DNA from: Agarophyton chilense
Taxonomy: Eukaryota; Rhodophyta; Florideophyceae; Gracilariales; Gracilariaceae
Reading direction: 5' to 3'
DNA length: 64,000 nt
Assembly (NCBI GenBank): GCA_030374765.1
Contig: JARGXX010000105.1
Span: 1,364,001-1,428,000 of the forward strand
Shown here in pieces: positions 1-64,000 of the stretch. The notes under the pieces were generated by a model. It searched no databases and was not told the DNA's origin. It was given only the letters and a program-made list of their open reading frames with translations. Numbering within the stretch: the first letter of the stretch is position 1; every line of letters starts with the position of its first letter. The translations under genes were made by a program, and so were the position numbers.

Positions 1-985
1 TGTGCACGTAGGCCTCATGCATCTCACAGGCAACCAGACATCCGAACGACTTGTTGCACCAGCAGCAGTAGTGCTTGGTGCGATCGGCGCCAGAAGTGGG
101 CATGGTTAGGTGCGTGCGGCAAAGCGGGAACAAGATGAAAGTGTGCGTGAGGGGAAGAACAACAACGTCGTGGCGGCTGAATGCGACGCTCTCGACGCTG
201 TTACCAGTTGGGCGCACGGCGCGCTTTTTATGCTGTTGCCGTTGCCATTGTGCCAACATGTCGTGAGTACATAAGCAACAGCTGCTAGCAATTGCTAACG
301 CTCTTACCCGGGAATGAGCGATGCGCCTCGTTTTTACACACTTGTTATTTTCGAAGGTTTAACCTTACCTTATCTCGTCGTGTATCGTTTTCGCCCACCA
401 AAACAGGGCTGGCAGAATTCACAAAAAAAGTTTTCTTGCGTGTACAAACGAGAGTAATGTTGTATACTGTGGTCCATCACCCTAGCAACTCATTCCAGTT
501 CTGTTGTTGTAAGGTCTGGGGTTAATGTTGATAGGATCGAGGCGCGATATCGCACCTCGAGTCCTAGCGAGATACTGTTGAATAAACGCCAAGGTCGGCA
601 TGAGAGCGCATTTCAGCTGTGATTGACTAGCAACCACAGCGGTGCTGCTTCAGAGTTTATGACAATATTTGCAAGCGCTTCTGGTAGAGACTCCGAACCC
701 GGAGCCTCCATTCGCGCTGCGCCGTTCCGTCCCCGGAACGGTCGTTGTCGAAACTCGTAGTGCTGTGCACGTACAAGTTCGGCAACGATGCGCGCGCCGC
801 CAGCGCACAAATTTGTTCACCAGCACACATGTATCTCTGCATTTGTCGTTAATGCACCCATGGTAAAGGGCTGAATCAAACTCCGAAAGCCGGTCGTGCA
901 TAGCTTACGTATGTATACGGTTTTACACGTTGGCGTGCTGGTTCCAAAGCGCTGAGCCAGACCCATTGTTTCGAGCGTGATATTT
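1..985. other. Intergenic, no gene recognised
   Basis: Several short open frames overlap on both strands, but none looks like a protein family and none is longer than about 110 codons. One local structure stands out: a 24-nt near-perfect palindrome at 537-560 centred on GATATC. An AATAAA-like stretch follows near 580-590. I see no LTR partner for this region inside the window. Confidence 0.5.
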
Positions 986-2668
986 CTATTTGCCAACCTC
1001 TTTCTCGTTGTAGTGGCTATGTACCGCGTCATTGCTGAACTTAAATTCCGTTCCTCTACCAATATTCCTCCAGCATTCCAGTTGGTAAGGATGACGCTTG
1101 GCGCCTGTGTATCTACACCCAAACGGCACACTGCCGTTGAATACATACCATCCATCTAAACATCCCATCGGCCCATCTGCTGTTGCCGGGCGCAATGCAC
1201 ACATAGATGGAGTCACTTCTTCGTCACCTGACGCCGCATCATATTGCAATTCACTATATCGTTCAAGCAAAACCTTCCAGTACAGCATCGCGCCTTTCTC
1301 AGAGATCACGTTCTCACCAAAGCAATTGGCATTGTCGATAAGTCTTTTGGAGCCTTGCGTATCTGTTTTCGCCGCAGTTACACGCTCTAATAGGTCCTGT
1401 AAGTATGTATCAACTGGTATGTAGTGATAGAACGGTTTCAACAATGGCTCATACCACATGTACCAATTCGATCTTTGAAAGAATGGCACCGAACCGCTGG
1501 TCAGAATCCCACGTTTTCGACTGCTTCCCAAACCTCCATCAACGTCAATGATGAATTGGTATCTTCCCTGTCTATCGTAATTCAGAACATCCGACAGACC
1601 GGATCCCAATGACGTCTCAACTTCGTTGACAGAAGTGCTCTCCCCCAACTTCATCCACCTCGTGATGCCGGCGTCGATAACATCTGGATATTGTTTGGCA
1701 AGCGCGGCTAAGCGAATGCGAGGCACAGAGAGCCAATTGTGATCGTGGTAGTCTTGAAGCGAACTTGAGCTCCCGCGGAACACCAGTTTTGGGATGCGAG
1801 CTTCGAATGGTAACTTATCTTCAGCGTTCCACACATAGTTACCGTTTGAACCATATTCTACGGGGTCTGGAACCGGAATATCTAAGTAGGAAGTGGAAGT
1901 ACGGAAAGAAAAAACAGGAATGCCGCCCATGTCTCTTGACATTGAATCAACAGTAGATCGAGGAGAATCAGCGACGTTGACGTAAAACTCGCACTTGATC
2001 TTTGCCAGATCTGGATATGCAGCCAGAGCCTCTTGCAGCAAGTTAAGAGTCCACACCATGCGACTTATTCGATAAGTTTGGCTCCAGTGTTCCAGGACCC
2101 TGTACCGTACCTTACCGTCACCTGCAAGGCGAACCCGAAACGCCCCACCTCGGATGCGCACTTCCATTGAATTTAGCAACTTCTGGGTAATTGGTCTTTG
2201 TAAGAGCGGTGAGGCCTCGACTTCTGGAGAAAGCGGGATCCATGGCGACAGATATCTAGTCACCAAATCCTCAAATGCCGACTGTATTGCTGATGGAGAC
2301 GTGACTCGAGATCTGTCATAGTCTAAAATCGTATTAGAATAGCGGGGTGGACCGGAACACAGCAGTGGCAGTGACTTTGGTATTTTCGGACGATAAAAGA
2401 TACCAGTACGAACAAACTTTTTCTTGGGACCTAACGATCGCTTGGAATCGATATTACGTCCGCGAGACCTATTGAAAGTATCATACACCGGAGAAATTGA
2501 ACTGGGAAAGACGTGCGCAAGCGTGAAATTGATTGGCGGCGGAAATGCCACCTCTGTCTGAGATTTGAAGGCGAATCTGCTGATTATAAGCATGAAGAAA
2601 AAGAAAACACTGATCAAGACCTTCGTATGCGGCCGCTCAAATACCCGTTTTAGTGAACCGTAGACCAT
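986..2668 (-). CDS. GT90 (CAP10/POGLUT-like) glycosyltransferase, type II membrane protein
   Basis: The first ATG of the frame is at 2668, giving about 560 residues. A short basic tail is followed by one hydrophobic segment (about residues 17-34, VLISVFFFFMLIISRF), the layout of a Golgi type II membrane enzyme. The GT90 core is visible in order: FRGSSSS, PRIRLAALA, then DVDGGLGSSRKR, GSVPFF and HYIPVDTYLQDL, which match the CAP10 pattern of a nucleotide-sugar-binding strand, an Arg-rich loop and the 'Y(I/V)PV..DL' helix. The last 70 residues are Cys-rich (WYVFNGSVPFGC...). GT90 enzymes transfer glucose or xylose to protein or polysaccharide acceptors in the secretory pathway; the acceptor cannot be read from the sequence. 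It lies head-to-head with an FkbM methyltransferase, so a shared role in cell-wall or extracellular glycan modification is plausible but inferred. No disruption was seen. Confidence 0.85.
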   Translation of the reverse strand: MVYGSLKRVFERPHTKVLISVFFFFMLIISRFAFKSQTEVAFPPPINFTLAHVFPSSISPVYDTFNRSRGRNIDSKRSLGPKKKFVRTGIFYRPKIPKSLPLLCSGPPRYSNTILDYDRSRVTSPSAIQSAFEDLVTRYLSPWIPLSPEVEASPLLQRPITQKLLNSMEVRIRGGAFRVRLAGDGKVRYRVLEHWSQTYRISRMVWTLNLLQEALAAYPDLAKIKCEFYVNVADSPRSTVDSMSRDMGGIPVFSFRTSTSYLDIPVPDPVEYGSNGNYVWNAEDKLPFEARIPKLVFRGSSSSLQDYHDHNWLSVPRIRLAALAKQYPDVIDAGITRWMKLGESTSVNEVETSLGSGLSDVLNYDRQGRYQFIIDVDGGLGSSRKRGILTSGSVPFFQRSNWYMWYEPLLKPFYHYIPVDTYLQDLLERVTAAKTDTQGSKRLIDNANCFGENVISEKGAMLYWKVLLERYSELQYDAASGDEEVTPSMCALRPATADGPMGCLDGWYVFNGSVPFGCRYTGAKRHPYQLECWRNIGRGTEFKFSNDAVHSHYNEKEVGK

Positions 2669-3286
2669 TTCTGTCAGCGAAAGAAACAAATTCTGCGACT
2701 TGTGCTCGAAAAAAACTTCTGCCAATTCGATCCGTTTCTCCTGGATGCCAGTCGTTAACTACAACAGCATTGCACGGAATCAGTCGATAGTTGTTAAGAG
2801 GTGTTCGAAAGATCAGATTTCGGCTTGTTATAAACCGTGTCCCATGTTCGGAGCTTCCGGCAATTCCAGAGTAGAAGTTTTTGCACGGTCAGACGCCTGG
2901 AACAGAAAGATTCTAACGTCAGAATCTGGACGAAAAGGTCACCAAATTGCACATGAAGCAAGGGTTGACTTGATTCGTGTTTCGCGTAGAGATATTTCGT
3001 TTGAAGGTTTTATGGGCCAAGGAGCCATTTGCTTTTGTCAATCGAGATGCCACCGGCACATTCAGCAAAAATCGCCAGGGAACTCAGTGGCATTGGCCAT
3101 CAACCACTGTGCCTCGCCTGTTGTTCCCATCCCGCTTCTGTATCATTTTCGTGCTGGACACTTGGAAGGTTGATTAAAGACATCGAACAGTCAAGCTACC
3201 TTGACAATATCGAAAAATAATCTGTGATTGACCTTTTCCATATTCGAACATTGGTCCTGCCAGGAGCAAATCACGGAATCGGAAGC
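2669..3286. promoter_or_regulatory. Divergent intergenic region between the GT90 and FkbM genes
   Basis: About 620 bp separates the two ATGs of genes pointing away from each other, so both promoters should lie here. No TATA box or repeat is convincing. A 157-codon open frame on the plus strand (2700-3173) crosses it but has no recognisable domain and is probably chance. Confidence 0.4.
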
Positions 3287-4351
3287 ATGAAGTCTAGGAA
3301 CGAGGAATCTCGAGGAACAACGCACAGAATGATTGAGAACATTGTCAAGTCCCTCATAACAGTTTCGACATCATTGCTATTTGGTATGCGGCGTAAGTCG
3401 CGAGCAATTGTGATCTTGACGACCATCATTTGTACCCTCATATTAGTTGTCCTTATAACTGATAGTTATATATTGCAAAGACACGGGGTACAGCACGAGA
3501 GCAGCTTCTCTAATTCCATAATTCGCTCATGTAACCCCGATCCCTCTCGTGGAATGGGGCGAACATACGACGCTCGAGTACGAGGAGTGAATGTATCGTA
3601 TGCAGCATGGACAGGGGATAAACATTTTCGACAAGAAGTAGTGTCGATCCGAACTCATGAAGCCGTGAGATTGATGAACAAGCTGAAAAGGGCGGCCACT
3701 CTCTTGGATGTGGGCGCAAACATCGGAAAAGTGACATTTCCTACGCTAGCAATGGCACAGACCCATACCGTCATCGCAGTTGAACCAGTGGGATTCAACG
3801 TAGACCACCTCTGCATGACGGCAAATTTGAACGGCTGGTTGGGGCATGCTGGATTTTTGCTCCTCAAAGCTGCCCTAAGTGACAAGGAGGGAACCATGAG
3901 TATTTTCGTTCCCAACGGTCGTGAAGATAACTCTGCGCTGAGTGAGCGTGCTGCAACTGCTAATGTGGGTGGAGAGGACCGTGGGGAGAAGATTAGCGTT
4001 TTCACTGGAGACAAATTGCTGAGTGAGGGTGGCTTCAAACCAGATGTGATCAAAATTGACACGCAAGGTCACGAACTGTTCGTACTGCGAGGATTGAGAG
4101 ATTTTATGGCAGCTGCGAAAGCAGGGGAGCTACTAGTAATGGCCGAGAGTGACCCAAAGTTGATGCTCATGTCGGGGGTGAATCCAAAGGATATTTATCA
4201 GCTGATGGTGGTAGAGTTGGGGTATAGAGCTTATTGCAGACCTGTCATTGAAGTTGAAGATGAACATTTCGTTGTGAAGGGGTCGGCTCTGAGTTTTGAG
4301 GCGTATCCGCCAGGTGGATGTCGGGATATTTTTTATTACAAGACCAGATGA
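3287..4351 (+). CDS. FkbM-family SAM-dependent methyltransferase, membrane anchored
   Basis: The first ATG is at 3287, giving 354 residues. A basic N-terminus is followed by one transmembrane segment (about residues 37-58, IVILTTIICTLILVVLI), so the enzyme is probably anchored in the secretory pathway with a lumenal catalytic domain. The Rossmann methyltransferase signature is clear: LLDVGANIGKVTFPTLAMA is motif I and VIAVEPVGFN is the acidic loop. VIKIDTQGHELFVLRGL is the FkbM-typical 'KIDvqGhE' motif. FkbM enzymes methylate hydroxyls of sugars and related substrates; in algae such genes are candidates for O-methylation of matrix polysaccharides, which is inference here. The frame is intact, ends at 4351 and runs away from the GT90 gene. 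The following 800 bp are AT-rich. Confidence 0.85.
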   Translation: MKSRNEESRGTTHRMIENIVKSLITVSTSLLFGMRRKSRAIVILTTIICTLILVVLITDSYILQRHGVQHESSFSNSIIRSCNPDPSRGMGRTYDARVRGVNVSYAAWTGDKHFRQEVVSIRTHEAVRLMNKLKRAATLLDVGANIGKVTFPTLAMAQTHTVIAVEPVGFNVDHLCMTANLNGWLGHAGFLLLKAALSDKEGTMSIFVPNGREDNSALSERAATANVGGEDRGEKISVFTGDKLLSEGGFKPDVIKIDTQGHELFVLRGLRDFMAAAKAGELLVMAESDPKLMLMSGVNPKDIYQLMVVELGYRAYCRPVIEVEDEHFVVKGSALSFEAYPPGGCRDIFYYKTR

Positions 4352-5149
4352 GGGCAGTTCTTATTAATAAACGTGAACTATAGTGAACGATCTTGAATGA
4401 AACGTGGCAGCATATGATTGGTGAATAAGAAATTTTCACTTTGACGGAGTCCTAGCTAGTGACTCTGGACAATCTGTTAGAAAAGTGCCATTCAAAAATA
4501 TACGAACGGCAAGATTTTTAATGTCTTCATCAGAAAGCAAAGTATATCCCTGAACTCAAATGATCCAGGCTTCTTGTACTGTCCAACCAAATAAACACAC
4601 CCATTATTATCCAATTCCACAGCTTTAGATATCAATAAAAACAATTTCATGCACGCTGTGCAATATTAAACGAACTTTTTAAAAAAATGGCTCACAAACA
4701 CGCACCGAGTAACAACTAAAAACCAAACATCATATGATTCTTCACCATTAAACTTTTGTATATTACAGATGGCCTTTAAAACCTTGAGAAAAAACCTCGC
4801 GATGGCTAGAAGTAAATAATTTATAACAAGAAAGGCGCAAATTGAATCACTTTAGTAAACAAAACACTTTCTTGGTTTAGAGAAACTCAACATAAGCATT
4901 ATAAATGAGCACTTTACAGCTTCTTTTAGCGTTATTATACCGATATTACAAAGAAATAAAGCACAATGTCTCCCAAATTGACCTCTGACGATGAAATTAC
5001 CCTTTAAAATACCCTTACTAAGCAGAGTACGTCCAAAACACATTGTAAAACGATTTAAATCTTGAGTTAACTATTTAAACGGTCATAAGTGCAGTAATTT
5101 TTCTGGAGAAAATTAGATATAAGAAGAAAACAATCACCCCACTGATCAT
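4352..5149. other. AT-rich intergenic, no gene
   Basis: Low-complexity AT-rich DNA with no open frame above about 65 codons. A CAGTAATTTTTCTG-type sequence near 5092 resembles one at 16929, next to another mariner relic, so it may be the end of the mariner element that starts here. Confidence 0.4.
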
Positions 5150-5341
5150 CGAAAAAACATTTGTTGCACTTTTAAAATGGGCAGTGATCTATGATGAATA
5201 CTATCCGAACTAGTGGAACATGGTTGTATGTAGTGACTGGTGATGGGCCTGATGGTTACGCATACTACTTGTATGCAATCTGTCAAAATAAGAGAGCATT
5301 TTCTAAAAGAAAGAATATAAGAGTTTTTGTCATGGTGTAGA
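5150..5341 (+). pseudogene. Tc1/mariner transposase relic A, 5' part (split by Gypsy1)
   Basis: A plus-strand frame reads DGPDGYAYYLYAI then KRKNIRVFVMV and stops exactly where Gypsy1 begins. This matches relic B at 17330-17520 (DGPDGFAHYWYDKRK ... SVMLWGA), the stretch after the first catalytic Asp of Tc1/mariner transposases. The reading continues on the other side of Gypsy1 at 15997 with SFNGKGHFVFI. It is an old, inactive fragment. Confidence 0.7.
5337..5341. repeat. Target-site duplication GTAGA, left copy, of Gypsy1
   Basis: GTAGA directly precedes the left LTR. The same five bases follow the right LTR at 15992-15996. A 5-bp duplication is usual for Gypsy integrases and shows that Gypsy1 inserted as one unit into mariner relic A. 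Confidence 0.8.
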
Positions 5342-6125
5342 TATGGTATTCTACTGAAAACCGTAGAGTTCTCGGTGCAGTGGGTATCCACATGAATAAG
5401 CGCGAAGAGCGGGTGTCACCTTGCGAGCGACGGTTCTTAGATAAGAAGAAAGTGTGCGTAAAGCAACCAGGTGTGTCTGAACAATGGGGATAAGACGTGT
5501 ATTAACGAAACGGATGTCCAGATACGGCGGTACGTAATGCACCCCAGATCGACTCGACAACCTTTGTGATGACACAAATAACCAGGAAACAGTAGAGAAA
5601 ACAACAAAGACACAACACACACACACACAGAAAGCTGTAGAAAAAAGGTAGTAATCGTGCAACAGTAGAGGGTATTCTCGGAAAAAGAGCTTTAGCTCAG
5701 AACGGTTATGAACTGATACTATAGGTGCACTTTTGTGGTGGACCACTTTAGGATTTCCAGGACTCACCATGATGGTGTTTAGGTTGGTTGGTTGTTGGTT
5801 GCCCTTCCGCCCTCCTCACCTGAGCCTTGCTCTCTCTAATGTGCCAAGAAGCAAAGCAATTACTGTACAGTAAAGCATACACGTGGCGTGCCACTACATG
5901 ATTATCTAAATAATACCAAATAAAATATTTGTTGATGGTACCTTACAGTGTGCACTAAATACAATACTTCCTTATGAAAATTCTCCTGTCCCAATCTTTC
6001 CATGAAGTAATTTTTCTCAAAACTTCTCGTAATCGAGTATAGGCCAAGAAATAGCTTATGAATGCCGTATCACGACTTCATAGTATTTTCGAGCGGTCGA
6101 ACTCAGGTGCATCCAGAATGCTACA
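5342..6125 (-). repeat. Gypsy1 left LTR (3' LTR of the minus-strand element)
   Basis: It matches the right LTR throughout, for example GAGTTCTCGGTGCAGTGGGT near 5366 and 15306. It is about 66 bp longer, owing to an extra block near 5875-5941. The ends read TATGG...CTACA on the plus strand. Confidence 0.85.
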
Positions 6126-6424
6126 TATCCCCCCGTTAAGAACGGAGCCCCCACGACGCATTGTCTATAAAGGCAATGGCAGCGCGCTTCTCGGACATTC
6201 CGATTCTTCTTTTCGTATCACAACCTTCTGTTTTCCCAATCCAGCTTGCGATCACCTCGCTATTCCATCCTTCAAGCTTTTCTTGTATCTGATATCTCGC
6301 GATGAGTAACCTTCCGTCTTAAGTAGTCAGACCACCTACGTCCTATGAAGATCTCGACAACCCTCCGCTTTAGCAAACTTCTGCAACGCCTAGTGGTTCC
6401 GCTCCAATCTCCCGAACTGTCCCT

Positions 6425-7947
6425 TTGCCACAATCGGCTTCCTTTCCTGGTCCTGCATGCCTTTCCTACACAGCAGCTGTTCTGCAACTTGCGTCCTCCT
6501 CCGTACAGATGTTCCCACATTACGCGGACTTCGTCGGCCGAAACTCCCTGCAGCACTCTGCATTATACGCGCGAGCGCCTTGGTTTTTCCATGCAGCGGT
6601 CCGCAACGAAGCTCTGATAAATGAGTATGTGGTCGCCATGCCGATGATATCACGTGGCATGCGTTGTTTACAACAGATTGGCTGAGCAATTGCGCCGTTC
6701 AAAACAATGCGATCAGTCGCTTCGGAAACGAGAGCTTGCTCGATGCGCGCGAATGATTCACCTGTCTGGTGCACCAGCGATTACGCCGCATTATCGGCTC
6801 AGTGCCTCTCAATGAGGATTGGCAATTCGATACCTGGTGTGCCAGAAGAAATGGCGAGGCCTACTCGTATGTCGAGAACCTAGCGGCTTTGGATGTCCAA
6901 AGGTGGCGCGGTGTTTGTGGAGTATCCAACGGGGCCCTCTGTTCCGATAGTCTTCAATAACGCGCGGAATTCCGTTATCTCCGAAAACGAGATAATCCGT
7001 GTTGGGAGTTTCCCCGGTGGGAACGCCGTACCAGATCTCGACTGGGATACTTGGTTCCTTACCAGATGCTCGAAGTGGACGGAATTCGGTATAACTCGCG
7101 CGTCGGGCGCTACGTGCCGATTCCTCAATACTGGCACGAGATCGAGAGTCCTCGTTGCTGTCCTGTGGAGCTCCCTCCTTCAATATCCTACGTAGAATCC
7201 TTACTCGCGAATGATCCGTTTTCCGGTTCTTGGGTAGTCGTCTACAGTGAATTCATTACGAAGATGGCCGTGTTCATCCTATGGGATGTGTACGACACAT
7301 ATCGTTTGTGGTATATAAGCCCGATTGCTCGACAACTTTCGAGGGGACTCGATCTATCGCTCGTCCTGGGCTCACGTGGCAATCACAAAGAATTTCTGCG
7401 CCTGATGAATATCATTGACCAGATTGCCTGGACCCTTGTTCCTTCTGAACAGCAGGCTAGAGGACGTCCTTGTCGCGACTATTCACCCGGAAGAACCGGT
7501 CCCGGCGGTGACTTCGTCTAATAGGACCCCTGGACTAACCAGCATATCGATGGCGATCACGCCAAAGTTCTGCGGGAAACTCCTCGAGCAATGCCTCCAA
7601 CCCAGCCGACTGGTTACATACACGAGCCAACTGCTCAAAATGCAGACGCACTCGTTGACGAGATGCAAGAAATCGATTACGACGAAGAGCTAGAAGAGGT
7701 CATCCTCGAGGATCACGCTTTGGGTGAGAACGACGGCATAGAGGTAGTGGTACCTGCAGCGATGCAGAGCGCCGTGCCTGAGCCTGTTCGACCTGCAGTG
7801 TCTTCCCACGATGCCAAGCTTGGCAATCTGAGGCAGTTCCTCGAAGACGCTGGGATTCCTCCTTACCTTGTTCAAGGAAATCGACAGCAGATGCTGAATC
7901 TGTTGCGCTCCTCGATGGATATCAACTCGGATAACCCGAATCTCTAA
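6425..7947 (+). pseudogene. Gypsy1 antisense extra ORF (aORF), degenerate
   Basis: It lies on the strand opposite gag-pol, between the chromodomain end and the 3' LTR. Four blocks align with the Gypsy2 aORF: YADFVGRN...APWFHAAVRNEALINEYV-like (6510-6640), DTWCARRNGEAYSYVENL (about 6826-6885), YLRKRD then PRWERRTRSR (about 6975-7035), and CPVELPPSISYVESLLANDP through VLGSRGNHKEFL (7160-7400). The acidic tail ends at 7947 in a short leucine-rich piece (LRQFLEDAGIPPYLVQGNRQ). One frameshift falls between 6685 and 6769. Stops lie at 6958 (TAA) and 7519-7524 (TAA TAG); the first of the last pair aligns with a Trp codon in Gypsy2. I know no family for this protein. Conservative substitutions between the two copies argue that it was once a selected protein. 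Confidence 0.7.
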
Positions 7948-8163
7948 CTTTCTTGCCTGAGGACACTATAACAAACAGACTAGCGGTAGTCTTGAGATAA
8001 GAAAAAAAACGCTTTGATCTTCTGCAACTTCTTTGCTTCTTCTTCTTTCTGCGAGGCCTCTCCACTTCTTGCTGCACTTCTAACTTCTTGTGGACCTCCA
8101 CTTTATTCTTCCTCTTCCTGGATTTATTTCATACTTCTGTAGGGATCAGATTCGGTCAGGCTC
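7948..8163. other. Convergent junction between aORF and pol of Gypsy1
   Basis: About 215 bp of T/C-rich sequence (repeated cttctt runs) separates the convergent ends of the two genes. Gypsy2 has a similar pyrimidine-rich junction at 34225-34496. Read on the minus strand these are purine-rich, but the polypurine tract proper should lie nearer the 3' LTR. Confidence 0.4.
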
Positions 8164-8382
8164 TCATGAAAGAACGAAGCCGACGAGAGCGTCATCATTA
8201 TTGTCTGGGACATCCAGTTTAGCACGTCGGCAGTAGGCCAGCACTTGTGATCGTGGTATATTGCTAAAGGGCTCCCATGTATGGTCTTCGGGTTGATACC
8301 CATACCAACTCTCTTTAAACAGTAAACTGTTGTCCTTTTCACGCCATCCATGATCTAGAATGCGTTCGATGATGTATTCCAT
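8164..8382 (-). pseudogene. Gypsy1 chromodomain (C-terminus of integrase)
   Basis: The frame reads EYIIERILDHGWREKD, then WYGYQPEDHTWEPFSNIPRS, the conserved chromodomain core (aromatic, Gly-Tyr-x-x-Glu-x-x-x-TWEP). The equivalent in Gypsy2 is EYVMDRICEHG then WEPIAHIPRSQ. Chromodomains of chromoviral integrases bind modified histone tails and guide integration into heterochromatin. A TAG at 8383-8385 separates it in frame from the upstream integrase tail. Confidence 0.8.
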
Positions 8383-10442
8383 CTACTCACTTGCGGACTC
8401 CTCAGTCGGAGTGACACTCCTGCAAACAGGTTTCGTAGCGTTTGCTGTAGCGTTCGGAATCGTGTCATCACGTTCTGTCGCCTGATCCACCTCCAAGGTT
8501 CTCAAAGCCAGTCGTCTGACTTCCCTATATCTTTCCGGTCTGGACGGTGCTTCCAAATTCCTTCTCTGTTTTTCCGAACCTTGCCGCGAAAACGCGACTT
8601 CAGTTGCCACTGTACGCCTTAGGCTTGCCCCGTTAGGCTTCTTCTCTTCCGGATTTACGGTTTCCGGATGTTCTGGGGGTCCCCCCAAGTGCTCGGTATC
8701 CGCCGCAAATGTGTCAGCCGATACAGTCATACTGTCTCCATGTGGCGTCTCCACAACTGTGGTGTCCCATGTGGACTTCTTCTTTTCTTGAGACATGCTG
8801 CGCTCCTCAGGGATAGTTATGCTCTTCAATCCGTTTTGCGGAATTGGATTGTTGATCTCAGCTTCGGTTCCTTCTGATTCTACACCAAATGGCGATTCTG
8901 TTCTGTCATCAGGACTTCCTGTAGAGCCTTTGCGACTTCTGATAGGTGAGATTTCATCCTCAATTTTTTCTCGTCCAACGCGTGGTCTGAGGAGGGGACT
9001 GTAGTTTTCTGCGCGCTCACATTGCGGATCGCCGTGTCTCCTCTCACTGCTACAGGGGGAGCTATGATTATGTCATGGGCGGATGCGCCGTGTGTCGCAA
9101 AACTGTTGTTCAGCCCTGTACGTCTGATCTTCGAACTCTTTTCACCACATGGCAGATTTGGAATTATCCTGCTCTGAGGAGGTATGTCCGCAAGCTCCTG
9201 CACAACTAGAGGCTGTGGTGGCTCCTGCACCACAATACCTCCACGGGTTGATTTCTCTCGCTGTACGTCAGCTTCTCGATCGGGGGCACCAACTACTCGA
9301 TAGCGAGAAATGCGCTCCTCCTCAGTACCTCTCCGTAGTACCACGCTATATTCGTCGAATTCGACAATTTCATGCGGTCCTGTAGCGATCGGCGCTAACA
9401 TATGCCGGAGTTTCCGTTCCTTGTCCTCTCCGGTCTTCCGGCTATCTTTCCTTTCCACTCTCACGAAAACATGTTCTCCGACTCGGATATCCGGGAGTGC
9501 CGGTCGCATTGACGCGTAGTAATTATGCTTGTAGCGCGCTTGGGCCTTTCCCATCTTTTTTGCAGCCTGTGTAGTGCGTTTGCGCAACTCATTCTTCCAG
9601 CGTAGGTGAAACTGAGCCGGCGTCGGCATTGACTTTTCTTCGGTTCTGTCCGAATCTACCTTGATTGGCAAAGCCGCTGGTCGGCGAGGTATTACAGATT
9701 CAAAGGGTATTAGCTTCGTCGTCGAATGTACTGGCGTATTTTACGCGTAGCAAAGCGTGTCTGTGTACAGATCCCAGTCCTTCGGGTGTTCTCCGATGTA
9801 GTTCCGAATTGCGGCGAGTAGTATACGGTTGTAACGTTCCCACTTCCCGCTACATTGCCGATGATACGTCGTGGGGAACACGTTCTTAACTCCAATTCTC
9901 CTGCATACATCTTGAAAGAAACGTGCAACGAATTGCTTTCCATTATCTGAGAGCAGAGTATCCGGTGGTCCGTAGTAATAAACTCAATGGTGGATAAACG
10001 CTCGTGATATCACGAAAGCAGTAATCCGTTTCAGCGGAACAGTCTTAACCAGCTTAGAGAAGCGGTCCGTTATTACCAAAAGGTATCTGTTTCCCCGTTT
10101 CGAGCGGATCAATTCCCCAAGTATGTCAATACTGACAAACTGTAGATGTGAGATTGCTGGGAACAGCTTCAGTGGCTTCTTCTTTTTCCAGAGCTTCACT
10201 CTAGTCCTCGCACACGTTACGCACATCTCAGCTGCCGCATGACAATCCATTGCCAAAGTTGGCCAATAAAAGTCCCTTCCGAGGATCAGATACAGCTTCG
10301 CACCTCCTGGATGACCAGACATTTGCGAATTATGTGCCAAATGCAGTACTCTGCTGTTGAGAGCGTGTGGAATCACGATTTGCTCATAAGATTCAACAGT
10401 TCGAACAAAGATTCCTTGGTGGTCGAGATGAAAAGGAAACAC
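8383..10442 (-). pseudogene. Gypsy1 integrase with GPY-like C-terminal region, degenerate
   Basis: The zinc-binding and core start are in 9984-10442 (HALNSRVLHLAHNSQMSGHP for the H-H part, CHAAAEMCVTCAR for the C-C part, then the first catalytic Asp in SIDILGELIRSKRG and VITDRFSKL). The second half of the core lies between 9700 and 9983 in other frames (for example QFVARFFQDVCR and TDTLCYA), so frameshifts are present. The segment 8880-9671 holds the C-terminal part with DIRVGEHVFVRVERK. The region 8383-8829 is a low-complexity linker to the chromodomain. Confidence 0.75.
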
Positions 10443-10496
10443 CTTCCCTTCGTTAAGACGAGAGCAGATAGCCGCGCAGCAGGCATCTGTGACTTC

Positions 10497-11020
10497 TTAA
10501 CGTAATAGTTCTTCAAGAGAGATTCGTTCGAGTTGATCTTCTGGATCAGTGTCCAAAGTCTGGGCTACCAGTAATTCCATTTGATAATCCTCTTCTTCAA
10601 GATATTCTTGTTCTTCTTCTTTCGTTCTCGAATTTTCCGTTACCAAACATGGTATCTTATCATCGATTTTCAATTGGGTTTCTCCCAAGGTTTGGAGTTT
10701 CGATAACGCATCAGCGTGTACGTTTGAAGTTCCCATCTTGTAGTTGATTGTGAAATTAAATTCTGAAAGGCGAAGACGCCATAGCATTAAGCGTCCCGAC
10801 GGGTCGGTAATCGACATGAGCCAGCTGAGGCATGAATGATCGGTGTTGACCGTAAAGTGAGCAACCTGTAGGTAAGGTTTGAGGGTCGTGAGATCCCAAA
10901 CCATAGCGATGCTTTCCTTTCCTGACACATAGTAGCTCTTTTCTGCCTAGTGCGGTGTTCTCGACTAGTATCCGACAGGATGGCATATGCCGTCTTCGTG
11001 TGTTTAAAAAAGGGCACACC
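10497..11020 (-). pseudogene. Gypsy1 RNase H and connection region, degenerate
   Basis: VNTDHSCLSWLMSITDPSGR and NVHADALSKL are the typical Gypsy RNase H motifs. Upstream in the same frame the sequence reads CALF, a TAA at 11004-11006, then THEDGICHPVGY, a TAG at 10965-10967, and SR. The TAG aligns with Trp in Gypsy2. The TAA is present at the same place in Gypsy2 inside a 23-nt identical stretch (10998-11020). Confidence 0.75.
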
Positions 11021-12069
11021 TTATCTGATAATCTCTATCGTCCGTATCGATGGATTAAGGAAGATTCGTTTTCGGAAAACGTAACACAGAAGCTGTGATC
11101 AGCACGTGTTTTAGCTTTTCCATAGCTTCCGTTTTGGCTTTTCCGAATTCCTTCAATTTGACGGGTTGTCCCTTCTTAAATAAAGCACGAAGGGGTGCAG
11201 CAATATGCGAATAGCGCGTCACAAATCGTCTGTGGACGTTACAAATCCGAGAAAAGATCTCAATTGCGTCTTCGTTCGCGGAGGTTTAAACTCACGAATA
11301 GCAGCGGTCTCTACTGCTTTCATTTCCAGTTTCCCTGGCTTTATCCTGTGTTCCATGTATTTCACTTGGTCCGTGAACCATTCACATTTCTTGATCTTCA
11401 ACATAATTCCAGCTTGCTGTAACTTCTCGAGGATTCCCTCAACATTCCCGAAATGGTCTTTTATATTCTTAATGAAAACTATGATGTCATCCAAGTAAAC
11501 AAGACATGTTTTCCACTTACACCGTGATAATATTATATCGAGAGCACGCTGAAAAGTCGCAGGGGTGTTTGTCAAACCAAATGGCATTCGCTTAAAGCGA
11601 TAAAGTCCTGCGTGACACGCAAATGTTGTCTCATCTTGGTCTTCTGGGGCGACTGGTATCTGCCAGTATCCCCAATTTGTGTCAAGCATAGTAAAAACAT
11701 TGACTTCTCCAAGACTATCGATGCATTCATCCATACGCGGTAATGGATACGTATCCCTCACAGTTACTGCATTCAGGTTTTCTGTAGTCAACGCGATAGC
11801 GTAAAGAACTATCTTCTTTGAGAACAAGGACCACTGGGGATGCCCGAGCTGACTGAGCTCTCTCAATGATTCCCTTTTCGAACATGGAGTCCACGTCTTC
11901 GTGCTCGATCTGACGAGTTCGCGGGCCTGACCGATACGGTAATTGAGCGATGGGTGGTGTACCCGGTGCAACCTCAGTATGATGTTCTGTAGCCGCGATA
12001 TGAAAATTTTGTCCACTCCACATATGTGATAACTTCAGCAGCAATCTGCAAAATATTCCTTTATACTCC
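11021..12069 (-). pseudogene. Gypsy1 reverse transcriptase, degenerate
   Basis: The main block 11219-12016 shows the RT series: DTYPLPRMDECIDSLGEVNV, FTMLDTNWGYWQIPV, FACHAGLYRFKRMPFGLTNT, then the catalytic CLVYLDDIIVF near 11480-11500. The Ser of the usual DANSGYWQ motif is Trp here. A frameshift occurs in the N-terminal part, where the fragment IAQLPYRSGPRTRQIEHEDV (before 11900) is in another frame. A TAA interrupts the C-terminal part just before SIDTDDRDYQ, near 11055. Confidence 0.8.
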
Positions 12070-13023
12070 TAAGGAAGGTGTTCCATCTTCACGCCCTCGA
12101 GGGATTTTTCCATCTCTTCTTCAGAGACATTCCCTTCCTTCATGTTCTTCACGTTCTCGACCGCTTCTATCGCGGTCGACTTCCGCTCGCCTGTGTGCGT
12201 TACTCCTAAGACTTCCGCCGTCATTATGTGTGTCGGTATCACAAATGAAGGTTGTGGCAGCGCCATTCCCAAGAGCTGATGCTTGTGTAAGTGACGCTCT
12301 TCAGAGCCAACATTGCTCACAATATCATGAAAGGGATATTTGGGCCCACCTGTCCAATGCAGTTAGCGACTTGCAAATCACTAGTGTGATACAGTGCCGC
12401 GTTCGGCGGAATAACGATAAGTCCGTGCCTCTCAGTATCGACTGATACCCATGTTTGACTTTTTGGTGGAATCACCCTTAGTTTACAGACCCGAATCTTC
12501 AGATATGTTCTGCCCAGTGGGCCTTTTTATTCCAATGACGGTTGTAATGGTGCAAATGAAGCAGATTGCCGCAGAGGTCTGCACACGATTGGCACCGTTG
12601 AGCGTCCAGCTCCACTTCCCGATTCTTCGGACGAACCGATTCGACAAACTTGTCACAGTAGTCACAACCCAGCACATCTGGTGCAGCCAACGTGATACAC
12701 AAAATAAACGTTAGCATGACAACATGATTTCCTAAGCGAACGACAAGCTGTATTGTTCCAATAGACTTTATCGGTCTCTTGTTCGCATCCCGGATATGCG
12801 TTATCTGTGCCTCTTGTATTCGAGCTCGCTCGTCTTCGCGCAATTCAGACAACCTGATAAAGTTCGGGCCTGCCCCCGTATTCAATCCAGCGAGTCTTCG
12901 CGATAACAGCGCTTGGGAAGAGCCGACGTCGGCATAGACCTTGTAGTTCCTTTGGGCCATAATCATGACGGGATTCGTCCTCCTACTTGGGCACACATAT
13001 CGCGTCATAGGACGTTTCAACAT
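12070..13023 (-). pseudogene. Gypsy1 aspartic protease region, active site changed
   Basis: The retropepsin motif reads GLNTGAGPNFIRLSEL near 12870-12890, where Gypsy2 has LDTGAVPKFIRESEL. The catalytic Asp is therefore Asn (a G-to-A change), so this copy cannot process its polyprotein by itself. The downstream DVLGCDYCDKFVE matches VVLRCDYCDKFVE in Gypsy2. The part 12070-12498 is a linker to RT with a frameshift. Confidence 0.75.
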
Positions 13024-14860
13024 ACAGTCAAAATGTATATAGCTTCCGACATTATAAGATCTTCCTCGTCTCAGTAGGACCTTCGGTTAAAATTCCCGTG
13101 AGCGGGCCAATGTCAGCACCCCAATCGGTATGCTGGGTTTGAATCCACCCAACCCCCTGAGGGCTCCCTCACTTAATTTCACGATGAAGCGGGTTTCTCC
13201 CTCGCCACATTGGCGTTCCTCTATACTTCTGGGGCTGAACTCTGTGATCTTTCAGAGTTCTGAGCTCTCGCATGAGTTCTGTGTACCATATCCGCAAGTC
13301 CCCAAGCTTTGGCCTTACAATATGGTTGCCCCGGTACACGGGTTCGTTCTTGCTCCGGAAGAGCTTCACAGTTCGAGACAACTCGATGTACCTGTGTAAA
13401 GGGCAGAGTGCGCTCTGATGATAAATGATGTCTTCCATAGCACCCATAACATATCAAGCCGTCCCTGTTCAACCTCAGCTGTGGCTGTTCTGTACCAAGG
13501 CTATCCACCCAAACAGACTTCTGAGAAGTAAATCCACCCACTAGGGGGACCATCGGATTCCTTCTGTAAGGATAACGGCTTGGCTCCGTAGCCAATACAT
13601 CATCTTCCACACGGGAATCAATTGACGGCAAATCCGTAATAGGCACTGATCCCCATGGATCCTCCAGATATTTAACTGCGTCTTCTCCAGTATAGCTGGC
13701 ATCATGAGGTGTAAAATTCGAAACGCGTGATTCCTCTGGCGACTTTAGATGCAAAACCTTGCCTCTCTTGATGGGTCGTTTTATATCCCTGTTAGCAACG
13801 GGGTATGTCCGTAGACGACGTGTTCCACCTCCGCGACGAGCGCGAATTGCTTCACCTTCAGCCTGTGCACACTTCACTAATTCTGGAAAATTGATTCTCG
13901 AGTGCTTCTTTCGATGACGGCTACCAATGACTTGATACGGATCGAGTCCATCGAAAAAATGTGTAATCTTCTCGTCCGTAGAATGGATATTTCCACAGCG
14001 TGTCGCTGCATAATTCAGTCTTGAACTGTACTCAACCTCCTTTTCCACAGGCTTCTGTGTAATATCTCTGAGATTCAAAATAGCTTCAAGAATCGCATTA
14101 GACGTTGCGTAACTACACAGCAAGTACTGCACGGTTTCGGCCCAACTGGTGACTCCACCTTCATCGACGGTAAGTGAGCCACTCAAGGCACGGTATTGCT
14201 CCAATGCAAATCCAACCAAGAAGTGGGGAAGTGACACGAATGCTTAAGCTTCACTCATCTCCAGCGTGTCGGCGTCGACTACAAAGCGATTGAGAAATTC
14301 AAATATAAGAATGAAATCTTTCCCAGAAAAATTAAGACCATCGAGGCCATTCTTCAAACTCTTAATGTGATCTCTCACTTTGGCTTTCTCTTGACCTGTT
14401 TGCTTCCTCTTTCGGACCTCCTCAACAATAACCGGTATAGCTGGTAAGGCCCCTATGGCATTTCCTTGCTCATCTAGAAATTGATTTAGATCTTCTCGGA
14501 TTGTCCGAACAGTCTCGCCCATCCGATTCGTGTCTAGATTTCGATTCTCCAGAGCCGTTTACTCTCTTCTTAACGTCTCTAAGAACGATTTCAACAGGTT
14601 AACTTGACCTGCCATCTCCTCCAGACGGAATTTCTGCGTTGCAGATTCCCGCACGGAGTTTCTGTAATTCATCTCGCAAGGCTGCACCTTCCGTGAAATA
14701 ACGTTTAGATGAGGTAGTAGCCTCGAGAGCGATCGTCTTCGGAACCTCCAAAGGTGCAACTGCGCTTCCTGTCAATTTCGACTTCTTCTTCGCCTAACGA
14801 TATAGGCGGTTGCCAGTCTCTGTAGAGGTGGCTAAGCGGGGTGTCGCAAACTCACTTCTA
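13024..14860 (-). pseudogene. Gypsy1 gag, degenerate
   Basis: The block 13221-14237 contains a retrotransposon-gag core (LVGFALEQYRALSGSLTVDE then SWAETVQYLLCSYATSNAIL and YSSRLNYAATRCGNIHS). It ends in a degenerate zinc knuckle around GLICYGCYGRHHLSSE. N-terminal pieces are at 14244-14522 and 14559-14759 in shifted frames. Matching blocks occur in Gypsy2 gag (GFALEQYRSVCGSLTADEGG). Several frameshifts and stops are present. Confidence 0.75.
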
Positions 14861-15252
14861 GCCAAATCCGGTCGGCTTTTTGTCTGCATGGCGGCAAATT
14901 ATCACTGGAAATCCAGATAGGAAATGCGAACGACGCAAACACAATTTCTCAATGAAAACAATACAAATCCCGACCGATACAACCAATTTCGACAACGATA
15001 GCAACTTCCAGCAAGTAGAACAAACAAACAGTGAAGATTTACAACAAATATTCGGATTGACCGACGAACGCGGCGAACGGTTAGATCTGGTTCCAAATGT
15101 CTTCGGACAATGTAGATTCCGTGATAACGGTTCAAGCTACAGTTCACTGATCTCAGTATAACGCACGGAAATACAACGAGGATCATTCGAACGTGCGAAA
15201 CAAGATATTTCCGGTCCAAGCGACCAATATCCCACACACAGGTGTACTTTCT

Positions 15253-15270
15253 TTCTAAGTCGGGAGACCA
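15253..15270 (-). promoter_or_regulatory. Gypsy1 primer-binding site
   Basis: On the minus strand it reads TGGTCTCCCGACTTAGAA, three bases inside the 5' LTR. Gypsy2 has TGATCTCCCGACTTAGAA at the same place (41670-41687). Conservation between elements whose LTRs are otherwise very different supports a primer tRNA with a 3' end like ...UUCUAAGUCGGGAGACCA. I could not assign the amino acid. Confidence 0.65.
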
Positions 15271-15273
15271 ATT

Positions 15274-15991
15274 TATGTGGTATTCCACTGACGACTGTGG
15301 AGTTCTCGGTGCAGTGGGTATCCACAGAAATAAGCGCGAAGAGCGGGTGTTGCCTTGCGAGCGACGGTTCTTAGATAAGAAGAAAGTGTACGGAAAGCAA
15401 CCAGGTGTGTCTGAACAATGGGGATAAGACGTGTATTCGCGAGGCGGATGTCCAGATACGGCGGTACGTAATGCACCCGAGATCGGCTCGACAACCTTTG
15501 TGATAAGACAAATAACCAGGAAACAGTAGAGAAAACAACAAAGAAACAACATAAACACACACAGAAAGCTGTAGAAAAAAGGCGGTAAACGCGCAACAGT
15601 AGAGGGTATCCTCGGACAAGAGATTTAGCTCAGAACGGTTAAGAATTGATGCTATAGGTGCCCCTTTGTGGTGAACCAATTTAGGATTTCCAGGACTCAC
15701 CAAGATGGTGTTTAGGTTCGTTGGTTGTTGGTGGGCCTTCCGCCCTCCTCATCTGAGCCTTGCGCCCTTAAATGTGCCAAGAGGCAAAGCAAGTACTGTA
15801 CATGGCACCTTGCAGTGTACACTAAATACAGTACTTTCTACTGAAATTCTTCCTGTCCAAACCTTTCCAAAAAGTAATTCTTCTCATAACTTCTCATAAT
15901 CGAGTATCGCCCAATCAATACCTTATGAATGCCGTATCGCGACTTTGTAGTATTTCGAACGGTCGAACTCCGGTGCATCCAGAATCCTACA
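15274..15991 (-). repeat. Gypsy1 right LTR (5' LTR of the minus-strand element)
   Basis: It is the direct repeat of 5342-6125, about 718 bp long, starting TATGTGG and ending CTACA on the plus strand. The target duplication GTAGA follows at 15992-15996. Confidence 0.85.
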
Positions 15992-15996
15992 GTAGA

Positions 15997-16440
15997 GCTG
16001 CTTTCGTTTAATGGAAAAGGTCACTTCGTTTTTATTAAACATTATATGGATTCAGAGTGTTATATTGATATATTGCAGTCCAAGTTCTTGCTGTACACGA
16101 AAGAATGGAATGTTGAAGAATTTATTTTTGAGCTGAATAATCCTGCGATATATGTTTCAAAGTACTCTAAATCTTGATTTTATGAAGAAAAAAAATCTGT
16201 TAAACTGGTCTTTACATTCTTCGGATTTGAATTCATTTGAAAATCTTTCGATTGTACTTGCTTCCGAATTTATGCTGATAACCGCCCATGTGCTACGAAA
16301 AAAGAGTTCAAAGATGCATTGGTGATAGAGTGGCGCATAATAGATATGCATGTTTTACAGACGTTTTCCCAGAGCATGCCACACCGTTTCATGGCTGTAA
16401 TGAGAGCCAAAGGCAGGCCTCCTTCGATTCGGAACATTTT
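15997..16440 (+). pseudogene. Tc1/mariner transposase relic A, 3' part
   Basis: It continues the fragment that ends at 5341. SFNGKGHFVFIKHYMDSE and YIDILQSKFLLYTKE lead to the second catalytic region. The DDE end is recognisable as SSDLNSFENL (compare SPDLNxxEN), and QTFSQSMPHRFMAVMRAKGR is the usual C-terminal helix (SMPrR..aV..akG). Frameshifts separate these blocks. Confidence 0.7.
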
Positions 16441-17032
16441 AAAATGTTCCAAAAATGTACCGAATCGAATTTTCAATCCTGTTCGAATAAGAGCGAAACG
16501 TGTACGTCAAAACGAAGCTAAAGAAAGAGACACACAGATATTTTGGCCGCAGAATACCATTAAGTTACACTTTGCGATCACGCGCATGTTCTTCTAAAGA
16601 AACGCAGACACAAGAGTAAAAATCACTCAGCATTCTCACATCTCATCAGATCCACGTAAATTCTCAAAATGTCTAAACAAATTTCCAAGCCACAACGACG
16701 ACAAGCAGTATTGTTCAACATAAAACACTAACAGCGGTTCAATTTGCTTTCTACTTCTCGTTAAGTACAATTGGCAACAATCATTGCTGTTTTCTACCGG
16801 TTTTGTATCACATTTGGACGTAATGATCAATGTAATGGAAAACAGACATCTATACGCGTGAAAAGATCCGTAAAATGTCAATAACACTATGTACAAAAAA
16901 CAACCCCGAAATTTAATTAAAGCCAACTACAGTAATTTTTCTGTTTAACGAACGAGAGCGCTTTTTGAATAAAAAACCCTCTAATAACATTCTTCTACAC
17001 ATTTCCTACAACGCCAAAGCCCAAAAACATAA
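16441..17032. other. AT-rich spacer between mariner relics
   Basis: No coding sequence was recognised. CTACAGTAATTTTTCTG at 16926-16942 may be the left end of relic B; no matching inverted copy was found downstream. Confidence 0.35.
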
Positions 17033-17935
17033 AAATGGGCCGTTAAAACCCTTTAACGGATAACGAAGAAGGTATGATACTTGTAGCTTCATCTCATTAC
17101 TGTTCTGAAAGAGATATTGCTCAAACCATTGGACGCTCTCAAACTGTAGACCGAAACTTCCTCAAAGATCCCAAAAACTACAACAAACGTTATAAAGGCT
17201 CTAACAACAAATAAATGATTTTTAAGTCTTAAGGAGATCTTTGTTGCTGGACATCGAACTCATCTAGCTCCGCGAGATAACTCCGTAATAATCTTTCTCT
17301 CCCTGTTTCTGTCAAAGGCATACAAAAAGTGTTACATGATGATCCAAATTTAATCTTTAACTTCTGTGGCGAAATGGAAGAAACCCATTTTTCCGATGAA
17401 AAGAATTTTTACCTAGATGGACCAGATGGCTTTGCTCATTATTGGTATGATAAAAGGAAGACAAAGATCAATTTTTCTAAGCGACAAAATGGAGGGAATT
17501 CTGTGATGCTTTGGGGTGCCTGTTCTTACTATTTTTTTAGTAATCTGGGTGTTTGCGTCGGTAAAATGGACGCTACGAAGTACTGCAAGGTGTTGCAAAA
17601 AGAATTGTTACCATTTGCGGAGTAAGCAATTGGAGAAAGTTTTAATATTCAGCAAGGCCGGGCTTTAATACACTGTTCAATGTATACTACAAAGTGGTTT
17701 GCTAATCATAATGTTAATGTTTTACAGTGGTCAGCCAAGTCACCTGATTTGAACATTATGGAAAACAATTGGGGGGTGTTAGCACGCCGCGTTTACGCCA
17801 ATCAGTTCCAATTCCACATGTTGGAACGATTTTGGAATGTGTTATTGAATGTTGGAATGATTTGAACGAAGATTTTACTAAATCAATTTAAAGCTCTAAT
17901 CAGGAGGGCTGTATTCAAGAGGTAGAGAAAAAGGG
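17033..17935 (+). pseudogene. Tc1/mariner transposase relic B
   Basis: The N-terminal helix-turn-helix part reads LTDNEEGMILVASSHYCSER then DIAQTIGRSQTVDRNFLKDP. The catalytic part shows THFSDEKNFYLDGPDGF (first Asp), SVMLWGA, KMDATKYCKVLQKELLPF, a degraded second site (QQGRALIHCSMYTTKWFANH, where DNAxxH is expected) and WSAKSPDLNIMENNWGVL with the final Glu. Stops occur near 17210-17290 and at 17623. It is a DD34E-type relic, inactive. Confidence 0.75.
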
Positions 17936-18735
17936 TGAAATGACTAAGTATTGAATGAAATCAATGTGTTTCTTTGTTTTGGCCTTATTTAGATTTTGCT
18001 TTATATTGTTCAGGATTTTTTAAAGTTCACAAAAAATGGGGACTAGGTCTGGTTCTGCAAAGCTCTGAAACTAGTTTTTTAATGGTTTTCCAAGTACTTA
18101 CTACGATAAAGCCCATTTGCCGACTGTGGATGGCAGTAAGGAGGAATAAGGTGGTGGCTTTCCGCAGATCTCGCGCAATGTACCGAGGTGCTGTCACACG
18201 TTTGGCTTTAGTTGTTGAAACTGGATTCGTTTGATTCTGGTGTGCAGCCCACTAGTTGGACTTGGTGATACATGATGTAATTTCTGGATCACTTCGAGAT
18301 TAGTTTTATTCTATGCTTTGCCGCATTATTTCGTATTTTCGCAGACAAACAAACTTGAGAATTGCAATGGGGACTACCTGTTCTTTGGTTGCCTCCATGT
18401 GCTGGCTGTTTCTTGGAAACGTGTTGATTTGGCTCTTCAAATACAAGCCTAGAGTGTGTGAGTACATTAAAAACATATCTACCAGTCCCATAGCGTTCCA
18501 GACGCGCTTCTGGTAGGTGCTACTCTCAAGAACTTCTAGGTCCATGTCATGTGTTGACATCTGCTTTCGTGCTATCCAAGGGAAATATATGCTCAAATGT
18601 GAGCGAAACGCTTACTTTCGTTTGCTTTGTGATGACATTCGTAGCATGGCTGACATTAAGGATCCATTTTTCGGAATGTAAATGTTAACTACTGTATCTC
18701 AGATGTATATTGCTGCGCAAAAGGAGAGCTAGGTT
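17936..18735. other. No gene recognised
   Basis: Only short frames in several phases. Part of this stretch may be the decayed upstream portion of the hAT-like relic that follows, but I could not align it. Confidence 0.35.
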
Positions 18736-19380
18736 GTGGATGCTATTTTATTACGGAATTCCGTGATGGATATCAGCTTTCAGATGTCTCTTGAATTTAC
18801 ATCTCTTTCAGTGAACGGGAAAAGAGAGGTACTAATGACTCTTGCATCACTCTTTCTATCTGCTTACTTGAAGATATCTGCCCTGACCGCCGAACGGAAT
18901 CCACAGAATGCACCGAGCGAAGCACAAACTCCACCTACTTTACTGCAGCATCTGTTGAAGCTGCGTCCGTGGGAGTTCTTCTCTCTTGTCACTACACAGA
19001 GATCGACGCTGTTTCGTATGCATAGCGAAGAAGAAATTCAGGATACTGAGGCGGCTTTCGTCGAATTTAGGGACATCATGAGGCATGACACTGCTGTGCA
19101 GTAGCACTTGAGGAACTTGAATGAGAAAGTCTCGGGAAGTGGCAACATATTCCAAGAGTGGTGGCAATACTTCATGCCTAAGTTGAAGAAAATGCTTTAC
19201 TTTTGCGGTGGTTTAGATACGGTGTTTCCAGAAACCGCCACAGTGAAAACCGATTTCTCTGTTCTTCATAGGGAACAGGATGATCATCGTCAGAATCGTA
19301 CGGACATAGCTCTCGAAGGGATTTCGCAGTCCTAGCAATACGATCTTCTTCAACGCTTGCGCTTTGCGCTGAGAAACAGT
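18736..19380 (+). pseudogene. hAT/zinc-finger-type transposase C-terminal relic
   Basis: One frame runs with in-frame TAG codons at 19102 and 19333. The stretch GNIFQEWWQYFMPKLKKMLY, then GGLDTVFPETATVKTDFSVL and LEGISQS, resembles the C-terminal dimerisation-like block of many eukaryotic hAT-related proteins, where a conserved 'aT.vEsDFS' segment is followed by 'LEGI'. The family assignment rests on this block only. The upstream part has no clear motif. Confidence 0.45.
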
Positions 19381-20534
19381 GAATGAGGACTATAGAGTAT
19401 TGTTCACCTGATGCAATACATTCCACCCGAACGGCGTTGACATTAATGACCATTTATGGATGAAGACCTACCCAAAGTACTTCCGTGATGAAATGAAGTC
19501 TCCTTGCCACCGAGATGCGCAATATTTGATCTCCAAAGCGACAAATTTTCACTTTGTTTCTAGGGGCAACGTTGGGGTTTACACCGATCCACTAACTTCA
19601 GGTGCAAGACTGCACGCTTCGAATTCTCGGCCGAACAAGATCGAGGTCTAAATGGCGCGCCCGCGCGATGCAGGTTCACAAACATGGATTTGGTTAGTCT
19701 CTGTGTCATCGATGACACCTAAAAGAAGCTTGAAGTAGCTTAAGCCATAAATTCAGAGAAAACGTTGCTCATAATATGGTCCAGAGAGTAGAGGTTATTG
19801 TCGTTGTGCGAGTATAGCAGCCCAACAACATGCCCGAGAGAGCGTTATTTTGGCTTCCAGGTTGTGTTGTGTATAGCGAGGATGCGCTTGTTCACAACTT
19901 TAGGAAAAGAGTATCTCGACGTTGTGGGGAATAGCTCTGCTTGCTTTTTGTCATATCTCATGATGACAGCTGCGGCGTTGGTCCTTTCCAATCGGAAGTC
20001 GTCAAGAAAATGACATAACAAAATGTCCGCAAGAGACGTATGTAAATGGCGAGCACTGTTCTGGTGCTTCGATCGTTGCAGATCTTTCCATGCTGCGTGC
20101 TTGTTCACCGTGATCCTGAGCACTGCGAGATGCGCCCAGCTACTGACCGTAGTGGTCGTCACGATAACAGGCCAAAATTAAAGATGATACTCGTGCTTAG
20201 GGGTCATTTGTTTGGAATAGCCGATGTGACTAAATACAACCTCGTAAGTCTAGCTGCGGTTCGGTAGAAATGAATTTACTGTATGCTTGCTAGACAAGGT
20301 TCAAAACGTGCGTCTTTGCACAAAAAGAGTGGCCAAGGCACGGCAGAAGAGAGGCTAGCAAATAATCAATGATTGCAGGGGGCTGCAAGGTGACGGCAGA
20401 ACAGGCTTCTTTCTCATACATCATTTTTAATTGTAACGATAGGGGGTTTGGTATTGTACAAAGCCAAGGAAATGACAGATAGCCCAATGGACGCGAAAAA
20501 AGAACCAATTTTTGGTGGTTCGTATACTTTTGAA
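19381..20534. other. No gene recognised
   Basis: Mixed short frames without recognisable domains; probably decayed transposon sequence. Confidence 0.35.
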
Positions 20535-21041
20535 TAGCACTGGTGTCTACACGCCCGGAGGATTGGCCTCACCTGCGGCCAGCTTGGTCTCATATGAGGC
20601 CAAAATTTCTCTTAAAAAGTAACTGAAATTCATTCAAGATATGAGTTATTTAGAGCAGAAAGGATGAAAACAAAATAAAATCCATAAATCTTTTTCGTTG
20701 AGGAAAAGCCTCGGGAATTTATTTAAACAGAGCTTTAATACTCTTCTTTAAAACGATATACTTTACGTGTAGCAAACTTATGTGACCGCAAAAAAAACAA
20801 CCAAAACTTTTTTGGCCTTAAACTATCCAAAAGAAACCTGACGAAAGGAAGTATCTCTTTCAATCAACTAGTAATGCATAACTCAAATGTTGAGTCCATC
20901 AAAGGAAGATTGTTTGGAAATATGTTCCAGTTATACAGAGCTTTTAAATTGCATTTATTGCTTAATTACAAAGATATAAAAAATGGCCTCATATGAGACC
21001 AATTGACCTCACATGAGGCCATAGGTCGTACAGACACTATA
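20535..21041. mobile_element. MITE with about 50-bp terminal inverted repeats, TA-flanked
   Basis: The left end (TGTCTACACG ... TTGGTCTCATATGAGGCCA near 20542-20605) reappears inverted at the right end (ATGGCCTCATATGAGACCAA ... CGTACAGACA near 20984-21036). Both ends abut TA dinucleotides (20535-20536 and about 21038-21041), as expected for Tc1/mariner-related insertions. The 400-bp AT-rich interior has no coding capacity. Confidence 0.65.
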
Positions 21042-21482
21042 GAGTTTACTAAACTCCAAATTTCGTAAAAATTCGTACAATACTAGACAGATGTGCCCGA
21101 TTCTCGATTTTTGAAGCCTGAGTGTGTATCATTTTTCGTAGGATTCGTAATCCTTCAAAACTGGACATGACTGTCAGAAACACACCCTTCTATAACAACC
21201 TCTAAGACAGGGTAGTAATTTTGCGGAAAATGCCCAACTCTCTACCTTCTGCGCAAATTGAAGTTGGACGTTGACGTTCCAAGGAAGCCGTCAACGTTCA
21301 ACGCCAAGCTCCATCCAAATAGCCGCCCTCAAAGGCACCATTGTTTCGGTCGACCCTCCATCATTGACGCCTCAGAAAGTTACAGCCCCTGATCTTCTCA
21401 CTGACATGCATCAAGACGATAACTGCACATATTTATCTTCTGTCGCGCTCCGTCTCAAACACCTAACGAGTACACCTTCAGT
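21042..21482. other. Unassigned, possible N-terminal exon or relic upstream of SANT-like gene
   Basis: A 78-codon frame (21271-21507) ends inside the next gene and may be its displaced N-terminus. It contains a Ser/Pro-rich stretch without a domain. Confidence 0.3.
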
Positions 21483-22288
21483 ATGTGGACAAAACTATTT
21501 CAACTGACTGAGGCACGCGATGTACTTTTTTTTAAGGCGGGTAATACTTCTCAATATAACATCGCGGCATGGGGACAAACACAAGCAAAGTTTGAAGAGG
21601 CTCTTACTCTTTTTATGCACGCCAAGCCTGCGGAAGCATTCGCTGAGATGCATCGACCTAGCTGGAAGACGTTGGCAGACAGTTTCAAGCGCATCACGTC
21701 TAATAGAATACAGAGGAGGAAAGAGAACGCGAATTATTCCAGGATATTCGGAAGCCACGGTGGAAAGAGAAAGAACATGGAAGATATGCTGCAAGAGATA
21801 GAAGAAAAAGAGGAGAAAAAACGCGAAGAAAAAGAGAAAAAACTGGCCACGAGAACCATCTACTTGCGGCGGAGGCAACCATTGGCGACTGCGCGTTTTG
21901 GCGCATCTCGAAAACCGCAAGGAGCTCCCCTCTTTTGGCTCAGGAAACTGCAGCAAAAGACACCGTAGGCAACGAAAACGCTGTATCCATCGCGGTTCGC
22001 CGCTAGAACTCGAAGAAGAGACGTCGTGTTGAGAAAGTTGACTCCGACTAGAAGGATCACAAAGCAATCCGAGAAGATGTCTTTGCACGACGCACTTCAG
22101 TTGAAGCCCACCTCCGCTTAAAGCGTGATCGCTTGGTTTTAGAAACAGAAGCTCACGAGACTACCAAGCACAGGCCCGGTTTCCACGAAAAGTGTGCGGC
22201 TGTTGAAATAGAGGAGATAACTGCAGAGGTAGAGGAGCGAAAGAAAATGGTCAGCGTGTTGTCTCTACTTGCTAAGAAGCTCTCTTGA
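21483..22288 (+). pseudogene. PIF/Harbinger-associated SANT/Myb-like DNA-binding protein, degenerate (copy 1)
   Basis: The segment NIAAWGQTQAKFEEALTLFM, then RPSWKTLADSFKRI, is a trihelix/SANT-like module of the kind encoded next to PIF/Harbinger transposases. It is followed by a Glu/Lys coiled coil (LQEIEEKEEKKREEKEKK). The C-terminal part lies in another frame (AIREDVFARRTSVEAHLRLK ... VEIEEITAEVEERKKMVSVL) with TAG stops near 22004 and 22050. It is convergent with the transposase relic at 22434-23230. In this superfamily the Myb-like protein assists transposase binding and nuclear import. Confidence 0.65.
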
Positions 22289-22433
22289 AATCAGAATGCT
22301 TGTGGCGGACCGTGTATCCCGAGCCTGCAGCGCGCGCCTCCTGCGTCTCGGTAATCGCGCGCCATCAGTGCAGCGCTGCGAGCGGCAAAGTATTTTGACA
22401 TATCTGATAACGTTCTAAAGAATTTAGAGAGCA

Positions 22434-23230
22434 TTAAAAATACGACTGCGTCTGACTGCAACAGACAAAACACCCCTTCATTTTCCATAGCACAAAAGAG
22501 CTTATGTGTACAAGCGCGACCGGCGCTTTCCAAAGGCGCAAAAAGCCGTAGTACTCTTTTGAAGAAAATAATTTTTTGAGGACTTTATAGGTCCATTCCA
22601 CCACTTCCCTAACCGCGCTTCTCCTCCTTTTGTACACAGCCTGCGACGAGGTTGCCCCTATTGTTGCGTGAAAAGTCTCTAGAAATAGACGTAACACAAA
22701 GGCTCCATCCCGGTACACGCAAAATTGGCTCTCTTCCATGTTAAGATCCGTTTGCAACCGCCCGGACATTCCACTGTTACGCAAAAAGGTCGTATTATGC
22801 CTTCGCCTTGTCTCCGGTCCATGAAGGTTAACCAAAAGCCCATCTGGGATCGGTAAGCTTTGATATCCTAGACAGTGGAATATCTTTCGTCTCGAAAAAA
22901 AGCCCATCTGCAAGGCGTCGCGTCAACCTGGCCAACGAATCTTCTCCTTTGTGCAGTCAATTTACGATACGCAGTTATCAAGCGGTGCCTCCTTATGTTC
23001 GACAGCGCCAGCACATTTTCCCACCCTCTCTTGCATCAGAGCAGAATTAAAAGAAGTAATGAGTGCCTATTTTCCTGCACGAACTTCTCCACTCCTTCCC
23101 AGAATATCTCAGTCATGGCCGATGAGTGTATTCCAGAGGTAGTCTCCAAATCAACCAATCAAGAAGTTGGGCTTAGCTTTTTAGGCAAGATACAACACGT
23201 CGTCAGTAGCTGACAGCGAGAAAGCGATTT
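22434..23230 (-). pseudogene. PIF/Harbinger transposase relic (copy 1)
   Basis: The minus-strand frame 22434-22913 reads CLGYQSLPIPDGLLVNLHGP, then GRLQTDLNMEESQFCVYRDG, VYKRRRSAVREVVEWTYKVL and LFSSKEYYGFLRLWKAPVAL. This matches the DDE_4-type nuclease of PIF/Harbinger elements, where the second Asp is in 'Y.D.aY' (here CVYRDG) and the Glu is in the 'R..vE..' helix. The N-terminal part continues toward 23230 in shifted frames. Confidence 0.65.
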
Positions 23231-23769
23231 CTCTCTCTAACACCTGTAGTCCACGAAATCATCATACATATTCGCGGCAGCTCTCGCATACCGAAACGAA
23301 AGGACTTGAAACATTGAAATTCGCTGTAGGAATTGAGGTTGAGACAGTTGGATTAGATGTTCAGCTTTATAATCTCTTTACGCGCTGCGTGAAAAAGCGC
23401 CACGGCTTTCAATACAATTGAGGGGCTGGGGCGGCTGCTAACGGCGGCGTAGAGCGTGCGCCTTGCTTTGCACTCACGACCGAGCGTGTTGCCGATGGAA
23501 AAGTTTTTCTGCCCCATCTTGTTCACCCTTTATCGTAGTCGTACTTATGATTCGACTAGCCGACAAGTAAGTTTGTTTTGCATTATTTCATTTCCTACGC
23601 TCACAGTTTTTCTTATCTTTGATACCAAGACTCACAAACTCTCCTTCCCATACTAAATCCTGCTCTTTTATAAGCTCTCTACTGTATGCAACCGGTTTTT
23701 ATGTATACAATGCTTTTCAAAATTATATCCCCTGCCCAAAACAGCGCCAGAAACTTCTTTTGTGTATAT
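23231..23769. other. No gene recognised
   Basis: Short frames only; no repeat with the rest of the window was noticed. Confidence 0.35.
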
Positions 23770-24260
23770 TTGGTACTATGCGAGAGACCATAGGGTTCTC
23801 GATAGCGAGTGGGTGTCTGCCAAAATCACTGCAAGGGTCTTGAGTCGTCGTGCATTCGACTGTTCTTAAAAGATGATGTGTGAAAGATAATGGTCAGGGG
23901 AGCCTGAGAGAACGAACAGTGATTGTAGACAGAAGATGTTATCCCAGGTACGGCAGTACGTAAGAAACACAAAATCGGCTCAAAAACCCGTCTGCACTCA
24001 CAGGAAAAACAATAAGGCAACAAAGCAACACACAAAACATATAATAAAGAAGCGGTAAACAGCGCAAAGGGGTAGGATATCCTCGAAACAAGACTTTTAG
24101 CTCAAAGCGATTAGCGCAGAGGCTATAGGTGCTTCTTAGTCGATAGCGCCTTTAGGATTTCTAGCAAACAACAAGAATGTGGAAAGTTGGTTGTCGGTAC
24201 AGCGCTCTCGTCCTATCAGATCGCTCCACCTGGGACGAAGTCCCATCACCCCCAATTAGA
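23770..24260 (-). repeat. Diverged solo LTR of the Gypsy1 family
   Basis: Blocks in the same order as the Gypsy1 LTR are visible: GGGTTCTCG...GTGGGTGT near 23787, CAGGTACGGCAGTACGTAA near 23945, AACAATAAGGCAACAAAGCA near 24008, GGATATCCTCG then TTTTAGCTCA near 24076, and AGGCTATAGGTGC near 24120. The 3' end is not alignable. No internal Gypsy region adjoins it, so a solo LTR or truncated copy is likely. Confidence 0.6.
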
Positions 24261-24459
24261 ACCAGACCACTTGTCTTTACCTCGTTGCATGAGGGAATTT
24301 GCAGTAGCTAATCAGATGGCAGCTTCACGTTGAGATTTAGATGAGGCGCATAACCGTTTTTCCGCGGAGAGTGCCCAAAAGTGCAGATGATTAAATCCAC
24401 TTTTTGTTTTTCACTTTTTTCAACACTCCAAAGGGCTTGTGGGCACAGTCATCCAAACC

Positions 24460-26390
24460 TCAAGACTCCTCTTCGACTGCTCCGCCAAGTCCAAAACGGT
24501 TCAAATTATTGTTTTGAAGACCTGGGCCAAGTGGTTTCGCCAAGAAATCCGCATCATTGTCTTCTCTTGGAACGTACCTCACGTTGATATCACTTTCCTT
24601 GACAAGTTCCCTAATTTGGTGCATTTTAACGTCAATGTGCATAGTTCGACCCGACGGACAGCGTGCACAAGTTGCTCAGTCAATAGCGCACTAGTTGTCC
24701 GAACGAATGGGCACAGCACCTTGCACTTTCTATCCAATATCTTTAAGCACACGCTTCAACCAAATAACCTCCTGACACGCAAGAGTCAACGCATAATACT
24801 CGTAGCCGCCAGTAGACAACGCCACCGAAGTCTGTTTCCTTGCGCCCCACATATATGTCGCTTTTCCAAGCTTCACAAAGAAACCAGACATTGACTTGCG
24901 ATCAGTCCTGTCTGCACCGTAGTCAGAGTCAACGTACGCCTCCAGTTTCATCGTGCTAGAATGATAAGGCACCCCACGTCCAGTTGTACCGCGAAGGTAA
25001 CGAAAAACCGACTGGGCGCCCTGTGACAATAGGCCGTGGACGATTTTTGGAAAGGAGACAAGATTAGGACGGGTGCTAATATATCCAACCGGGTTCTCAA
25101 GGCCAATTATAACAGAAATCCAATTATCTGCGTCATGCCTGCTTGGATCGTTGAAACCCGAAACGGCGCAACACGGTTTTTGTGTATTGTGACTGACCAA
25201 GGTTCAGCGATACAGCACGACCATCTGAATCTAAAGTACATTTGAATTCAACGCCAAGTTACAAGTTCACTTCGTCCGCCATGCGCAGCACGTAGAACGA
25301 CTTTATCTCCTCCAAATTAGCATCACGTTCTATGGCAGAAGTTTTGAATATTAGCAAATCATCCACATAAACCAACACGAATGCATACTCATTGCTCTCA
25401 TTTTGGCGGCGAAACACGCAAGACGCACTCGTTAACTCTTCAAAAGATATACTTTTCATATCCTCGCATAGTTTGTTGTGCCATGCCAGGTGCACTTGCT
25501 TTAGTTCACAGATTGCTTTGAGCGATTTAAAGCATCATGGAGTCACGCCTGGTATACTTCGAGGTGATTTGATCCACACATCTTCCTCAAGTTCTCCATG
25601 GAGAAACGCAGTCTTCACATCCACTTGCACCACATACATGCGCAAGCATAATGTCAGGTACGAGAATATGCGAACCAAACAGAACGACTCCACTGGTGCA
25701 TAAATCTCCATGTAGTCCTGACCATATGTTTGGTGGTTTCCACCGGCTACAGCACGAACCTTGAAACGTTCAACTGACCCATTAGCATTGCGCTTTACTT
25801 TTAGTATGACGTGTGTTGGTAGTGATTGTGAAGCAGGGGATTCATGAGGTTTCCATGTTTGCTTCGACTCCAATGATGAAAACTCTTCATTGATGGCTGC
25901 TTGCCACATGTTACGCTCATCCTCACTGGCGGACATTGCCTCCTTAATTGAAGGCTTAGCACAAGTATTGACTTTGACTTGCGATATACAGTGAGCAAAC
26001 CCTGCCATGAACCCCCTCAGAGGTTGACGGCGCGTGCGTCACAGGTAACGATGTTCCGTATCAGCGTTGGCAGATGTATCAAAGTCATCAGCAGCACCTT
26101 CCTCTTCACTTTCGGAATCCTATGAATCGTCTTCATCGTCGCCGAAGTCTGACTCCGACTGCATGAGTGCTGGAATTGGGTTTGAGGTTCCGCCATGAAC
26201 CACCTCCTCCTCAACCTTATCGAAAGAGAAGGTATCCGATTCGTCATCAATGCTATCACATAATCCCATATCGGAGATATGGTCATCATCTGACGCACTT
26301 TCATCATCCATATAGTTGGCAAGAGATGATGCGCCAGGGAACTTGGATTCATCAAATGTAAAATGTCGTGCCTCAATATTTCGCGGAGTG
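24460..26390 (-). pseudogene. Copia reverse transcriptase and RNase H, degenerate
   Basis: RT starts at WQAAINEEFSSLESKQTWK and includes QVDVKTAFLHGELEEDVWIK (first catalytic Asp region) near 25600 and FVLVYVDDLLIF (YVDD) near 25370. RNase H shows YVDSDYGADRTDRKSMSGF near 24900 and ALSTGGYEYYAL (normally STaEaEY) near 24800. The acidic linker at 26120-26311 precedes RT. Frames change between 25535 and 25495 and between 25259 and 25200. The RNase H frame ends at the TGA overlapping the presumed LTR start (24460-24462). Confidence 0.75.
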
Positions 26391-26395
26391 TCGTC

Positions 26396-26706
26396 TGTTA
26401 AAACGATTCAGCTATCATTACTTTTTCTTGTAGTTATGCAGGGCCGTCTAATCTATTTAGATCTTCCAACACACCCCCTCGACCAATAGTCACTACTTAA
26501 GCCGAGGTCTCAAGCTTACAGTGTAGTCTTTTCTCTCCCCTGGATATCTCTCCCCTGCTGTACACCTGTATAATCTCTTGGTCTTCCCTCGCATATCGGG
26601 ATTCCAACCCGCAACCACAGCCATGAAGCTGGGCCCATAACCTGTTAAAACGCTTGAGCTATCAGTACTTTCTCTTGTAGTGCTAGTCTATTTAGACCTT
26701 CCAACA
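26396..26706 (-). mobile_element. TRIM-like mini LTR retrotransposon inside Copia pol
   Basis: Two direct repeats (26396-26471, 76 bp; 26643-26706, 64 bp) begin TGTTGG and end TAACA on the minus strand. They flank about 170 bp without coding capacity. A purine-rich GAGGGGG lies directly before the left repeat on the minus strand, as a polypurine tract would. The flanks TCGTC (26391-26395) and TCTTC (26707-26711) look like a 5-bp duplication with one change. Removing the insertion restores a continuous Copia reading across DDED and DTPRNIEARHFTFDE. Confidence 0.65.
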
Positions 26707-28105
26707 TCTTCATCATCAATGAAGAGTACCTTGTACACACCATGCTTAATAGTTTCCAAGTACACTCCCTCAAGTGCACAAGACTCGAACTTGGGTCCTC
26801 GCGGAGTCCTTAGCACGAATGCAGTGCATCCAAACAAACTTACGTGCTTCAAAGAAGGTTTATTTCTAGTTTCCAGAAAGTAGAGACTGTTGTTAAAAGT
26901 AGAATGTTGCACTCGAGAACGCACAAAGATAACATGTTTCAGCGCATATGGCCACAAAAAATCTGGTAGACCGGCTTGGATGAGCTGCGATCGAGCAGCT
27001 TCCACCATGGTACGATTGATGCACTCAGCTATAGCGTTGTGTTCGAGGGAGTATGGAGCAGAGAAAGAAGTGAGGCCATATTTTGCTTCCAAGTTCTCTT
27101 GCAGGGCGATATATTCTTCTGCACCGTCCGAGTGCAAACTTTTGATATGCACTCCTCCAAGCTGCTTAAAATTTGCCGCAATACCCACAAACACATCACT
27201 AAGAGCACTGTGATGGATCAAAAGACCTAGGAACACATACCGTGAGTGATCATCGAGGAATGTACATGCATATTGAAACTTGTCCGGAAAAGACTTTTCC
27301 AGAGGACCTACAATATCCGAGTGCACAATGTCACCAACCGCGGATGCATGTTCAAAGTGACCTGGGAACGGAAGCTTATGAGCCTTTCCAAGTCGAAATG
27401 CTCGGCATACCTCCTCCATGTCTCCCAAGTGCGGCACTCCATCTGCGTACTTGTGTACCTCTTGCAGATCACGTGGGTTTATGTGAGCCAGTCTTCTGTG
27501 CCACAGTTGAGTCTCCGTAGAATTAGTCGAAAACGCAAGTTCCATACCAGCATGCCCTAAAGGTTGAGACAGTGTGTACATGCGAGATACCTTGTCACGA
27601 TCACCAATGCCCACCTCAAAACCATTTGAATCTAGCGTCAAACGTAGACTGTGACGACCGAAGAGCGACTCAATACCTTTGTCGGCCAAACACCCGGTTG
27701 AAACAAAGTTGTATCCCAAAGTGGGGGTCAGTAGCGCATTACTCAGACGAATTTCGCATTGGTCAAAGAAATGATCACCTCTCCGCATTGTGTAGATACA
27801 ACAGATGTGTTATCGGAAAGCATCACTGTCCTTTCGTCATAAGGTTGAAGTGAACGGGGCACGAAAGCACAAAAAGAATGGAAGCGATGTACAGTCGCAC
27901 CTTTGTCTGCGTAAATAATCAGGTCATTTGGCGGGACTATAGTGGTCCTTTCCACACTTGCACCAGCAATTTCGATTTTGCCAGATTTTCCAGAAGACTT
28001 GCTCGAGGCGCCTCTACCACTACTGCCACCCATTCGCTTGGGTTGTGACGACAGTTTATTGAGAATACTCTGCGACAAGTGGTTGTCGGGGTTGGCCGGG
28101 TTCAT
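26707..28105 (-). pseudogene. Copia protease and integrase, degenerate
   Basis: Integrase (26707-27788) has the zinc-binding part LWHRRLAHINPRDLQEVHKY with a degraded CxxC (EEVCRAFRLGK). Its catalytic core has DIVGPLEKSFPDKFQYACTF (first Asp) and LHSDGAEEYI (second Asp, normally tDnG.Ey), with the Glu region after AIAECINRTMVEAA. The preceding frame 27743-28105 covers the end of gag and the protease, with DLIIYADKGATVHRFH where Copia proteases have the 'w..DSGAs.H' motif; Asp-Ser is replaced by Asp-Lys. A frameshift joins the two. Confidence 0.7.
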
Positions 28106-28959
28106 AAAGCAACGATCTTTGTGTGTCCTTCGCCATCACAGAAATCGCAATGATGTCCATTGCTCGACCCAGGACGATCAGATGGTGACGATCTCAAAGC
28201 TGCATCAGTTGCACGAGCAGTAGACTCAATTTCGGAGTGACCATCACACTCCTCACCTTCGTTGTTTGCACTATTTCCGGTACGATTATTCGATTCAGAA
28301 TGTCGTCCAGATTTGTTCCTTGCTTTCTTCTTGCGACGTGAACTACGTCCAGACGGCCTTGCAGACACCTGTTTGGCATTATATTCATCTATGAGGATCG
28401 TGGCCACGTAGTCCCAAGTAAGCTCAGCGATATCCTTTGTTCGAAGAGCTACAGCAGTAGACTCCAGTGCCCAATTGGGATCAATGGAGGCAATTAACAT
28501 GGGAGCTTTTTGCGACTCTGGTACTGCCGCATCCTTACCCATGCGCTCTAACTGTGCAAATAACGCCGTGTACTGGTCCACATAGCCTGACATATTCTGA
28601 TCAGTGTATGCCATACGGAATAGTTGTGTCTGCACAGCAATTCGGGATACAGTACAATTAGATGCATACCATGCATCAAGTAGTGCGAGCATGCGCGCCG
28701 GGTCGTCGTCGAAATCCATGAGCACACGAAGTGGCGCATCATGCAAGATGCATATGATAATTCCACATGCCTTCTCGCGATTGGCGACAACTCTAGTGCT
28801 ATCAACAGCGGTATCAGACGTAGCTTCCGTAGTTTCAGAATGTCCAGAACCTGTCTCGACAACCTTCCAAACACCTTTGACACGACAGGCTGCACGAAAA
28901 CGATGACGCCATAAACCGTAATCATCACCTCGTTTGCCCTGAAAGCGTGGAATTCTCAT
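28102..28959 (-). pseudogene. Copia gag, frameshifted in the zinc knuckle
   Basis: The first ATG is at 28959. The UBN2-like gag core includes DYGLWRHRFRAACRVKGVWK and LERMGKDAAVPESQKAPMLI. The C-terminal CCHC knuckle starts CDFCDGEGHTK and then leaves frame. In the -1 frame the expected DRC and NPANPDNH follow, so one base has been gained or lost inside the knuckle. Confidence 0.7.
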
Positions 28960-29985
28960 CCCGATGGTAGTTTTTGATTCCAAATCCGTGTCAGATATGT
29001 TTCATTCTGTTATTCACGAAGCAGATAGAACGAAACCAAACGAAATTAATAAGTAGAAGAAAGCAGAATGAGGGACTCAATGCTTTGGGAAGCTAATGAA
29101 AGGGCCACGAGCAATGATGAATTCGTGGCCGAGCTTGCTCGAACGGAGTATTCCAACTCAAACGTTCGACAGCGAAAACGACAGCCGTGATTTTTGACAT
29201 AGTCTGCAACGCTCACCGAGACGCGTATCGTACGCGATCACAAGCGGAGCTCCGGGGCTCCTGCGCTTGGAGTATTCTCACGGGCAGTGGCGGAAGGTGC
29301 ACCCGGAACAGACAAACTTCTCGACTTCTGGTTGAAACTTCTTAATTGAACCTACCGAGACTTGCTCAAGATAGGCGGGCGCACTGGCGGGAGAAACTAC
29401 CTCCGCTACGCTAAAAAATGATCCCTTGGACCCTGGTTACTCTATCCAGGTGAAATAGGATTTAATTACCTACCGAACTCTGCACACTTCAGAGTCCGGC
29501 GCTGTTAGTCCTTATGAGGCCCAAGGAGAGGTGTTGTCAAGATACACTTCCCCCAGTCGACCCAGGCAAGCCTCTTGCGGGAAAGTAGCGCGGTCGTGCG
29601 GTGTAGTACGGTTGCTTCTACACTTCCAAGCCCTATTCAACGACCTCCGTACTCCACGGACGCAGATCAGGATTTGGCAGACTTCCCTGTGTCGTGCCAA
29701 GGGTGTACTAACAAACGCGATATGTTTCGCCACCGAGGAGGAAGTCCGCAGTGTACTTGCCTGTCTCAAAAGAAAAAGACCTTCTTGAATCCAGATGAGC
29801 GTTCATCGTAGATCGTGCACCTGTTGCAAAAAAGAATTCTTGAATCCAAATAAATGTTTGTAGAGCGTGACATCTGCGAAGGGTCGACGCTCTGTGCCCA
29901 TAACCTCACAACATGAGCGCAGGTTAGGTAAAGAAATAGGGAAAAAGGGGAAAAGACGAGAAGAAGAGAAAGTTGAAAGAAGATT
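28960..29985. repeat. Copia 5' untranslated region and presumed 5' LTR
   Basis: It lies between gag and the end repeat at 29986-30043. No gene was recognised. A short tandem-like repeat (cttgaatccagatgagcgtt... / cttgaatccaaataaatgtt...) occurs at 29783-29860. The LTR/internal border and primer-binding site were not identified. Confidence 0.4.
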
Positions 29986-30114
29986 GTTTTCACTATTTTC
30001 AACACTTCAAAGGGCTTGGGGGTACAGTCGACCAAACCTCAACAGCAACAAATTTTATTAGCATAATCTTTGCAAAGAAAAAACGAGTTTTTAATCAAGG
30101 CACTCGTGTGAGCC

Positions 30115-30480
30115 TGCAGTTATGGTTTGAGCTGATATATTTAGTGAAAGAATGAAATTACTTGAAAAAAATTTACTACCATTTGCATATTGTATGTCTA
30201 GCGAAGATATCATATTCTATCAGGATAATGCATCGCTACACAAGTGAAAGGCTGTTAAATAGTAGTTAAATAGATTAAATATAACTATAGTGGAATGGCT
30301 AGTACGCGCTCCTGAACTAAATCCTATCCCAAATATCTAGGGAGCCGTGCGTAGGATGTTTCATGCGAAAAAAGCCAATTCAGTAGAAAATATGAATTGA
30401 AAATTAGATCCAGTATTTTTGGGATAAAGGTAGCTCTAATGGTTTTTATCAATATGTTGAATCAATTCCAAGACCCTGTG
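30115..30480 (+). pseudogene. Tc1/mariner transposase relic C
   Basis: LEKNLLPFAYCMSSED and IIFYQDNASLHK carry the second catalytic Asp (QDNAxxH). WLVRAPELNPIPNI, a stop, GAVRRMFHAKKANSVENM matches the final 'SPDLNPIENvWg.lkr' block with the catalytic Glu lost. Only the C-terminal half of the transposase is left. Confidence 0.65.
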
Positions 30481-31499
30481 TCATTGTCACTTAGGCCAAA
30501 AAAGCGGAAATAAATTTCTGAACTTTTGCCTCAGAGAATATGATGCAATAAAAGATATGATTGTAAAATAACATTTTAACTTCAAATTCTTATTCGTGTT
30601 GAGTTTTCTGACTGAAATGTAGTCAAAATACCAAAAATTCAAATTTTAGTGCAAGGGATGTGTTTTGAAAACACACTATAGAAGAATTTGCGCTTTCTCT
30701 CTTTTGAAAGGCTTCCATTGGAAACCAAAACACGTCGTGTCAACTAAATACCAACAGTTCGGAATTGCCGAAGCTTGTTTTCTGCGACAACCAACGAAAC
30801 CTGCTTTACTTCGAGATTTTGTCCATACCACCCATCCCTTGACAGCCAATCCAGCATCAATGGGACATAGAGAGATTTTTCTTGACCCCAGGAACAGCAC
30901 AAAGCTCTTTTCGTTAGCCCTACTTCGCACACATCCTGTTTGGTGGCCCAGATTGGTCATCACAAATCGAAGAAAACTGGGCTTGCGATTTTTCACTTTT
31001 CGTTCAACAGGTTCTTTTATTGACAACGAAAATATGTTTGAAGAACATCCGTATTATTAAGTATTGCTCTGAAACAGTATAATGTCCTCTTTATCGATTG
31101 TGAGGTACTATAATTTCTTAAAGAAAAAAAACCAACGTCCAAGTTATTCAACAACCAAATTGACGCGGTACAGAATAATTACATCGCACGGAGGCTCCAG
31201 TACAGCTTTTCAACAGAATTAAACTTTGCTTTGGCCGCAAACGTCAAAGGCTGTTTTATAAAGCGTTTGGTGATTGATTAGAACCCGGCTTTTGAACTGC
31301 ACTACGGCTATGAAGTATGAAGAACAAAATAATTTTTATGTAGCGAAGAAACTGGGTTGATTTTGTGCGTTCTTTTTCAGCTATCCTGGAAGAGAATAAA
31401 GCTAATAATTCGTTAATGCCGCCGCTTAGGACTTCGTACTGGAGAGAGAACTTTTTAAACAACAGTAAGGGCCCTTACAGAGATAACAGCATCAGAAAT
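30481..31499. other. Unassigned; two overlapping open frames at 30665-31060
   Basis: Open frames of 131 (plus) and 116 (minus) codons overlap almost fully between 30665 and 31060, so at most one can be real. Neither shows a known domain. The rest is AT-rich. Confidence 0.3.
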
Positions 31500-31657
31500 T
31501 GATACATCTTCGTCCCCGTCGTAGTGATTTCGACCTTGTTGAAGAAGAACTTTTGCACAATCGTCTGGACGGTGTTTTTCGCAGTGGCAAATCGGAAACA
31601 TTTGCAGCATGTCTTTTCTGGCTTCTTTTTGATTTATTCACCATATTCTGAACCGGG
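31500..31657 (+). pseudogene. Unknown coding remnant, 5' part (split by Gypsy2)
   Basis: A plus-strand frame reads HLRPRRSDFDLVEEELLHNR then FRSGKSETFAACLFWLLFDL up to the Gypsy2 target site CCGGG. It resumes in the same frame at 60540 (GALRHVKHEVSPKQCRYRSS...). The only break is a TGA two codons before the junction. No family was recognised; a decayed transposase N-terminus is possible. Confidence 0.4.
31653..31657. repeat. Target-site duplication CCGGG, left copy, of Gypsy2
   Basis: CCGGG precedes the left LTR, and the bases directly after the right LTR (60540 onward) read CCGGGG once the shared C is allowed. This 5-bp duplication ties together two LTRs that are 28 kb apart because of the nested 18 kb insertion. 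Confidence 0.75.
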
Positions 31658-32373
31658 TTTAGTATCTGCTCTAACGGAGAGAGCAGACACATGCAACAGC
31701 GTTCGGACTGCCTATGGGTCGCTTGCAGCGAAGGAAAAGGCGTGGTAGAGCTAGAACACCAGCGAGCTGGAAGTGGGATGTAAGGCCACTACTCGCCAGC
31801 GAGGGTGAACAGAGCAACTGTAAAACGTTGATGGAACGTAGGTACGAGACGGCTCGTGAAGTGGTTGGGGGCTGACTATCTATTATAGCTCGTCCGGATC
31901 TTCGGTTAAGGAATCCTAAGCGAGGAACAGAATAGTCATGGTGCCCATATTGTCTCCTTTCCTTGGAGTCGGCGCTCACCTCTGGTATACTATATACTGT
32001 GTACCAGGGTGAGTGCCCAAATAAATATATAAATAATACCCAGTGATCAGCCACTTAGCCAAACCACTGTACGGGTATGGTCCCTAATGGACGTCTAGCT
32101 ACAAAGGGTAGTAAAGCCCTCCACGTGGATCGCCACTACATGCGCCGTTGCCAATATGACATTCCCCTAGGAAGAGTCGCAACTATGCGCCCGCCGTGGT
32201 AAGCCACTCGACCCATGACGCAACGTGTTCCACTAAGACATTCTGCCTCTAAACATCCTATGCGGGATGCCGCTTCATATCACAATGCTTATGATAACAC
32301 TCACTTATGAGTTCCAACCGCGACCTCGCGAAAAACCAATATATCGGGTTCTCCGACATAGTAGAATACTACA
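31658..32373 (-). repeat. Gypsy2 left LTR (3' LTR)
   Basis: It matches the split right LTR along its whole length, for example GTGAACAGAGCAACTGTAAA near 31806 and 41836, and TTATGAGTTCCAACCGCGAC near 32305 and 60472. The antisense gene starts 25 bp inside it, so this LTR is the only nearby place for that gene's promoter. Confidence 0.9.
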
Positions 32374-32397
32374 CACCCCCCTCGATAAGCGCGAATC

Positions 32398-34224
32398 ATG
32401 GGGGAGGCAAGAAGCGTTTACACGCAGTCGGACCGGTGTTCCGGGTACTCATCGTCATCACGATTTCCTCGCCGCCCGGCTAACTCTTACAGTTCTCAAC
32501 AGAATTCTGTTCCTCACCGCTCTTCAGCTCGATCTCTCGCGATGGATCCGAACGCCGGGTCCAACCCGTTCCAGCCCTCCTCTGAGGATGTGCCTTCTGG
32601 GGCTCCGTCCAACACTGCTGGTTATGCGTCGCAGCCTACTTCTCAACTCGGTCCATACCGTTCGTTCCCCACACCATACACCAGACTCCGGTCGGTACCG
32701 TTACCTCAGCCAACCGTGGCTCCGATGCCGAACGCGGCTTACGTTGCCGCTGCTGGAGTGATTCGAGCTCCTTCTCGTCGTGCTCAGCGGAGCTACCCGC
32801 ACTCTGCAGATTTCTATGGACGAGATCCTCTCGACAACGTTGAACTGTTCGTGCAAGCGCCCTGGTTTGATCCAGTTGCTATCCGCGATGACGGGTTGAT
32901 ACAACAGTACGTACACGGTGGGTACTTCCCTGACGGTATTCCGGAACACACGATTTATAGCGACGACTGGGTGAGCCATATTGCTTTGCCAGTCATCGCG
33001 ATTGCGCGATATTCAACGGAAACCTTGTCCCAAGCCCGTACGCGGTTCACCAAGCTGATTTACCATCGTCTTCTCCGATTCATCAGTACGGTTCTCCTCC
33101 CGCAGAACTGAGAACTAGATACCTGGAAAGCCCGTACCAACGGTGAAGGTTACTCGTATATCGAGACACTCGTTGAAGTCGATGTTAGCGGTTGGCGCGG
33201 TGTGCGCGGTGTGCGTGATGCAGCTCTCTGCTTTCAGCAACCTCTTCTCCGTGCGGCGTTATGCTTCCTTCGAAAGCGTGACATTCCCTATTGGGATTAT
33301 CCCCGTTGGGAACGTCGTACTCGATCACGTTTTGGCTATTTGGTGCCGTATCAAATGATCGAGATTGACCGCCTCCGGCGGAACGCGTGCTTCGGGTGCT
33401 ACATCGGTATTCCAGAGCATTGGGCGGCGATCGAGAGTCCTCGCCGTTGCCCTGTGGAGCTCCCAGCGGCGATCTCCTACATCGGGTCCGCGTTGGTTAA
33501 CGACCCGTTCTCGGGATATTGGACGGTGGTTTATACCGATTTCATCGCCAAGATGGCCGTCTTCCTCCTGTGGGATGCTTATGATACCTTTAGAGTTTGG
33601 TACATGTCGCCCACAGCGCGAAAGTATGCGAGAGAACTCGATCTTTGCCTTGTCCTGGGATCCCGTGCGAACCATGCCGACTTCCTCCATCTTGGGGATT
33701 TAATCGACAGTGTCGATTGGTCTGGAGTGCCAGCTGATCAATCCGCTCGCGGAACCCGTGCAAGACACCACGACCATTCCCCTGGACGAAAAGCAATTGC
33801 TGGAGATTTCGTTTGGTACGACCTCTGAACGCGCCAGTTGATCACCTCCGAGCAGGATCGCTTTCTTCGGGAGAACCCACGTGACATGCCACCGAAACAG
33901 CTTATTGGATACATGTACGATGTTACTCCATCCAAGAACCGAGAGGAACCGTATGAGGAAGCGCCGGGAGCTGAAGCTGAACTCGGTTACGAGGACGAGC
34001 CAGAGCTGGCAGGCGTAGAGACTTCCGTCGATCAATCCGCAGCGGTGGGAGTTGCTCAAGAGTACTTTCATGGGTTTACCCAAGAACCGAATGCAGTGAC
34101 GGTCGAAGATCCAGGCTTGGATCTGCTGAGGCAGTTCCTTTTAGTTGCGGACTTTCCCGTGGACGAAGTTGAGGGTGATCGCGCACAGCTTCTTGCGAAC
34201 CTGCGTGCTCGCACGTCTCTTTGA
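32398..34224 (+). pseudogene. Gypsy2 antisense extra ORF (aORF), one frame with two in-frame TGA codons
   Basis: A single 609-codon frame with no frameshift runs from ATG 32398 (or the better start 32542, MDPNAGSNPFQP) to the TGA at 34222. It is interrupted only by TGA at 33109-33111 and 33826-33828. Both align with TGG (Trp) in the Gypsy1 copy: QN*ELDTW against EDWQFDTW, and YDL*TRQ against DPWTNQ. The order of parts is a Ser/Pro/Gln-rich N-terminus, a block around HSADFYGRDPLDNVELFVQA, an Arg-rich block (YPRWERRTRSRFGYLVPYQM), a hydrophobic core (VVYTDFIAKMAVFLLWDAYD), an acidic linker and a final leucine-rich 'LLRQFLLVADFP' motif. No known family was recognised. The gene points toward pol and would be transcribed out of the 3' LTR. 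Confidence 0.75.
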
Positions 34225-34496
34225 TGATCCTAGAAAAGACTCCTAGTAAACATCCTGGCGGTGGTATCTTGATATCAATGAAACTCCGGTGACTTCGTGT
34301 CTTTACGTTCCCTTCTTATCTTCTGTTCTTCATCTCTTCTCGCTTCTCGAGTTCTTCAATCTTTCTTCTCGCTTCTCGAGTTTTTCAACGGCGATAATTA
34401 TTAAATGTCCTTCGCTTGCCTGTTTTCACGTTTCCTCTTCATGATTTCTTGTTTTCTTCTCGCCTTTCGAGTTTTTACTACTTTTGTAGCCCATAC
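34225..34496. other. Pyrimidine-rich convergent junction in Gypsy2
   Basis: It separates the aORF end from the pol end. It contains repeated cttctcgcttctcgag units (about 34336-34385). Its counterpart in Gypsy1 is 7948-8163. Confidence 0.5.
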
Positions 34497-35741
34497 TTAG
34501 AAATAGGATGTGCCCATGAGCCCGACCATCGAGGAGTCCATCTCCCTGGAGAGTGGTAATCGCATGCGTCGATGATATCGCACGAGCTGCGAACGGGGGA
34601 TATGAGCTATAGGTTCCCACTTATCCGCTTCCGGAGGAAAACCGTACCAACCGACTCGATACAGCAATTCTCTAGTATCTTCATGCTCGCCATGTTCACA
34701 TATGCGATCCATAACATATTCCTGGGCGTTTCCCAATGCTTTCGCCGTTGGCGCGAGACTCCTATTAACAGGTTTGAAATGCCTTAGGGCTGACCCAAGC
34801 GTCTCTGTGTTAGCAATCTCAACGTCGCTAAGCGTTCGCTCGTCGACTAACTGTCTTTCTGCCTGCTGGGGCAGTGTACTCATTCGTTGAGAACCTTTCT
34901 CAGATAAAGAGCTATCCTGTTTTCCAGGTTCCATAGAAGCGTACTTCTTGCCACTTCTCAATTCCATTCGTAGATGAACTTCCTTCGGTTTATCCGATTC
35001 TGACCGCTGTTGGGTAGACGATGGTGCTTGCACCACGACAGGAGGCGATACCTCTTCTTCTTCCTGCCCACGAGGGATGGGAGCCAATATCGGCGGAACA
35101 GCGAGTGGCGCTTCACCTGAGGGTTCAGCCTGAATCGGCAACGGCGCGTTTTCGAGTGCATTCGTTTCCAATTCCTTGGGGCCAAAGACCAAAACATCTT
35201 TCCTGCTTTCTGGTTTCATTTCTGTACTTACGGGTGTGCGCGTGCCACGGGGCATATCCCGATACTTCGGAAGCTGTCCGTGATTGGGGTACGCAACGGC
35301 CGGCGGTGGGAGATCAGGAGCTTTCTCCTGCGCTCGAGCCATTGGTGGCGGTTCACTCTCCCCAGAGTCCCTTGGGATTTTGCCTTGACGTTCCGTCGCA
35401 CATGACTCCTTATTTCTACCAGATACCTGGACTTCCACTTGCGGGTCAGGCGCGACTTCAACGTGATCGCGCGATACACGTTCAACGTCCTCACTTATCT
35501 TGATGATCACGGTGTCTTCATTAAGGGCCACCACTTTGAAGGGTCCAGCCGCTCTTGGCAACAACTTATGACGAGATTCTTCCTGTTTGTCAGGTCTTTC
35601 GACTCGCGCGAAGACCTGACCTCCTACTCGAATTTCCGGATTTCCTCTTCGCCTTCTTGCGTCATAGTTTCGCTTATGGAGAGCTTGCGTCTTTGATAAC
35701 TCCTTAGCGGCTTCTTCCGCTCTGGCCTTCAGGTCATTCCT
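34497..35741 (-). pseudogene. Gypsy2 integrase C-terminal region and chromodomain
   Basis: After the TGA at 35742 the frame continues with NDLKARAEEAAKELSKTQAL and NPEIRVGGQVFARVERPDKQ (GPY/F-like region). A Pro/Glu-rich linker of about 200 residues follows, then the chromodomain EYVMDRICEHGEHEDTRELL then WYGFPPEADKWEPIAHIPRS. The chromodomain retains the aromatic residues expected for a methyl-lysine cage. The chromodomain frame itself is open to 34497. Confidence 0.8.
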
Positions 35742-36720
35742 TCATTTCAGATGGTACTTAGCCGGGGTCGGCGCGTCCAATCCTGTCTCGTCGTCGAGCG
35801 CAACAGGTAAAGACGGAGGGTTACGTGAGAGCACGAGGTCGAACGGTGCCGTCTTAGTAGAGGTATGCACTTGCTTATTGTACGCGTAGCACAGAGTATC
35901 TGTAAACAGGTCCCATTCTTTCGGGTGGTCCGCGATGTAGTGTCGTAATGCTGCTATCGGCGTGCGGTTGAAACGCTCCACCTGATCGTTGCATTGCGGA
36001 TGATAGGTCGTGGTAAACACGTTTCGAATGCCCATAATGCGGCAAACATTCTGAAAGAACTTCGCAACGAATTGCTTCCCATTATCTGATAACAAAACTT
36101 CTGGTGATCCGTATATAAATAACCAGTGTTTGATAAACGTCAGTGCGATTACGGCTGCGATTATCCGCTTCAGCGGCACAGTCCGCAATAGCTTCGAAAA
36201 GCGGTCGGTGATTACCAATAGGTAGCGATAACCTCGCCTTGAGCGAATGAATTCCCCTAGGATGTCGATACTGACGTATTGTAAAGGCGCTTTCGCCTGG
36301 AATAACGTCATCGGTTTCCGCTTCATGTAAAGCTTCACTCGATTCTTCGCACATGTTGTACACAACCTCGTTGTAGCATGGCAGTCCGTTTCCAAAGTAG
36401 GCCAGTAATAATCTCTTCTTAGAGTCATGAACAACTTCGTTCCTCCTGGATGACCAGACAGCCTGCTGTAGTGTGCCAGATGGAGTACTCGACTCTTCAA
36501 GACGTGTGGAATCACGATTTGATCATGCGTTTCTACATGTCTTAACAGTATTCCTCCTGAATGGAATGAAAAGGGGAGCTCCTCCCCCCCGTTAAGACGA
36601 GAGCGTATCGACGCACAAAACGTATGGGCGTGTTGCTCATTGAGGAGCTCAGTGCACGAGATTCGCTCGAGTTGAACTGAAGGGTCGGTGTCTACTAATG
36701 CAAGGAAGGAACGGGTCTGC
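35742..36720 (-). pseudogene. Gypsy2 integrase core
   Basis: All parts are visible in one frame: zinc finger VLHLAHYSRLSGHPGGTKLF and CHATTRLCTTCAKNR, first catalytic Asp in VSIDILGEFIRSRRG, then VITDRFSKLLRTVPLKR, second Asp in EVLLSDNGKQFVAKFFQNVC, and Glu in TTYHPQCNDQVERFNR. The frame stops at the TGA 35742-35744, which aligns with Trp in Gypsy1 (FHLRWKNE against YHLK*RND). Confidence 0.85.
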
Positions 36721-37146
36721 ATCCGAAAAATCATCAAGGGTCTCTTGATACTCTTCTTCAAAAGGTGGTGAATTGGTCTCCATGTAGAAGCAAGGTATCT
36801 CTTCTTCGATTTCGACTTGGGTTTAGCCCAGTGTATTGAGTCGCGATAGCGCGTCAGCTTGGACATTGGCAAATCCCCTCTTATACTTCACTTCGAAATC
36901 GAATTCAGAAAGGCGTAAGCGCCATCTTGTGAGACGACCAGACGGGTCTGTAATGGACAGTAACCATCGTAGAGAAGAATGATCCGTGTTGACGGTAAAA
37001 TGTTCTCCTTGGAGATACTGTCGTAATGTGGTTAGAGCCTAAACGACTGCAAGTCATTCCTTTTCTGAAACTGAATACTTCTTCTCAGCTTCGTTCAGCG
37101 ATCTTGACCAGTAACCAATGGGTTTGCATTCACCCTCAGGGTGTGT
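36700..37146 (-). pseudogene. Gypsy2 RNase H
   Basis: VNTDHSSLRWLLSITDPSGR and NVQADALSRLNTLG are conserved. The stretch starts after the shared TAA (37147-37149) with THPEGECKPIGYWSRSLNEA. Further stops are a TGA near 37057 and a TAG at 37039-37041, the latter at a Trp position of Gypsy1 (MVWDL against VV*AL). A frameshift near 36730 leads into the integrase frame. Confidence 0.75.
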
Positions 37147-38160
37147 TTAAAAAAGGGCACACCCTACTTGGTACTCCCTAGAGCCGCTATCCATTGAGTA
37201 TGGCATGTTGGGGATGGGCAGCGCCAAGACTGGGGCTGTAATAATCTTTGTCTTCAGCGTGTCGAACGCTTCCGCTTCAGCTTGCCTGAATTGTTCCAGC
37301 TGTACTGGTTGTCTTTTACGGAACTTTGCGTTGAGCGGTGCCGCTATATGCGAGTATCGCGGCACGAATCGTCGGTAGACGTTGCACAAGCCGAGGAAAG
37401 AACGCAATTGCTTCTGTGTCGACGGAAGTTGTACTTCGCGGAGAGCCGCTGTTTGTGCCTCTTGAATGGCAAGCTGTCCCGGCTTGATCACATGTCCTAA
37501 GTACCGGACGGTGCCAGCGAACCATTCGCATTTCCTGAACTTCAAGGTGATACCTGCGCCCTGTAGTGGTTTGAAGATCTCCTCGACATGCCGTAAATGG
37601 CTTTCCACATCCTGGGAAAAGATGATCACATCGTCCAAATAGACTAAACAAGTCTTCCACTTGTAGGTTGAGAGCTAGATGTTCAGAGTACGCTGGAAAG
37701 TAGCCGGTGCATTAGTTAAGCCAAAGGGCATCCTTTTGAAACGGTAGAGACCAGCGTGACACGCAAATGCGGTTCTATCTTGGTCTTCTTCCGCTACAGG
37801 CAACTGCCAATAGCCAGAGTTGGCGTCCAACATGGTGAACACGTTCGCTTCTCCTAAGTTGTCAATACATTCGTCCACTCGAGGCAACGGGTATGTATCC
37901 CAAACAGTAACTACGTTCAGTTTTCGATAATCGATACAGAATCGTAAACAATCATCAGGTTTTGGAACCAGCACCACTGGTGAGGCCCAAGCAGATTGAG
38001 CTGCTTCGATTACTCCTTCTTCCAGCATTTTGCTGACATTCTCCTCCTCGATTTGGCGAGTTCGCGGTCCCGCTCTGTAGGGTGGTTGTGAGATGGGTCG
38101 TGACCCTGGGACCAAATCAATGTGGTGTTCCGTAGCGGAGATCTCTCCTAGTATTCCACT
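37147..38160 (-). pseudogene. Gypsy2 reverse transcriptase, nearly intact
   Basis: Two blocks in the same frame are separated only by one TAG (37675-37677). RT motifs are complete: ASPVVLVPKPDDCLRFCIDY, DTYPLPRVDECIDNLGEANV, MLDANSGYWQLPV, HAGLYRFKRMPFGLTNAPAT and the catalytic CLVYLDDVIIF near 37621-37650. It ends at YQVGCALF followed by the TAA at 37147. Confidence 0.85.
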
Positions 38161-39096
38161 TCACATGGATGTATACTTCTTCAGAATAGACCTGATCTTC
38201 GTTCTGTAGTGTTCCGACACATGTGCTAAGTCTAGCTCATCGACCAGGCTCTCTGGATCCTTTGCCGTTTGCAATTGATCTCCAGACGGAGTTTGCAGTT
38301 CTACGTCTGTGTCACCGAGATGGGTTAATCCCAATACTTCTGCAGTAGAAATATGAGTAGGGACCACCACTGTGGGATGAGGCAAAGCTGTTGCAACAAC
38401 CTGATTCTTCGGTATCTGATAATCGTTATCAGTGAAGCTACTCAATAGTATCCAAAAGGGGCTACCAGGATCAACCTGAACAATGCCGTTAGCTACTAGC
38501 AATCCACGGGATTAGTACATCCGAGTATTCGGTTGAGTTACCACGAGTCCGTGTGGTTCAGTTCTTACTTGAACCCAAGTTTGGGTTTGCGCCATCACCA
38601 TGGCACTCTTTGCTACTCGAATCCTTGGTGAGATACGTCCTCGGGATTTTTCGTATTCCATAGATGGTGGAAGTGGAGGTGCTTCAGAGCAACGACGCAT
38701 TGTCTTGCGCACAATTGGTACCATTGATCCATCATCTAGTTCCACTAGTTTTCTTCGCGTGCGAATGGCTTCGACAAACTTGTCGCAATAATCACATCTC
38801 AGTACCACTGGTGCAGATAACGTCTTACAGACGATTAGGTCGATTAGGACTACAAGGCGTCCCAAACGCACCACGAGTCGAACTGTTCCCAGTGTCTTCA
38901 CAGCATTTTTGTTGGCATCCCGGATGTCCGGTAAAGGACCGTATCGAATACGTTCTAAGTCAGCAGGAGCGAGCTCCGATTCCCGTATAAATTTCGGAAC
39001 AGCACCTGTATCCAGGATAGTCAATCGACGAGATAACAGATTCCTGTCAGAGCCGATGTCGCCATAGACCTTATAGTTTCTTTTAGACATTACCAT
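38161..39096 (-). pseudogene. Gypsy2 protease region
   Basis: The retropepsin motif TILDTGAVPKFIRESEL is intact near 39000. DYCDKFVEAIRTRR follows, then a linker (38161-38502) to RT. A TAG at 38512-38514 separates the two frames. Confidence 0.75.
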
Positions 39097-41474
39097 GAAG
39101 TAACTTTCCCGTTTTGACGGACAAGTATAACGTCTCCAAGGACGATGTAACTGACAGTCAAACTGTACTCGCTTTCCGTCCGGCGGATTGATTCCTTACG
39201 GCGGAAATTTGGGAGGCCTCAAGAGAATCTTGGGCTTCCAAGCGCAGGAGCAGGGAGGCGAGCTCTCCCTGGTCAGCACTACGGGATCGATTAGTGTTGA
39301 CCCCCTAGGGGCTCCCACACTTAGTTTTCCGGTTGCACCGGCTTATTCGCCTCAAAGGCGCCTTTTCCCATCGGGGTTCCGGGTTGTAACACTTCAGCAT
39401 TCTGAGCAACCGGCTTGTCCGTCCGGCGCATTGGTTTTTGAGAAAACCAACTTTTGGCCTTCCATTACATGCCCGCCGGTACGCGGCTCCTTTCCTCTTC
39501 TGAGAGTGCTTCATAATTCGTCATGATACGGCTCAGATCCTTTGCAGGAAGCGTGCATTCTGCACTCAAATGGTGTTTTCCATATCATGAATAACATATC
39601 AAACCGTCACGACGGGTGGTCAACATAGGTTGTGAACGGTGTGCCGTGCGAGTATCCACCCATCCGGGTTTCCCGTTCTTAAAACCTCCTTGTGGAGGCA
39701 CCGTGTAGGGACGGTACATAGAGCAACGGCCCTCCATAGCCATTAGGGCTTCCTTGTCCTGAGACTCCGAGTGTGGAAGATCCACAGTTGGTACAGAAGA
39801 GTCCGTATATTCCATTAAATGGACCGCCTCTTCATGCGAATCACTCCCTTTGGGTGCCAACGACGAATCTCGTGAGTGCACTGGAGATTCCAGGTGTAGC
39901 AGTTTGCTGCGCTGATTAACTCTGGCGGAGATCTTCTCGTTACCCATTGAGGTTCCAAAAGCCACTGAACGACGGGGGCTACCACGCGCTCTGGCCGCGT
40001 CTCCTTCAGCTTTCGCAAACTGAACTAACTCCAAAAAGGAGACTCTTCCATGCTTCTCTCAATATCGAGCTACCAACAACTTGGTGCTCGGGTCCAGCCC
40101 GTCGACGTACAAAGTAATCTTGTCCTTCCTCGAGTGGACGTTTCCACAGCCGACTGAAGCTTTGTTAAGCCTTGAGCTGTACTCAGCTTCGCCCTCCTCA
40201 GGCTTTTGGGTCACATCCCTTAGGTTTAGGATCGCCTGACGTATCGCGTTTGAAGTCGCGTAACTGCGTAGAAAATATTGCACCGCCTCTGGCCATGAGG
40301 TAACGCCGCCTTCATCGGCTGTCAATGATCCGCATACGGAACGATATTGCTCTAAAGCAAAACCCTTCAGGAAGTGTGGTAAAGACACAAATATCTGTGG
40401 TTCACTCATCCCTAAAGTGTCTGCTTTGGCAACGAATCGAGTGGGAAACTCGATAACGAGAATGGGGGTTTTCCCATCAAATGTTAAATAATTAAGACCG
40501 ATCTTCAAACGTTTGATGTGATCCTTCACCTTCGCGGTTTAGCGTCCTGAGCGCTTCTTGCTCTTCACCTTCAGATGCTAGTACCTGTAATTCAGGACCT
40601 TTTGATAAAGCGGATTCGTGCACGGGAGCACCTCCAATCCTCTGTAAGGTGAGCCATTGTTTCTCATTAACCACGAAGACGTGTTCTTCTTCCGAGATCG
40701 GGACCTTCGATGACCATCATCACTGTCTTCGTCATCTGAAGTATCTGAATCATCAGAATCATCAGTACTGGAACTGAAGCCCTCCGTACTTGACGATTCA
40801 TCACTCGAATCACGTGCGGACTTAAGCTTCTTACATCGTGACTTCGACTTCTTCGAACGAGCTTCCTTCAAAGGAGCTCTTTCCTCATCCAGCACGACTG
40901 GTTTAGCAGCAGTCTGCGCATGAACTTCCGCCTCCCGGCGTTCTAGACGAGGGTTAACTCGAGTAAGGACTTCCTCTACATCCACGGTTAAGCCGGGTAG
41001 CGCATCGGGCGTATTCCCGTACCTCTCCAGTAGATGGTTCAAATCCTCACGTAGTGTTTTCACTAATGCAGAGCCCTGCTTACCATCGTCTTGATGAACG
41101 AGTGCTTGATGCGCACTGCGTAATTGTTCGGCATCAGCGATAAGAGCAGCGATCTGCGATTCCAACGCAACCATGCGCATACGCGAAGCGCTTGACTCAG
41201 ACTTGAGACGACGCACTTCCCTGCGCAAATCATCCTCTTCTTGAGATCCGACGACCTCAGGGTCAACTACGCCTTCTGTGGTGGGCGTGACTGCCACAGC
41301 CACAGGGGCCGGTATATCCGAGAGATCTCGTTCATCATTCACCGAGCGTGAGCGCGACATCGCTTGACGATACAGCCGCTCTCCGGCTTCAACAGATGAG
41401 GCGAGCCTCGGTTTCGGGGGTGGTCCCGCAGGACTGGGGCGACCAGTACTCAACTGGCTTCGGGTCTTCGGCAT
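39097..41474 (-). pseudogene. Gypsy2 gag, frameshifted
   Basis: The first ATG is at 41474 (MPKTRSQLSTGRP). The N-terminal third is a coiled coil (RREVRRLKSESSASRMRMVA then LESQIAALIADAEQLRSAHQ) followed by an acidic Ser/Asp stretch. The gag core is in 40059-40529 (SLPHFLKGFALEQYRSVCGS). The tail with the degraded zinc-knuckle region ends at 39585 with GLICYS. At least three frame changes or stops are present. Confidence 0.75.
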
Positions 41475-41669
41475 CCTAGACCAAACCTGAGTCCAGGTGC
41501 GAACCAAATGGTGTCTTCGACTTCTCGACCACGTGTTCAACCACGATGAATTCCGCCATTGCCGGAGGTGGTTCGGTAAACAATAACTGTAGTGATTCCA
41601 CTTCTTCCAAGTATCCATATAGATTCCACGTTCCAGGAACGAATTGTTCAGTGCAGCTGACCACAGTGG

Positions 41670-41687
41670 TTCTAAGTCGGGAGATCA
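41670..41687 (-). promoter_or_regulatory. Gypsy2 primer-binding site
   Basis: On the minus strand it reads TGATCTCCCGACTTAGAA, one base from the LTR. It differs from the Gypsy1 site by one base. Confidence 0.65.
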
Positions 41688-41688
41688 C

Positions 41689-42025
41689 TTGTAGTATCCG
41701 CTCTAACGGAGAGAACAGACACCTGCGACAGCGTTTGGACTGCCTATGGGTCGCTTAGAGCGAAGGAAAAGGGGTGGTAGAGCTACAACACCAGCGAGCT
41801 GGAAGTGGAGTGTAAGGCCACTACTCGCCAGCGAGGGTGAACAGAGCAACTGTAAAACGTTGATGGAACGTAGGTACGAGACGGCTCGTGAAGTGGTTGG
41901 GGGCTGACTATCTATTATAGCTCGTGCAGATCTCCGGTTAAGGAGTCCTAAGCGAGGAAGAGAATATTCATGATGCCCATGTTGTCTCCCTTCCTTGGAG
42001 TCGGCGCTCACATCTGGTACAATAT
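41689..42025 (-). repeat. Gypsy2 right LTR, first part (interrupted)
   Basis: It matches 31658-31995 of the left LTR and ends at AATAT, where the 18 kb transposon begins. The LTR continues at 60158. Confidence 0.9.
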
Positions 42026-42048
42026 CGTCTGTGTTCTCGGAATGCTAG
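42026..42048. repeat. Left terminal inverted repeat of the 18.1 kb transposon
   Basis: A 23-bp repeat matching the complement of 60135-60157 at 22 positions. GCTAG copies follow at 42044, 42057 and 42065 and near 42115. Confidence 0.85.
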
Positions 42049-42280
42049 ATAAGTGTGCTAGATAGCTAGTTTTGTAAATAAAAAGCCAAAAAATCTAAGA
42101 ATTTTACAGATTGCGCTAGTTCGGCACGTGAAAAAAATCTTTTTTGGAAATAAGAACTCCATGCATCTTAGTGTTTTGACCACTTAATGCAGTTTAATCT
42201 GCATTTGCAGTTTACTGGTAACTTTTGACCGCTCTAGGTGGAGATCCATACCAAGGCAGTCGTCAGTACCTTCTACCTCA

Positions 42281-42931
42281 TTAATGGCCCTTTTGCTTAC
42301 TAGGCTCCAGCGTTCCACCGGGAGGGTATTTGAGGTTGAAGAAGTCCACCAACGCATTCTCAACCTCGTCCACCTCCCCATTGCTCAAGTTCCTCACACC
42401 CGGCTGCCCCACCACACACACATTCCCACCCTTCTTCTCCACATCCTTAACAACCCTCCTCTTCTTCAGCCCACTCTATCCAACTCCTCCCCCTTTCCAT
42501 TCCTCTCTCCCCTTCTTCATCCCAGCCGGCTCCCCGCGTCTCCCTGGCGTCACCGGCGACCCTTTCGCTCTCCCCCTCTCCTCTCCCACCTCCTTAAACA
42601 CCTTCCGCACACCCCAAATCTCCCCCACCCCTTCCATGTGCACTTCCAACACCTTCACACGCCTCTGCAGTTCCTCATTCGCTCTCCACAGCTTCCCCAT
42701 CTCCAGCCCCTTGGGGATCCACTCGACATCGCCACGCCCGCGAAAGCTATCCACAAAAGCCACCGCAAGCGCAAGCGCACTCACCTTAGTGCGGCCAGTA
42801 GTACCCGCAGCCTCCCACACAGCACCCCCACTCGAAAATCCTCTCGCCCACCTCCGGCCTTTTATCTCTTTTTTTTGACCCGCTTTTCGCGCGCGCTCGC
42901 ACAATTTCAGTACCCTCGTACACCCCTGCAT
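42281..42931 (-). pseudogene. Small basic coiled-coil protein, one in-frame TAG
   Basis: A minus-strand frame of 217 codons is broken only by TAG at 42476-42478. Before it comes a coiled coil (MGKLWRANEELQRRVKVLEV). After it the frame continues as KKRRVVKDVEKKGGNVCVVG and NGEVDEVENALVDFFNLKYP to the TAA at 42281. The protein-like composition on both sides argues that it was one gene. No family was recognised. It may be functionally linked to the 53639-56294 protein, which also has a basic N-terminus and coiled coil, but no clear homology was seen. Confidence 0.5.
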
Positions 42932-43322
42932 CTACGCTCCGGATGCCCTTCACCCCACTCATTGCTCACTCACACACTCCCATCCCTATTCCTACACCTT
43001 CTATCATGTTCAGCGCTCCCTCACTACTCCCAATTTCATAGCCTTCTCATTTATAATAAATCACACTCATTCGTAACACAAACCGCCGATTACTCATAAG
43101 CCCTCTTTCCCGTTATGACTTCCATAACAACACACACTCCTACACTTTTAACACAATAAACACCATTCAATATCATAAATCTAACCTCCTTCCCAAAAAC
43201 CCCTAACACCCATTCCTCCACAACCATACTCCTTCTCTATTTAATCACATCTCCATACTCGCCACCCCCACCACTTCTTCAATTCCAAGGACACCGCACT
43301 CCAAACACCTTTCGCAATCAAC
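42932..43322. promoter_or_regulatory. Divergent intergenic region within the transposon
   Basis: A 390-bp A/C-rich stretch between the minus-strand coiled-coil gene and the plus-strand reductase-like gene. No motif is convincing. Confidence 0.35.
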
Positions 43323-44147
43323 ATGACCGACTCTCTCACTGCCATCCCTGGCACCTCCGACCCAGCCGTCATTGTCGGCAGAGGCCGAATCGGCACTTTG
43401 ATTCGAAACAACGGCACCCCACAAGATGCTTTTCTCTCAACTCAAGAATTCATCTCCGCGCAATACATCCCCGACGGCCCCATTTTCTTCTGCGGCAGAA
43501 ATCATTCACTCGAAGAGGTCATTCAATTCTGCCCTTCCTCCCGCAGAGAGGATCTGGTCTTCCTTCAGAACGGAAACATTCTCCCACTTCTTTCAACCTA
43601 TGGGCTCCAAAACTGCACCAAAGCCGTTCTCTTCCTCGCCGTCCCCTCCCTTAACGCACCCCCCGAGGACGGTGTCACCCTCCTCAGTCCCCATGGTCTC
43701 ACAACTGCCACCGGCAAATGGGCTCCCGTACTCGCCAATCGCCTCAGTACCGCAGGCCTCACTTGTCATGTTGTCGACCAGCCCTCCTTCTCTAAAGCTT
43801 ACTACGAAAACCTCGTATGGATATCAGCTTTTAATCTCGTCGGCTCCGCTTATGGCTTTATCATAATGCACGAAGTTGCAGTACAACACCGCACAGTCGT
43901 TTCAACCATAATGAAAGAGCTCCTCGCCATCGTCACATCCGAAACAGGAATAGCCTACAATACAACAGAAACACTCCAAAAACTTCTGGCCCACGGAAAA
44001 ACACTTACACAGTTCCCCACCTCGTTCTCAGACTTTGAGTTCCAGAACGTCTACTTCTACAACGTTTCTAACGCCCAAAAATCCATTGGAAACCGTGCCC
44101 CCGCCCCTTTCCATACAAACTTCTTGAACGTCCTCCTCAATGGGTAG
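43323..44147 (+). CDS. Ketopantoate-reductase-like NAD(P)-binding protein
   Basis: An intact 274-residue protein starting at the ATG 43323. A dinucleotide-binding loop VGRGRIGTLIRNNG lies near residue 18. REDLVFLQNGNILPLL (about 80-95) and the downstream SPHGLTTATGKWAPVLANRL match a plant/algal branch of the PanE/ApbA-like dehydrogenase fold, whose members have VGRGRVG and 'DLVFLQNG' motifs. The helix YYENLVWISAFNLVGSAYG corresponds to the conserved 'eKLiW..af.lvg' segment of the C-terminal domain, with Glu-Asn in place of the usual Lys. The substrate is unknown. It is one of the few unbroken genes of this transposon and looks like a captured host gene. Confidence 0.65.
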   Translation: MTDSLTAIPGTSDPAVIVGRGRIGTLIRNNGTPQDAFLSTQEFISAQYIPDGPIFFCGRNHSLEEVIQFCPSSRREDLVFLQNGNILPLLSTYGLQNCTKAVLFLAVPSLNAPPEDGVTLLSPHGLTTATGKWAPVLANRLSTAGLTCHVVDQPSFSKAYYENLVWISAFNLVGSAYGFIIMHEVAVQHRTVVSTIMKELLAIVTSETGIAYNTTETLQKLLAHGKTLTQFPTSFSDFEFQNVYFYNVSNAQKSIGNRAPAPFHTNFLNVLLNG

Positions 44148-44562
44148 TACTTCATTCATATACCCCTTCCAATAAAAACAAGTCCTCCTTTCTAAAGCAT
44201 ATGTCCATCTCCTTCGCTGCCTCGATAAAGACTGCTATCCGCACGACACCACGTCAGAATATATGAAACGATATTAAGAATTGCTTCGTACATCACAAAT
44301 CATCACTACAACCACTCTTCATAAATCTTCCAACTTTGCAATTAAGTCTGTACCCAATAACCGCTCCTACAGCCTATCAAATGTTTTCATTCATAACAAT
44401 TATTCATACTCCGCGACAGAGATACGGCAACAACCTAACAACTACTTTGATCACTACATACATATACCCACCGATGACCACCCTACTTCATTGCTCTCAA
44501 AATACTGTATCCAATCCCTCACAAATACCTTTCTACACAACACTCTCTTCTCCTCCTCAAGC

Positions 44563-44907
44563 ATGCAGCGCTACGAAGCACGTCCTTCCCTACCCCCTGG
44601 TTCTTCTGTCCAATGCTCAGCAGCTGTGGATATTCTTCCACAACGAACGGTTATCACGATCGACGAAGTCCTTCAAATCAAACTTCCAACCACCCAGAAT
44701 GTGGTCGAAGTCAGAGGGTTCCAGAATCATATCACCGACGAGCTCATGGACGAGATTCGTGACATTTGTACGACCACCAGGAGGCTCCCCACTCGCAACT
44801 CCCTACAGCAGCAAGATACTCTGAAACAACTGTTCAAAGAGCGGTATCATATCGTTACCTATGTGCAGCGTACAAGGAAGACTAGCAAACCGGAACGCCT
44901 TTACTAA
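44563..44907 (+). CDS. Small protein of unknown function
   Basis: A 114-residue protein from ATG 44563; the frame is open upstream to 44281 without another plausible start. It contains TVITIDEVLQIKLPTTQNVV and DELMDEIRDICTTTRRLPTR. No domain was recognised. It lies directly upstream of the membrane-protein gene, whose ATG begins two bases after this stop, so the two may be transcribed together. Confidence 0.45.
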   Translation: MQRYEARPSLPPGSSVQCSAAVDILPQRTVITIDEVLQIKLPTTQNVVEVRGFQNHITDELMDEIRDICTTTRRLPTRNSLQQQDTLKQLFKERYHIVTYVQRTRKTSKPERLY

Positions 44908-44908
44908 G

Positions 44909-45748
44909 ATGTTCAGTTAGCAAACACTCTTCACATCGACCTTAACGTTCACAATCACACTAACTACACTCTTCGGAGTTATAGACCAAGCTCTGCAATA
45001 TACGCTTCCATTCAGATTCAACTCTCTCCTTCGGTTCATTCTCATAACGCTATTGAGGTGTTCTATCCAAAGCCTGCTACACATTCTCATAATCGAAGGA
45101 GGCGTACAATGTATAAACGCGTTATACGGGTCTCTACAAACTACGCCGTTCAATCCAAACCAGCGATAAACCTGGAAGAAACGAGCCTTTTTGGTATTCG
45201 GGGCTCTACTCTTTACTCTACTCATCCCCCTCAACGCCATACTTTTCCTCGTTCACCGCTTCATTCCAGTTAGCGGTACCCTTTCATCAGACGTGAAGAC
45301 AAATTGTATCTCCTTCTCCACAGGAGGGGCCGCAGTTGGCGCTTTGGCATATCTTCTCCAGCTTGTTTCTATATTCTTCTTTCCAGAGTCATATCTTAAC
45401 ACAAAGTTCACAATGACCCCGGAACCACGGAGAACCTCTTTTATGAACCTCGTGCTTGGCGCCCTCTCCCACTCTTTTCAACAGGCTTTATTCATATCCA
45501 GTCCGGATGTAACCTTCCGACTACTCGGTATGAGGCTGTTGGCATGCACTTTCGCTGCACTCTCTTCAACCGCCTTCTCCACCTCTCGCATTGACGGACC
45601 TGGTGTTCCTATACTGCTTGGTAACACAGTGGATGTCGTAATCTTGATATCTTCGACAGTTGTCATTCACTATGAGAAAGTGAAAGCAAGTGCTACTCTC
45701 ACGCGTTTCAATCCAGTTGTTCAGGATTTTCTACTGAAAGACGACTGA
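44909..45748 (+). pseudogene. Multi-pass membrane protein with in-frame TAG and TAA
   Basis: A single 280-codon frame from ATG 44909 to TGA 45746. It is broken by TAG at codon 4 (44918-44920) and TAA at codon 87 (45167-45169). Hydrophobic segments occur on both sides: TLTFTITLTTLFGVI, FILITLLRCSIQSLLHILII, VFGALLFTLLIPLNAILFLV, GGAAVGALAYLLQLVSIFFF and ILLGNTVDVVILISSTVVIH, so at least five membrane spans. The continuous hydropathy across the stops is why I treat them as nonsense changes in one gene. No family was recognised. Confidence 0.55.
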
Positions 45749-45829
45749 TCACTATTACAAGAAAAGGGGACTACTCCACATATTACCTCAAATTGTACTC
45801 TTTATTGTTCAATAGGTAACAGATATTAT

Positions 45830-48800
45830 CTAGTCGTCGTCGTCATCCATTATCATACCGCCGTCTTCATAGTCTCTATCTGTGTTAGCCGAGTTGAGAC
45901 CCATCCCAGGTTCATCATCCTCTTCTTCATACTCCTCTTCCCCACTTTCAACAACTTCCATTTTATAATCTTCATCCAACTCCTCATCCTCATCTACCTG
46001 GAAGTCCTCATCATTACCCTTGTTGGAATCATCCTCTTCGAACTTAGGCCGAAATGCTGGTTGCCTATGCACTGCGTCTGGTAGCTTGTACCCATCCGGT
46101 ACCAAGTACATGTGATACCTCATGCAAACTTCCTTAACCAATGCATCCTCGTATCCAGCTCCAGCATGAAACACATCTCCTCTTCCAATAAAAATGGAGT
46201 ACGGCGGAATCCTGAACTTCCTCACTACCATCGTCCGAGACAGCCGTTTCAAGCTCCTGTCGTCGGGCACGTACATGTTATGTGACCTCTCACAAACCCA
46301 AAGCATAAACGAATTCGCTCCCGACGCCATCATGAAGAACCCTGGAACCTCTCCGACGTTCTTCTCGGCATCGGTCAGTCCTCGAAAGTCCGTATGTAAC
46401 ACCTGCCTTGGACAGCCCTCCGCCGTACACAGCACTCGCCCCCCTGTTTCAGGGGCATACATCCTCTTCTTCACCGACCTGTTCTTGCACAACCGAAGAG
46501 CGGCCGCAATCTGTCCAAACCTCGCATCCAACAATGCCCTTTTCCTCACCATTAAAACGTTGTTCTCGTCCCCCTCCACAGAATCCACAATCCCCACCTT
46601 CGTCGTAATGTACCGCCCAACTCCCTTCATTCTATCCCCAGCGTCTCTCTCCTCACCAGCGTTGATTATAGGGTCCCATTTCTTTCTATTCCCTTCAATC
46701 GTCAAGTCCGGCTGGTTCAAGAAATCGGTCTGGAAGAACTCTAGCAAAGTCCCAGTCACATCCCCATCGAATTTTACCCCCCTCTTCTTCGCCTCATCCG
46801 CCATCCCCTCGTCCGTGGCAAACTCTTCCAGCACACAAAATCCTTTCTCCATCAGCTCACTTCTCTTAGTCGCGAAGTACTCGCGGGCCAAGTCATCCCT
46901 CTCCATTGATGCCATCCATATCGCCTGCTCTTCATTCACAGGGTGGTTCTTCATCGGTAGAATCACCCCAAGAACCGGTTCTTTCGTGGAACCCAGTTCC
47001 TTGTGCCTGTTGTGAGCAGCACGCAAATAAACCGCATGCTGCACACTTTTCAAGTCTTCTACCCTCAAGCACTCCGCCCTGTGCTTGTTCCGTAGGTAAA
47101 TCATCTGCATCCAGAGGTGCTGATGCTTCACTCCATTTTCACCCGCCGGCCACTTGCTCGGAAGTGCATTCACCAAGTACACCCACGACATACCCGACCC
47201 CCCCGCATACGGTCCCGCCCTCTTCAGCCCCTTCGGAACACCCCCCGGATTATTGTCTTCGAAGCCACGCATTTGCACACCTTCCTCCTCTTCGTCCCCT
47301 ACAAATGCACCCTTCCCCCCGTCATCATCCAGTTCATCCTCACTCGATGAGAAAACATTGAGTACATGTTCCTTCAAGAAGCGCCTCAGCTCTTTCCTGC
47401 TCATTTTCTTGAACACATCCACCACGTCAGCCGGTATTTGAGCCGCAGATGAGCCCACCGTCTTTCTTCTCTTTCTCTTCTGCTTTATAGGCTGTTCATA
47501 CTCGCGTTCATCATCACCAATGACCACAGCGTTTCTCTTCCCCTTTCTCTGTCTAGGTTCCATCACCCTCTCACCCGCAGCATCCAGCCCGCGCTCAGTA
47601 CCTTTTCTAGTTTGTGTGATGCGTCTGGGAACCACGGTTTCCTGGTGGGGTACAGACTCCCCAGCACTAGACGAAGGAACATTCACAGAAGGTGGCACCT
47701 CCACCACATCCTTCTCCGCACTTGGGGACGCCAGACTCACTTTCAGACCGCCTTCAATCCGCCTTTGTGCGATTTTCATCCTCTTCGACACCAACCCCGG
47801 CCACAACCGCTTCGGACCACTGAGCTCCATCTTCGCCGTTTGCACGCAAAGGTACTCCCTTAAAGACACCTCGTTCTTTCCCATCACGATTGTGCTGTCT
47901 AGAACCTTCCTCGCCGTCAGATCCTTCTCCTTTCCCGCCCTTTCGCATAGTTGGAACATTCCTATGGCGCATTGGAAGAACTGCTTTCGCGTCTCCTGGA
48001 AACGTCCCATATTCCCCGTAGAACCCATCCTCACCCTCACATGTAGCTGCAAACAGCGGATTGCAAAACGGAATATTTCGTCTTCGAGTCCTAACAACAA
48101 GTCACTCGACACATGCGCAAGCGTTAGCACTGGACCCTCCTTGCATACGTTCTCAAAGAACTCCAGGAGACCTTCGCTCCTGACGAATTTCAACCCAAGA
48201 GTCGCATAGCCATTCAAGTGGCGCAAGCTGTAGATTCCTATAGCTTCGCTCGTCTTCAGCGCCCCAGCTATCCGTGTCGGAGTAAGGTCAGCCAACTTGG
48301 TTCTCTTATCGTCAATCAAGTTGCAAATGAAGGACACTGTCGAATGAACCTTGTCGGCGAAACTAATCTTCAACACTTTTGAACTCATTTCATTGAGTAC
48401 ATTACCAAGACCGAGCACTTCGTTCAGCGATAAAGGCTTCCGGTCCTTTCGTCTCCAAAGAACGACATCAAGAGACCGCACAATTTCCAACAACTTTCTC
48501 CCTTCAGAGGGATCATTCTTCAGATCTCGCAGAACCAAGACGCGGTGATGACCGTCAATGAGTATGACAGGCACCACTACCCTCCCATTGTGAAAAATTT
48601 CACTGAAATCTAATTCCATTCGCCCGACGATGGCAACAGCAATCGATCCTGCCGACGCAAGCCAGCCAAACGTTTTGCACTTTGCCATCGTCGCCGCCTT
48701 GTGTTCCGCATTCACACTTCTGACAGTCTTCTCGGGGATTTGTATGTCATCTATGTCCACAATCAAGCGGCACTGGTCATAGTCTGAAGCAGAGATCTTC

Positions 48801-49516
48801 TTTTCCACGAGAGTCCTATCCCCTTCCTGCAAAGGAACGGCATCGCCGTCATCGAACAACTCCAACTCGGGACCGGTGTGCGAATCCCCGCGTACATTCA
48901 CCGCTGACCCCACCTCCACAACATCTTCATCAGAATCATCCACTATCGTCACCCTCTTTTTCGGCTTGACGGGTTGCTTCATGGCCGGCGGCACTGTTGT
49001 TGGCTGTGCCCTCTTCCCCCTCAAAGGCGTAGCAGATTCCATCGAGGGGGTCGCGCTTTTGGGAGTCTCCGGCCGAGTAGGCCCTGGAGTCAGCACAGAG
49101 GAGACGCGTGTCATCATCGAGGTATCCCATGCGTATATACCTGCCGACCCCATATCCTTCAGCAACTCCGGCGGCTCCTCTGCTCCCTTGAAGAAGTACG
49201 GATACTTGTAGTTGATCCCCTCCTTAATTTCAGTCCTCCAGATGGCCACCAAGTCCTCTCTCGGCTTCGCAGACTCGTGCAACGAATGGCCATGCATCGC
49301 TCTGCAAAGCGCCTTCCCGGCCGCTCCACTGCCCCCAACACCTCTCAACTCCGCAGTGCCAACCATAGTACCCTTCTTTTTCCCTGTCCCATCCGCCAGG
49401 AACAACGCCACCCTATCCCCACCAGCCAGATTGCTTCCCGATGTAGCTTTTCGCGGAGTGGCGCGTGGAGTACCCCGCGGAGTACCCCTCGCTTTCGCTT
49501 TGCCTCGAGTCATCAT
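45830..49516 (-). CDS. ParB-like domain plus 2OG-Fe(II) dioxygenase-like protein, 1228 aa
   Basis: Intact from ATG 49516 to the stop at 45830. The N-terminus is a basic Arg/Thr/Pro tail (RGTPRGTPRATPRK). Residues about 250-330 look ParB-like: LIVDIDDIQIPEKTVRSVN, then VVVPVILIDGHHRVLVLRDL, with the DGHHR motif near 320. A nuclear-localisation-type stretch (IKQKRKRRKTVG) lies mid-protein. Residues about 1035-1140 fit a double-stranded beta-helix dioxygenase: CPRQVLHTDFRGL (HxD near 1041), FFMMASGANSFMLWV, GRGDVFHAGAGYED (distal His near 1117) and Arg near 1133. The C-terminus is very acidic. Related folds include TET/JBP 5-methylcytosine oxygenases and PhyH; the sequence cannot tell which. Beside a DNA methyltransferase, a role on DNA is plausible but inferred. 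It is transcribed divergently from that gene. Confidence 0.65.
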   Translation of the reverse strand: MMTRGKAKARGTPRGTPRATPRKATSGSNLAGGDRVALFLADGTGKKKGTMVGTAELRGVGGSGAAGKALCRAMHGHSLHESAKPREDLVAIWRTEIKEGINYKYPYFFKGAEEPPELLKDMGSAGIYAWDTSMMTRVSSVLTPGPTRPETPKSATPSMESATPLRGKRAQPTTVPPAMKQPVKPKKRVTIVDDSDEDVVEVGSAVNVRGDSHTGPELELFDDGDAVPLQEGDRTLVEKKISASDYDQCRLIVDIDDIQIPEKTVRSVNAEHKAATMAKCKTFGWLASAGSIAVAIVGRMELDFSEIFHNGRVVVPVILIDGHHRVLVLRDLKNDPSEGRKLLEIVRSLDVVLWRRKDRKPLSLNEVLGLGNVLNEMSSKVLKISFADKVHSTVSFICNLIDDKRTKLADLTPTRIAGALKTSEAIGIYSLRHLNGYATLGLKFVRSEGLLEFFENVCKEGPVLTLAHVSSDLLLGLEDEIFRFAIRCLQLHVRVRMGSTGNMGRFQETRKQFFQCAIGMFQLCERAGKEKDLTARKVLDSTIVMGKNEVSLREYLCVQTAKMELSGPKRLWPGLVSKRMKIAQRRIEGGLKVSLASPSAEKDVVEVPPSVNVPSSSAGESVPHQETVVPRRITQTRKGTERGLDAAGERVMEPRQRKGKRNAVVIGDDEREYEQPIKQKRKRRKTVGSSAAQIPADVVDVFKKMSRKELRRFLKEHVLNVFSSSEDELDDDGGKGAFVGDEEEEGVQMRGFEDNNPGGVPKGLKRAGPYAGGSGMSWVYLVNALPSKWPAGENGVKHQHLWMQMIYLRNKHRAECLRVEDLKSVQHAVYLRAAHNRHKELGSTKEPVLGVILPMKNHPVNEEQAIWMASMERDDLAREYFATKRSELMEKGFCVLEEFATDEGMADEAKKRGVKFDGDVTGTLLEFFQTDFLNQPDLTIEGNRKKWDPIINAGEERDAGDRMKGVGRYITTKVGIVDSVEGDENNVLMVRKRALLDARFGQIAAALRLCKNRSVKKRMYAPETGGRVLCTAEGCPRQVLHTDFRGLTDAEKNVGEVPGFFMMASGANSFMLWVCERSHNMYVPDDRSLKRLSRTMVVRKFRIPPYSIFIGRGDVFHAGAGYEDALVKEVCMRYHMYLVPDGYKLPDAVHRQPAFRPKFEEDDSNKGNDEDFQVDEDEELDEDYKMEVVESGEEEYEEEDDEPGMGLNSANTDRDYEDGGMIMDDDDD

Positions 49517-49668
49517 TTGAATCGGATCGTAGTCGATCGAGGTTGCAAATGGTCGCAGAGCGCTTTGAGCCTTTCATGGTATACAGACTAAGACGTATTA
49601 GATCGAGCTTCTTTGGTGGCGACTATCCGGAACACTCCCGAGAGCAGTTTGTTGCAATCAGCCTGAAC

Positions 49669-49713
49669 TACGTCCGCTTAGTTTCAACCTGAGGTACGTC
49701 TGCTTAGTTTCAA
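49669..49713. repeat. Short tandem repeat, two units of about 22 bp
   Basis: TACGTCCGCTTAGTTTCAAC and TACGTCTGCTTAGTTTCAAA follow each other upstream of the dioxygenase-like gene. They may be part of its promoter or of a transposase-binding region. Confidence 0.5.
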
Positions 49714-49805
49714 ACTCAAGAAACTCCTTGTCTCTTTCCATCACAAACACGCCTATTGGCTTGGTAAGCGACACAAGAAAATAAAATTAAAAAATTAAAA
49801 ATATC

Positions 49806-50010
49806 CTGACGGCCGACAGAGGTGCGCTCCGACTTCATCGATGGTCCCGATGAAGTCCGCGTGCACCTCTGTCGGCCGACAGAGTGCACCGTGTACACCT
49901 CAGCGTTCCAAAAATTACAAAATTATATGTATTATGTCGGCCGACAGAGGTGCGCGGGGACTTCATCGGGACCCCCGATGAAGTCGGAGCGCACCTCTGA
50001 CGGCCGACAG
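49806..50010. repeat. Fourfold inverted repeat forming two long hairpins
   Basis: A module of about 35 bp (GGCCGACAGAGGTGCGC... ...GACTTCATCG) occurs four times in alternating orientation. Copies 1 and 2 form one hairpin (49807-49882) and copies 3 and 4 another (49935-50010), each with a loop of only a few bases around ATGGTCC or GGACC. The outermost copies match each other best (GGTGCGCTCCGACTTCATCG is exact), so the whole block is also one nested inverted repeat. It sits between the divergent starts at 49516 and 50183. Each 14-bp end (CTGTCGGCCGACAG) is itself palindromic. Confidence 0.85.
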
Positions 50011-50182
50011 AATGCAACCAGGATAGCTGCGAAGTCGTTCCGCAACAACCGTTCTTCTGTGCGCGCTCCTCAACCGTACTCACAATCTTTCCGTACCCAC
50101 CCGCACTCACCCGCACCCGCTGCTCTCTTTCACTCAGGCTCTCGTGACGACCGCCCGTGAGGTTGTTTGACCATGTACATAA

Positions 50183-52440
50183 ATGGCTCCAGAACCCACG
50201 AGAAGTTCTTCATCGCTTGCGGCAGACACCTTCGAAATGGGTAAACTGTTTGGTACGGGGGATGAAGTTATCAGGGCGTGTCTGGATTTGCATGATCGTT
50301 ACGCATTAACGAGGCGGGAGGAAGATGAGCCGCGAAAAGTGGGGCACACTGCATTCATCGATTTCACAATTGCCAATCGCCACATCCTACCGGAGACCGC
50401 GAAGTTTTTTATACTCTCCTAGGTCCCGACCACACCAATTACACAGAAGATGAGCTCCGAGTTGTAGGAATGAGGGGCTCGAACTGTCAGAATTATTTCT
50501 CGGCGAGGTTGCTGGATATAAGGGATGGGGACCCAGATAGGCGCGTGAGGGTCTTTTGGAACGCGTACGAGGCGGTGGAGTTCAAGGGCATCCCGAAGAA
50601 TGTTACTTTGACAGAGTTCTTCAAAGGTCTGGATACAACCCGAAAGAATGCGAGCAAAAGCCGGGCTCCATTCGCGACCGACTTCCCGACATTGTTCCAG
50701 AGGTTGCTGTTCCTCATTTGTATTCAGTCGGTCTCTATGGAGAAGAGAAGAGTCTCCCGTAAGCGACGAAAGCGGGACAGATCCTACGATACGCTATTTT
50801 CGAAGGTGGCGATTTATGACAAACCAGTAGCTCAGCGTGTGCGCTTTGGTGTGCAGCTCGTCAATAACGCGTGGGACAGCTTCGCCCAGTATTTGGGATT
50901 CCCTGGCGTGGAATTCATGGTTTTGCCCTTTATCCATCTATGATATTCTGATATGCAGTTCCAGGCAATCGGAAACAGAAGGGATGGGTTCTCTCACAAG
51001 GACATGGCCCAACGACTCCTTCCTGGTAGAAACCGTACTTTATTGGAGGAGGATGTCGTCCCATGGGCGTGGAACCTGCCGGGGTACGTTGACACTCCAC
51101 TTCGTATGTTGGCCAAAGAGTTTCTCGCTGACCTGCACAAAGTGGTGGTGAATGAGCAGCTTTACTCTATATCAGCTCCGGAAAGATGGGACGTTCTAAA
51201 ACCGTTTACATACACTTTGCCTAGAGTGTTTGCGGAGAGATTCGACTGCTTCTCGAACTCTCTTATCTCTACCATCTCGGATTACATATCGCCACTAAAG
51301 CTGCGAGGGAGTGTGGAGGTGGAAGTGGTGGCTGCGACAAAGGCGGAACCTACTATGGTTATGGAAGAAGACGAGATAGAAGTTGTACCCCCCGAGAAAG
51401 ATTCGGAGGCTCCGGCGGTGGAGGGTGGAGAGGGAGTGGAGGGTGGGACCGGGAATGAGGAAGAGAACATGGGTGTTGGTCAGCATTCTTCCACAGCTGG
51501 ACCAAGGTCGGTCGAATCTGAGTCGGTGGATATTCTGCCGCCTCACGACCTTACCTCTCTGGATGATATAATGTCTATCCAAAAGTGCGAGTCGGAGATG
51601 GATAAGCACTGTCGAATGTACAATTGTACTTTCGAGAACCTGGTGGAGATTGAAGAGACATTGCGCAGCAATGGGGTCTCTCCGATAGGGAAAGTGCAGT
51701 TGGTTCTCACGGACCCGCCGTATAATATACGTGCGAAGAAGAACAGGAAAAACAGCTGGTACGACGTTCTTAACCGGCAAGAAATGGTCAAGACGGCGAA
51801 GCTCATCTCTAAACTTCTGCGTCCGGGAGGGCATTTCGTTATATTATGCGCGATTGAGCAGGTGAACGAATGGAAAGAAGTGTTGGGTCGAATCTGTGCA
51901 AAGGATGAGAATGGACAGAAGAGCAGGTCGTTTGTCGTGGACACGGTCCAGCTGCACTTCATTCGCTCTTAAGGCAATCCGATGCGTAATCCCGGACGTA
52001 GTTCGAGCTCCCTGTTTCCCGGAACAGAGTACGCCATTCATGGAGTTCGCAGCGGGATGTACTACGCCGAACAACATGGCATGGTGAACTATGAGAACTT
52101 CAGCTATGTACCTTCGCGATATCCGGGTTACCATAGCGTGATTGACCAAGTGCCTCCCATGTCGAATGGTGAAACACTTCTATGGAGAAGGAAGAATGCC
52201 AAAGGAGCAGTTACGTATCAGAAAGTGCGGGCGGAACAGAAGTCACGCGCTTTGCTGAAGGAGCTCATCAGCAGGTTTTCTCAGCCGGGAGACATAGTGG
52301 TGGACCTCTTCGCCGGAACATTTTCAACGGCCATGGCATGCATGGAACTGGAAAAGCACCGTCAGTTTCTAGGGTGTGAGCCAGATCCGCAGTGCTTTGC
52401 TCATGCGAAGCACGCCGCTACAGTGAAATTGGCGTCATGA
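50183..52440 (+). pseudogene. Beta-class DNA (N6-adenine/N4-cytosine) methyltransferase, disrupted
   Basis: Starting at ATG 50183, the first 73 codons end in a -1 frameshift at AAGTTTTTTATA (50402-50413). The main frame then runs to 52440, broken by TGA at 50941-50943 and TAA at 51970-51972 but with sense coding continuing in frame each time. The catalytic motif IV is VLTDPPYNIRAKK (near 51705-51740). Motif I follows it at the C-terminus: GDIVVDLFAGTFSTAMACME (near 52291-52350). This IV-before-I order defines beta-class amino-methyltransferases. Their DPPY/SPPY motif acts on exocyclic amino groups, so the product would be 6mA or 4mC rather than 5mC. About 440 residues of unknown N-terminal sequence precede the domain. 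The gene is upstream of the SET gene and its stop abuts the next ATG. Confidence 0.8.
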
Positions 52441-53314
52441 ATGCGGAACAACGAGACGGACATTCATATAACGCAAGATGTTCGGAACGCTGTGACTCGA
52501 GTGACATGCTTGTTTCCGGACGTCGTCATAAAGCGTTCGAAGTCCTGGAAAACACCTACCGGATTTCCCGAGCATCAGATGTTTCCACCCCATATCCGTG
52601 GATTTTCTCTCCTCCATGTGGCAGGATAAGTATATACCGGAGATTGGGCGACGGCAGGCGCTGTATGAGTGGCCAAGAAGATTTCAATGAAAGATGTCAC
52701 TATTGGATTGGAATGCTATTCTGGCAGTGGAGGCGACAGTATGTGGTTGTCGGATTGCAAAGTCGACGATAAGGCACCCGAATGCTGGAGTTGGTGTGTA
52801 CACAACACGCCGGGTGATACAAGGTGAGACTGTTTGTTACTTTTACGGGACTTTGGTGTACCATAATCTTTCAAAGCGGAAGGAAGTTCATAAGGCATAC
52901 GGAGGGGGGCTATTGAAAGCGACTGCTGATCGTTTTCGGCAGTACGCGATGGAGATAAGCGTCCGAGGGGAATTGTTTCACAAGCTACCAGGAAGAATTA
53001 GTGGGGTCTCTCTTATTCCGGTGTGGATTGTCCCTGCTCCATTTTGCTTGGGGGGAACAATTAACGACCCCAAATATGAGGAAGGGGATAGGGACAGGGA
53101 TGCGGTTGAAGACGGGTTAATGAGACGCCGAACTGCAAATGTTCGGGTCATCAGAACTCCGGAGACGGGGCGGACCCCATTTCAGTTGAGAGACTATAGA
53201 TTGCTTTCTGTGCAAGCAATTCGAGATATAGAAATATTAGAGGAGCTGTTCGCGGATTATGGGACAGAGTATATCTGGAGCATGAATAACACGCCAGTCA
53301 TAGTAATCGATTAA
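52441..53314 (+). pseudogene. SET-domain protein methyltransferase, disrupted upstream
   Basis: The intact part from ATG 52694 (206 codons) contains the SET fold: HPNAGVGVYTTRRVIQGETV, then CYFYGTLVY, GGTINDPK...NVRVI (the usual 'NHs...N' site is degenerate) and AIRDIEILEELFADYG (the 'i..gEEL..dYg' motif). The same frame continues upstream as SSMWQDKYIPEIGRRQALYE and WPRRFQ up to TGA at 52688, so the real protein started earlier. A frame starting at 52441 (MRNNETDIHITQDV) probably supplied the N-terminus through a frameshift near 52605. SET enzymes methylate lysines, often on histones; the substrate here is unknown. Confidence 0.65.
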
Positions 53315-53638
53315 AAGTGCATCGCTTTTGTTACTTTACTTCATTGTAGTGTACCAGATATTGTGGGCTTTTACTATGTTTGTCGCTACATATAACGTCA
53401 AAGCGTGACGTAGTACATATGCTAAAGGAAATTCATGTACACCGAAGGAGAATACTTTCCCAATATCTGGTGCGTTCGAGCGCATATTTAAAATATCTGA
53501 AAAGTTTGGGGGTTTTCTGAGAAAACGAAAAGGGTGGAGGTATATTTTTGGAAGCAGAATGATTCGAAGCTTCTCTCCCATCCATCGCATTGCAACGCGT
53601 GGAAGACCATACCACGATCGCTCTCTCTCTCTTCAACC
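53315..53638. promoter_or_regulatory. Intergenic upstream of coiled-coil gene
   Basis: AT-rich 320 bp with no coding signal. A CT-rich run (ctctctctctctt) lies just before ATG 53639. Confidence 0.35.
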
Positions 53639-56294
53639 ATGGCTCCGAAGCGCAAATCGAGAAGCGAGAACACTAGCGGGCGCGGTACAAAATCACGGCG
53701 GCATGGAGGGGATGCGGAGGGCGGAAGGGACAAGGGGCGTAGGCTCCAGGGCGCGAGTGGAGAGAAGGGAGGCGTGCGCCTGAGAGGTAGATCAAGGCAA
53801 GATGGTGGGGAAGGAGAGGCGAGTGGGGGCAAAAGGAAAGGCTGTTCGCGCAAAGGAGACGGTGACGGAGGAGAGTGCGGAGCAAATCACGTCGCGTACG
53901 GAGCAAATCAATTCGCCTACGGGAGAGATGGTGCAGAGCGGCGATGGAAAACGGGATGGCGTGCGAAGCAACCGCACGCGTGTACCTAGAAGTGGATTGC
54001 GGGGGAGGGCGAGCAGAGCTCCAGGGAGGACAAGGAGAGGGGATGCATCCGAGCGGACTCTAAGTGCTGTACTCACGTCTTCAGCTGATGTGGAGCCGGT
54101 AAATCCATGCTCTGCACCTGAAGGAGGTGAAGAGATTCCGAATGAGAGGACGAAGGGGCGTAAGGAGGGAGAGAGAATGATCGGAGAACGTGGATCCCGC
54201 CTCAGAGGCGTTGAAGAAGCAGGGGCATCGTTTACGGGTATGAGGGAAGAGGACGGTGATGATGAGATACAGAAAGGGAGAATAGAGAGTAGCCGTGGTG
54301 GGGAGGGTAGAATAGGTGGACCCAGTAGTGGTCTAATCGCGGGCGCAAGAGTCGTTCGAGAGAGAACAGAAGGAGAGAGTGTTGGAGTTACCGCGGGGGA
54401 ACAGGCGGAAAGATGGGAGGGGGCGAACTTGGATTACGTGGAAGAAAGGAGAGAGCGTGCAAGGGAAAGAATGGGGAGTGTTCGAGTTACAGGAAGAAGA
54501 GCGATAGACGAAAGGGAAAGCAGAGAAGTGCATGTAAGTGAGGGGGGGAGAAGGGGGTTTGCTGGAGGGAGAACACGTGGTTCAGGGGAAAAAGGCGATG
54601 GAAGAGCAGCAGTTCTTTCTCATCAGGGAGAAGATGTCGAGCGTTTGCCACTGAGGAGAGGGGTGGGTTTGGGAGTTGAAGGGTTTGAGGTGAACGCAAG
54701 GCGAAGGACGCCGGAAGGTATGCGAGTAAGGAGAAACATTGTATTCACAAGGAATAATGATAACGGGGAGAATGCGAATTTAAATGTCGTGGAGAACGCC
54801 GTCCGTATAGTGGAAGATGAAGCAAATGATGATGACATAGGTTTGTTGCCGCGGTCGATGCTAATTGAGAAGATGAATGTGTTGAAGGGACAAATGGGAC
54901 GTATGAAGGAAGACAGCTACAGTGTGATGGTGAGTTTGAAAATGACCCAAACGGAGCTGGATCGGGCGAGGGAGGAAATGAAGCAGCAGAATGTGCTGAT
55001 TGAGAGTTTGAGGGAGGCGTTGAAAAGTAGAATCGCTGGGGAAGGGAGGGGGGAGGGAGGCGTGACGCGGCGACGAAAGTATGACATTGGAGTGCAGGAA
55101 TGCTTTTATGGATTTGCACGTCGTGTGTATGATAGGATTCTTCATTGTGCAAAACTGGAGGCATCGGAACTTTGCTTCGACACCGAGAATGTGGGTCGAA
55201 GCTGGAAGAATAGAAGTGAGGCGGTTGGGGAGAGTAGGGAGGAAAGTATGTTTGTGGTGGGAGAGAAGGAAATGGTTCCGAGATGTCCAATTGAGGTTGC
55301 ATATGAGATGAGACCGTATACGCCGTCGACAGAGGGCGGGAGCCATTTGTTGTTGAAGCACGTGGTAGAGACTGAGTTAATGGGAGAGAAATGGGAGTCG
55401 ATAAAGGAAGCGGGGAGGAGAGAGGAGTGCGTGGAAAATGTAAGTGCGGATCGGTGCTTGAGACAGAGGATGAAGCAAGCATTGAGCGATGTGGTTGGGG
55501 TGCGGAAGCGAGCAGCGCGTGATAAGCTGTTTTCCATGCTTGGATATGATTTGATCGCGAAACGAGCTAAGGTGACTGAAGGGACGGAGCTTTGGGCGGA
55601 GTTGAAGAAGCAGATTGAGGAGGCGCAGGAGAAGTTGATGGGGTCGGGGGAGGATGGGAGAGGTAAGCTGTGTGCGTGGAGAACGAGTGCGATTGAAGAT
55701 ATTACTTATTCTGGATCGAAGGTGTCTGAGAACTTGGAGGACTTTGGTGAGGCAGATATGCATTTTCGAAATCAGGTGTCGTTGAAAGTGGTGGAGGAGT
55801 TTATGGGCTACGCGGTAGAGAGTCACAGAAATGGAGAAAGGCAGTATGTGGATGGGACGGTGATGCATCTTGCGCGACTTGATGCATGGATTGGATGTGT
55901 GGTGACCACGATGGATAGAGACGTTGGGCGGGGAGGCCAAAGGCAACTTTTGTTCTCGACGCTGTTTGGGAGGTTTCTGCCACTGGCTGTTGAGGACATA
56001 TTGAGGGTTGCCTGGAACATGGTGAAGGATGAGTATGCTGAGGAGTTTGAGAATGATGGATTCTGTGGAGGGAATCGTAGAGATGTGAGTGGAAATAAGG
56101 AGAGAATCGCGACGGTTGGGCTATGGATACCGTCGAGAGAGAAAATCTATCTGGCGATAAGGGAGGAGTTTTTCATGGAGAATCTCACGAGAAGACTTGG
56201 AGCGGTGTTAGATTGCTATATAGCGTCATGTGGACCAGAAGAACCACGGTTCAAGCGCTTAGCGTTGGGGAGTAGGCAAGGAGTGGGAGAGTGA
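53639..56294 (+). pseudogene. Basic coiled-coil protein of about 880 aa, N-terminal frame change
   Basis: The best start is ATG 53639 in a good context (ACCATGG, then MAPKRKSRSENTSGRGTKSR), which leaves frame within about 60 codons. The long frame runs from 53802 to 56294 (830 codons). If translation begins at 53802 the gene is intact. The first 330 residues are Arg/Gly/Glu-rich and probably disordered. A coiled coil lies near residues 350-415 (LIEKMNVLKGQMGRMKEDSY then QTELDRAREEMKQQNVLIES). The C-terminal 400 residues are globular and mostly helical, with no recognised family. It is convergent with the transposase and is adjacent to it, so it could be an accessory transposition factor; that is inference. 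Confidence 0.55.
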
Positions 56295-56381
56295 TAAGGT
56301 ACGGGGGGATAAGGGGGTAAGGAGGTGGAGCAAGATGGGGGTCGGCTATGGAAGAAAAGCAGCGGTGACTATTTTATTGGA
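56295..56381. terminator. Convergent 3' ends, 87 bp
   Basis: The short gap between the coiled-coil gene and the transposase gene must hold both transcript ends. No AATAAA is present. Confidence 0.3.
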
Positions 56382-59300
56382 TCATGTGCCTTGGGAGGTA
56401 TTATTATGGGTGCCACCCAGTGGTGGTGTTGTGCCACCAGTGGTGGTGTTGGAGAAGTAGGGCTTGGCAGTTGGGTCTCGGTAGAATCTGTTGAGGTAAA
56501 ATCGATGGAAGCGCCAGTGCAATCGAGGGGTGAAAGGGGGTGCGGGGTAGTTTTGGCGAAGTACATGAACGGGGCCGAGAATGGAAGAGGATGGTACGAG
56601 GCCGAACCAGGGGGAGACGTTGTCGGAGTTGGAATTGTTTGAGATAGGAAGGGGGTGGGCGGTGTGGTTTTGTTCGTCGTCTGTTGCCCATCGGAGGCAG
56701 ATGCAATTGAGAGAGACATCGACTTGATCCTGGGGTGGAACGAGTTCGAGGAACTGAACGAAGGCGAACTCGTTATGAGTGGAAGGGGAAGAAGGGGTGG
56801 TGAAGCGAAGAAGAGAGTTGAGCTTGCAGACCCAGGCGGTGGGAGTGGGGTTGGAGAAGCTGGAACCGGCAACGAGGATGTGGGAGAACTTTGGGGTTTT
56901 AGAGGGACCGAAGGAGGGAGCAGCGAAGATACGTTGAATGAGTGGGAGAGGGGGATCTTTGACGGCGAGCTCGTTTCGATCGGCGATGTAGTCGTCTAGG
57001 GTGGGGTGAAGCCGCCGACGACGTATGCGGAATTGACGAATGTGAGACGGGTTTGGCGGAGAGTGGGGGAGTCCTGGTTGAGAGCTAGTGTTTCGAGTGT
57101 GAGTGTGACGAAGGAGGGGAGTGCGAGGGTTCCAATCTGTGAGATGATGGCGATAGTGTCTGGGGAGAAGAGGTCCTGAAGGGAAGAGATTGTTGAGTGG
57201 GGGTTTGCTCGAAGGAATTTGTGAGCGGTGATGAGATCGGAAAAGGAGGTGTGCTTGCCATCACGGACGAAACCTGGTTTGCGGGCTTGGAAGGGAGGAG
57301 GAGGGGCATGGGAGGATGAGGTGACGGAAGGATCAGCGGAGAGAGAAATCCAATTGTTGACGGCATCGGAGCGTTCGATGGCACGGATGGTTTCGTTGTG
57401 CGCGGTGGGTCTGCGCTTGGAGGTTCGGGAGTAATGTGCTTTGAAGAGGGTATGGGCTTGTTCGAAGATGCCTGCATCGTTGAAGTGGAGACCCCCAAAG
57501 CGTCGAATGTCGTCTACGATGTGATCGAGGAGGTGGAATTTGAGGGTGCCAAGGTTGGAGGTATGGTATGGACCGAGAACATCGACAGCTCTGTGCTTGA
57601 AGGAATGGATTTGGGAGGCGAGTTTGGCAAGACGAGAAGTGGTCCATTCGGGGACGGAGTTGTAGCACATGGAGGTGAGGAGGAGGTCTGTGTACTTGGA
57701 GAAGACGGTTGTGATGGGAGCGGAATTGGCTTCGTCACAGCAGCGGTCGAAGAAGGCGCCGATGAAGGGGAAGACCATGTCGAGGGCGCGGTAGTCTTTT
57801 GCTTCTAGCATGCCGCGGACGCCGTCAGTTGTGAAGAAGCCGTTGAGGGACTGCCCGCTTTCGGAAGTAGAGAAGTCGATGTGGAGGCCGGTAGCTGGGG
57901 AATGATTTTCGATGGCGGTGAGGATGAAGTTGGAGTGCTTGAGGATGGAGGTGCGGACGGAGTGGAAGGAACGGCGGGAGTTTGTGGAGCTGATGGTGGT
58001 GAAGAGGTGTTCTGATCTGAGACGTTCGATGGCGGCGAGCTTGATGAGTTTGGAAACGCCGAGGTGGAAGTTGTGGAGGGGTTCGAAGGGGAAGATGTTG
58101 TATGGGGTGAGGAGGGGGGTGATGTTGAAAAGGGGGTAAGACTCGAAGAGGGAGGGGTATTTTGCGAGGGAGAGGGAGTGGAGTGCTTGGAGAGCTTGTT
58201 CCTTGAAGTTGCGCGAGACTCTTGGCTTGCGGGCGAGGAGAGCTGCTTCGGAGTCCTTGAGGAGGGAGAAGTGTTTGTTGCGGGCTGCAAGGGTGAGGGG
58301 AAGAGATCGAGGGGGATGGGCGTGAGAGTGTTGGTGGAGTTGTGAGCGAGGGACAGAGCATCTGTGGCAGGGGTGCTGGGGGCGGGTGCCGTGGGAGATG
58401 GCGAGAATATCCTTTGCCTCGGGAATGTCTGCGCAGTAGCTGGCGATGATGGGGTGGCATTGACGAAGAACGCCGTCTGCGTCGCGGAAGGGGAAACCGG
58501 GGAGGGCGGAAGAGAAGAGAGGTTGAAGGAGGGAGGAGATGGTCTGCTGTATGAGTTCCATTTTTGTTTGGCGGGGGATGGAGGAGGAATGAGTGATGAT
58601 ATCTGCATCTGGAGAAGGAGTGATTGGGGTGAAGGAGGTGGGAAGATAGCCGAGGAGTGTGAGATTGTCGGAGATGCATTTGCGGCGAAAGGAGTCGGAG
58701 AAGTTGAGAAGGGTGATGTGGAGGGGGTAGGAGGTGATGGAAGAAGATTTGAGAGAGGTAGAGGACTTGTCGGAGTAGATTTGGACGAGGCCGATGAAGG
58801 AGTCGATACCGGTGGAGTGAGGGAGATGCCAGACGATGTTATCTTTTGTGGACTGCATGATGGCGGTCTTGAGTGCGGGGACGACTTTTGAGCCGAGGGT
58901 GGCTGCCATGGGGTGTGCGAAGGCGGGGGAGCCGGAGGCGGATGTTTGGGAGATGGGGTGGAAAAAGGTGTTCTTGAAGTGTGCGAGGGCGAGCTGTTGT
59001 TTGAGGACATGGATTGCGTCTTTCTGGAAGAGGGTTGCGGAGAAGCGTTTGTGGGGATCAAAGATGGTGGAGGGGGCGAAACCAATGGAACTGATTCTCT
59101 GGTGCAAGAGGTCTGCCTGGAGCTCGAGACATTGCTTTGCGGAGGAGACTGAGTTCCGGAATGTTGATTCGGAGAAGTGGGGATCATTAAGAAGAGTGAT
59201 GAGTTCGTCAGCCTTTCGTTCCCCAAGCTTGGAGGCGATGGAGGAGATGTAGAGGACCATGTTCTCCAGGTGGGGGTTGTCGGGGGGGGGAGTGGAAGGA

Positions 59301-59644
59301 GGGAGGGGGGAGAGAGCGAGAGAGGAGGGGGAACCGAGAGGGGCAGTGGCGACGTGGATGGCGTCCTGGGTGTGGAGGGAGAGAGAGAGCTGGTCTTGGA
59401 GATAGGAGTCATGGTGTGCGAGAGGGACGTTGTCGGAAGGGCAATGTGAGGGAGGAGGATGAGGGGGGAGTTGTGAGGTGGACTTGTGGCGTTTTGTGCG
59501 GGGGGGGAAGTTGGGTTCATTTCCGCCAGGAGAGAGGAAGCGCTTGTTGGCGGAGAGGCGATGAGGGCACCTTCTCTGGTGCCGCTGGAGGGCGGGGATT
59601 TCTCGGGCGAAGAAGGAGCAACCGTTGAAGCAGCAGGAAGGCAT
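56382..59644 (-). pseudogene. Plavaka-like transposase (CACTA superfamily), one C-terminal frameshift
   Basis: From ATG 59644 a frame of 882 codons runs to TAG 56996-56998. In the -1 frame the protein continues (TLDDYIADRNELAVKDPPLP ... PTAWVCKLNSLLRFTTP) for about 205 codons to TGA 56382. The shift lies in ACCCCACCCTAG at about 56995-57005. The N-terminus has a C2H2-like finger (CCFNGCSFFAREIPALQRHQ then RRCPHR). The core matches Plavaka transposases in order: IYSDKSSTSLKSSSITSYPL then LLNFSDSFRRKCISDNLTLL and GYLP; DADGVLRQCHPIIASYCADI then PEAKDIL and PCHRCSVPR; PFEPLHNFHLGVSKLIK; and LKFHLLDHIVDDIRRFGG with FEQAHTLFKAHYSRTSKRR. These correspond to the RNase H-like nuclease with its zinc-binding insert. 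It is the only transposase in the element. Confidence 0.75.
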
Positions 59645-60134
59645 GGTGGGTGGAGGAGAGGTGGTGGGAAAGAAGTTGGTAGGGCGCGTAGACGGAGAGA
59701 GAGTATGGCGCACACAGGGCACGTGACAGGGGAGGGCGGTGGAGAATAATATAGAATGGGAGGCACGTGAGGTCTGCCAGGTCGGGCTGCGATTCTATTG
59801 CGATTGATATGGATGGTACTAAATGTTCAATTTCTATTTTGAGGTCCATTTTGGGACCGGTTGTTTGTACTAATCTGTCAATCTAGAGCGCACAAAGATT
59901 GAATCTGCTCCTGCACCACTTCTCTACTTTTACCTTTAAACTGCGGCGACAGAAAGATTCACGATAGTTTTCTCCATCAAAACTAGAAAAACTGCAGATA
60001 TGTGCTAGTTTTCCTTCCCATACAAACTAGCACTAATGAACGAATGAAAATATTTTCGGAAATTAACACCTCCAAATTTGGATAAATTCACGGGTTTTTC
60101 GGTCATTTCAATTCGTCCTTTTTTGACCACTGAA
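59645..60134. other. Right subterminal region of the 18.1 kb transposon
   Basis: It holds the transposase promoter and repeated CTAG-containing motifs: AACTAGAAAAAC near 59983, GTGCTAGTTTTCC near 60002, AAACTAGCACTAATG near 60022 and GAACTAGCATTCC at 60133. No other coding sequence was seen. Confidence 0.55.
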
Positions 60135-60157
60135 CTAGCATTCCGAGAACACTGACG
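60135..60157. repeat. Right terminal inverted repeat of the 18.1 kb transposon
   Basis: CTAGCATTCCGAGAACACTG followed by ACG, the complement of the left end with one mismatch. Confidence 0.85.
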
Positions 60158-60539
60158 ATATACTTTGTACCAGGGTGAGTGCCCAAATCAATATATAAAT
60201 AATACCCAATGGTCAGCCACTTAGCCAAACCGCTGTATGGGTATGGCCCCTAATGGACGTCTAACTACAAAGGGTAGTTAAGCCCTCCACGTGGATCGCC
60301 ACTACAGGCGCCGTTGCCAGTATGGCATTCCCCTAGGAAGGGTCGCAACTATGCGCCCGCCGTGGTAAGCCACTCGACCCATGACGCCACGTGTTCCACT
60401 AAGACATTCTCCTTCTAGGCATCCTATGCGGGATGCCGCTTCATATCACAATGCTGATGATAACACTCACTTATGAGTTCCAACCGCGACCTCGCGAAAA
60501 ACCAATTTATCGGATTCCCCGACATAGTACAATACTACA
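60158..60539 (-). repeat. Gypsy2 right LTR, second part
   Basis: It continues the LTR interrupted at 42025 and matches 31996-32373. It ends AATACTACA and is followed by the CCGGG target duplication. Confidence 0.9.
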
Positions 60540-60676
60540 CCGGGGCTTTACGCCATGTCAAGCACGAAGTGAGTCCCAAGCAGTGCAGATATCGCTCCAG
60601 TTTCATTCAAAACTGTCCAATTATCTACGGAATACGCTCCCTTCTTCCTCGCAACATGTTTAGCAACTTTTTCTAA
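60540..60676 (+). pseudogene. Unknown coding remnant, 3' part (split by Gypsy2)
   Basis: The frame left at 31657 resumes here and ends with NMFSNFF and a stop at 60674-60676. See the 31500-31657 entry. Confidence 0.4.
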
Positions 60677-61745
60677 GGTTCGGTGCAGCATCTTAAGAAA
60701 GAGGATCTAGTTTTCAATGTAATAAGATGCCGCATATTAACCCAATTCAACCCTTGAAACTTTCTTGGCGTTACAGCAGCGCAGGCATGTAATGATAAGA
60801 TAAAAGTGTACTTTATTTGAGGCTAATACAATTTGAAGTCGACATTTTATTGTATTTTGATTGAAACGCTTGATGCCATTCGTTATATCGACCAGGACTT
60901 TCTCAAATGCACGACTGCAGAGGAGAGAAGTAGCATAACTTTCAAAAAGTTTTCTGGTTTGATGACAGTAGTTTTTTATTCTTTTAGCATCGAGAAAAAA
61001 CCCTCTGCACAAATTGCGGATGAACTTGTTGTGTTGCTGTTAACGTTTCGAAGAATAAAGTCTGAAAGAGTGCGATTAATGAAAACGGGTAGTCAAATTG
61101 TCTCAAAATTAAAGGTATCTTCTCCTATTAATCTCAATAATACATCTTTACACTTTGCAAATGTTATACGGCTTTCTACGTGACTAGTTTTAAATATTCC
61201 GTTTGTGAAAGAGATCACAGATTGGTTAAAATAAATAAATTCCTCTACAATGTCCAGAGAAACGGAAAGAAAATGTTTCAATATTTTTAAAACAAGCCGT
61301 TTAGTAAGACAACTATGCTAATTTAAAATATATTCCAACGAGAGATTGGCGTTTTGGCACTGCAGAGCAGCCGAGTATGGCGTGTGACTGGTTTGATTGT
61401 TGTTGAGCTTTCTTTTAACACATAGGAATACCCATAGCAGCTAGAGGACAGTAAAAAATCATGATCTGTCCACTGGAAATTTTCTAAGGCTGTACTCACT
61501 ACAGGTCTTCCTCTGTCCCGTGGAAAAGTGCTCCGTATACATCGACAGGTCACGAAACACAAACACCTTCCGGCCGAAGTTCCAAGAAAGCAAATCCGCC
61601 ACAAATGCAGCCGGTCGCTTTGGTTCTATTCTTTGGTGCTTCAAACGCAAGCCAAAATCTACATAAACGCGTATTACAACAGGTTTTTTGAACCGCTTTT
61701 TCTTTCTCAAGCATATTCTCGCTCACCATTTCATACATCGAAACC
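60677..61745. other. No gene recognised
   Basis: One open frame of 116 codons (60833-61183, plus) and several shorter ones, without a domain or repeat partner. Confidence 0.35.
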
Positions 61746-62492
61746 ATGTCCCAAGTCGACTACAATGGAATATGCCTGGCTGCCGCTATTATGACGTCTG
61801 TAAATGCAAGAGTTGGTTCCATACCCTCATTTCCCGACACAAATTCATGTGATAATGCATCCGTAGTCGCAGACTTGGCTCAATCAACGGCGCAGCAAGT
61901 GCGAACCCCAATTGTACGTCCACCTTCAATACGTCAATAAGCGAACAGTGACGCACAAAATTATAAAACTGATACAGTTAATTTATTCTTTGAGATGATG
62001 GCAAAGACAGAATACGGCGATCGAAAGAAACAAAAAATGTTGCTAATGGACGTCTTCGTTGAGGCAACAAAGCTCGCAAATGAAGATCGCGGGGTAAGAC
62101 GAACGGCCAAAGGGTGGAAGAAGAAGTGTACACGGATTAAACAGGAATATACGGCATTTACTGCAGAGATATCATAATCGGATCGTGATGGAGATGACAA
62201 AGGGTTATTCAATACCCCTGAGTACTTTGAAAAGATGCATGAACTAGAAAGAGAGAAAGATCGAGATGGTCCCCGAACAGGGCTGTGCTGGCAAGACGCT
62301 ATCGCTGTAAGCGATTCTCCTTTGTCGAGCTCCCGAAAAAGGGGGAAACTTAGCGACCAAACCATGATAGAATCTTTCATGAACACACAAGAGGAAAGGA
62401 AATCTCAGTTGATTGATGAGATAGAGAAGGGTAACGAGGAAAAAGCAAAGATGCGGAGCGTACTCGAGAGGCTGATTGAAAGGCTTCAATAA
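61746..62492 (+). pseudogene. PIF/Harbinger-associated SANT/Myb-like protein, two in-frame TAA (copy 2)
   Basis: A single 249-codon frame is interrupted only by TAA at 61938-61940 and 62175-62177. The DNA-binding part reads KKQKMLLMDVFVEATKLANE then GWKKKCTRIKQEYTAF, a trihelix-like module. The C-terminus is a Glu/Lys/Arg coiled coil (EEKAKMRSVLERLIERLQ). It is convergent with the transposase relic at 62525, the same arrangement as copy 1 at 21483-23230. Confidence 0.6.
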
Positions 62493-62524
62493 TCAATAGC
62501 GAGAGAGGCGAGCTTGTTTGTGAC

Positions 62525-63356
62525 CTAGTAAACAAGAGCATCTCTTTGTCGCTTACCTGCGTTTGTTGCAGCCGATACAAGCTCATCACCATCATTCTGA
62601 TCTTTTCGAAGCAGTGTTTCATCATCTCCATCTTCGTCGAAACTCATATTGGGCAATAGCATGCACGCCAGGCAGGAAAAGGAAATATCGTCCTCGTGTT
62701 TGAGACGGACTCTCTCCTTCAACGCATTAAACCTATTTTTGAGCATTACGAACGCGTACACCACAGGATTCGCGTGTGAATAGCAACGCTATCCGAAATC
62801 TTCAGTACAGGGTTTGCTTGTTGCTCCCTATGCGTGGTCGTTTACATATTATTTACGTCCAGAGTGAATGCACAATCGCTCATAAAAAAGAGAGAGCACA
62901 GACTCCAGCAACTATAAGGTCTAGAATAGCTTGCCCAATCCATTTTCCAGATAGTATGTTGTGCTTCAAAAACGATCGCAAGGAAATTATAGAGTCGCCG
63001 CGAAACCCAAGACGACCTATATCAGCATAAATGAACTTCCGTGTTGCTGTAGCAACAGTGAAAATCACGACACTAGGGTAGCCCTTATAAAAGCGGTATT
63101 CGTAAAATTGTTCCATCGGGCATGACAACCATTTGATTTGAGCCCCATCAACTGCACCAACTCAGTACAGTCAACTATTGATGCTTTCAAATCCTTCCAT
63201 CACTTTCGCTACTTCTTGTTCTTCTGTCGGAAACAGTATGGTATCCCCAAATGCATTCAAATTGTGACCAAAGACCTCGTTTACCGCACAAGATACAGAA
63301 ATGCAACCTATTCCGAGTTGGAAAGCTGTTTTTAAAAGTTGGCACCCCATGCGTAC
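62525..63356 (-). pseudogene. PIF/Harbinger transposase relic (copy 2), cut by Gypsy3 LTR
   Basis: Minus-strand blocks: VGAVDGAQIKWLSCPMEQ (first Asp in the 'GaiDG' motif), YKGYPSVVIFTVATATRKFI then YADIGRLGFRGDSIISLRSF (second Asp in 'G..hDs'), and AFVMLKNRFNALKERVRLKH (the 'aFG.LK.rF..L' helix near the last Glu). Stops and frameshifts separate the blocks. The N-terminal part (FPTEEQEVAKVMEGFESINS) reaches 63340, where the Gypsy3 LTR starts. Confidence 0.65.
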
Positions 63357-64000
63357 TGTAGTATTCTACTACTGTCGGAATGCCGATGGAATTTGTCTTA
63401 TGTACGATGATACTCATAGGTGAGTGCAATGGCTGGGAAGAAGTTATGAAGCGACATCCCGCAGATAGCCAGCGAGGTGGTATGTTACAAGTGGGATCTC
63501 GATCTTCAACGGCGCACCCGATTCGACCCTTTGTAGGAAAATACCGGATTGGCAACGGCGTATGTAGTGGGTAGCCACGTGCCAACCAAGCCTACCCTTC
63601 GTAGGCGGAAGCCCATTTAGAGCTAGTTATCCCGTAGTGTAGAGGGGTTAATTGGCTGACCAGGTTTATATGTAGATATTATTATGTGAGGCGCTCACCC
63701 CTGTGCACATTATATATGGGACAGAGGGGAGCGCCGACTCCAAAGTAATGGAGACAAAAGCGGGTTTACAAACTATCCCGTTCTTTGTTCAGGATTCCTT
63801 AACCGGAGATCCGGACGAGCTACAACAAGTAGTTATCCGTTTTATAGTACCAACCACCCTCATTGGCGAGTGGGGCCTTACAACCCATTCTAGCTCGCTA
63901 GTATTGTGCTCTACCACATCTTCCCCTTAGCCGCAAGCACCCATTCGACAGTCCCGATCACTGTCGCAGGTGTCTACTCTCTCCGTTAGAGCACATACTA
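63357..64000 (+). repeat. LTR of a third Gypsy element (Gypsy2 family), opposite orientation, runs to window end
   Basis: It starts TGTAGTATTCTACTA, the complement of the Gypsy2 LTR end, and ends with CTCTCCGTTAGAGC then ACATACTA at the window edge, the complement of the Gypsy2 LTR start. Intermediate matches include GGTGAGTGCAATGG near 63419 and AGGAAAATACCGG near 63534. It is either a solo LTR or the 5' LTR of a plus-strand element whose body lies beyond 64000. Confidence 0.75.

Follow-up and report, generated by a model that had tools for sequence, protein, structure and literature searches.

A giant Plavaka-type transposon of the red alga Agarophyton chilense carries a divergent pair of ParB-like and methyltransferase-SET genes

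The abstract of Petroll et al. 2025, on Bostrychia moritziana, reportedly names giant Plavaka elements. Giant EnSpm-type elements with accessory genes have been reported in red algae (PMC12477816, citing Petroll 2025 and Iyer 2011), as have ParB and N4/N6-methyltransferase (MTase) accessory proteins on algal transposons (same source, citing one or the other of these). The giant EnSpm/Plavaka elements of Bostrychia are, like the element described here, CACTA-type red-algal elements with several accessory genes (PMC12477816), and Sola1-1_Ec32 of Ectocarpus likewise carries ParB-like and N4/N6 MTase sequences on a transposon, on the strand opposite to the transposase (PMC12477816). TET+ fungal transposons, including PlavakaB of Agaricus and Gymnopus, combine a DNA-modification accessory gene with 2-3-bp target duplications, and an anti-silencing role has been proposed for them (PMC12730594). 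In Amoebidium, Plavaka-flanked, intron-poor gene clusters reach 50 kb, and these giant repeats have hits in red algae and dinoflagellates (PMC11244446). In bdelloids, which are without C5-methyltransferases, the N6_N4_Mtase protein N4CMT is tied to histone methylation and transposons (PMC8885841), and in KorB-type systems a ParB-like protein with a DGxHR motif lies beside a cluster of palindromes in the region of its promoter (PMC11790492).

The window analysed here is a stretch of 64,000 nucleotides of A. chilense (GCA_030374765.1, contig JARGXX010000105.1, 1,364,001-1,428,000, forward strand), and all coordinates below are window positions. The host genome has phycobiliprotein genes, fitting a red alga. 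The window contains one copy of a Plavaka transposon of 18-19 kb that is multicopy in this genome, with the following borders and target:

42026-60157: complete element of Plavaka type, 18,132 bp, with termini CGTC...GACG
42026-42055, plus strand: left terminal inverted repeat (inverted-pair search)
60128-60157, minus strand: right terminal inverted repeat (inverted-pair search and copy comparison)
42024-42025: 2-bp target duplication (AT), left copy (copy comparison)
60158-60159: 2-bp target duplication (AT), right copy (copy comparison)
41692-42025: interrupted LTR of a Gypsy-like element, left part; it resumes at 60158
31660-32120: second LTR of the Gypsy-like element, with the uninterrupted target site near 31990-31999

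The ends form a 34-nt inverted pair (42022-42055 and 60128-60161, 91% complementary), and the 179-nt left end was found at 40 scored genome places among 126 candidates (94-100% identical). A matching flanking dinucleotide, i.e. a 2-bp target duplication, is present in 15 of the 21 copies examined (14 scored by script, and C95, which has a mutated right terminus, by eye; the matching copies on C12 and C2 have common flanks and are non-independent). The dinucleotides mismatch in three copies (C2:1246890, C13 and C80), and in three others (C98, C16 and C123) the right end lies outside the stretch read. A 4-bp target duplication was rejected: the window copy is flanked by ATAT, yet the comparison of copies gives 2 bp. 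The LTR element is called Gypsy-like because integrase and chromodomain-like frames sit between its LTRs, which are 93% identical (31660-31959 and 41692-41991). The insertion point is continuous sequence in the LTR at 31.6 kb, i.e. an empty site, and the joined flanks align without a break at 40 scored genome places (892 candidates; 93-95% identical). The initial annotation, made from the sequence of the window, had described an 18.1-kb unit with terminal inverted repeats and a short target duplication, nested in a Gypsy LTR; its limits of 42026 and 60157 hold, the duplication is 2 bp by copy comparison, and the nesting is borne out by the LTR pair, the frames between the LTRs and the empty site.

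Within these borders lie the following genes and sites:

43245-44144, plus strand: 300-aa frame, function unassigned, likewise an open frame in C86 and C117
45170-45745, plus strand: 192-aa remnant of a membrane-protein-like frame of 275 aa that is full in other copies
45833-49573, minus strand: ParB-like and putative 2OG-dioxygenase-like protein, 1,247 aa, open frame in the window copy
49783-50016: two palindromes in the divergent intergenic region (49806-49882 and 49928-50016)
50183-53311, plus strand: MTase-SET fusion gene, broken here, a single 1,043-aa frame in intact copies
51694-52407, plus strand: N6_N4 DNA methyltransferase domain of the beta class, with DPPY ahead of F.GT
52691-53311, plus strand: SET-domain part of the fusion
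53501-56291, plus strand: protein of 923-930 aa, function unassigned; 836 aa are open here, with the frame changing near 53826-53854
56385-59794, minus strand: Plavaka transposase; intact copies encode 1,137 aa, and the window copy changes frame near 57002

Among the four large genes of the window copy, the ParB-like gene alone is open. The 300-aa frame had no Pfam match, the sole Pfam match of the 192-aa remnant was RSN1_TM (E = 0.73), and the 923-930-aa protein gave nothing above the Pfam cut-off.

The transposase matches the Pfam Plavaka profile PF18759 (E = 8.7e-23; 81.5 bits, cut-off 26.3), which bears out its earlier designation as Plavaka-type, and the genome contains at least 123 Plavaka matches. 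The element has terminal inverted repeats with a target duplication in the 2- or 3-bp range of the class (here 2 bp). Its termini, CGTC..GACG, fit neither of the fungal subgroups PlavakaA (TGT..ACA) and PlavakaB (CATCA..TGATG) as given in the accessible part of PMC12730594, and the Plavaka assignment is via the transposase. The initial annotation would have fallen if no other copies with these ends and cargo existed, which is not the case: of the 123 Plavaka matches, 55 have an MTase upstream at 3-7.5 kb, on the other strand, and 0 of 123 have one at the mirror position. An upstream MTase is absent from the other 68, which counts against the marking system proposed below and implies that the cargo is not needed in cis; 15 of these keep the left end yet have no scored cargo.

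The MTase-SET gene is damaged in the window (its frame changes near 50407 and again around 52565-52605, and it contains the stops TGA at 50941 and TAA at 51970), and its MTase domain matches PF01555 at 51694-52407 (E = 2.5e-17, one internal stop). Where copies are intact, a single open frame of about 1,000-1,043 aa holds both the MTase and the SET match, which rules out two adjacent genes; thus, the SET domain noted initially is present, as part of the fused frame and not as a separate neighbour of the MTase. The SET match (PF00856) is above the cut-off in the window piece (E = 8.7e-5; 23.3 bits vs. 22.4), reaches 25.9 bits in the version from a second, contig-end element, and is below the cut-off in P0001 (20.5) and P0010 (19.7). 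Among 19 relatives from public contigs, PF01555 was found in all 19 and SET in 14, and Pfam listed no chromodomain at E 0.01 in any. DPP[YF], found in 19 of 20 sequences, precedes D..GT, found in all 20 of 20. This is the beta-class arrangement of motif IV before motif I and, together with PF01555, places the domain among the beta-class amino-DNA methyltransferases, with a predicted activity on DNA. Some details count against the proposed marking system: motif I is atypical (F.GTF in 17/20), one relative has YPPY in place of DPPY, 5/20 sequences yielded no SET GxG motif, and the position of the SET NH motif reads IND or ND. Canonical SET motifs are NH..(P)N and EE..DYG, and C10, like several relatives, has an EELFADYG-type end. 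The MTase profile in PDB matches DpnA (3.2e-15) and CcrM (9.8e-9), and among phages the best match, at 28% identity, carries an adenine methyltransferase annotation. An MTase-SET borne by viruses or prokaryotes was considered and rejected: IMG/VR gave MTase-domain matches only (11 loci, 239 stretches), none of 49 loci of 358 stretches in the prokaryote genome collection (one pattern) extends into SET, and among the matches listed from 30 phage records, 12 of 12 fall within residues 487-772 of P0001, i.e. the MTase domain.

Sola1-1_Ec32 has a transposase of another superfamily and joins ParB and MTase in one 1,104-aa protein (PMC12477816), whereas in A. chilense these are separate divergent genes, with the MTase fused to SET. 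The TET+ fungal transposons differ in their termini and in having a TET/JBP gene, to which the A. chilense element has no match, and no methyltransferase or SET cargo was found described for them in the accessible text of PMC12730594. For the Amoebidium repeats, the accessible text of PMC11244446 names tyrosine recombinases as cargo, and neither MTase-SET nor ParB was found described there. In bdelloids, N4CMT belongs to the host and includes a fused chromodomain, with SETDB1 separate (PMC8885841), whereas the MTase and SET of A. chilense share one transposon frame. The initial annotation had suggested that an MTase with a dioxygenase-like partner on a red-algal Plavaka-like element would be a new combination; it is not entirely so, since ParB and MTase accessories and giant red-algal elements are already reported (PMC12477816). 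For the fusion, its sharing by elements and the palindromes, no published description was found in a search that lacked the key Bostrychia genome paper.

For the ParB-like protein, profile phrog_1033 was matched by 3 of 9 family members (best E = 9.7e-5), which is weak support: the noise level is shown by a match to PyrR in one member at a comparable E (3.1e-4); ParB in Pfam gave no match for the family members. DGxHR and H-x-D-F are each present in 9/9 members; of the 8 members long enough to include them, 7 have GRGDxxHAG and RYHxYxxP (P0027 is without the distal motif). This HxD...H...R pattern in the C-terminus, with its spacing, we take to fit 2OG enzymes. Neither Tet_JBP nor any other 2OG family was matched in the nine members (Pfam, limit E 10, where HMMER filters drop most matches above 0.1), and no dioxygenase match was obtained from Pfam, NCBIfam, PHROGs or PDB sequence profiles. 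TET/JBP or another named dioxygenase was therefore dropped as an identity; of the ParB/dioxygenase-like protein annotated initially, the ParB-like part has weak support from the phrog_1033 match and DGxHR, and the dioxygenase part is putative, with motifs and no profile match. With the window protein as query, no relative was found among 7993 scored proteins; the contig-end protein as query gave seven. No ParB-like relative was found in the 33 pattern-matched IMG/VR stretches, and the sole matches to phages and plasmids were at E 3 (P0022) and E 10 (P0026), respectively.

The MTase-SET and ParB-like genes form a divergent two-gene cassette in the Plavaka element, with a divergent MTase partner for 33 of the 37 scored Plavaka-type ParB-like copies. 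This cassette is modular and common to two unrelated elements: a diverged version, in 17 distinct divergent pairs, resides in the contig-end element, a repeat that probably lies near chromosome ends. This element carries a RecQ-type helicase (gene of 1,880 aa) and encodes MTase-SET as a single frame of 1,141 aa, in which both Pfam domains score above the cut-off. The two versions are 36% identical over 1,242 aa for the ParB-like protein and 35% over 1,063 aa for MTase-SET, and the four remaining genes of the Plavaka element had no match in ten contig-end loci. Inverted pairs of 18-28 nt across the cassette genes resemble chance matches in skewed coding sequence. In six recent copies, dN/dS lies below 1 only weakly (0.68 for ParB-like, p = 0.04; 0.66 for the transposase, p = 0.043; 0.93 for MTase-SET, p = 0.44), too little to be decisive, and two antisense frames within the ParB-like gene likewise give p = 0.02-0.05 in this test; this counts against the marking system proposed below.

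ParB-parS partition pairs a ParB-like protein with clustered palindromic sites. Clustered palindromes, which are putative binding sites, lie near the ParB-like gene here as well; the differences from KorB and ParB are the eukaryotic transposon, the fused dioxygenase-like domain and the putative nature of palindrome binding. The number per copy varies from 2 to 8 (2 in the window copy, 4 to 8 in five others). The Plavaka-type arm CTGTCGGCCGACAGAGG has 174 exact genome matches and the contig-end arm, of a different family, 171, with 0 for either reversed control. In both elements, the array adjoins the ParB-like gene, and the hairpin arms hold 14-16-bp perfect palindromes. Among the listed Plavaka-type arms used, 97 of 99 lie at most 20 kb from a Plavaka, MTase, ParB-like or left-end match, and a palindrome is kept, always on the upstream side, in 16 of the 38 cargo-less Plavaka copies (contigs C1-C73). 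The window holds ten 14-nt perfect palindromes vs. about 4 expected, which counts against the proposed marking system.

That system is our preferred, albeit tentative, interpretation of the sequences, with somewhat less than an even chance of being correct: the cassette may mark the chromatin of the element that bears it. In its favour are the constant anatomy of the element, the MTase-SET fusion, the MTase matches to DpnA, CcrM and the phage adenine methyltransferase, the module common to two elements, the exact palindrome arms and the host genome's lack of a PF00145 match; against it, besides the points named above, are the weak ParB match, the dioxygenase part with no profile match and the Gracilariopsis data cited below. 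The ParB-like protein would bind the palindromes as parS- or operator-like sites, regulate the divergent promoters and perhaps spread along the element; MTase-SET would write an amino-methyl mark (N6-adenine or N4-cytosine) together with a histone-lysine mark on element chromatin; and the dioxygenase-like part might adjust or remove the mark. The chromatin state so set could limit or time transposition and avoid host silencing, in either a self-silencing or an anti-silencing direction. A further-reaching version, which we regard as unlikely, would be a self-contained epigenetic identity system of transposons, with a bifunctional DNA and histone writer, a ParB-like protein that recognises palindromes specific to its element and spreads or loads the machinery there only, and orthogonal versions, each with a palindrome of its own, on different mobile elements of one genome that gave no C5-methylase match.

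Several other explanations bear on the same data. The palindromes might be hairpin-forming hot spots of recombination and deletion, or promoter debris, so that their retention in cargo-less copies marks where deletions ended; their variable number, their persistence 1-3 kb from the transposase match in some cargo-less copies and the excess of 14-nt palindromes are compatible with this possible, if doubtful, account, against which stands the occurrence of two unrelated palindrome families adjoining the ParB-like gene in two unrelated elements. A comparable chance, short of probable, attaches to the C-terminal domain of the ParB-like protein being another fold with coincidental HxD...H...R residues and no 2OG dioxygenase, as the uniformly negative dioxygenase searches suggest and the recurrence of the motifs across the family speaks against.

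The cassette could also be a passenger, captured by Pack-type capture or as an early nested second element, that hitch-hikes on Plavaka without use. The many Plavaka matches without an upstream MTase, including those with a left end and no scored cargo, the weak dN/dS signal, the stops within 25 of the 37 scored ParB-like copies and several inverted pairs spanning the cassette genes (75-89% complementary) are all in line with such capture; we nevertheless consider it rather unlikely, as the divergent pair persists with conserved motifs at 35-36% identity in the second element and in relatives from public contigs, and within the element the cassette is not flanked by any long inverted pair. A benefit to the alga, which would use MTase-SET as a transposon-silencing writer with genes amplified on transposons, appears improbable. 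The absence of any C5-DNA-methylase (PF00145) match in the host genome fits it, as does the precedent of bdelloid N4CMT in a lineage without C5-methyltransferases (PMC8885841, accessible part); changes in cytosine methylation in another red alga, Gracilariopsis, reviewed in the accessible part of PMC9861306, argue against a general absence of C5 methylation in red algae. However, 59 of the 116 MTase matches in the genome lie within 20 kb of Plavaka, and the other 57, among them the contig-end family and pieces that are short or broken, not all inspected singly, yielded no recognised single-copy host gene.

Bdelloids link amino-methylation and histone methylation through separate host proteins, whereas here both writer domains share one transposon frame. 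If the proposed marking system is active, a mobile element that sets its own chromatin state would become directly testable, as would ParB/parS-type addressing in eukaryotic chromatin and whether red algae use 6mA or 4mC as a genuine epigenetic mark. If the further-reaching version is true, chromatin modification in eukaryotes would have an addressing code of parS type, passed as a cassette between unrelated mobile elements.

The element ends proposed in the initial annotation were confirmed by an inverted pair of 34 nt (42022-42055 and 60128-60161, 91% complementary), the element proper spanning 42026-60157 with termini CGTC...GACG. It lies within one LTR of a retrotransposon. The two LTRs of this retrotransposon (31660-31959 and 41692-41991) are 93% identical, and its frames at 34500-36887 match an integrase (rve, E = 2.1 × 10−13; H2C2, E = 1.7 × 10−14) and a chromodomain (E = 2.7 × 10−5, slightly below its cut-off); thus, the identification of the host repeat as a Gypsy LTR is sound. 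A Copia-type gag frame (PF14223, E = 9 × 10−10; 28105-29001, minus strand) adjoins this Gypsy-like element. The uninterrupted target is present in the other LTR of the same retrotransposon, with no break at the insertion point, and the joined flanks of the element gave uninterrupted matches at 40 or more places in the genome (at least 40; 40 scored of 892 candidates); in the six empty sites inspected, the junction span was equal in length to the query. Among 21 copies, the flanking dinucleotide was identical at both ends in 15 (AT, TT, TA, TG, CA or AA; the match on contig C95 was judged by eye), mismatched in three, and in three the right end fell outside the sequence read; the C12 and C2 copies, both within this count, have common flanks. 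The window copy (42024-42025) and the copy at G000:C95:907325 (G000, the host assembly) occupy the same insertion position, apparently in the same repeat, and their shared target is the centre of a near-palindrome, CTGGTACACTATATACTGTGTACCAG in empty sites.

The transposase matches the Plavaka profile (PF18759, E = 8.7 × 10−23), in agreement with the initial assignment, and at least 123 Plavaka matches were found in the 79.8-Mb host assembly (123 scored of 235 candidates, all above the cut-off). In 55 of these 123, the methyltransferase (MTase) is found upstream at a distance of 3-7.5 kb and on the other strand; it is on the mirror side in 0/123. Around 49 of the 123 matches, no MTase, ParB-like gene or left end was found among scored matches within 20 kb, and another 15 have a left end and no scored cargo within 20 kb; both counts may be too high because 37 of 333 ParB-like candidates and 40 of 126 left-end candidates were scored. 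Six full copies (18.1-18.9 kb) are 97.9-99.6% identical, which argues that the family probably moved recently. A red-algal host fits the phycobiliprotein genes found (15 matches, 14 of them on contig C39). Some of these genes occupy duplicate positions on C39, a plastid-type contig (38445/224129, 38796/224480), which suggests that this plastid assembly is repeated or over-long.

In the window copy, the ParB-like gene is the only open one of four large genes. The gene for the MTase-SET protein contains stops at 50941 and 51970, and its frame changes near 50407 and 52565-52605. The reading frame also changes in the transposase gene (near 57002) and in the gene for a 923-930-aa protein (near 53826). 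With three of four large genes broken, this copy is probably not autonomous; intact copies were found elsewhere in the host genome. The 923-930-aa protein (53501-56291, plus strand), for which the profile search found no known domain, has 55 scored genome matches at 88-100% identity, of which two are parts of the C75 copy.

The main correction to the initial annotation concerns the MTase and the SET protein, listed there as two cargo items: in intact copies the N6_N4_Mtase and SET matches lie within a single open frame, which reaches 1,043 aa. This predicted fusion constitutes a family: when the C10 copy was used as protein query, 21 relatives were recovered from public contigs among 4767 candidates (best, 49% identical). 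At E = 0.01, N6_N4_Mtase was matched in all 19 relatives scanned and SET in 14 of the 19. DPPY precedes F.GT in the predicted MTase, which is the motif order of a beta-class enzyme. Of 20 sequences, 19 retain DPP[YF], the exception being the public relative P0016 (YPPY), and motif I reads F.GTF in 17; in 5 of the 20, no SET GxG was recognized. Against PDB, the family profile matched DpnA (3.2 × 10−15), CcrM (9.8 × 10−9) and, at just 0.004, the SET domain of KMT2C. In a prokaryote genome collection searched with one pattern, 49 loci of 358 stretches match the MTase domain, and none extends to SET. Adjacent MTase and SET matches that contain stops or show little SET identity (33-42%) occur at G000:C73:257595-259183, C88:1593552-1594911, C116:750565-752033 and C10:55455-56540; these are probably relics of older MTase-SET genes.

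The cargo protein annotated as ParB/dioxygenase-like is likely, as far as ParB is concerned, to merit the name: phrog_1033 matches three of nine family members (best, 9.7 × 10−5), the grade being likely and not proven because an unrelated PyrR model reaches 3.1 × 10−4 in one member. DGxHR and H-x-D-F are present in 9/9 members, and GRGDxxHAG and RYHxYxxP in 7 of the 8 long enough to reach them. The putative dioxygenase part found no profile match in Pfam or PDB, and the dioxygenase reading is our assumption from the motifs.

Judged by sequence, the two-gene MTase-SET/ParB-like module is also present in a second, unrelated element, the contig-end element.

Loci of the contig-end element in the host genome (L numbers, locus handles)
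G000:C96:1-20000 (L024/L025)
C103 (L019/L020)
L021
L022/L023
L026
L027
L028

Its 1,141-aa frame matches N6_N4_Mtase (2.2 × 10−16) and SET (1.3 × 10−5), and in the C96 copy this MTase-SET gene is divergently oriented with respect to that of a 1,316-aa protein homologous to the window ParB-like protein (36% identity over 1,242 aa); the ParB-like frame is shorter in the C103 copy. The gene following MTase-SET, read in the C103 copy, encodes a 1,880-aa protein that combines an OrsD domain with a helicase of RecQ/BLM type (E = 2.7 × 10−20 for the best PDB match). In tblastn searches at 1 × 10−3, ten contig-end loci gave no match to the Plavaka transposase, the 923-930-aa protein or two small frames. 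Divergent pairs comprise 17 distinct ones of the contig-end type; among the Plavaka-type ParB-like copies scored, 33 of 37 form such a pair. No MTase partner was seen within 12 kb of 8 of the 34 contig-end stretches that match the ParB-like protein. At G000:C21:638520-669782, in one contig arm, ParB-like gene pieces and hairpin arms are repeated in tandem about every 5 kb, and several of the pieces have no partner MTase in the surrounding 12 kb. Among 11 contig ends examined, telomere-like repeats were found in two, namely the start (65 copies of CCCTAAA within 600 bases) and the end (6 of TTTAGGG within 601 bases) of C95; a subtelomeric position is therefore directly shown just for this contig.

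In the tree, the Plavaka MTase-SET groups with P0001 and the contig-end MTase-SET with P0002, both relatives from public contigs (100/100 in each case). These pairings argue that the two versions probably diverged before this alga separated from the sources of P0001 and P0002. P0002 and its ParB-like counterpart P0022 each occur in 4 contigs, the longest of 20,528 bases, and the data suggest that the two lie on one contig.

The divergent intergenic region of the Plavaka element contains palindromes whose arms share the core CTGTCGGCCGACAG: the window copy has two, of 77 and 89 bp, and each of five other copies has between 4 and 8. Five of 6 copies have the 16-bp perfect palindrome TCTGTCGGCCGACAGA; C2 has the 14-bp form alone. 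By chance, 0.02 perfect 16-nt palindromes would be expected per 1.2 kb; ten 14-nt perfect palindromes were observed in the whole window vs. about 4 expected, and palindromes per se are therefore no rarity there. Genome-wide, 174 occurrences of the arm CTGTCGGCCGACAGAGG were counted, against 0 for its reversed control. Among the 99 arms on contigs C1-C73 among the matches listed, 97 have a Plavaka, MTase, ParB-like or left-end match no farther than 20 kb away, and 34 of them lie upstream of a scored ParB-like gene at a distance of at most 2 kb. On the same contigs, 18 of 26 Plavaka copies with cargo have an arm, as do, within 20 kb and always on the upstream side, 16 of 38 cargo-less copies (14 within 10 kb). 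In the contig-end element, the hairpin is a different one: it contains ATTGCCTGCAGGCAAT and recurs in units spaced about 773 bp, for example on either side of the ParB-like gene on C31; its pattern TTATTGCCTGCAGGCAATCCC occurs 171 times in the genome (control, 0), and the 13 contigs among the matches listed all have an MTase or contig-end ParB-like match. We read these arrays as candidate operator or parS-like sites; that they reflect hairpin-driven deletion remains a rival explanation.

Signs of selection within the Plavaka family are weak. Six copies gave dN/dS values of 0.93 in MTase-SET (p = 0.44), 0.68 in the ParB-like gene (p = 0.04) and 0.66 in the transposase (p = 0.043); as controls, two antisense frames lying within the ParB-like gene likewise gave p = 0.02-0.05. 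The argument for function comes from conservation between deep relatives rather than from dN/dS among copies. A search for C5-DNA-methylase (PF00145), positive in 10 of 14 controls, gave no match and zero candidates in the host assembly, where introns or assembly gaps could hide one. According to a review (PMC9861306), cytosine methylation changes in the red alga Gracilariopsis, and Cyanidioschyzon has a DNMT3-like gene. In bdelloid rotifers, where C5-methyltransferases are missing, an amino-MTase fused to a chromodomain is described as being used together with separate SETDB1 variants (PMC8885841). Here, MTase and SET form one frame located on a mobile element. The host context, with no PF00145 match, adds weight to the case.

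Prior reports limit novelty. Algal transposons with ParB plus N4/N6-MTase accessory proteins and giant EnSpm-type elements of red algae that carry accessory genes have been described (PMC12477816, which cites Iyer 2011 and Petroll 2025). The abstract of Petroll 2025 reportedly names giant Plavaka transposons. TET/JBP genes are described on fungal Plavaka (PMC12730594). A literature search of limited coverage found no MTase-SET fusion and no ParB-dioxygenase on a transposon. The combination initially proposed is not wholly new; the fusion protein, its sharing across unrelated elements and the paired palindromes exceed what was found in print. The giant Plavaka family is real and was probably active recently, and the element carries a writer cassette, the role of which we infer.
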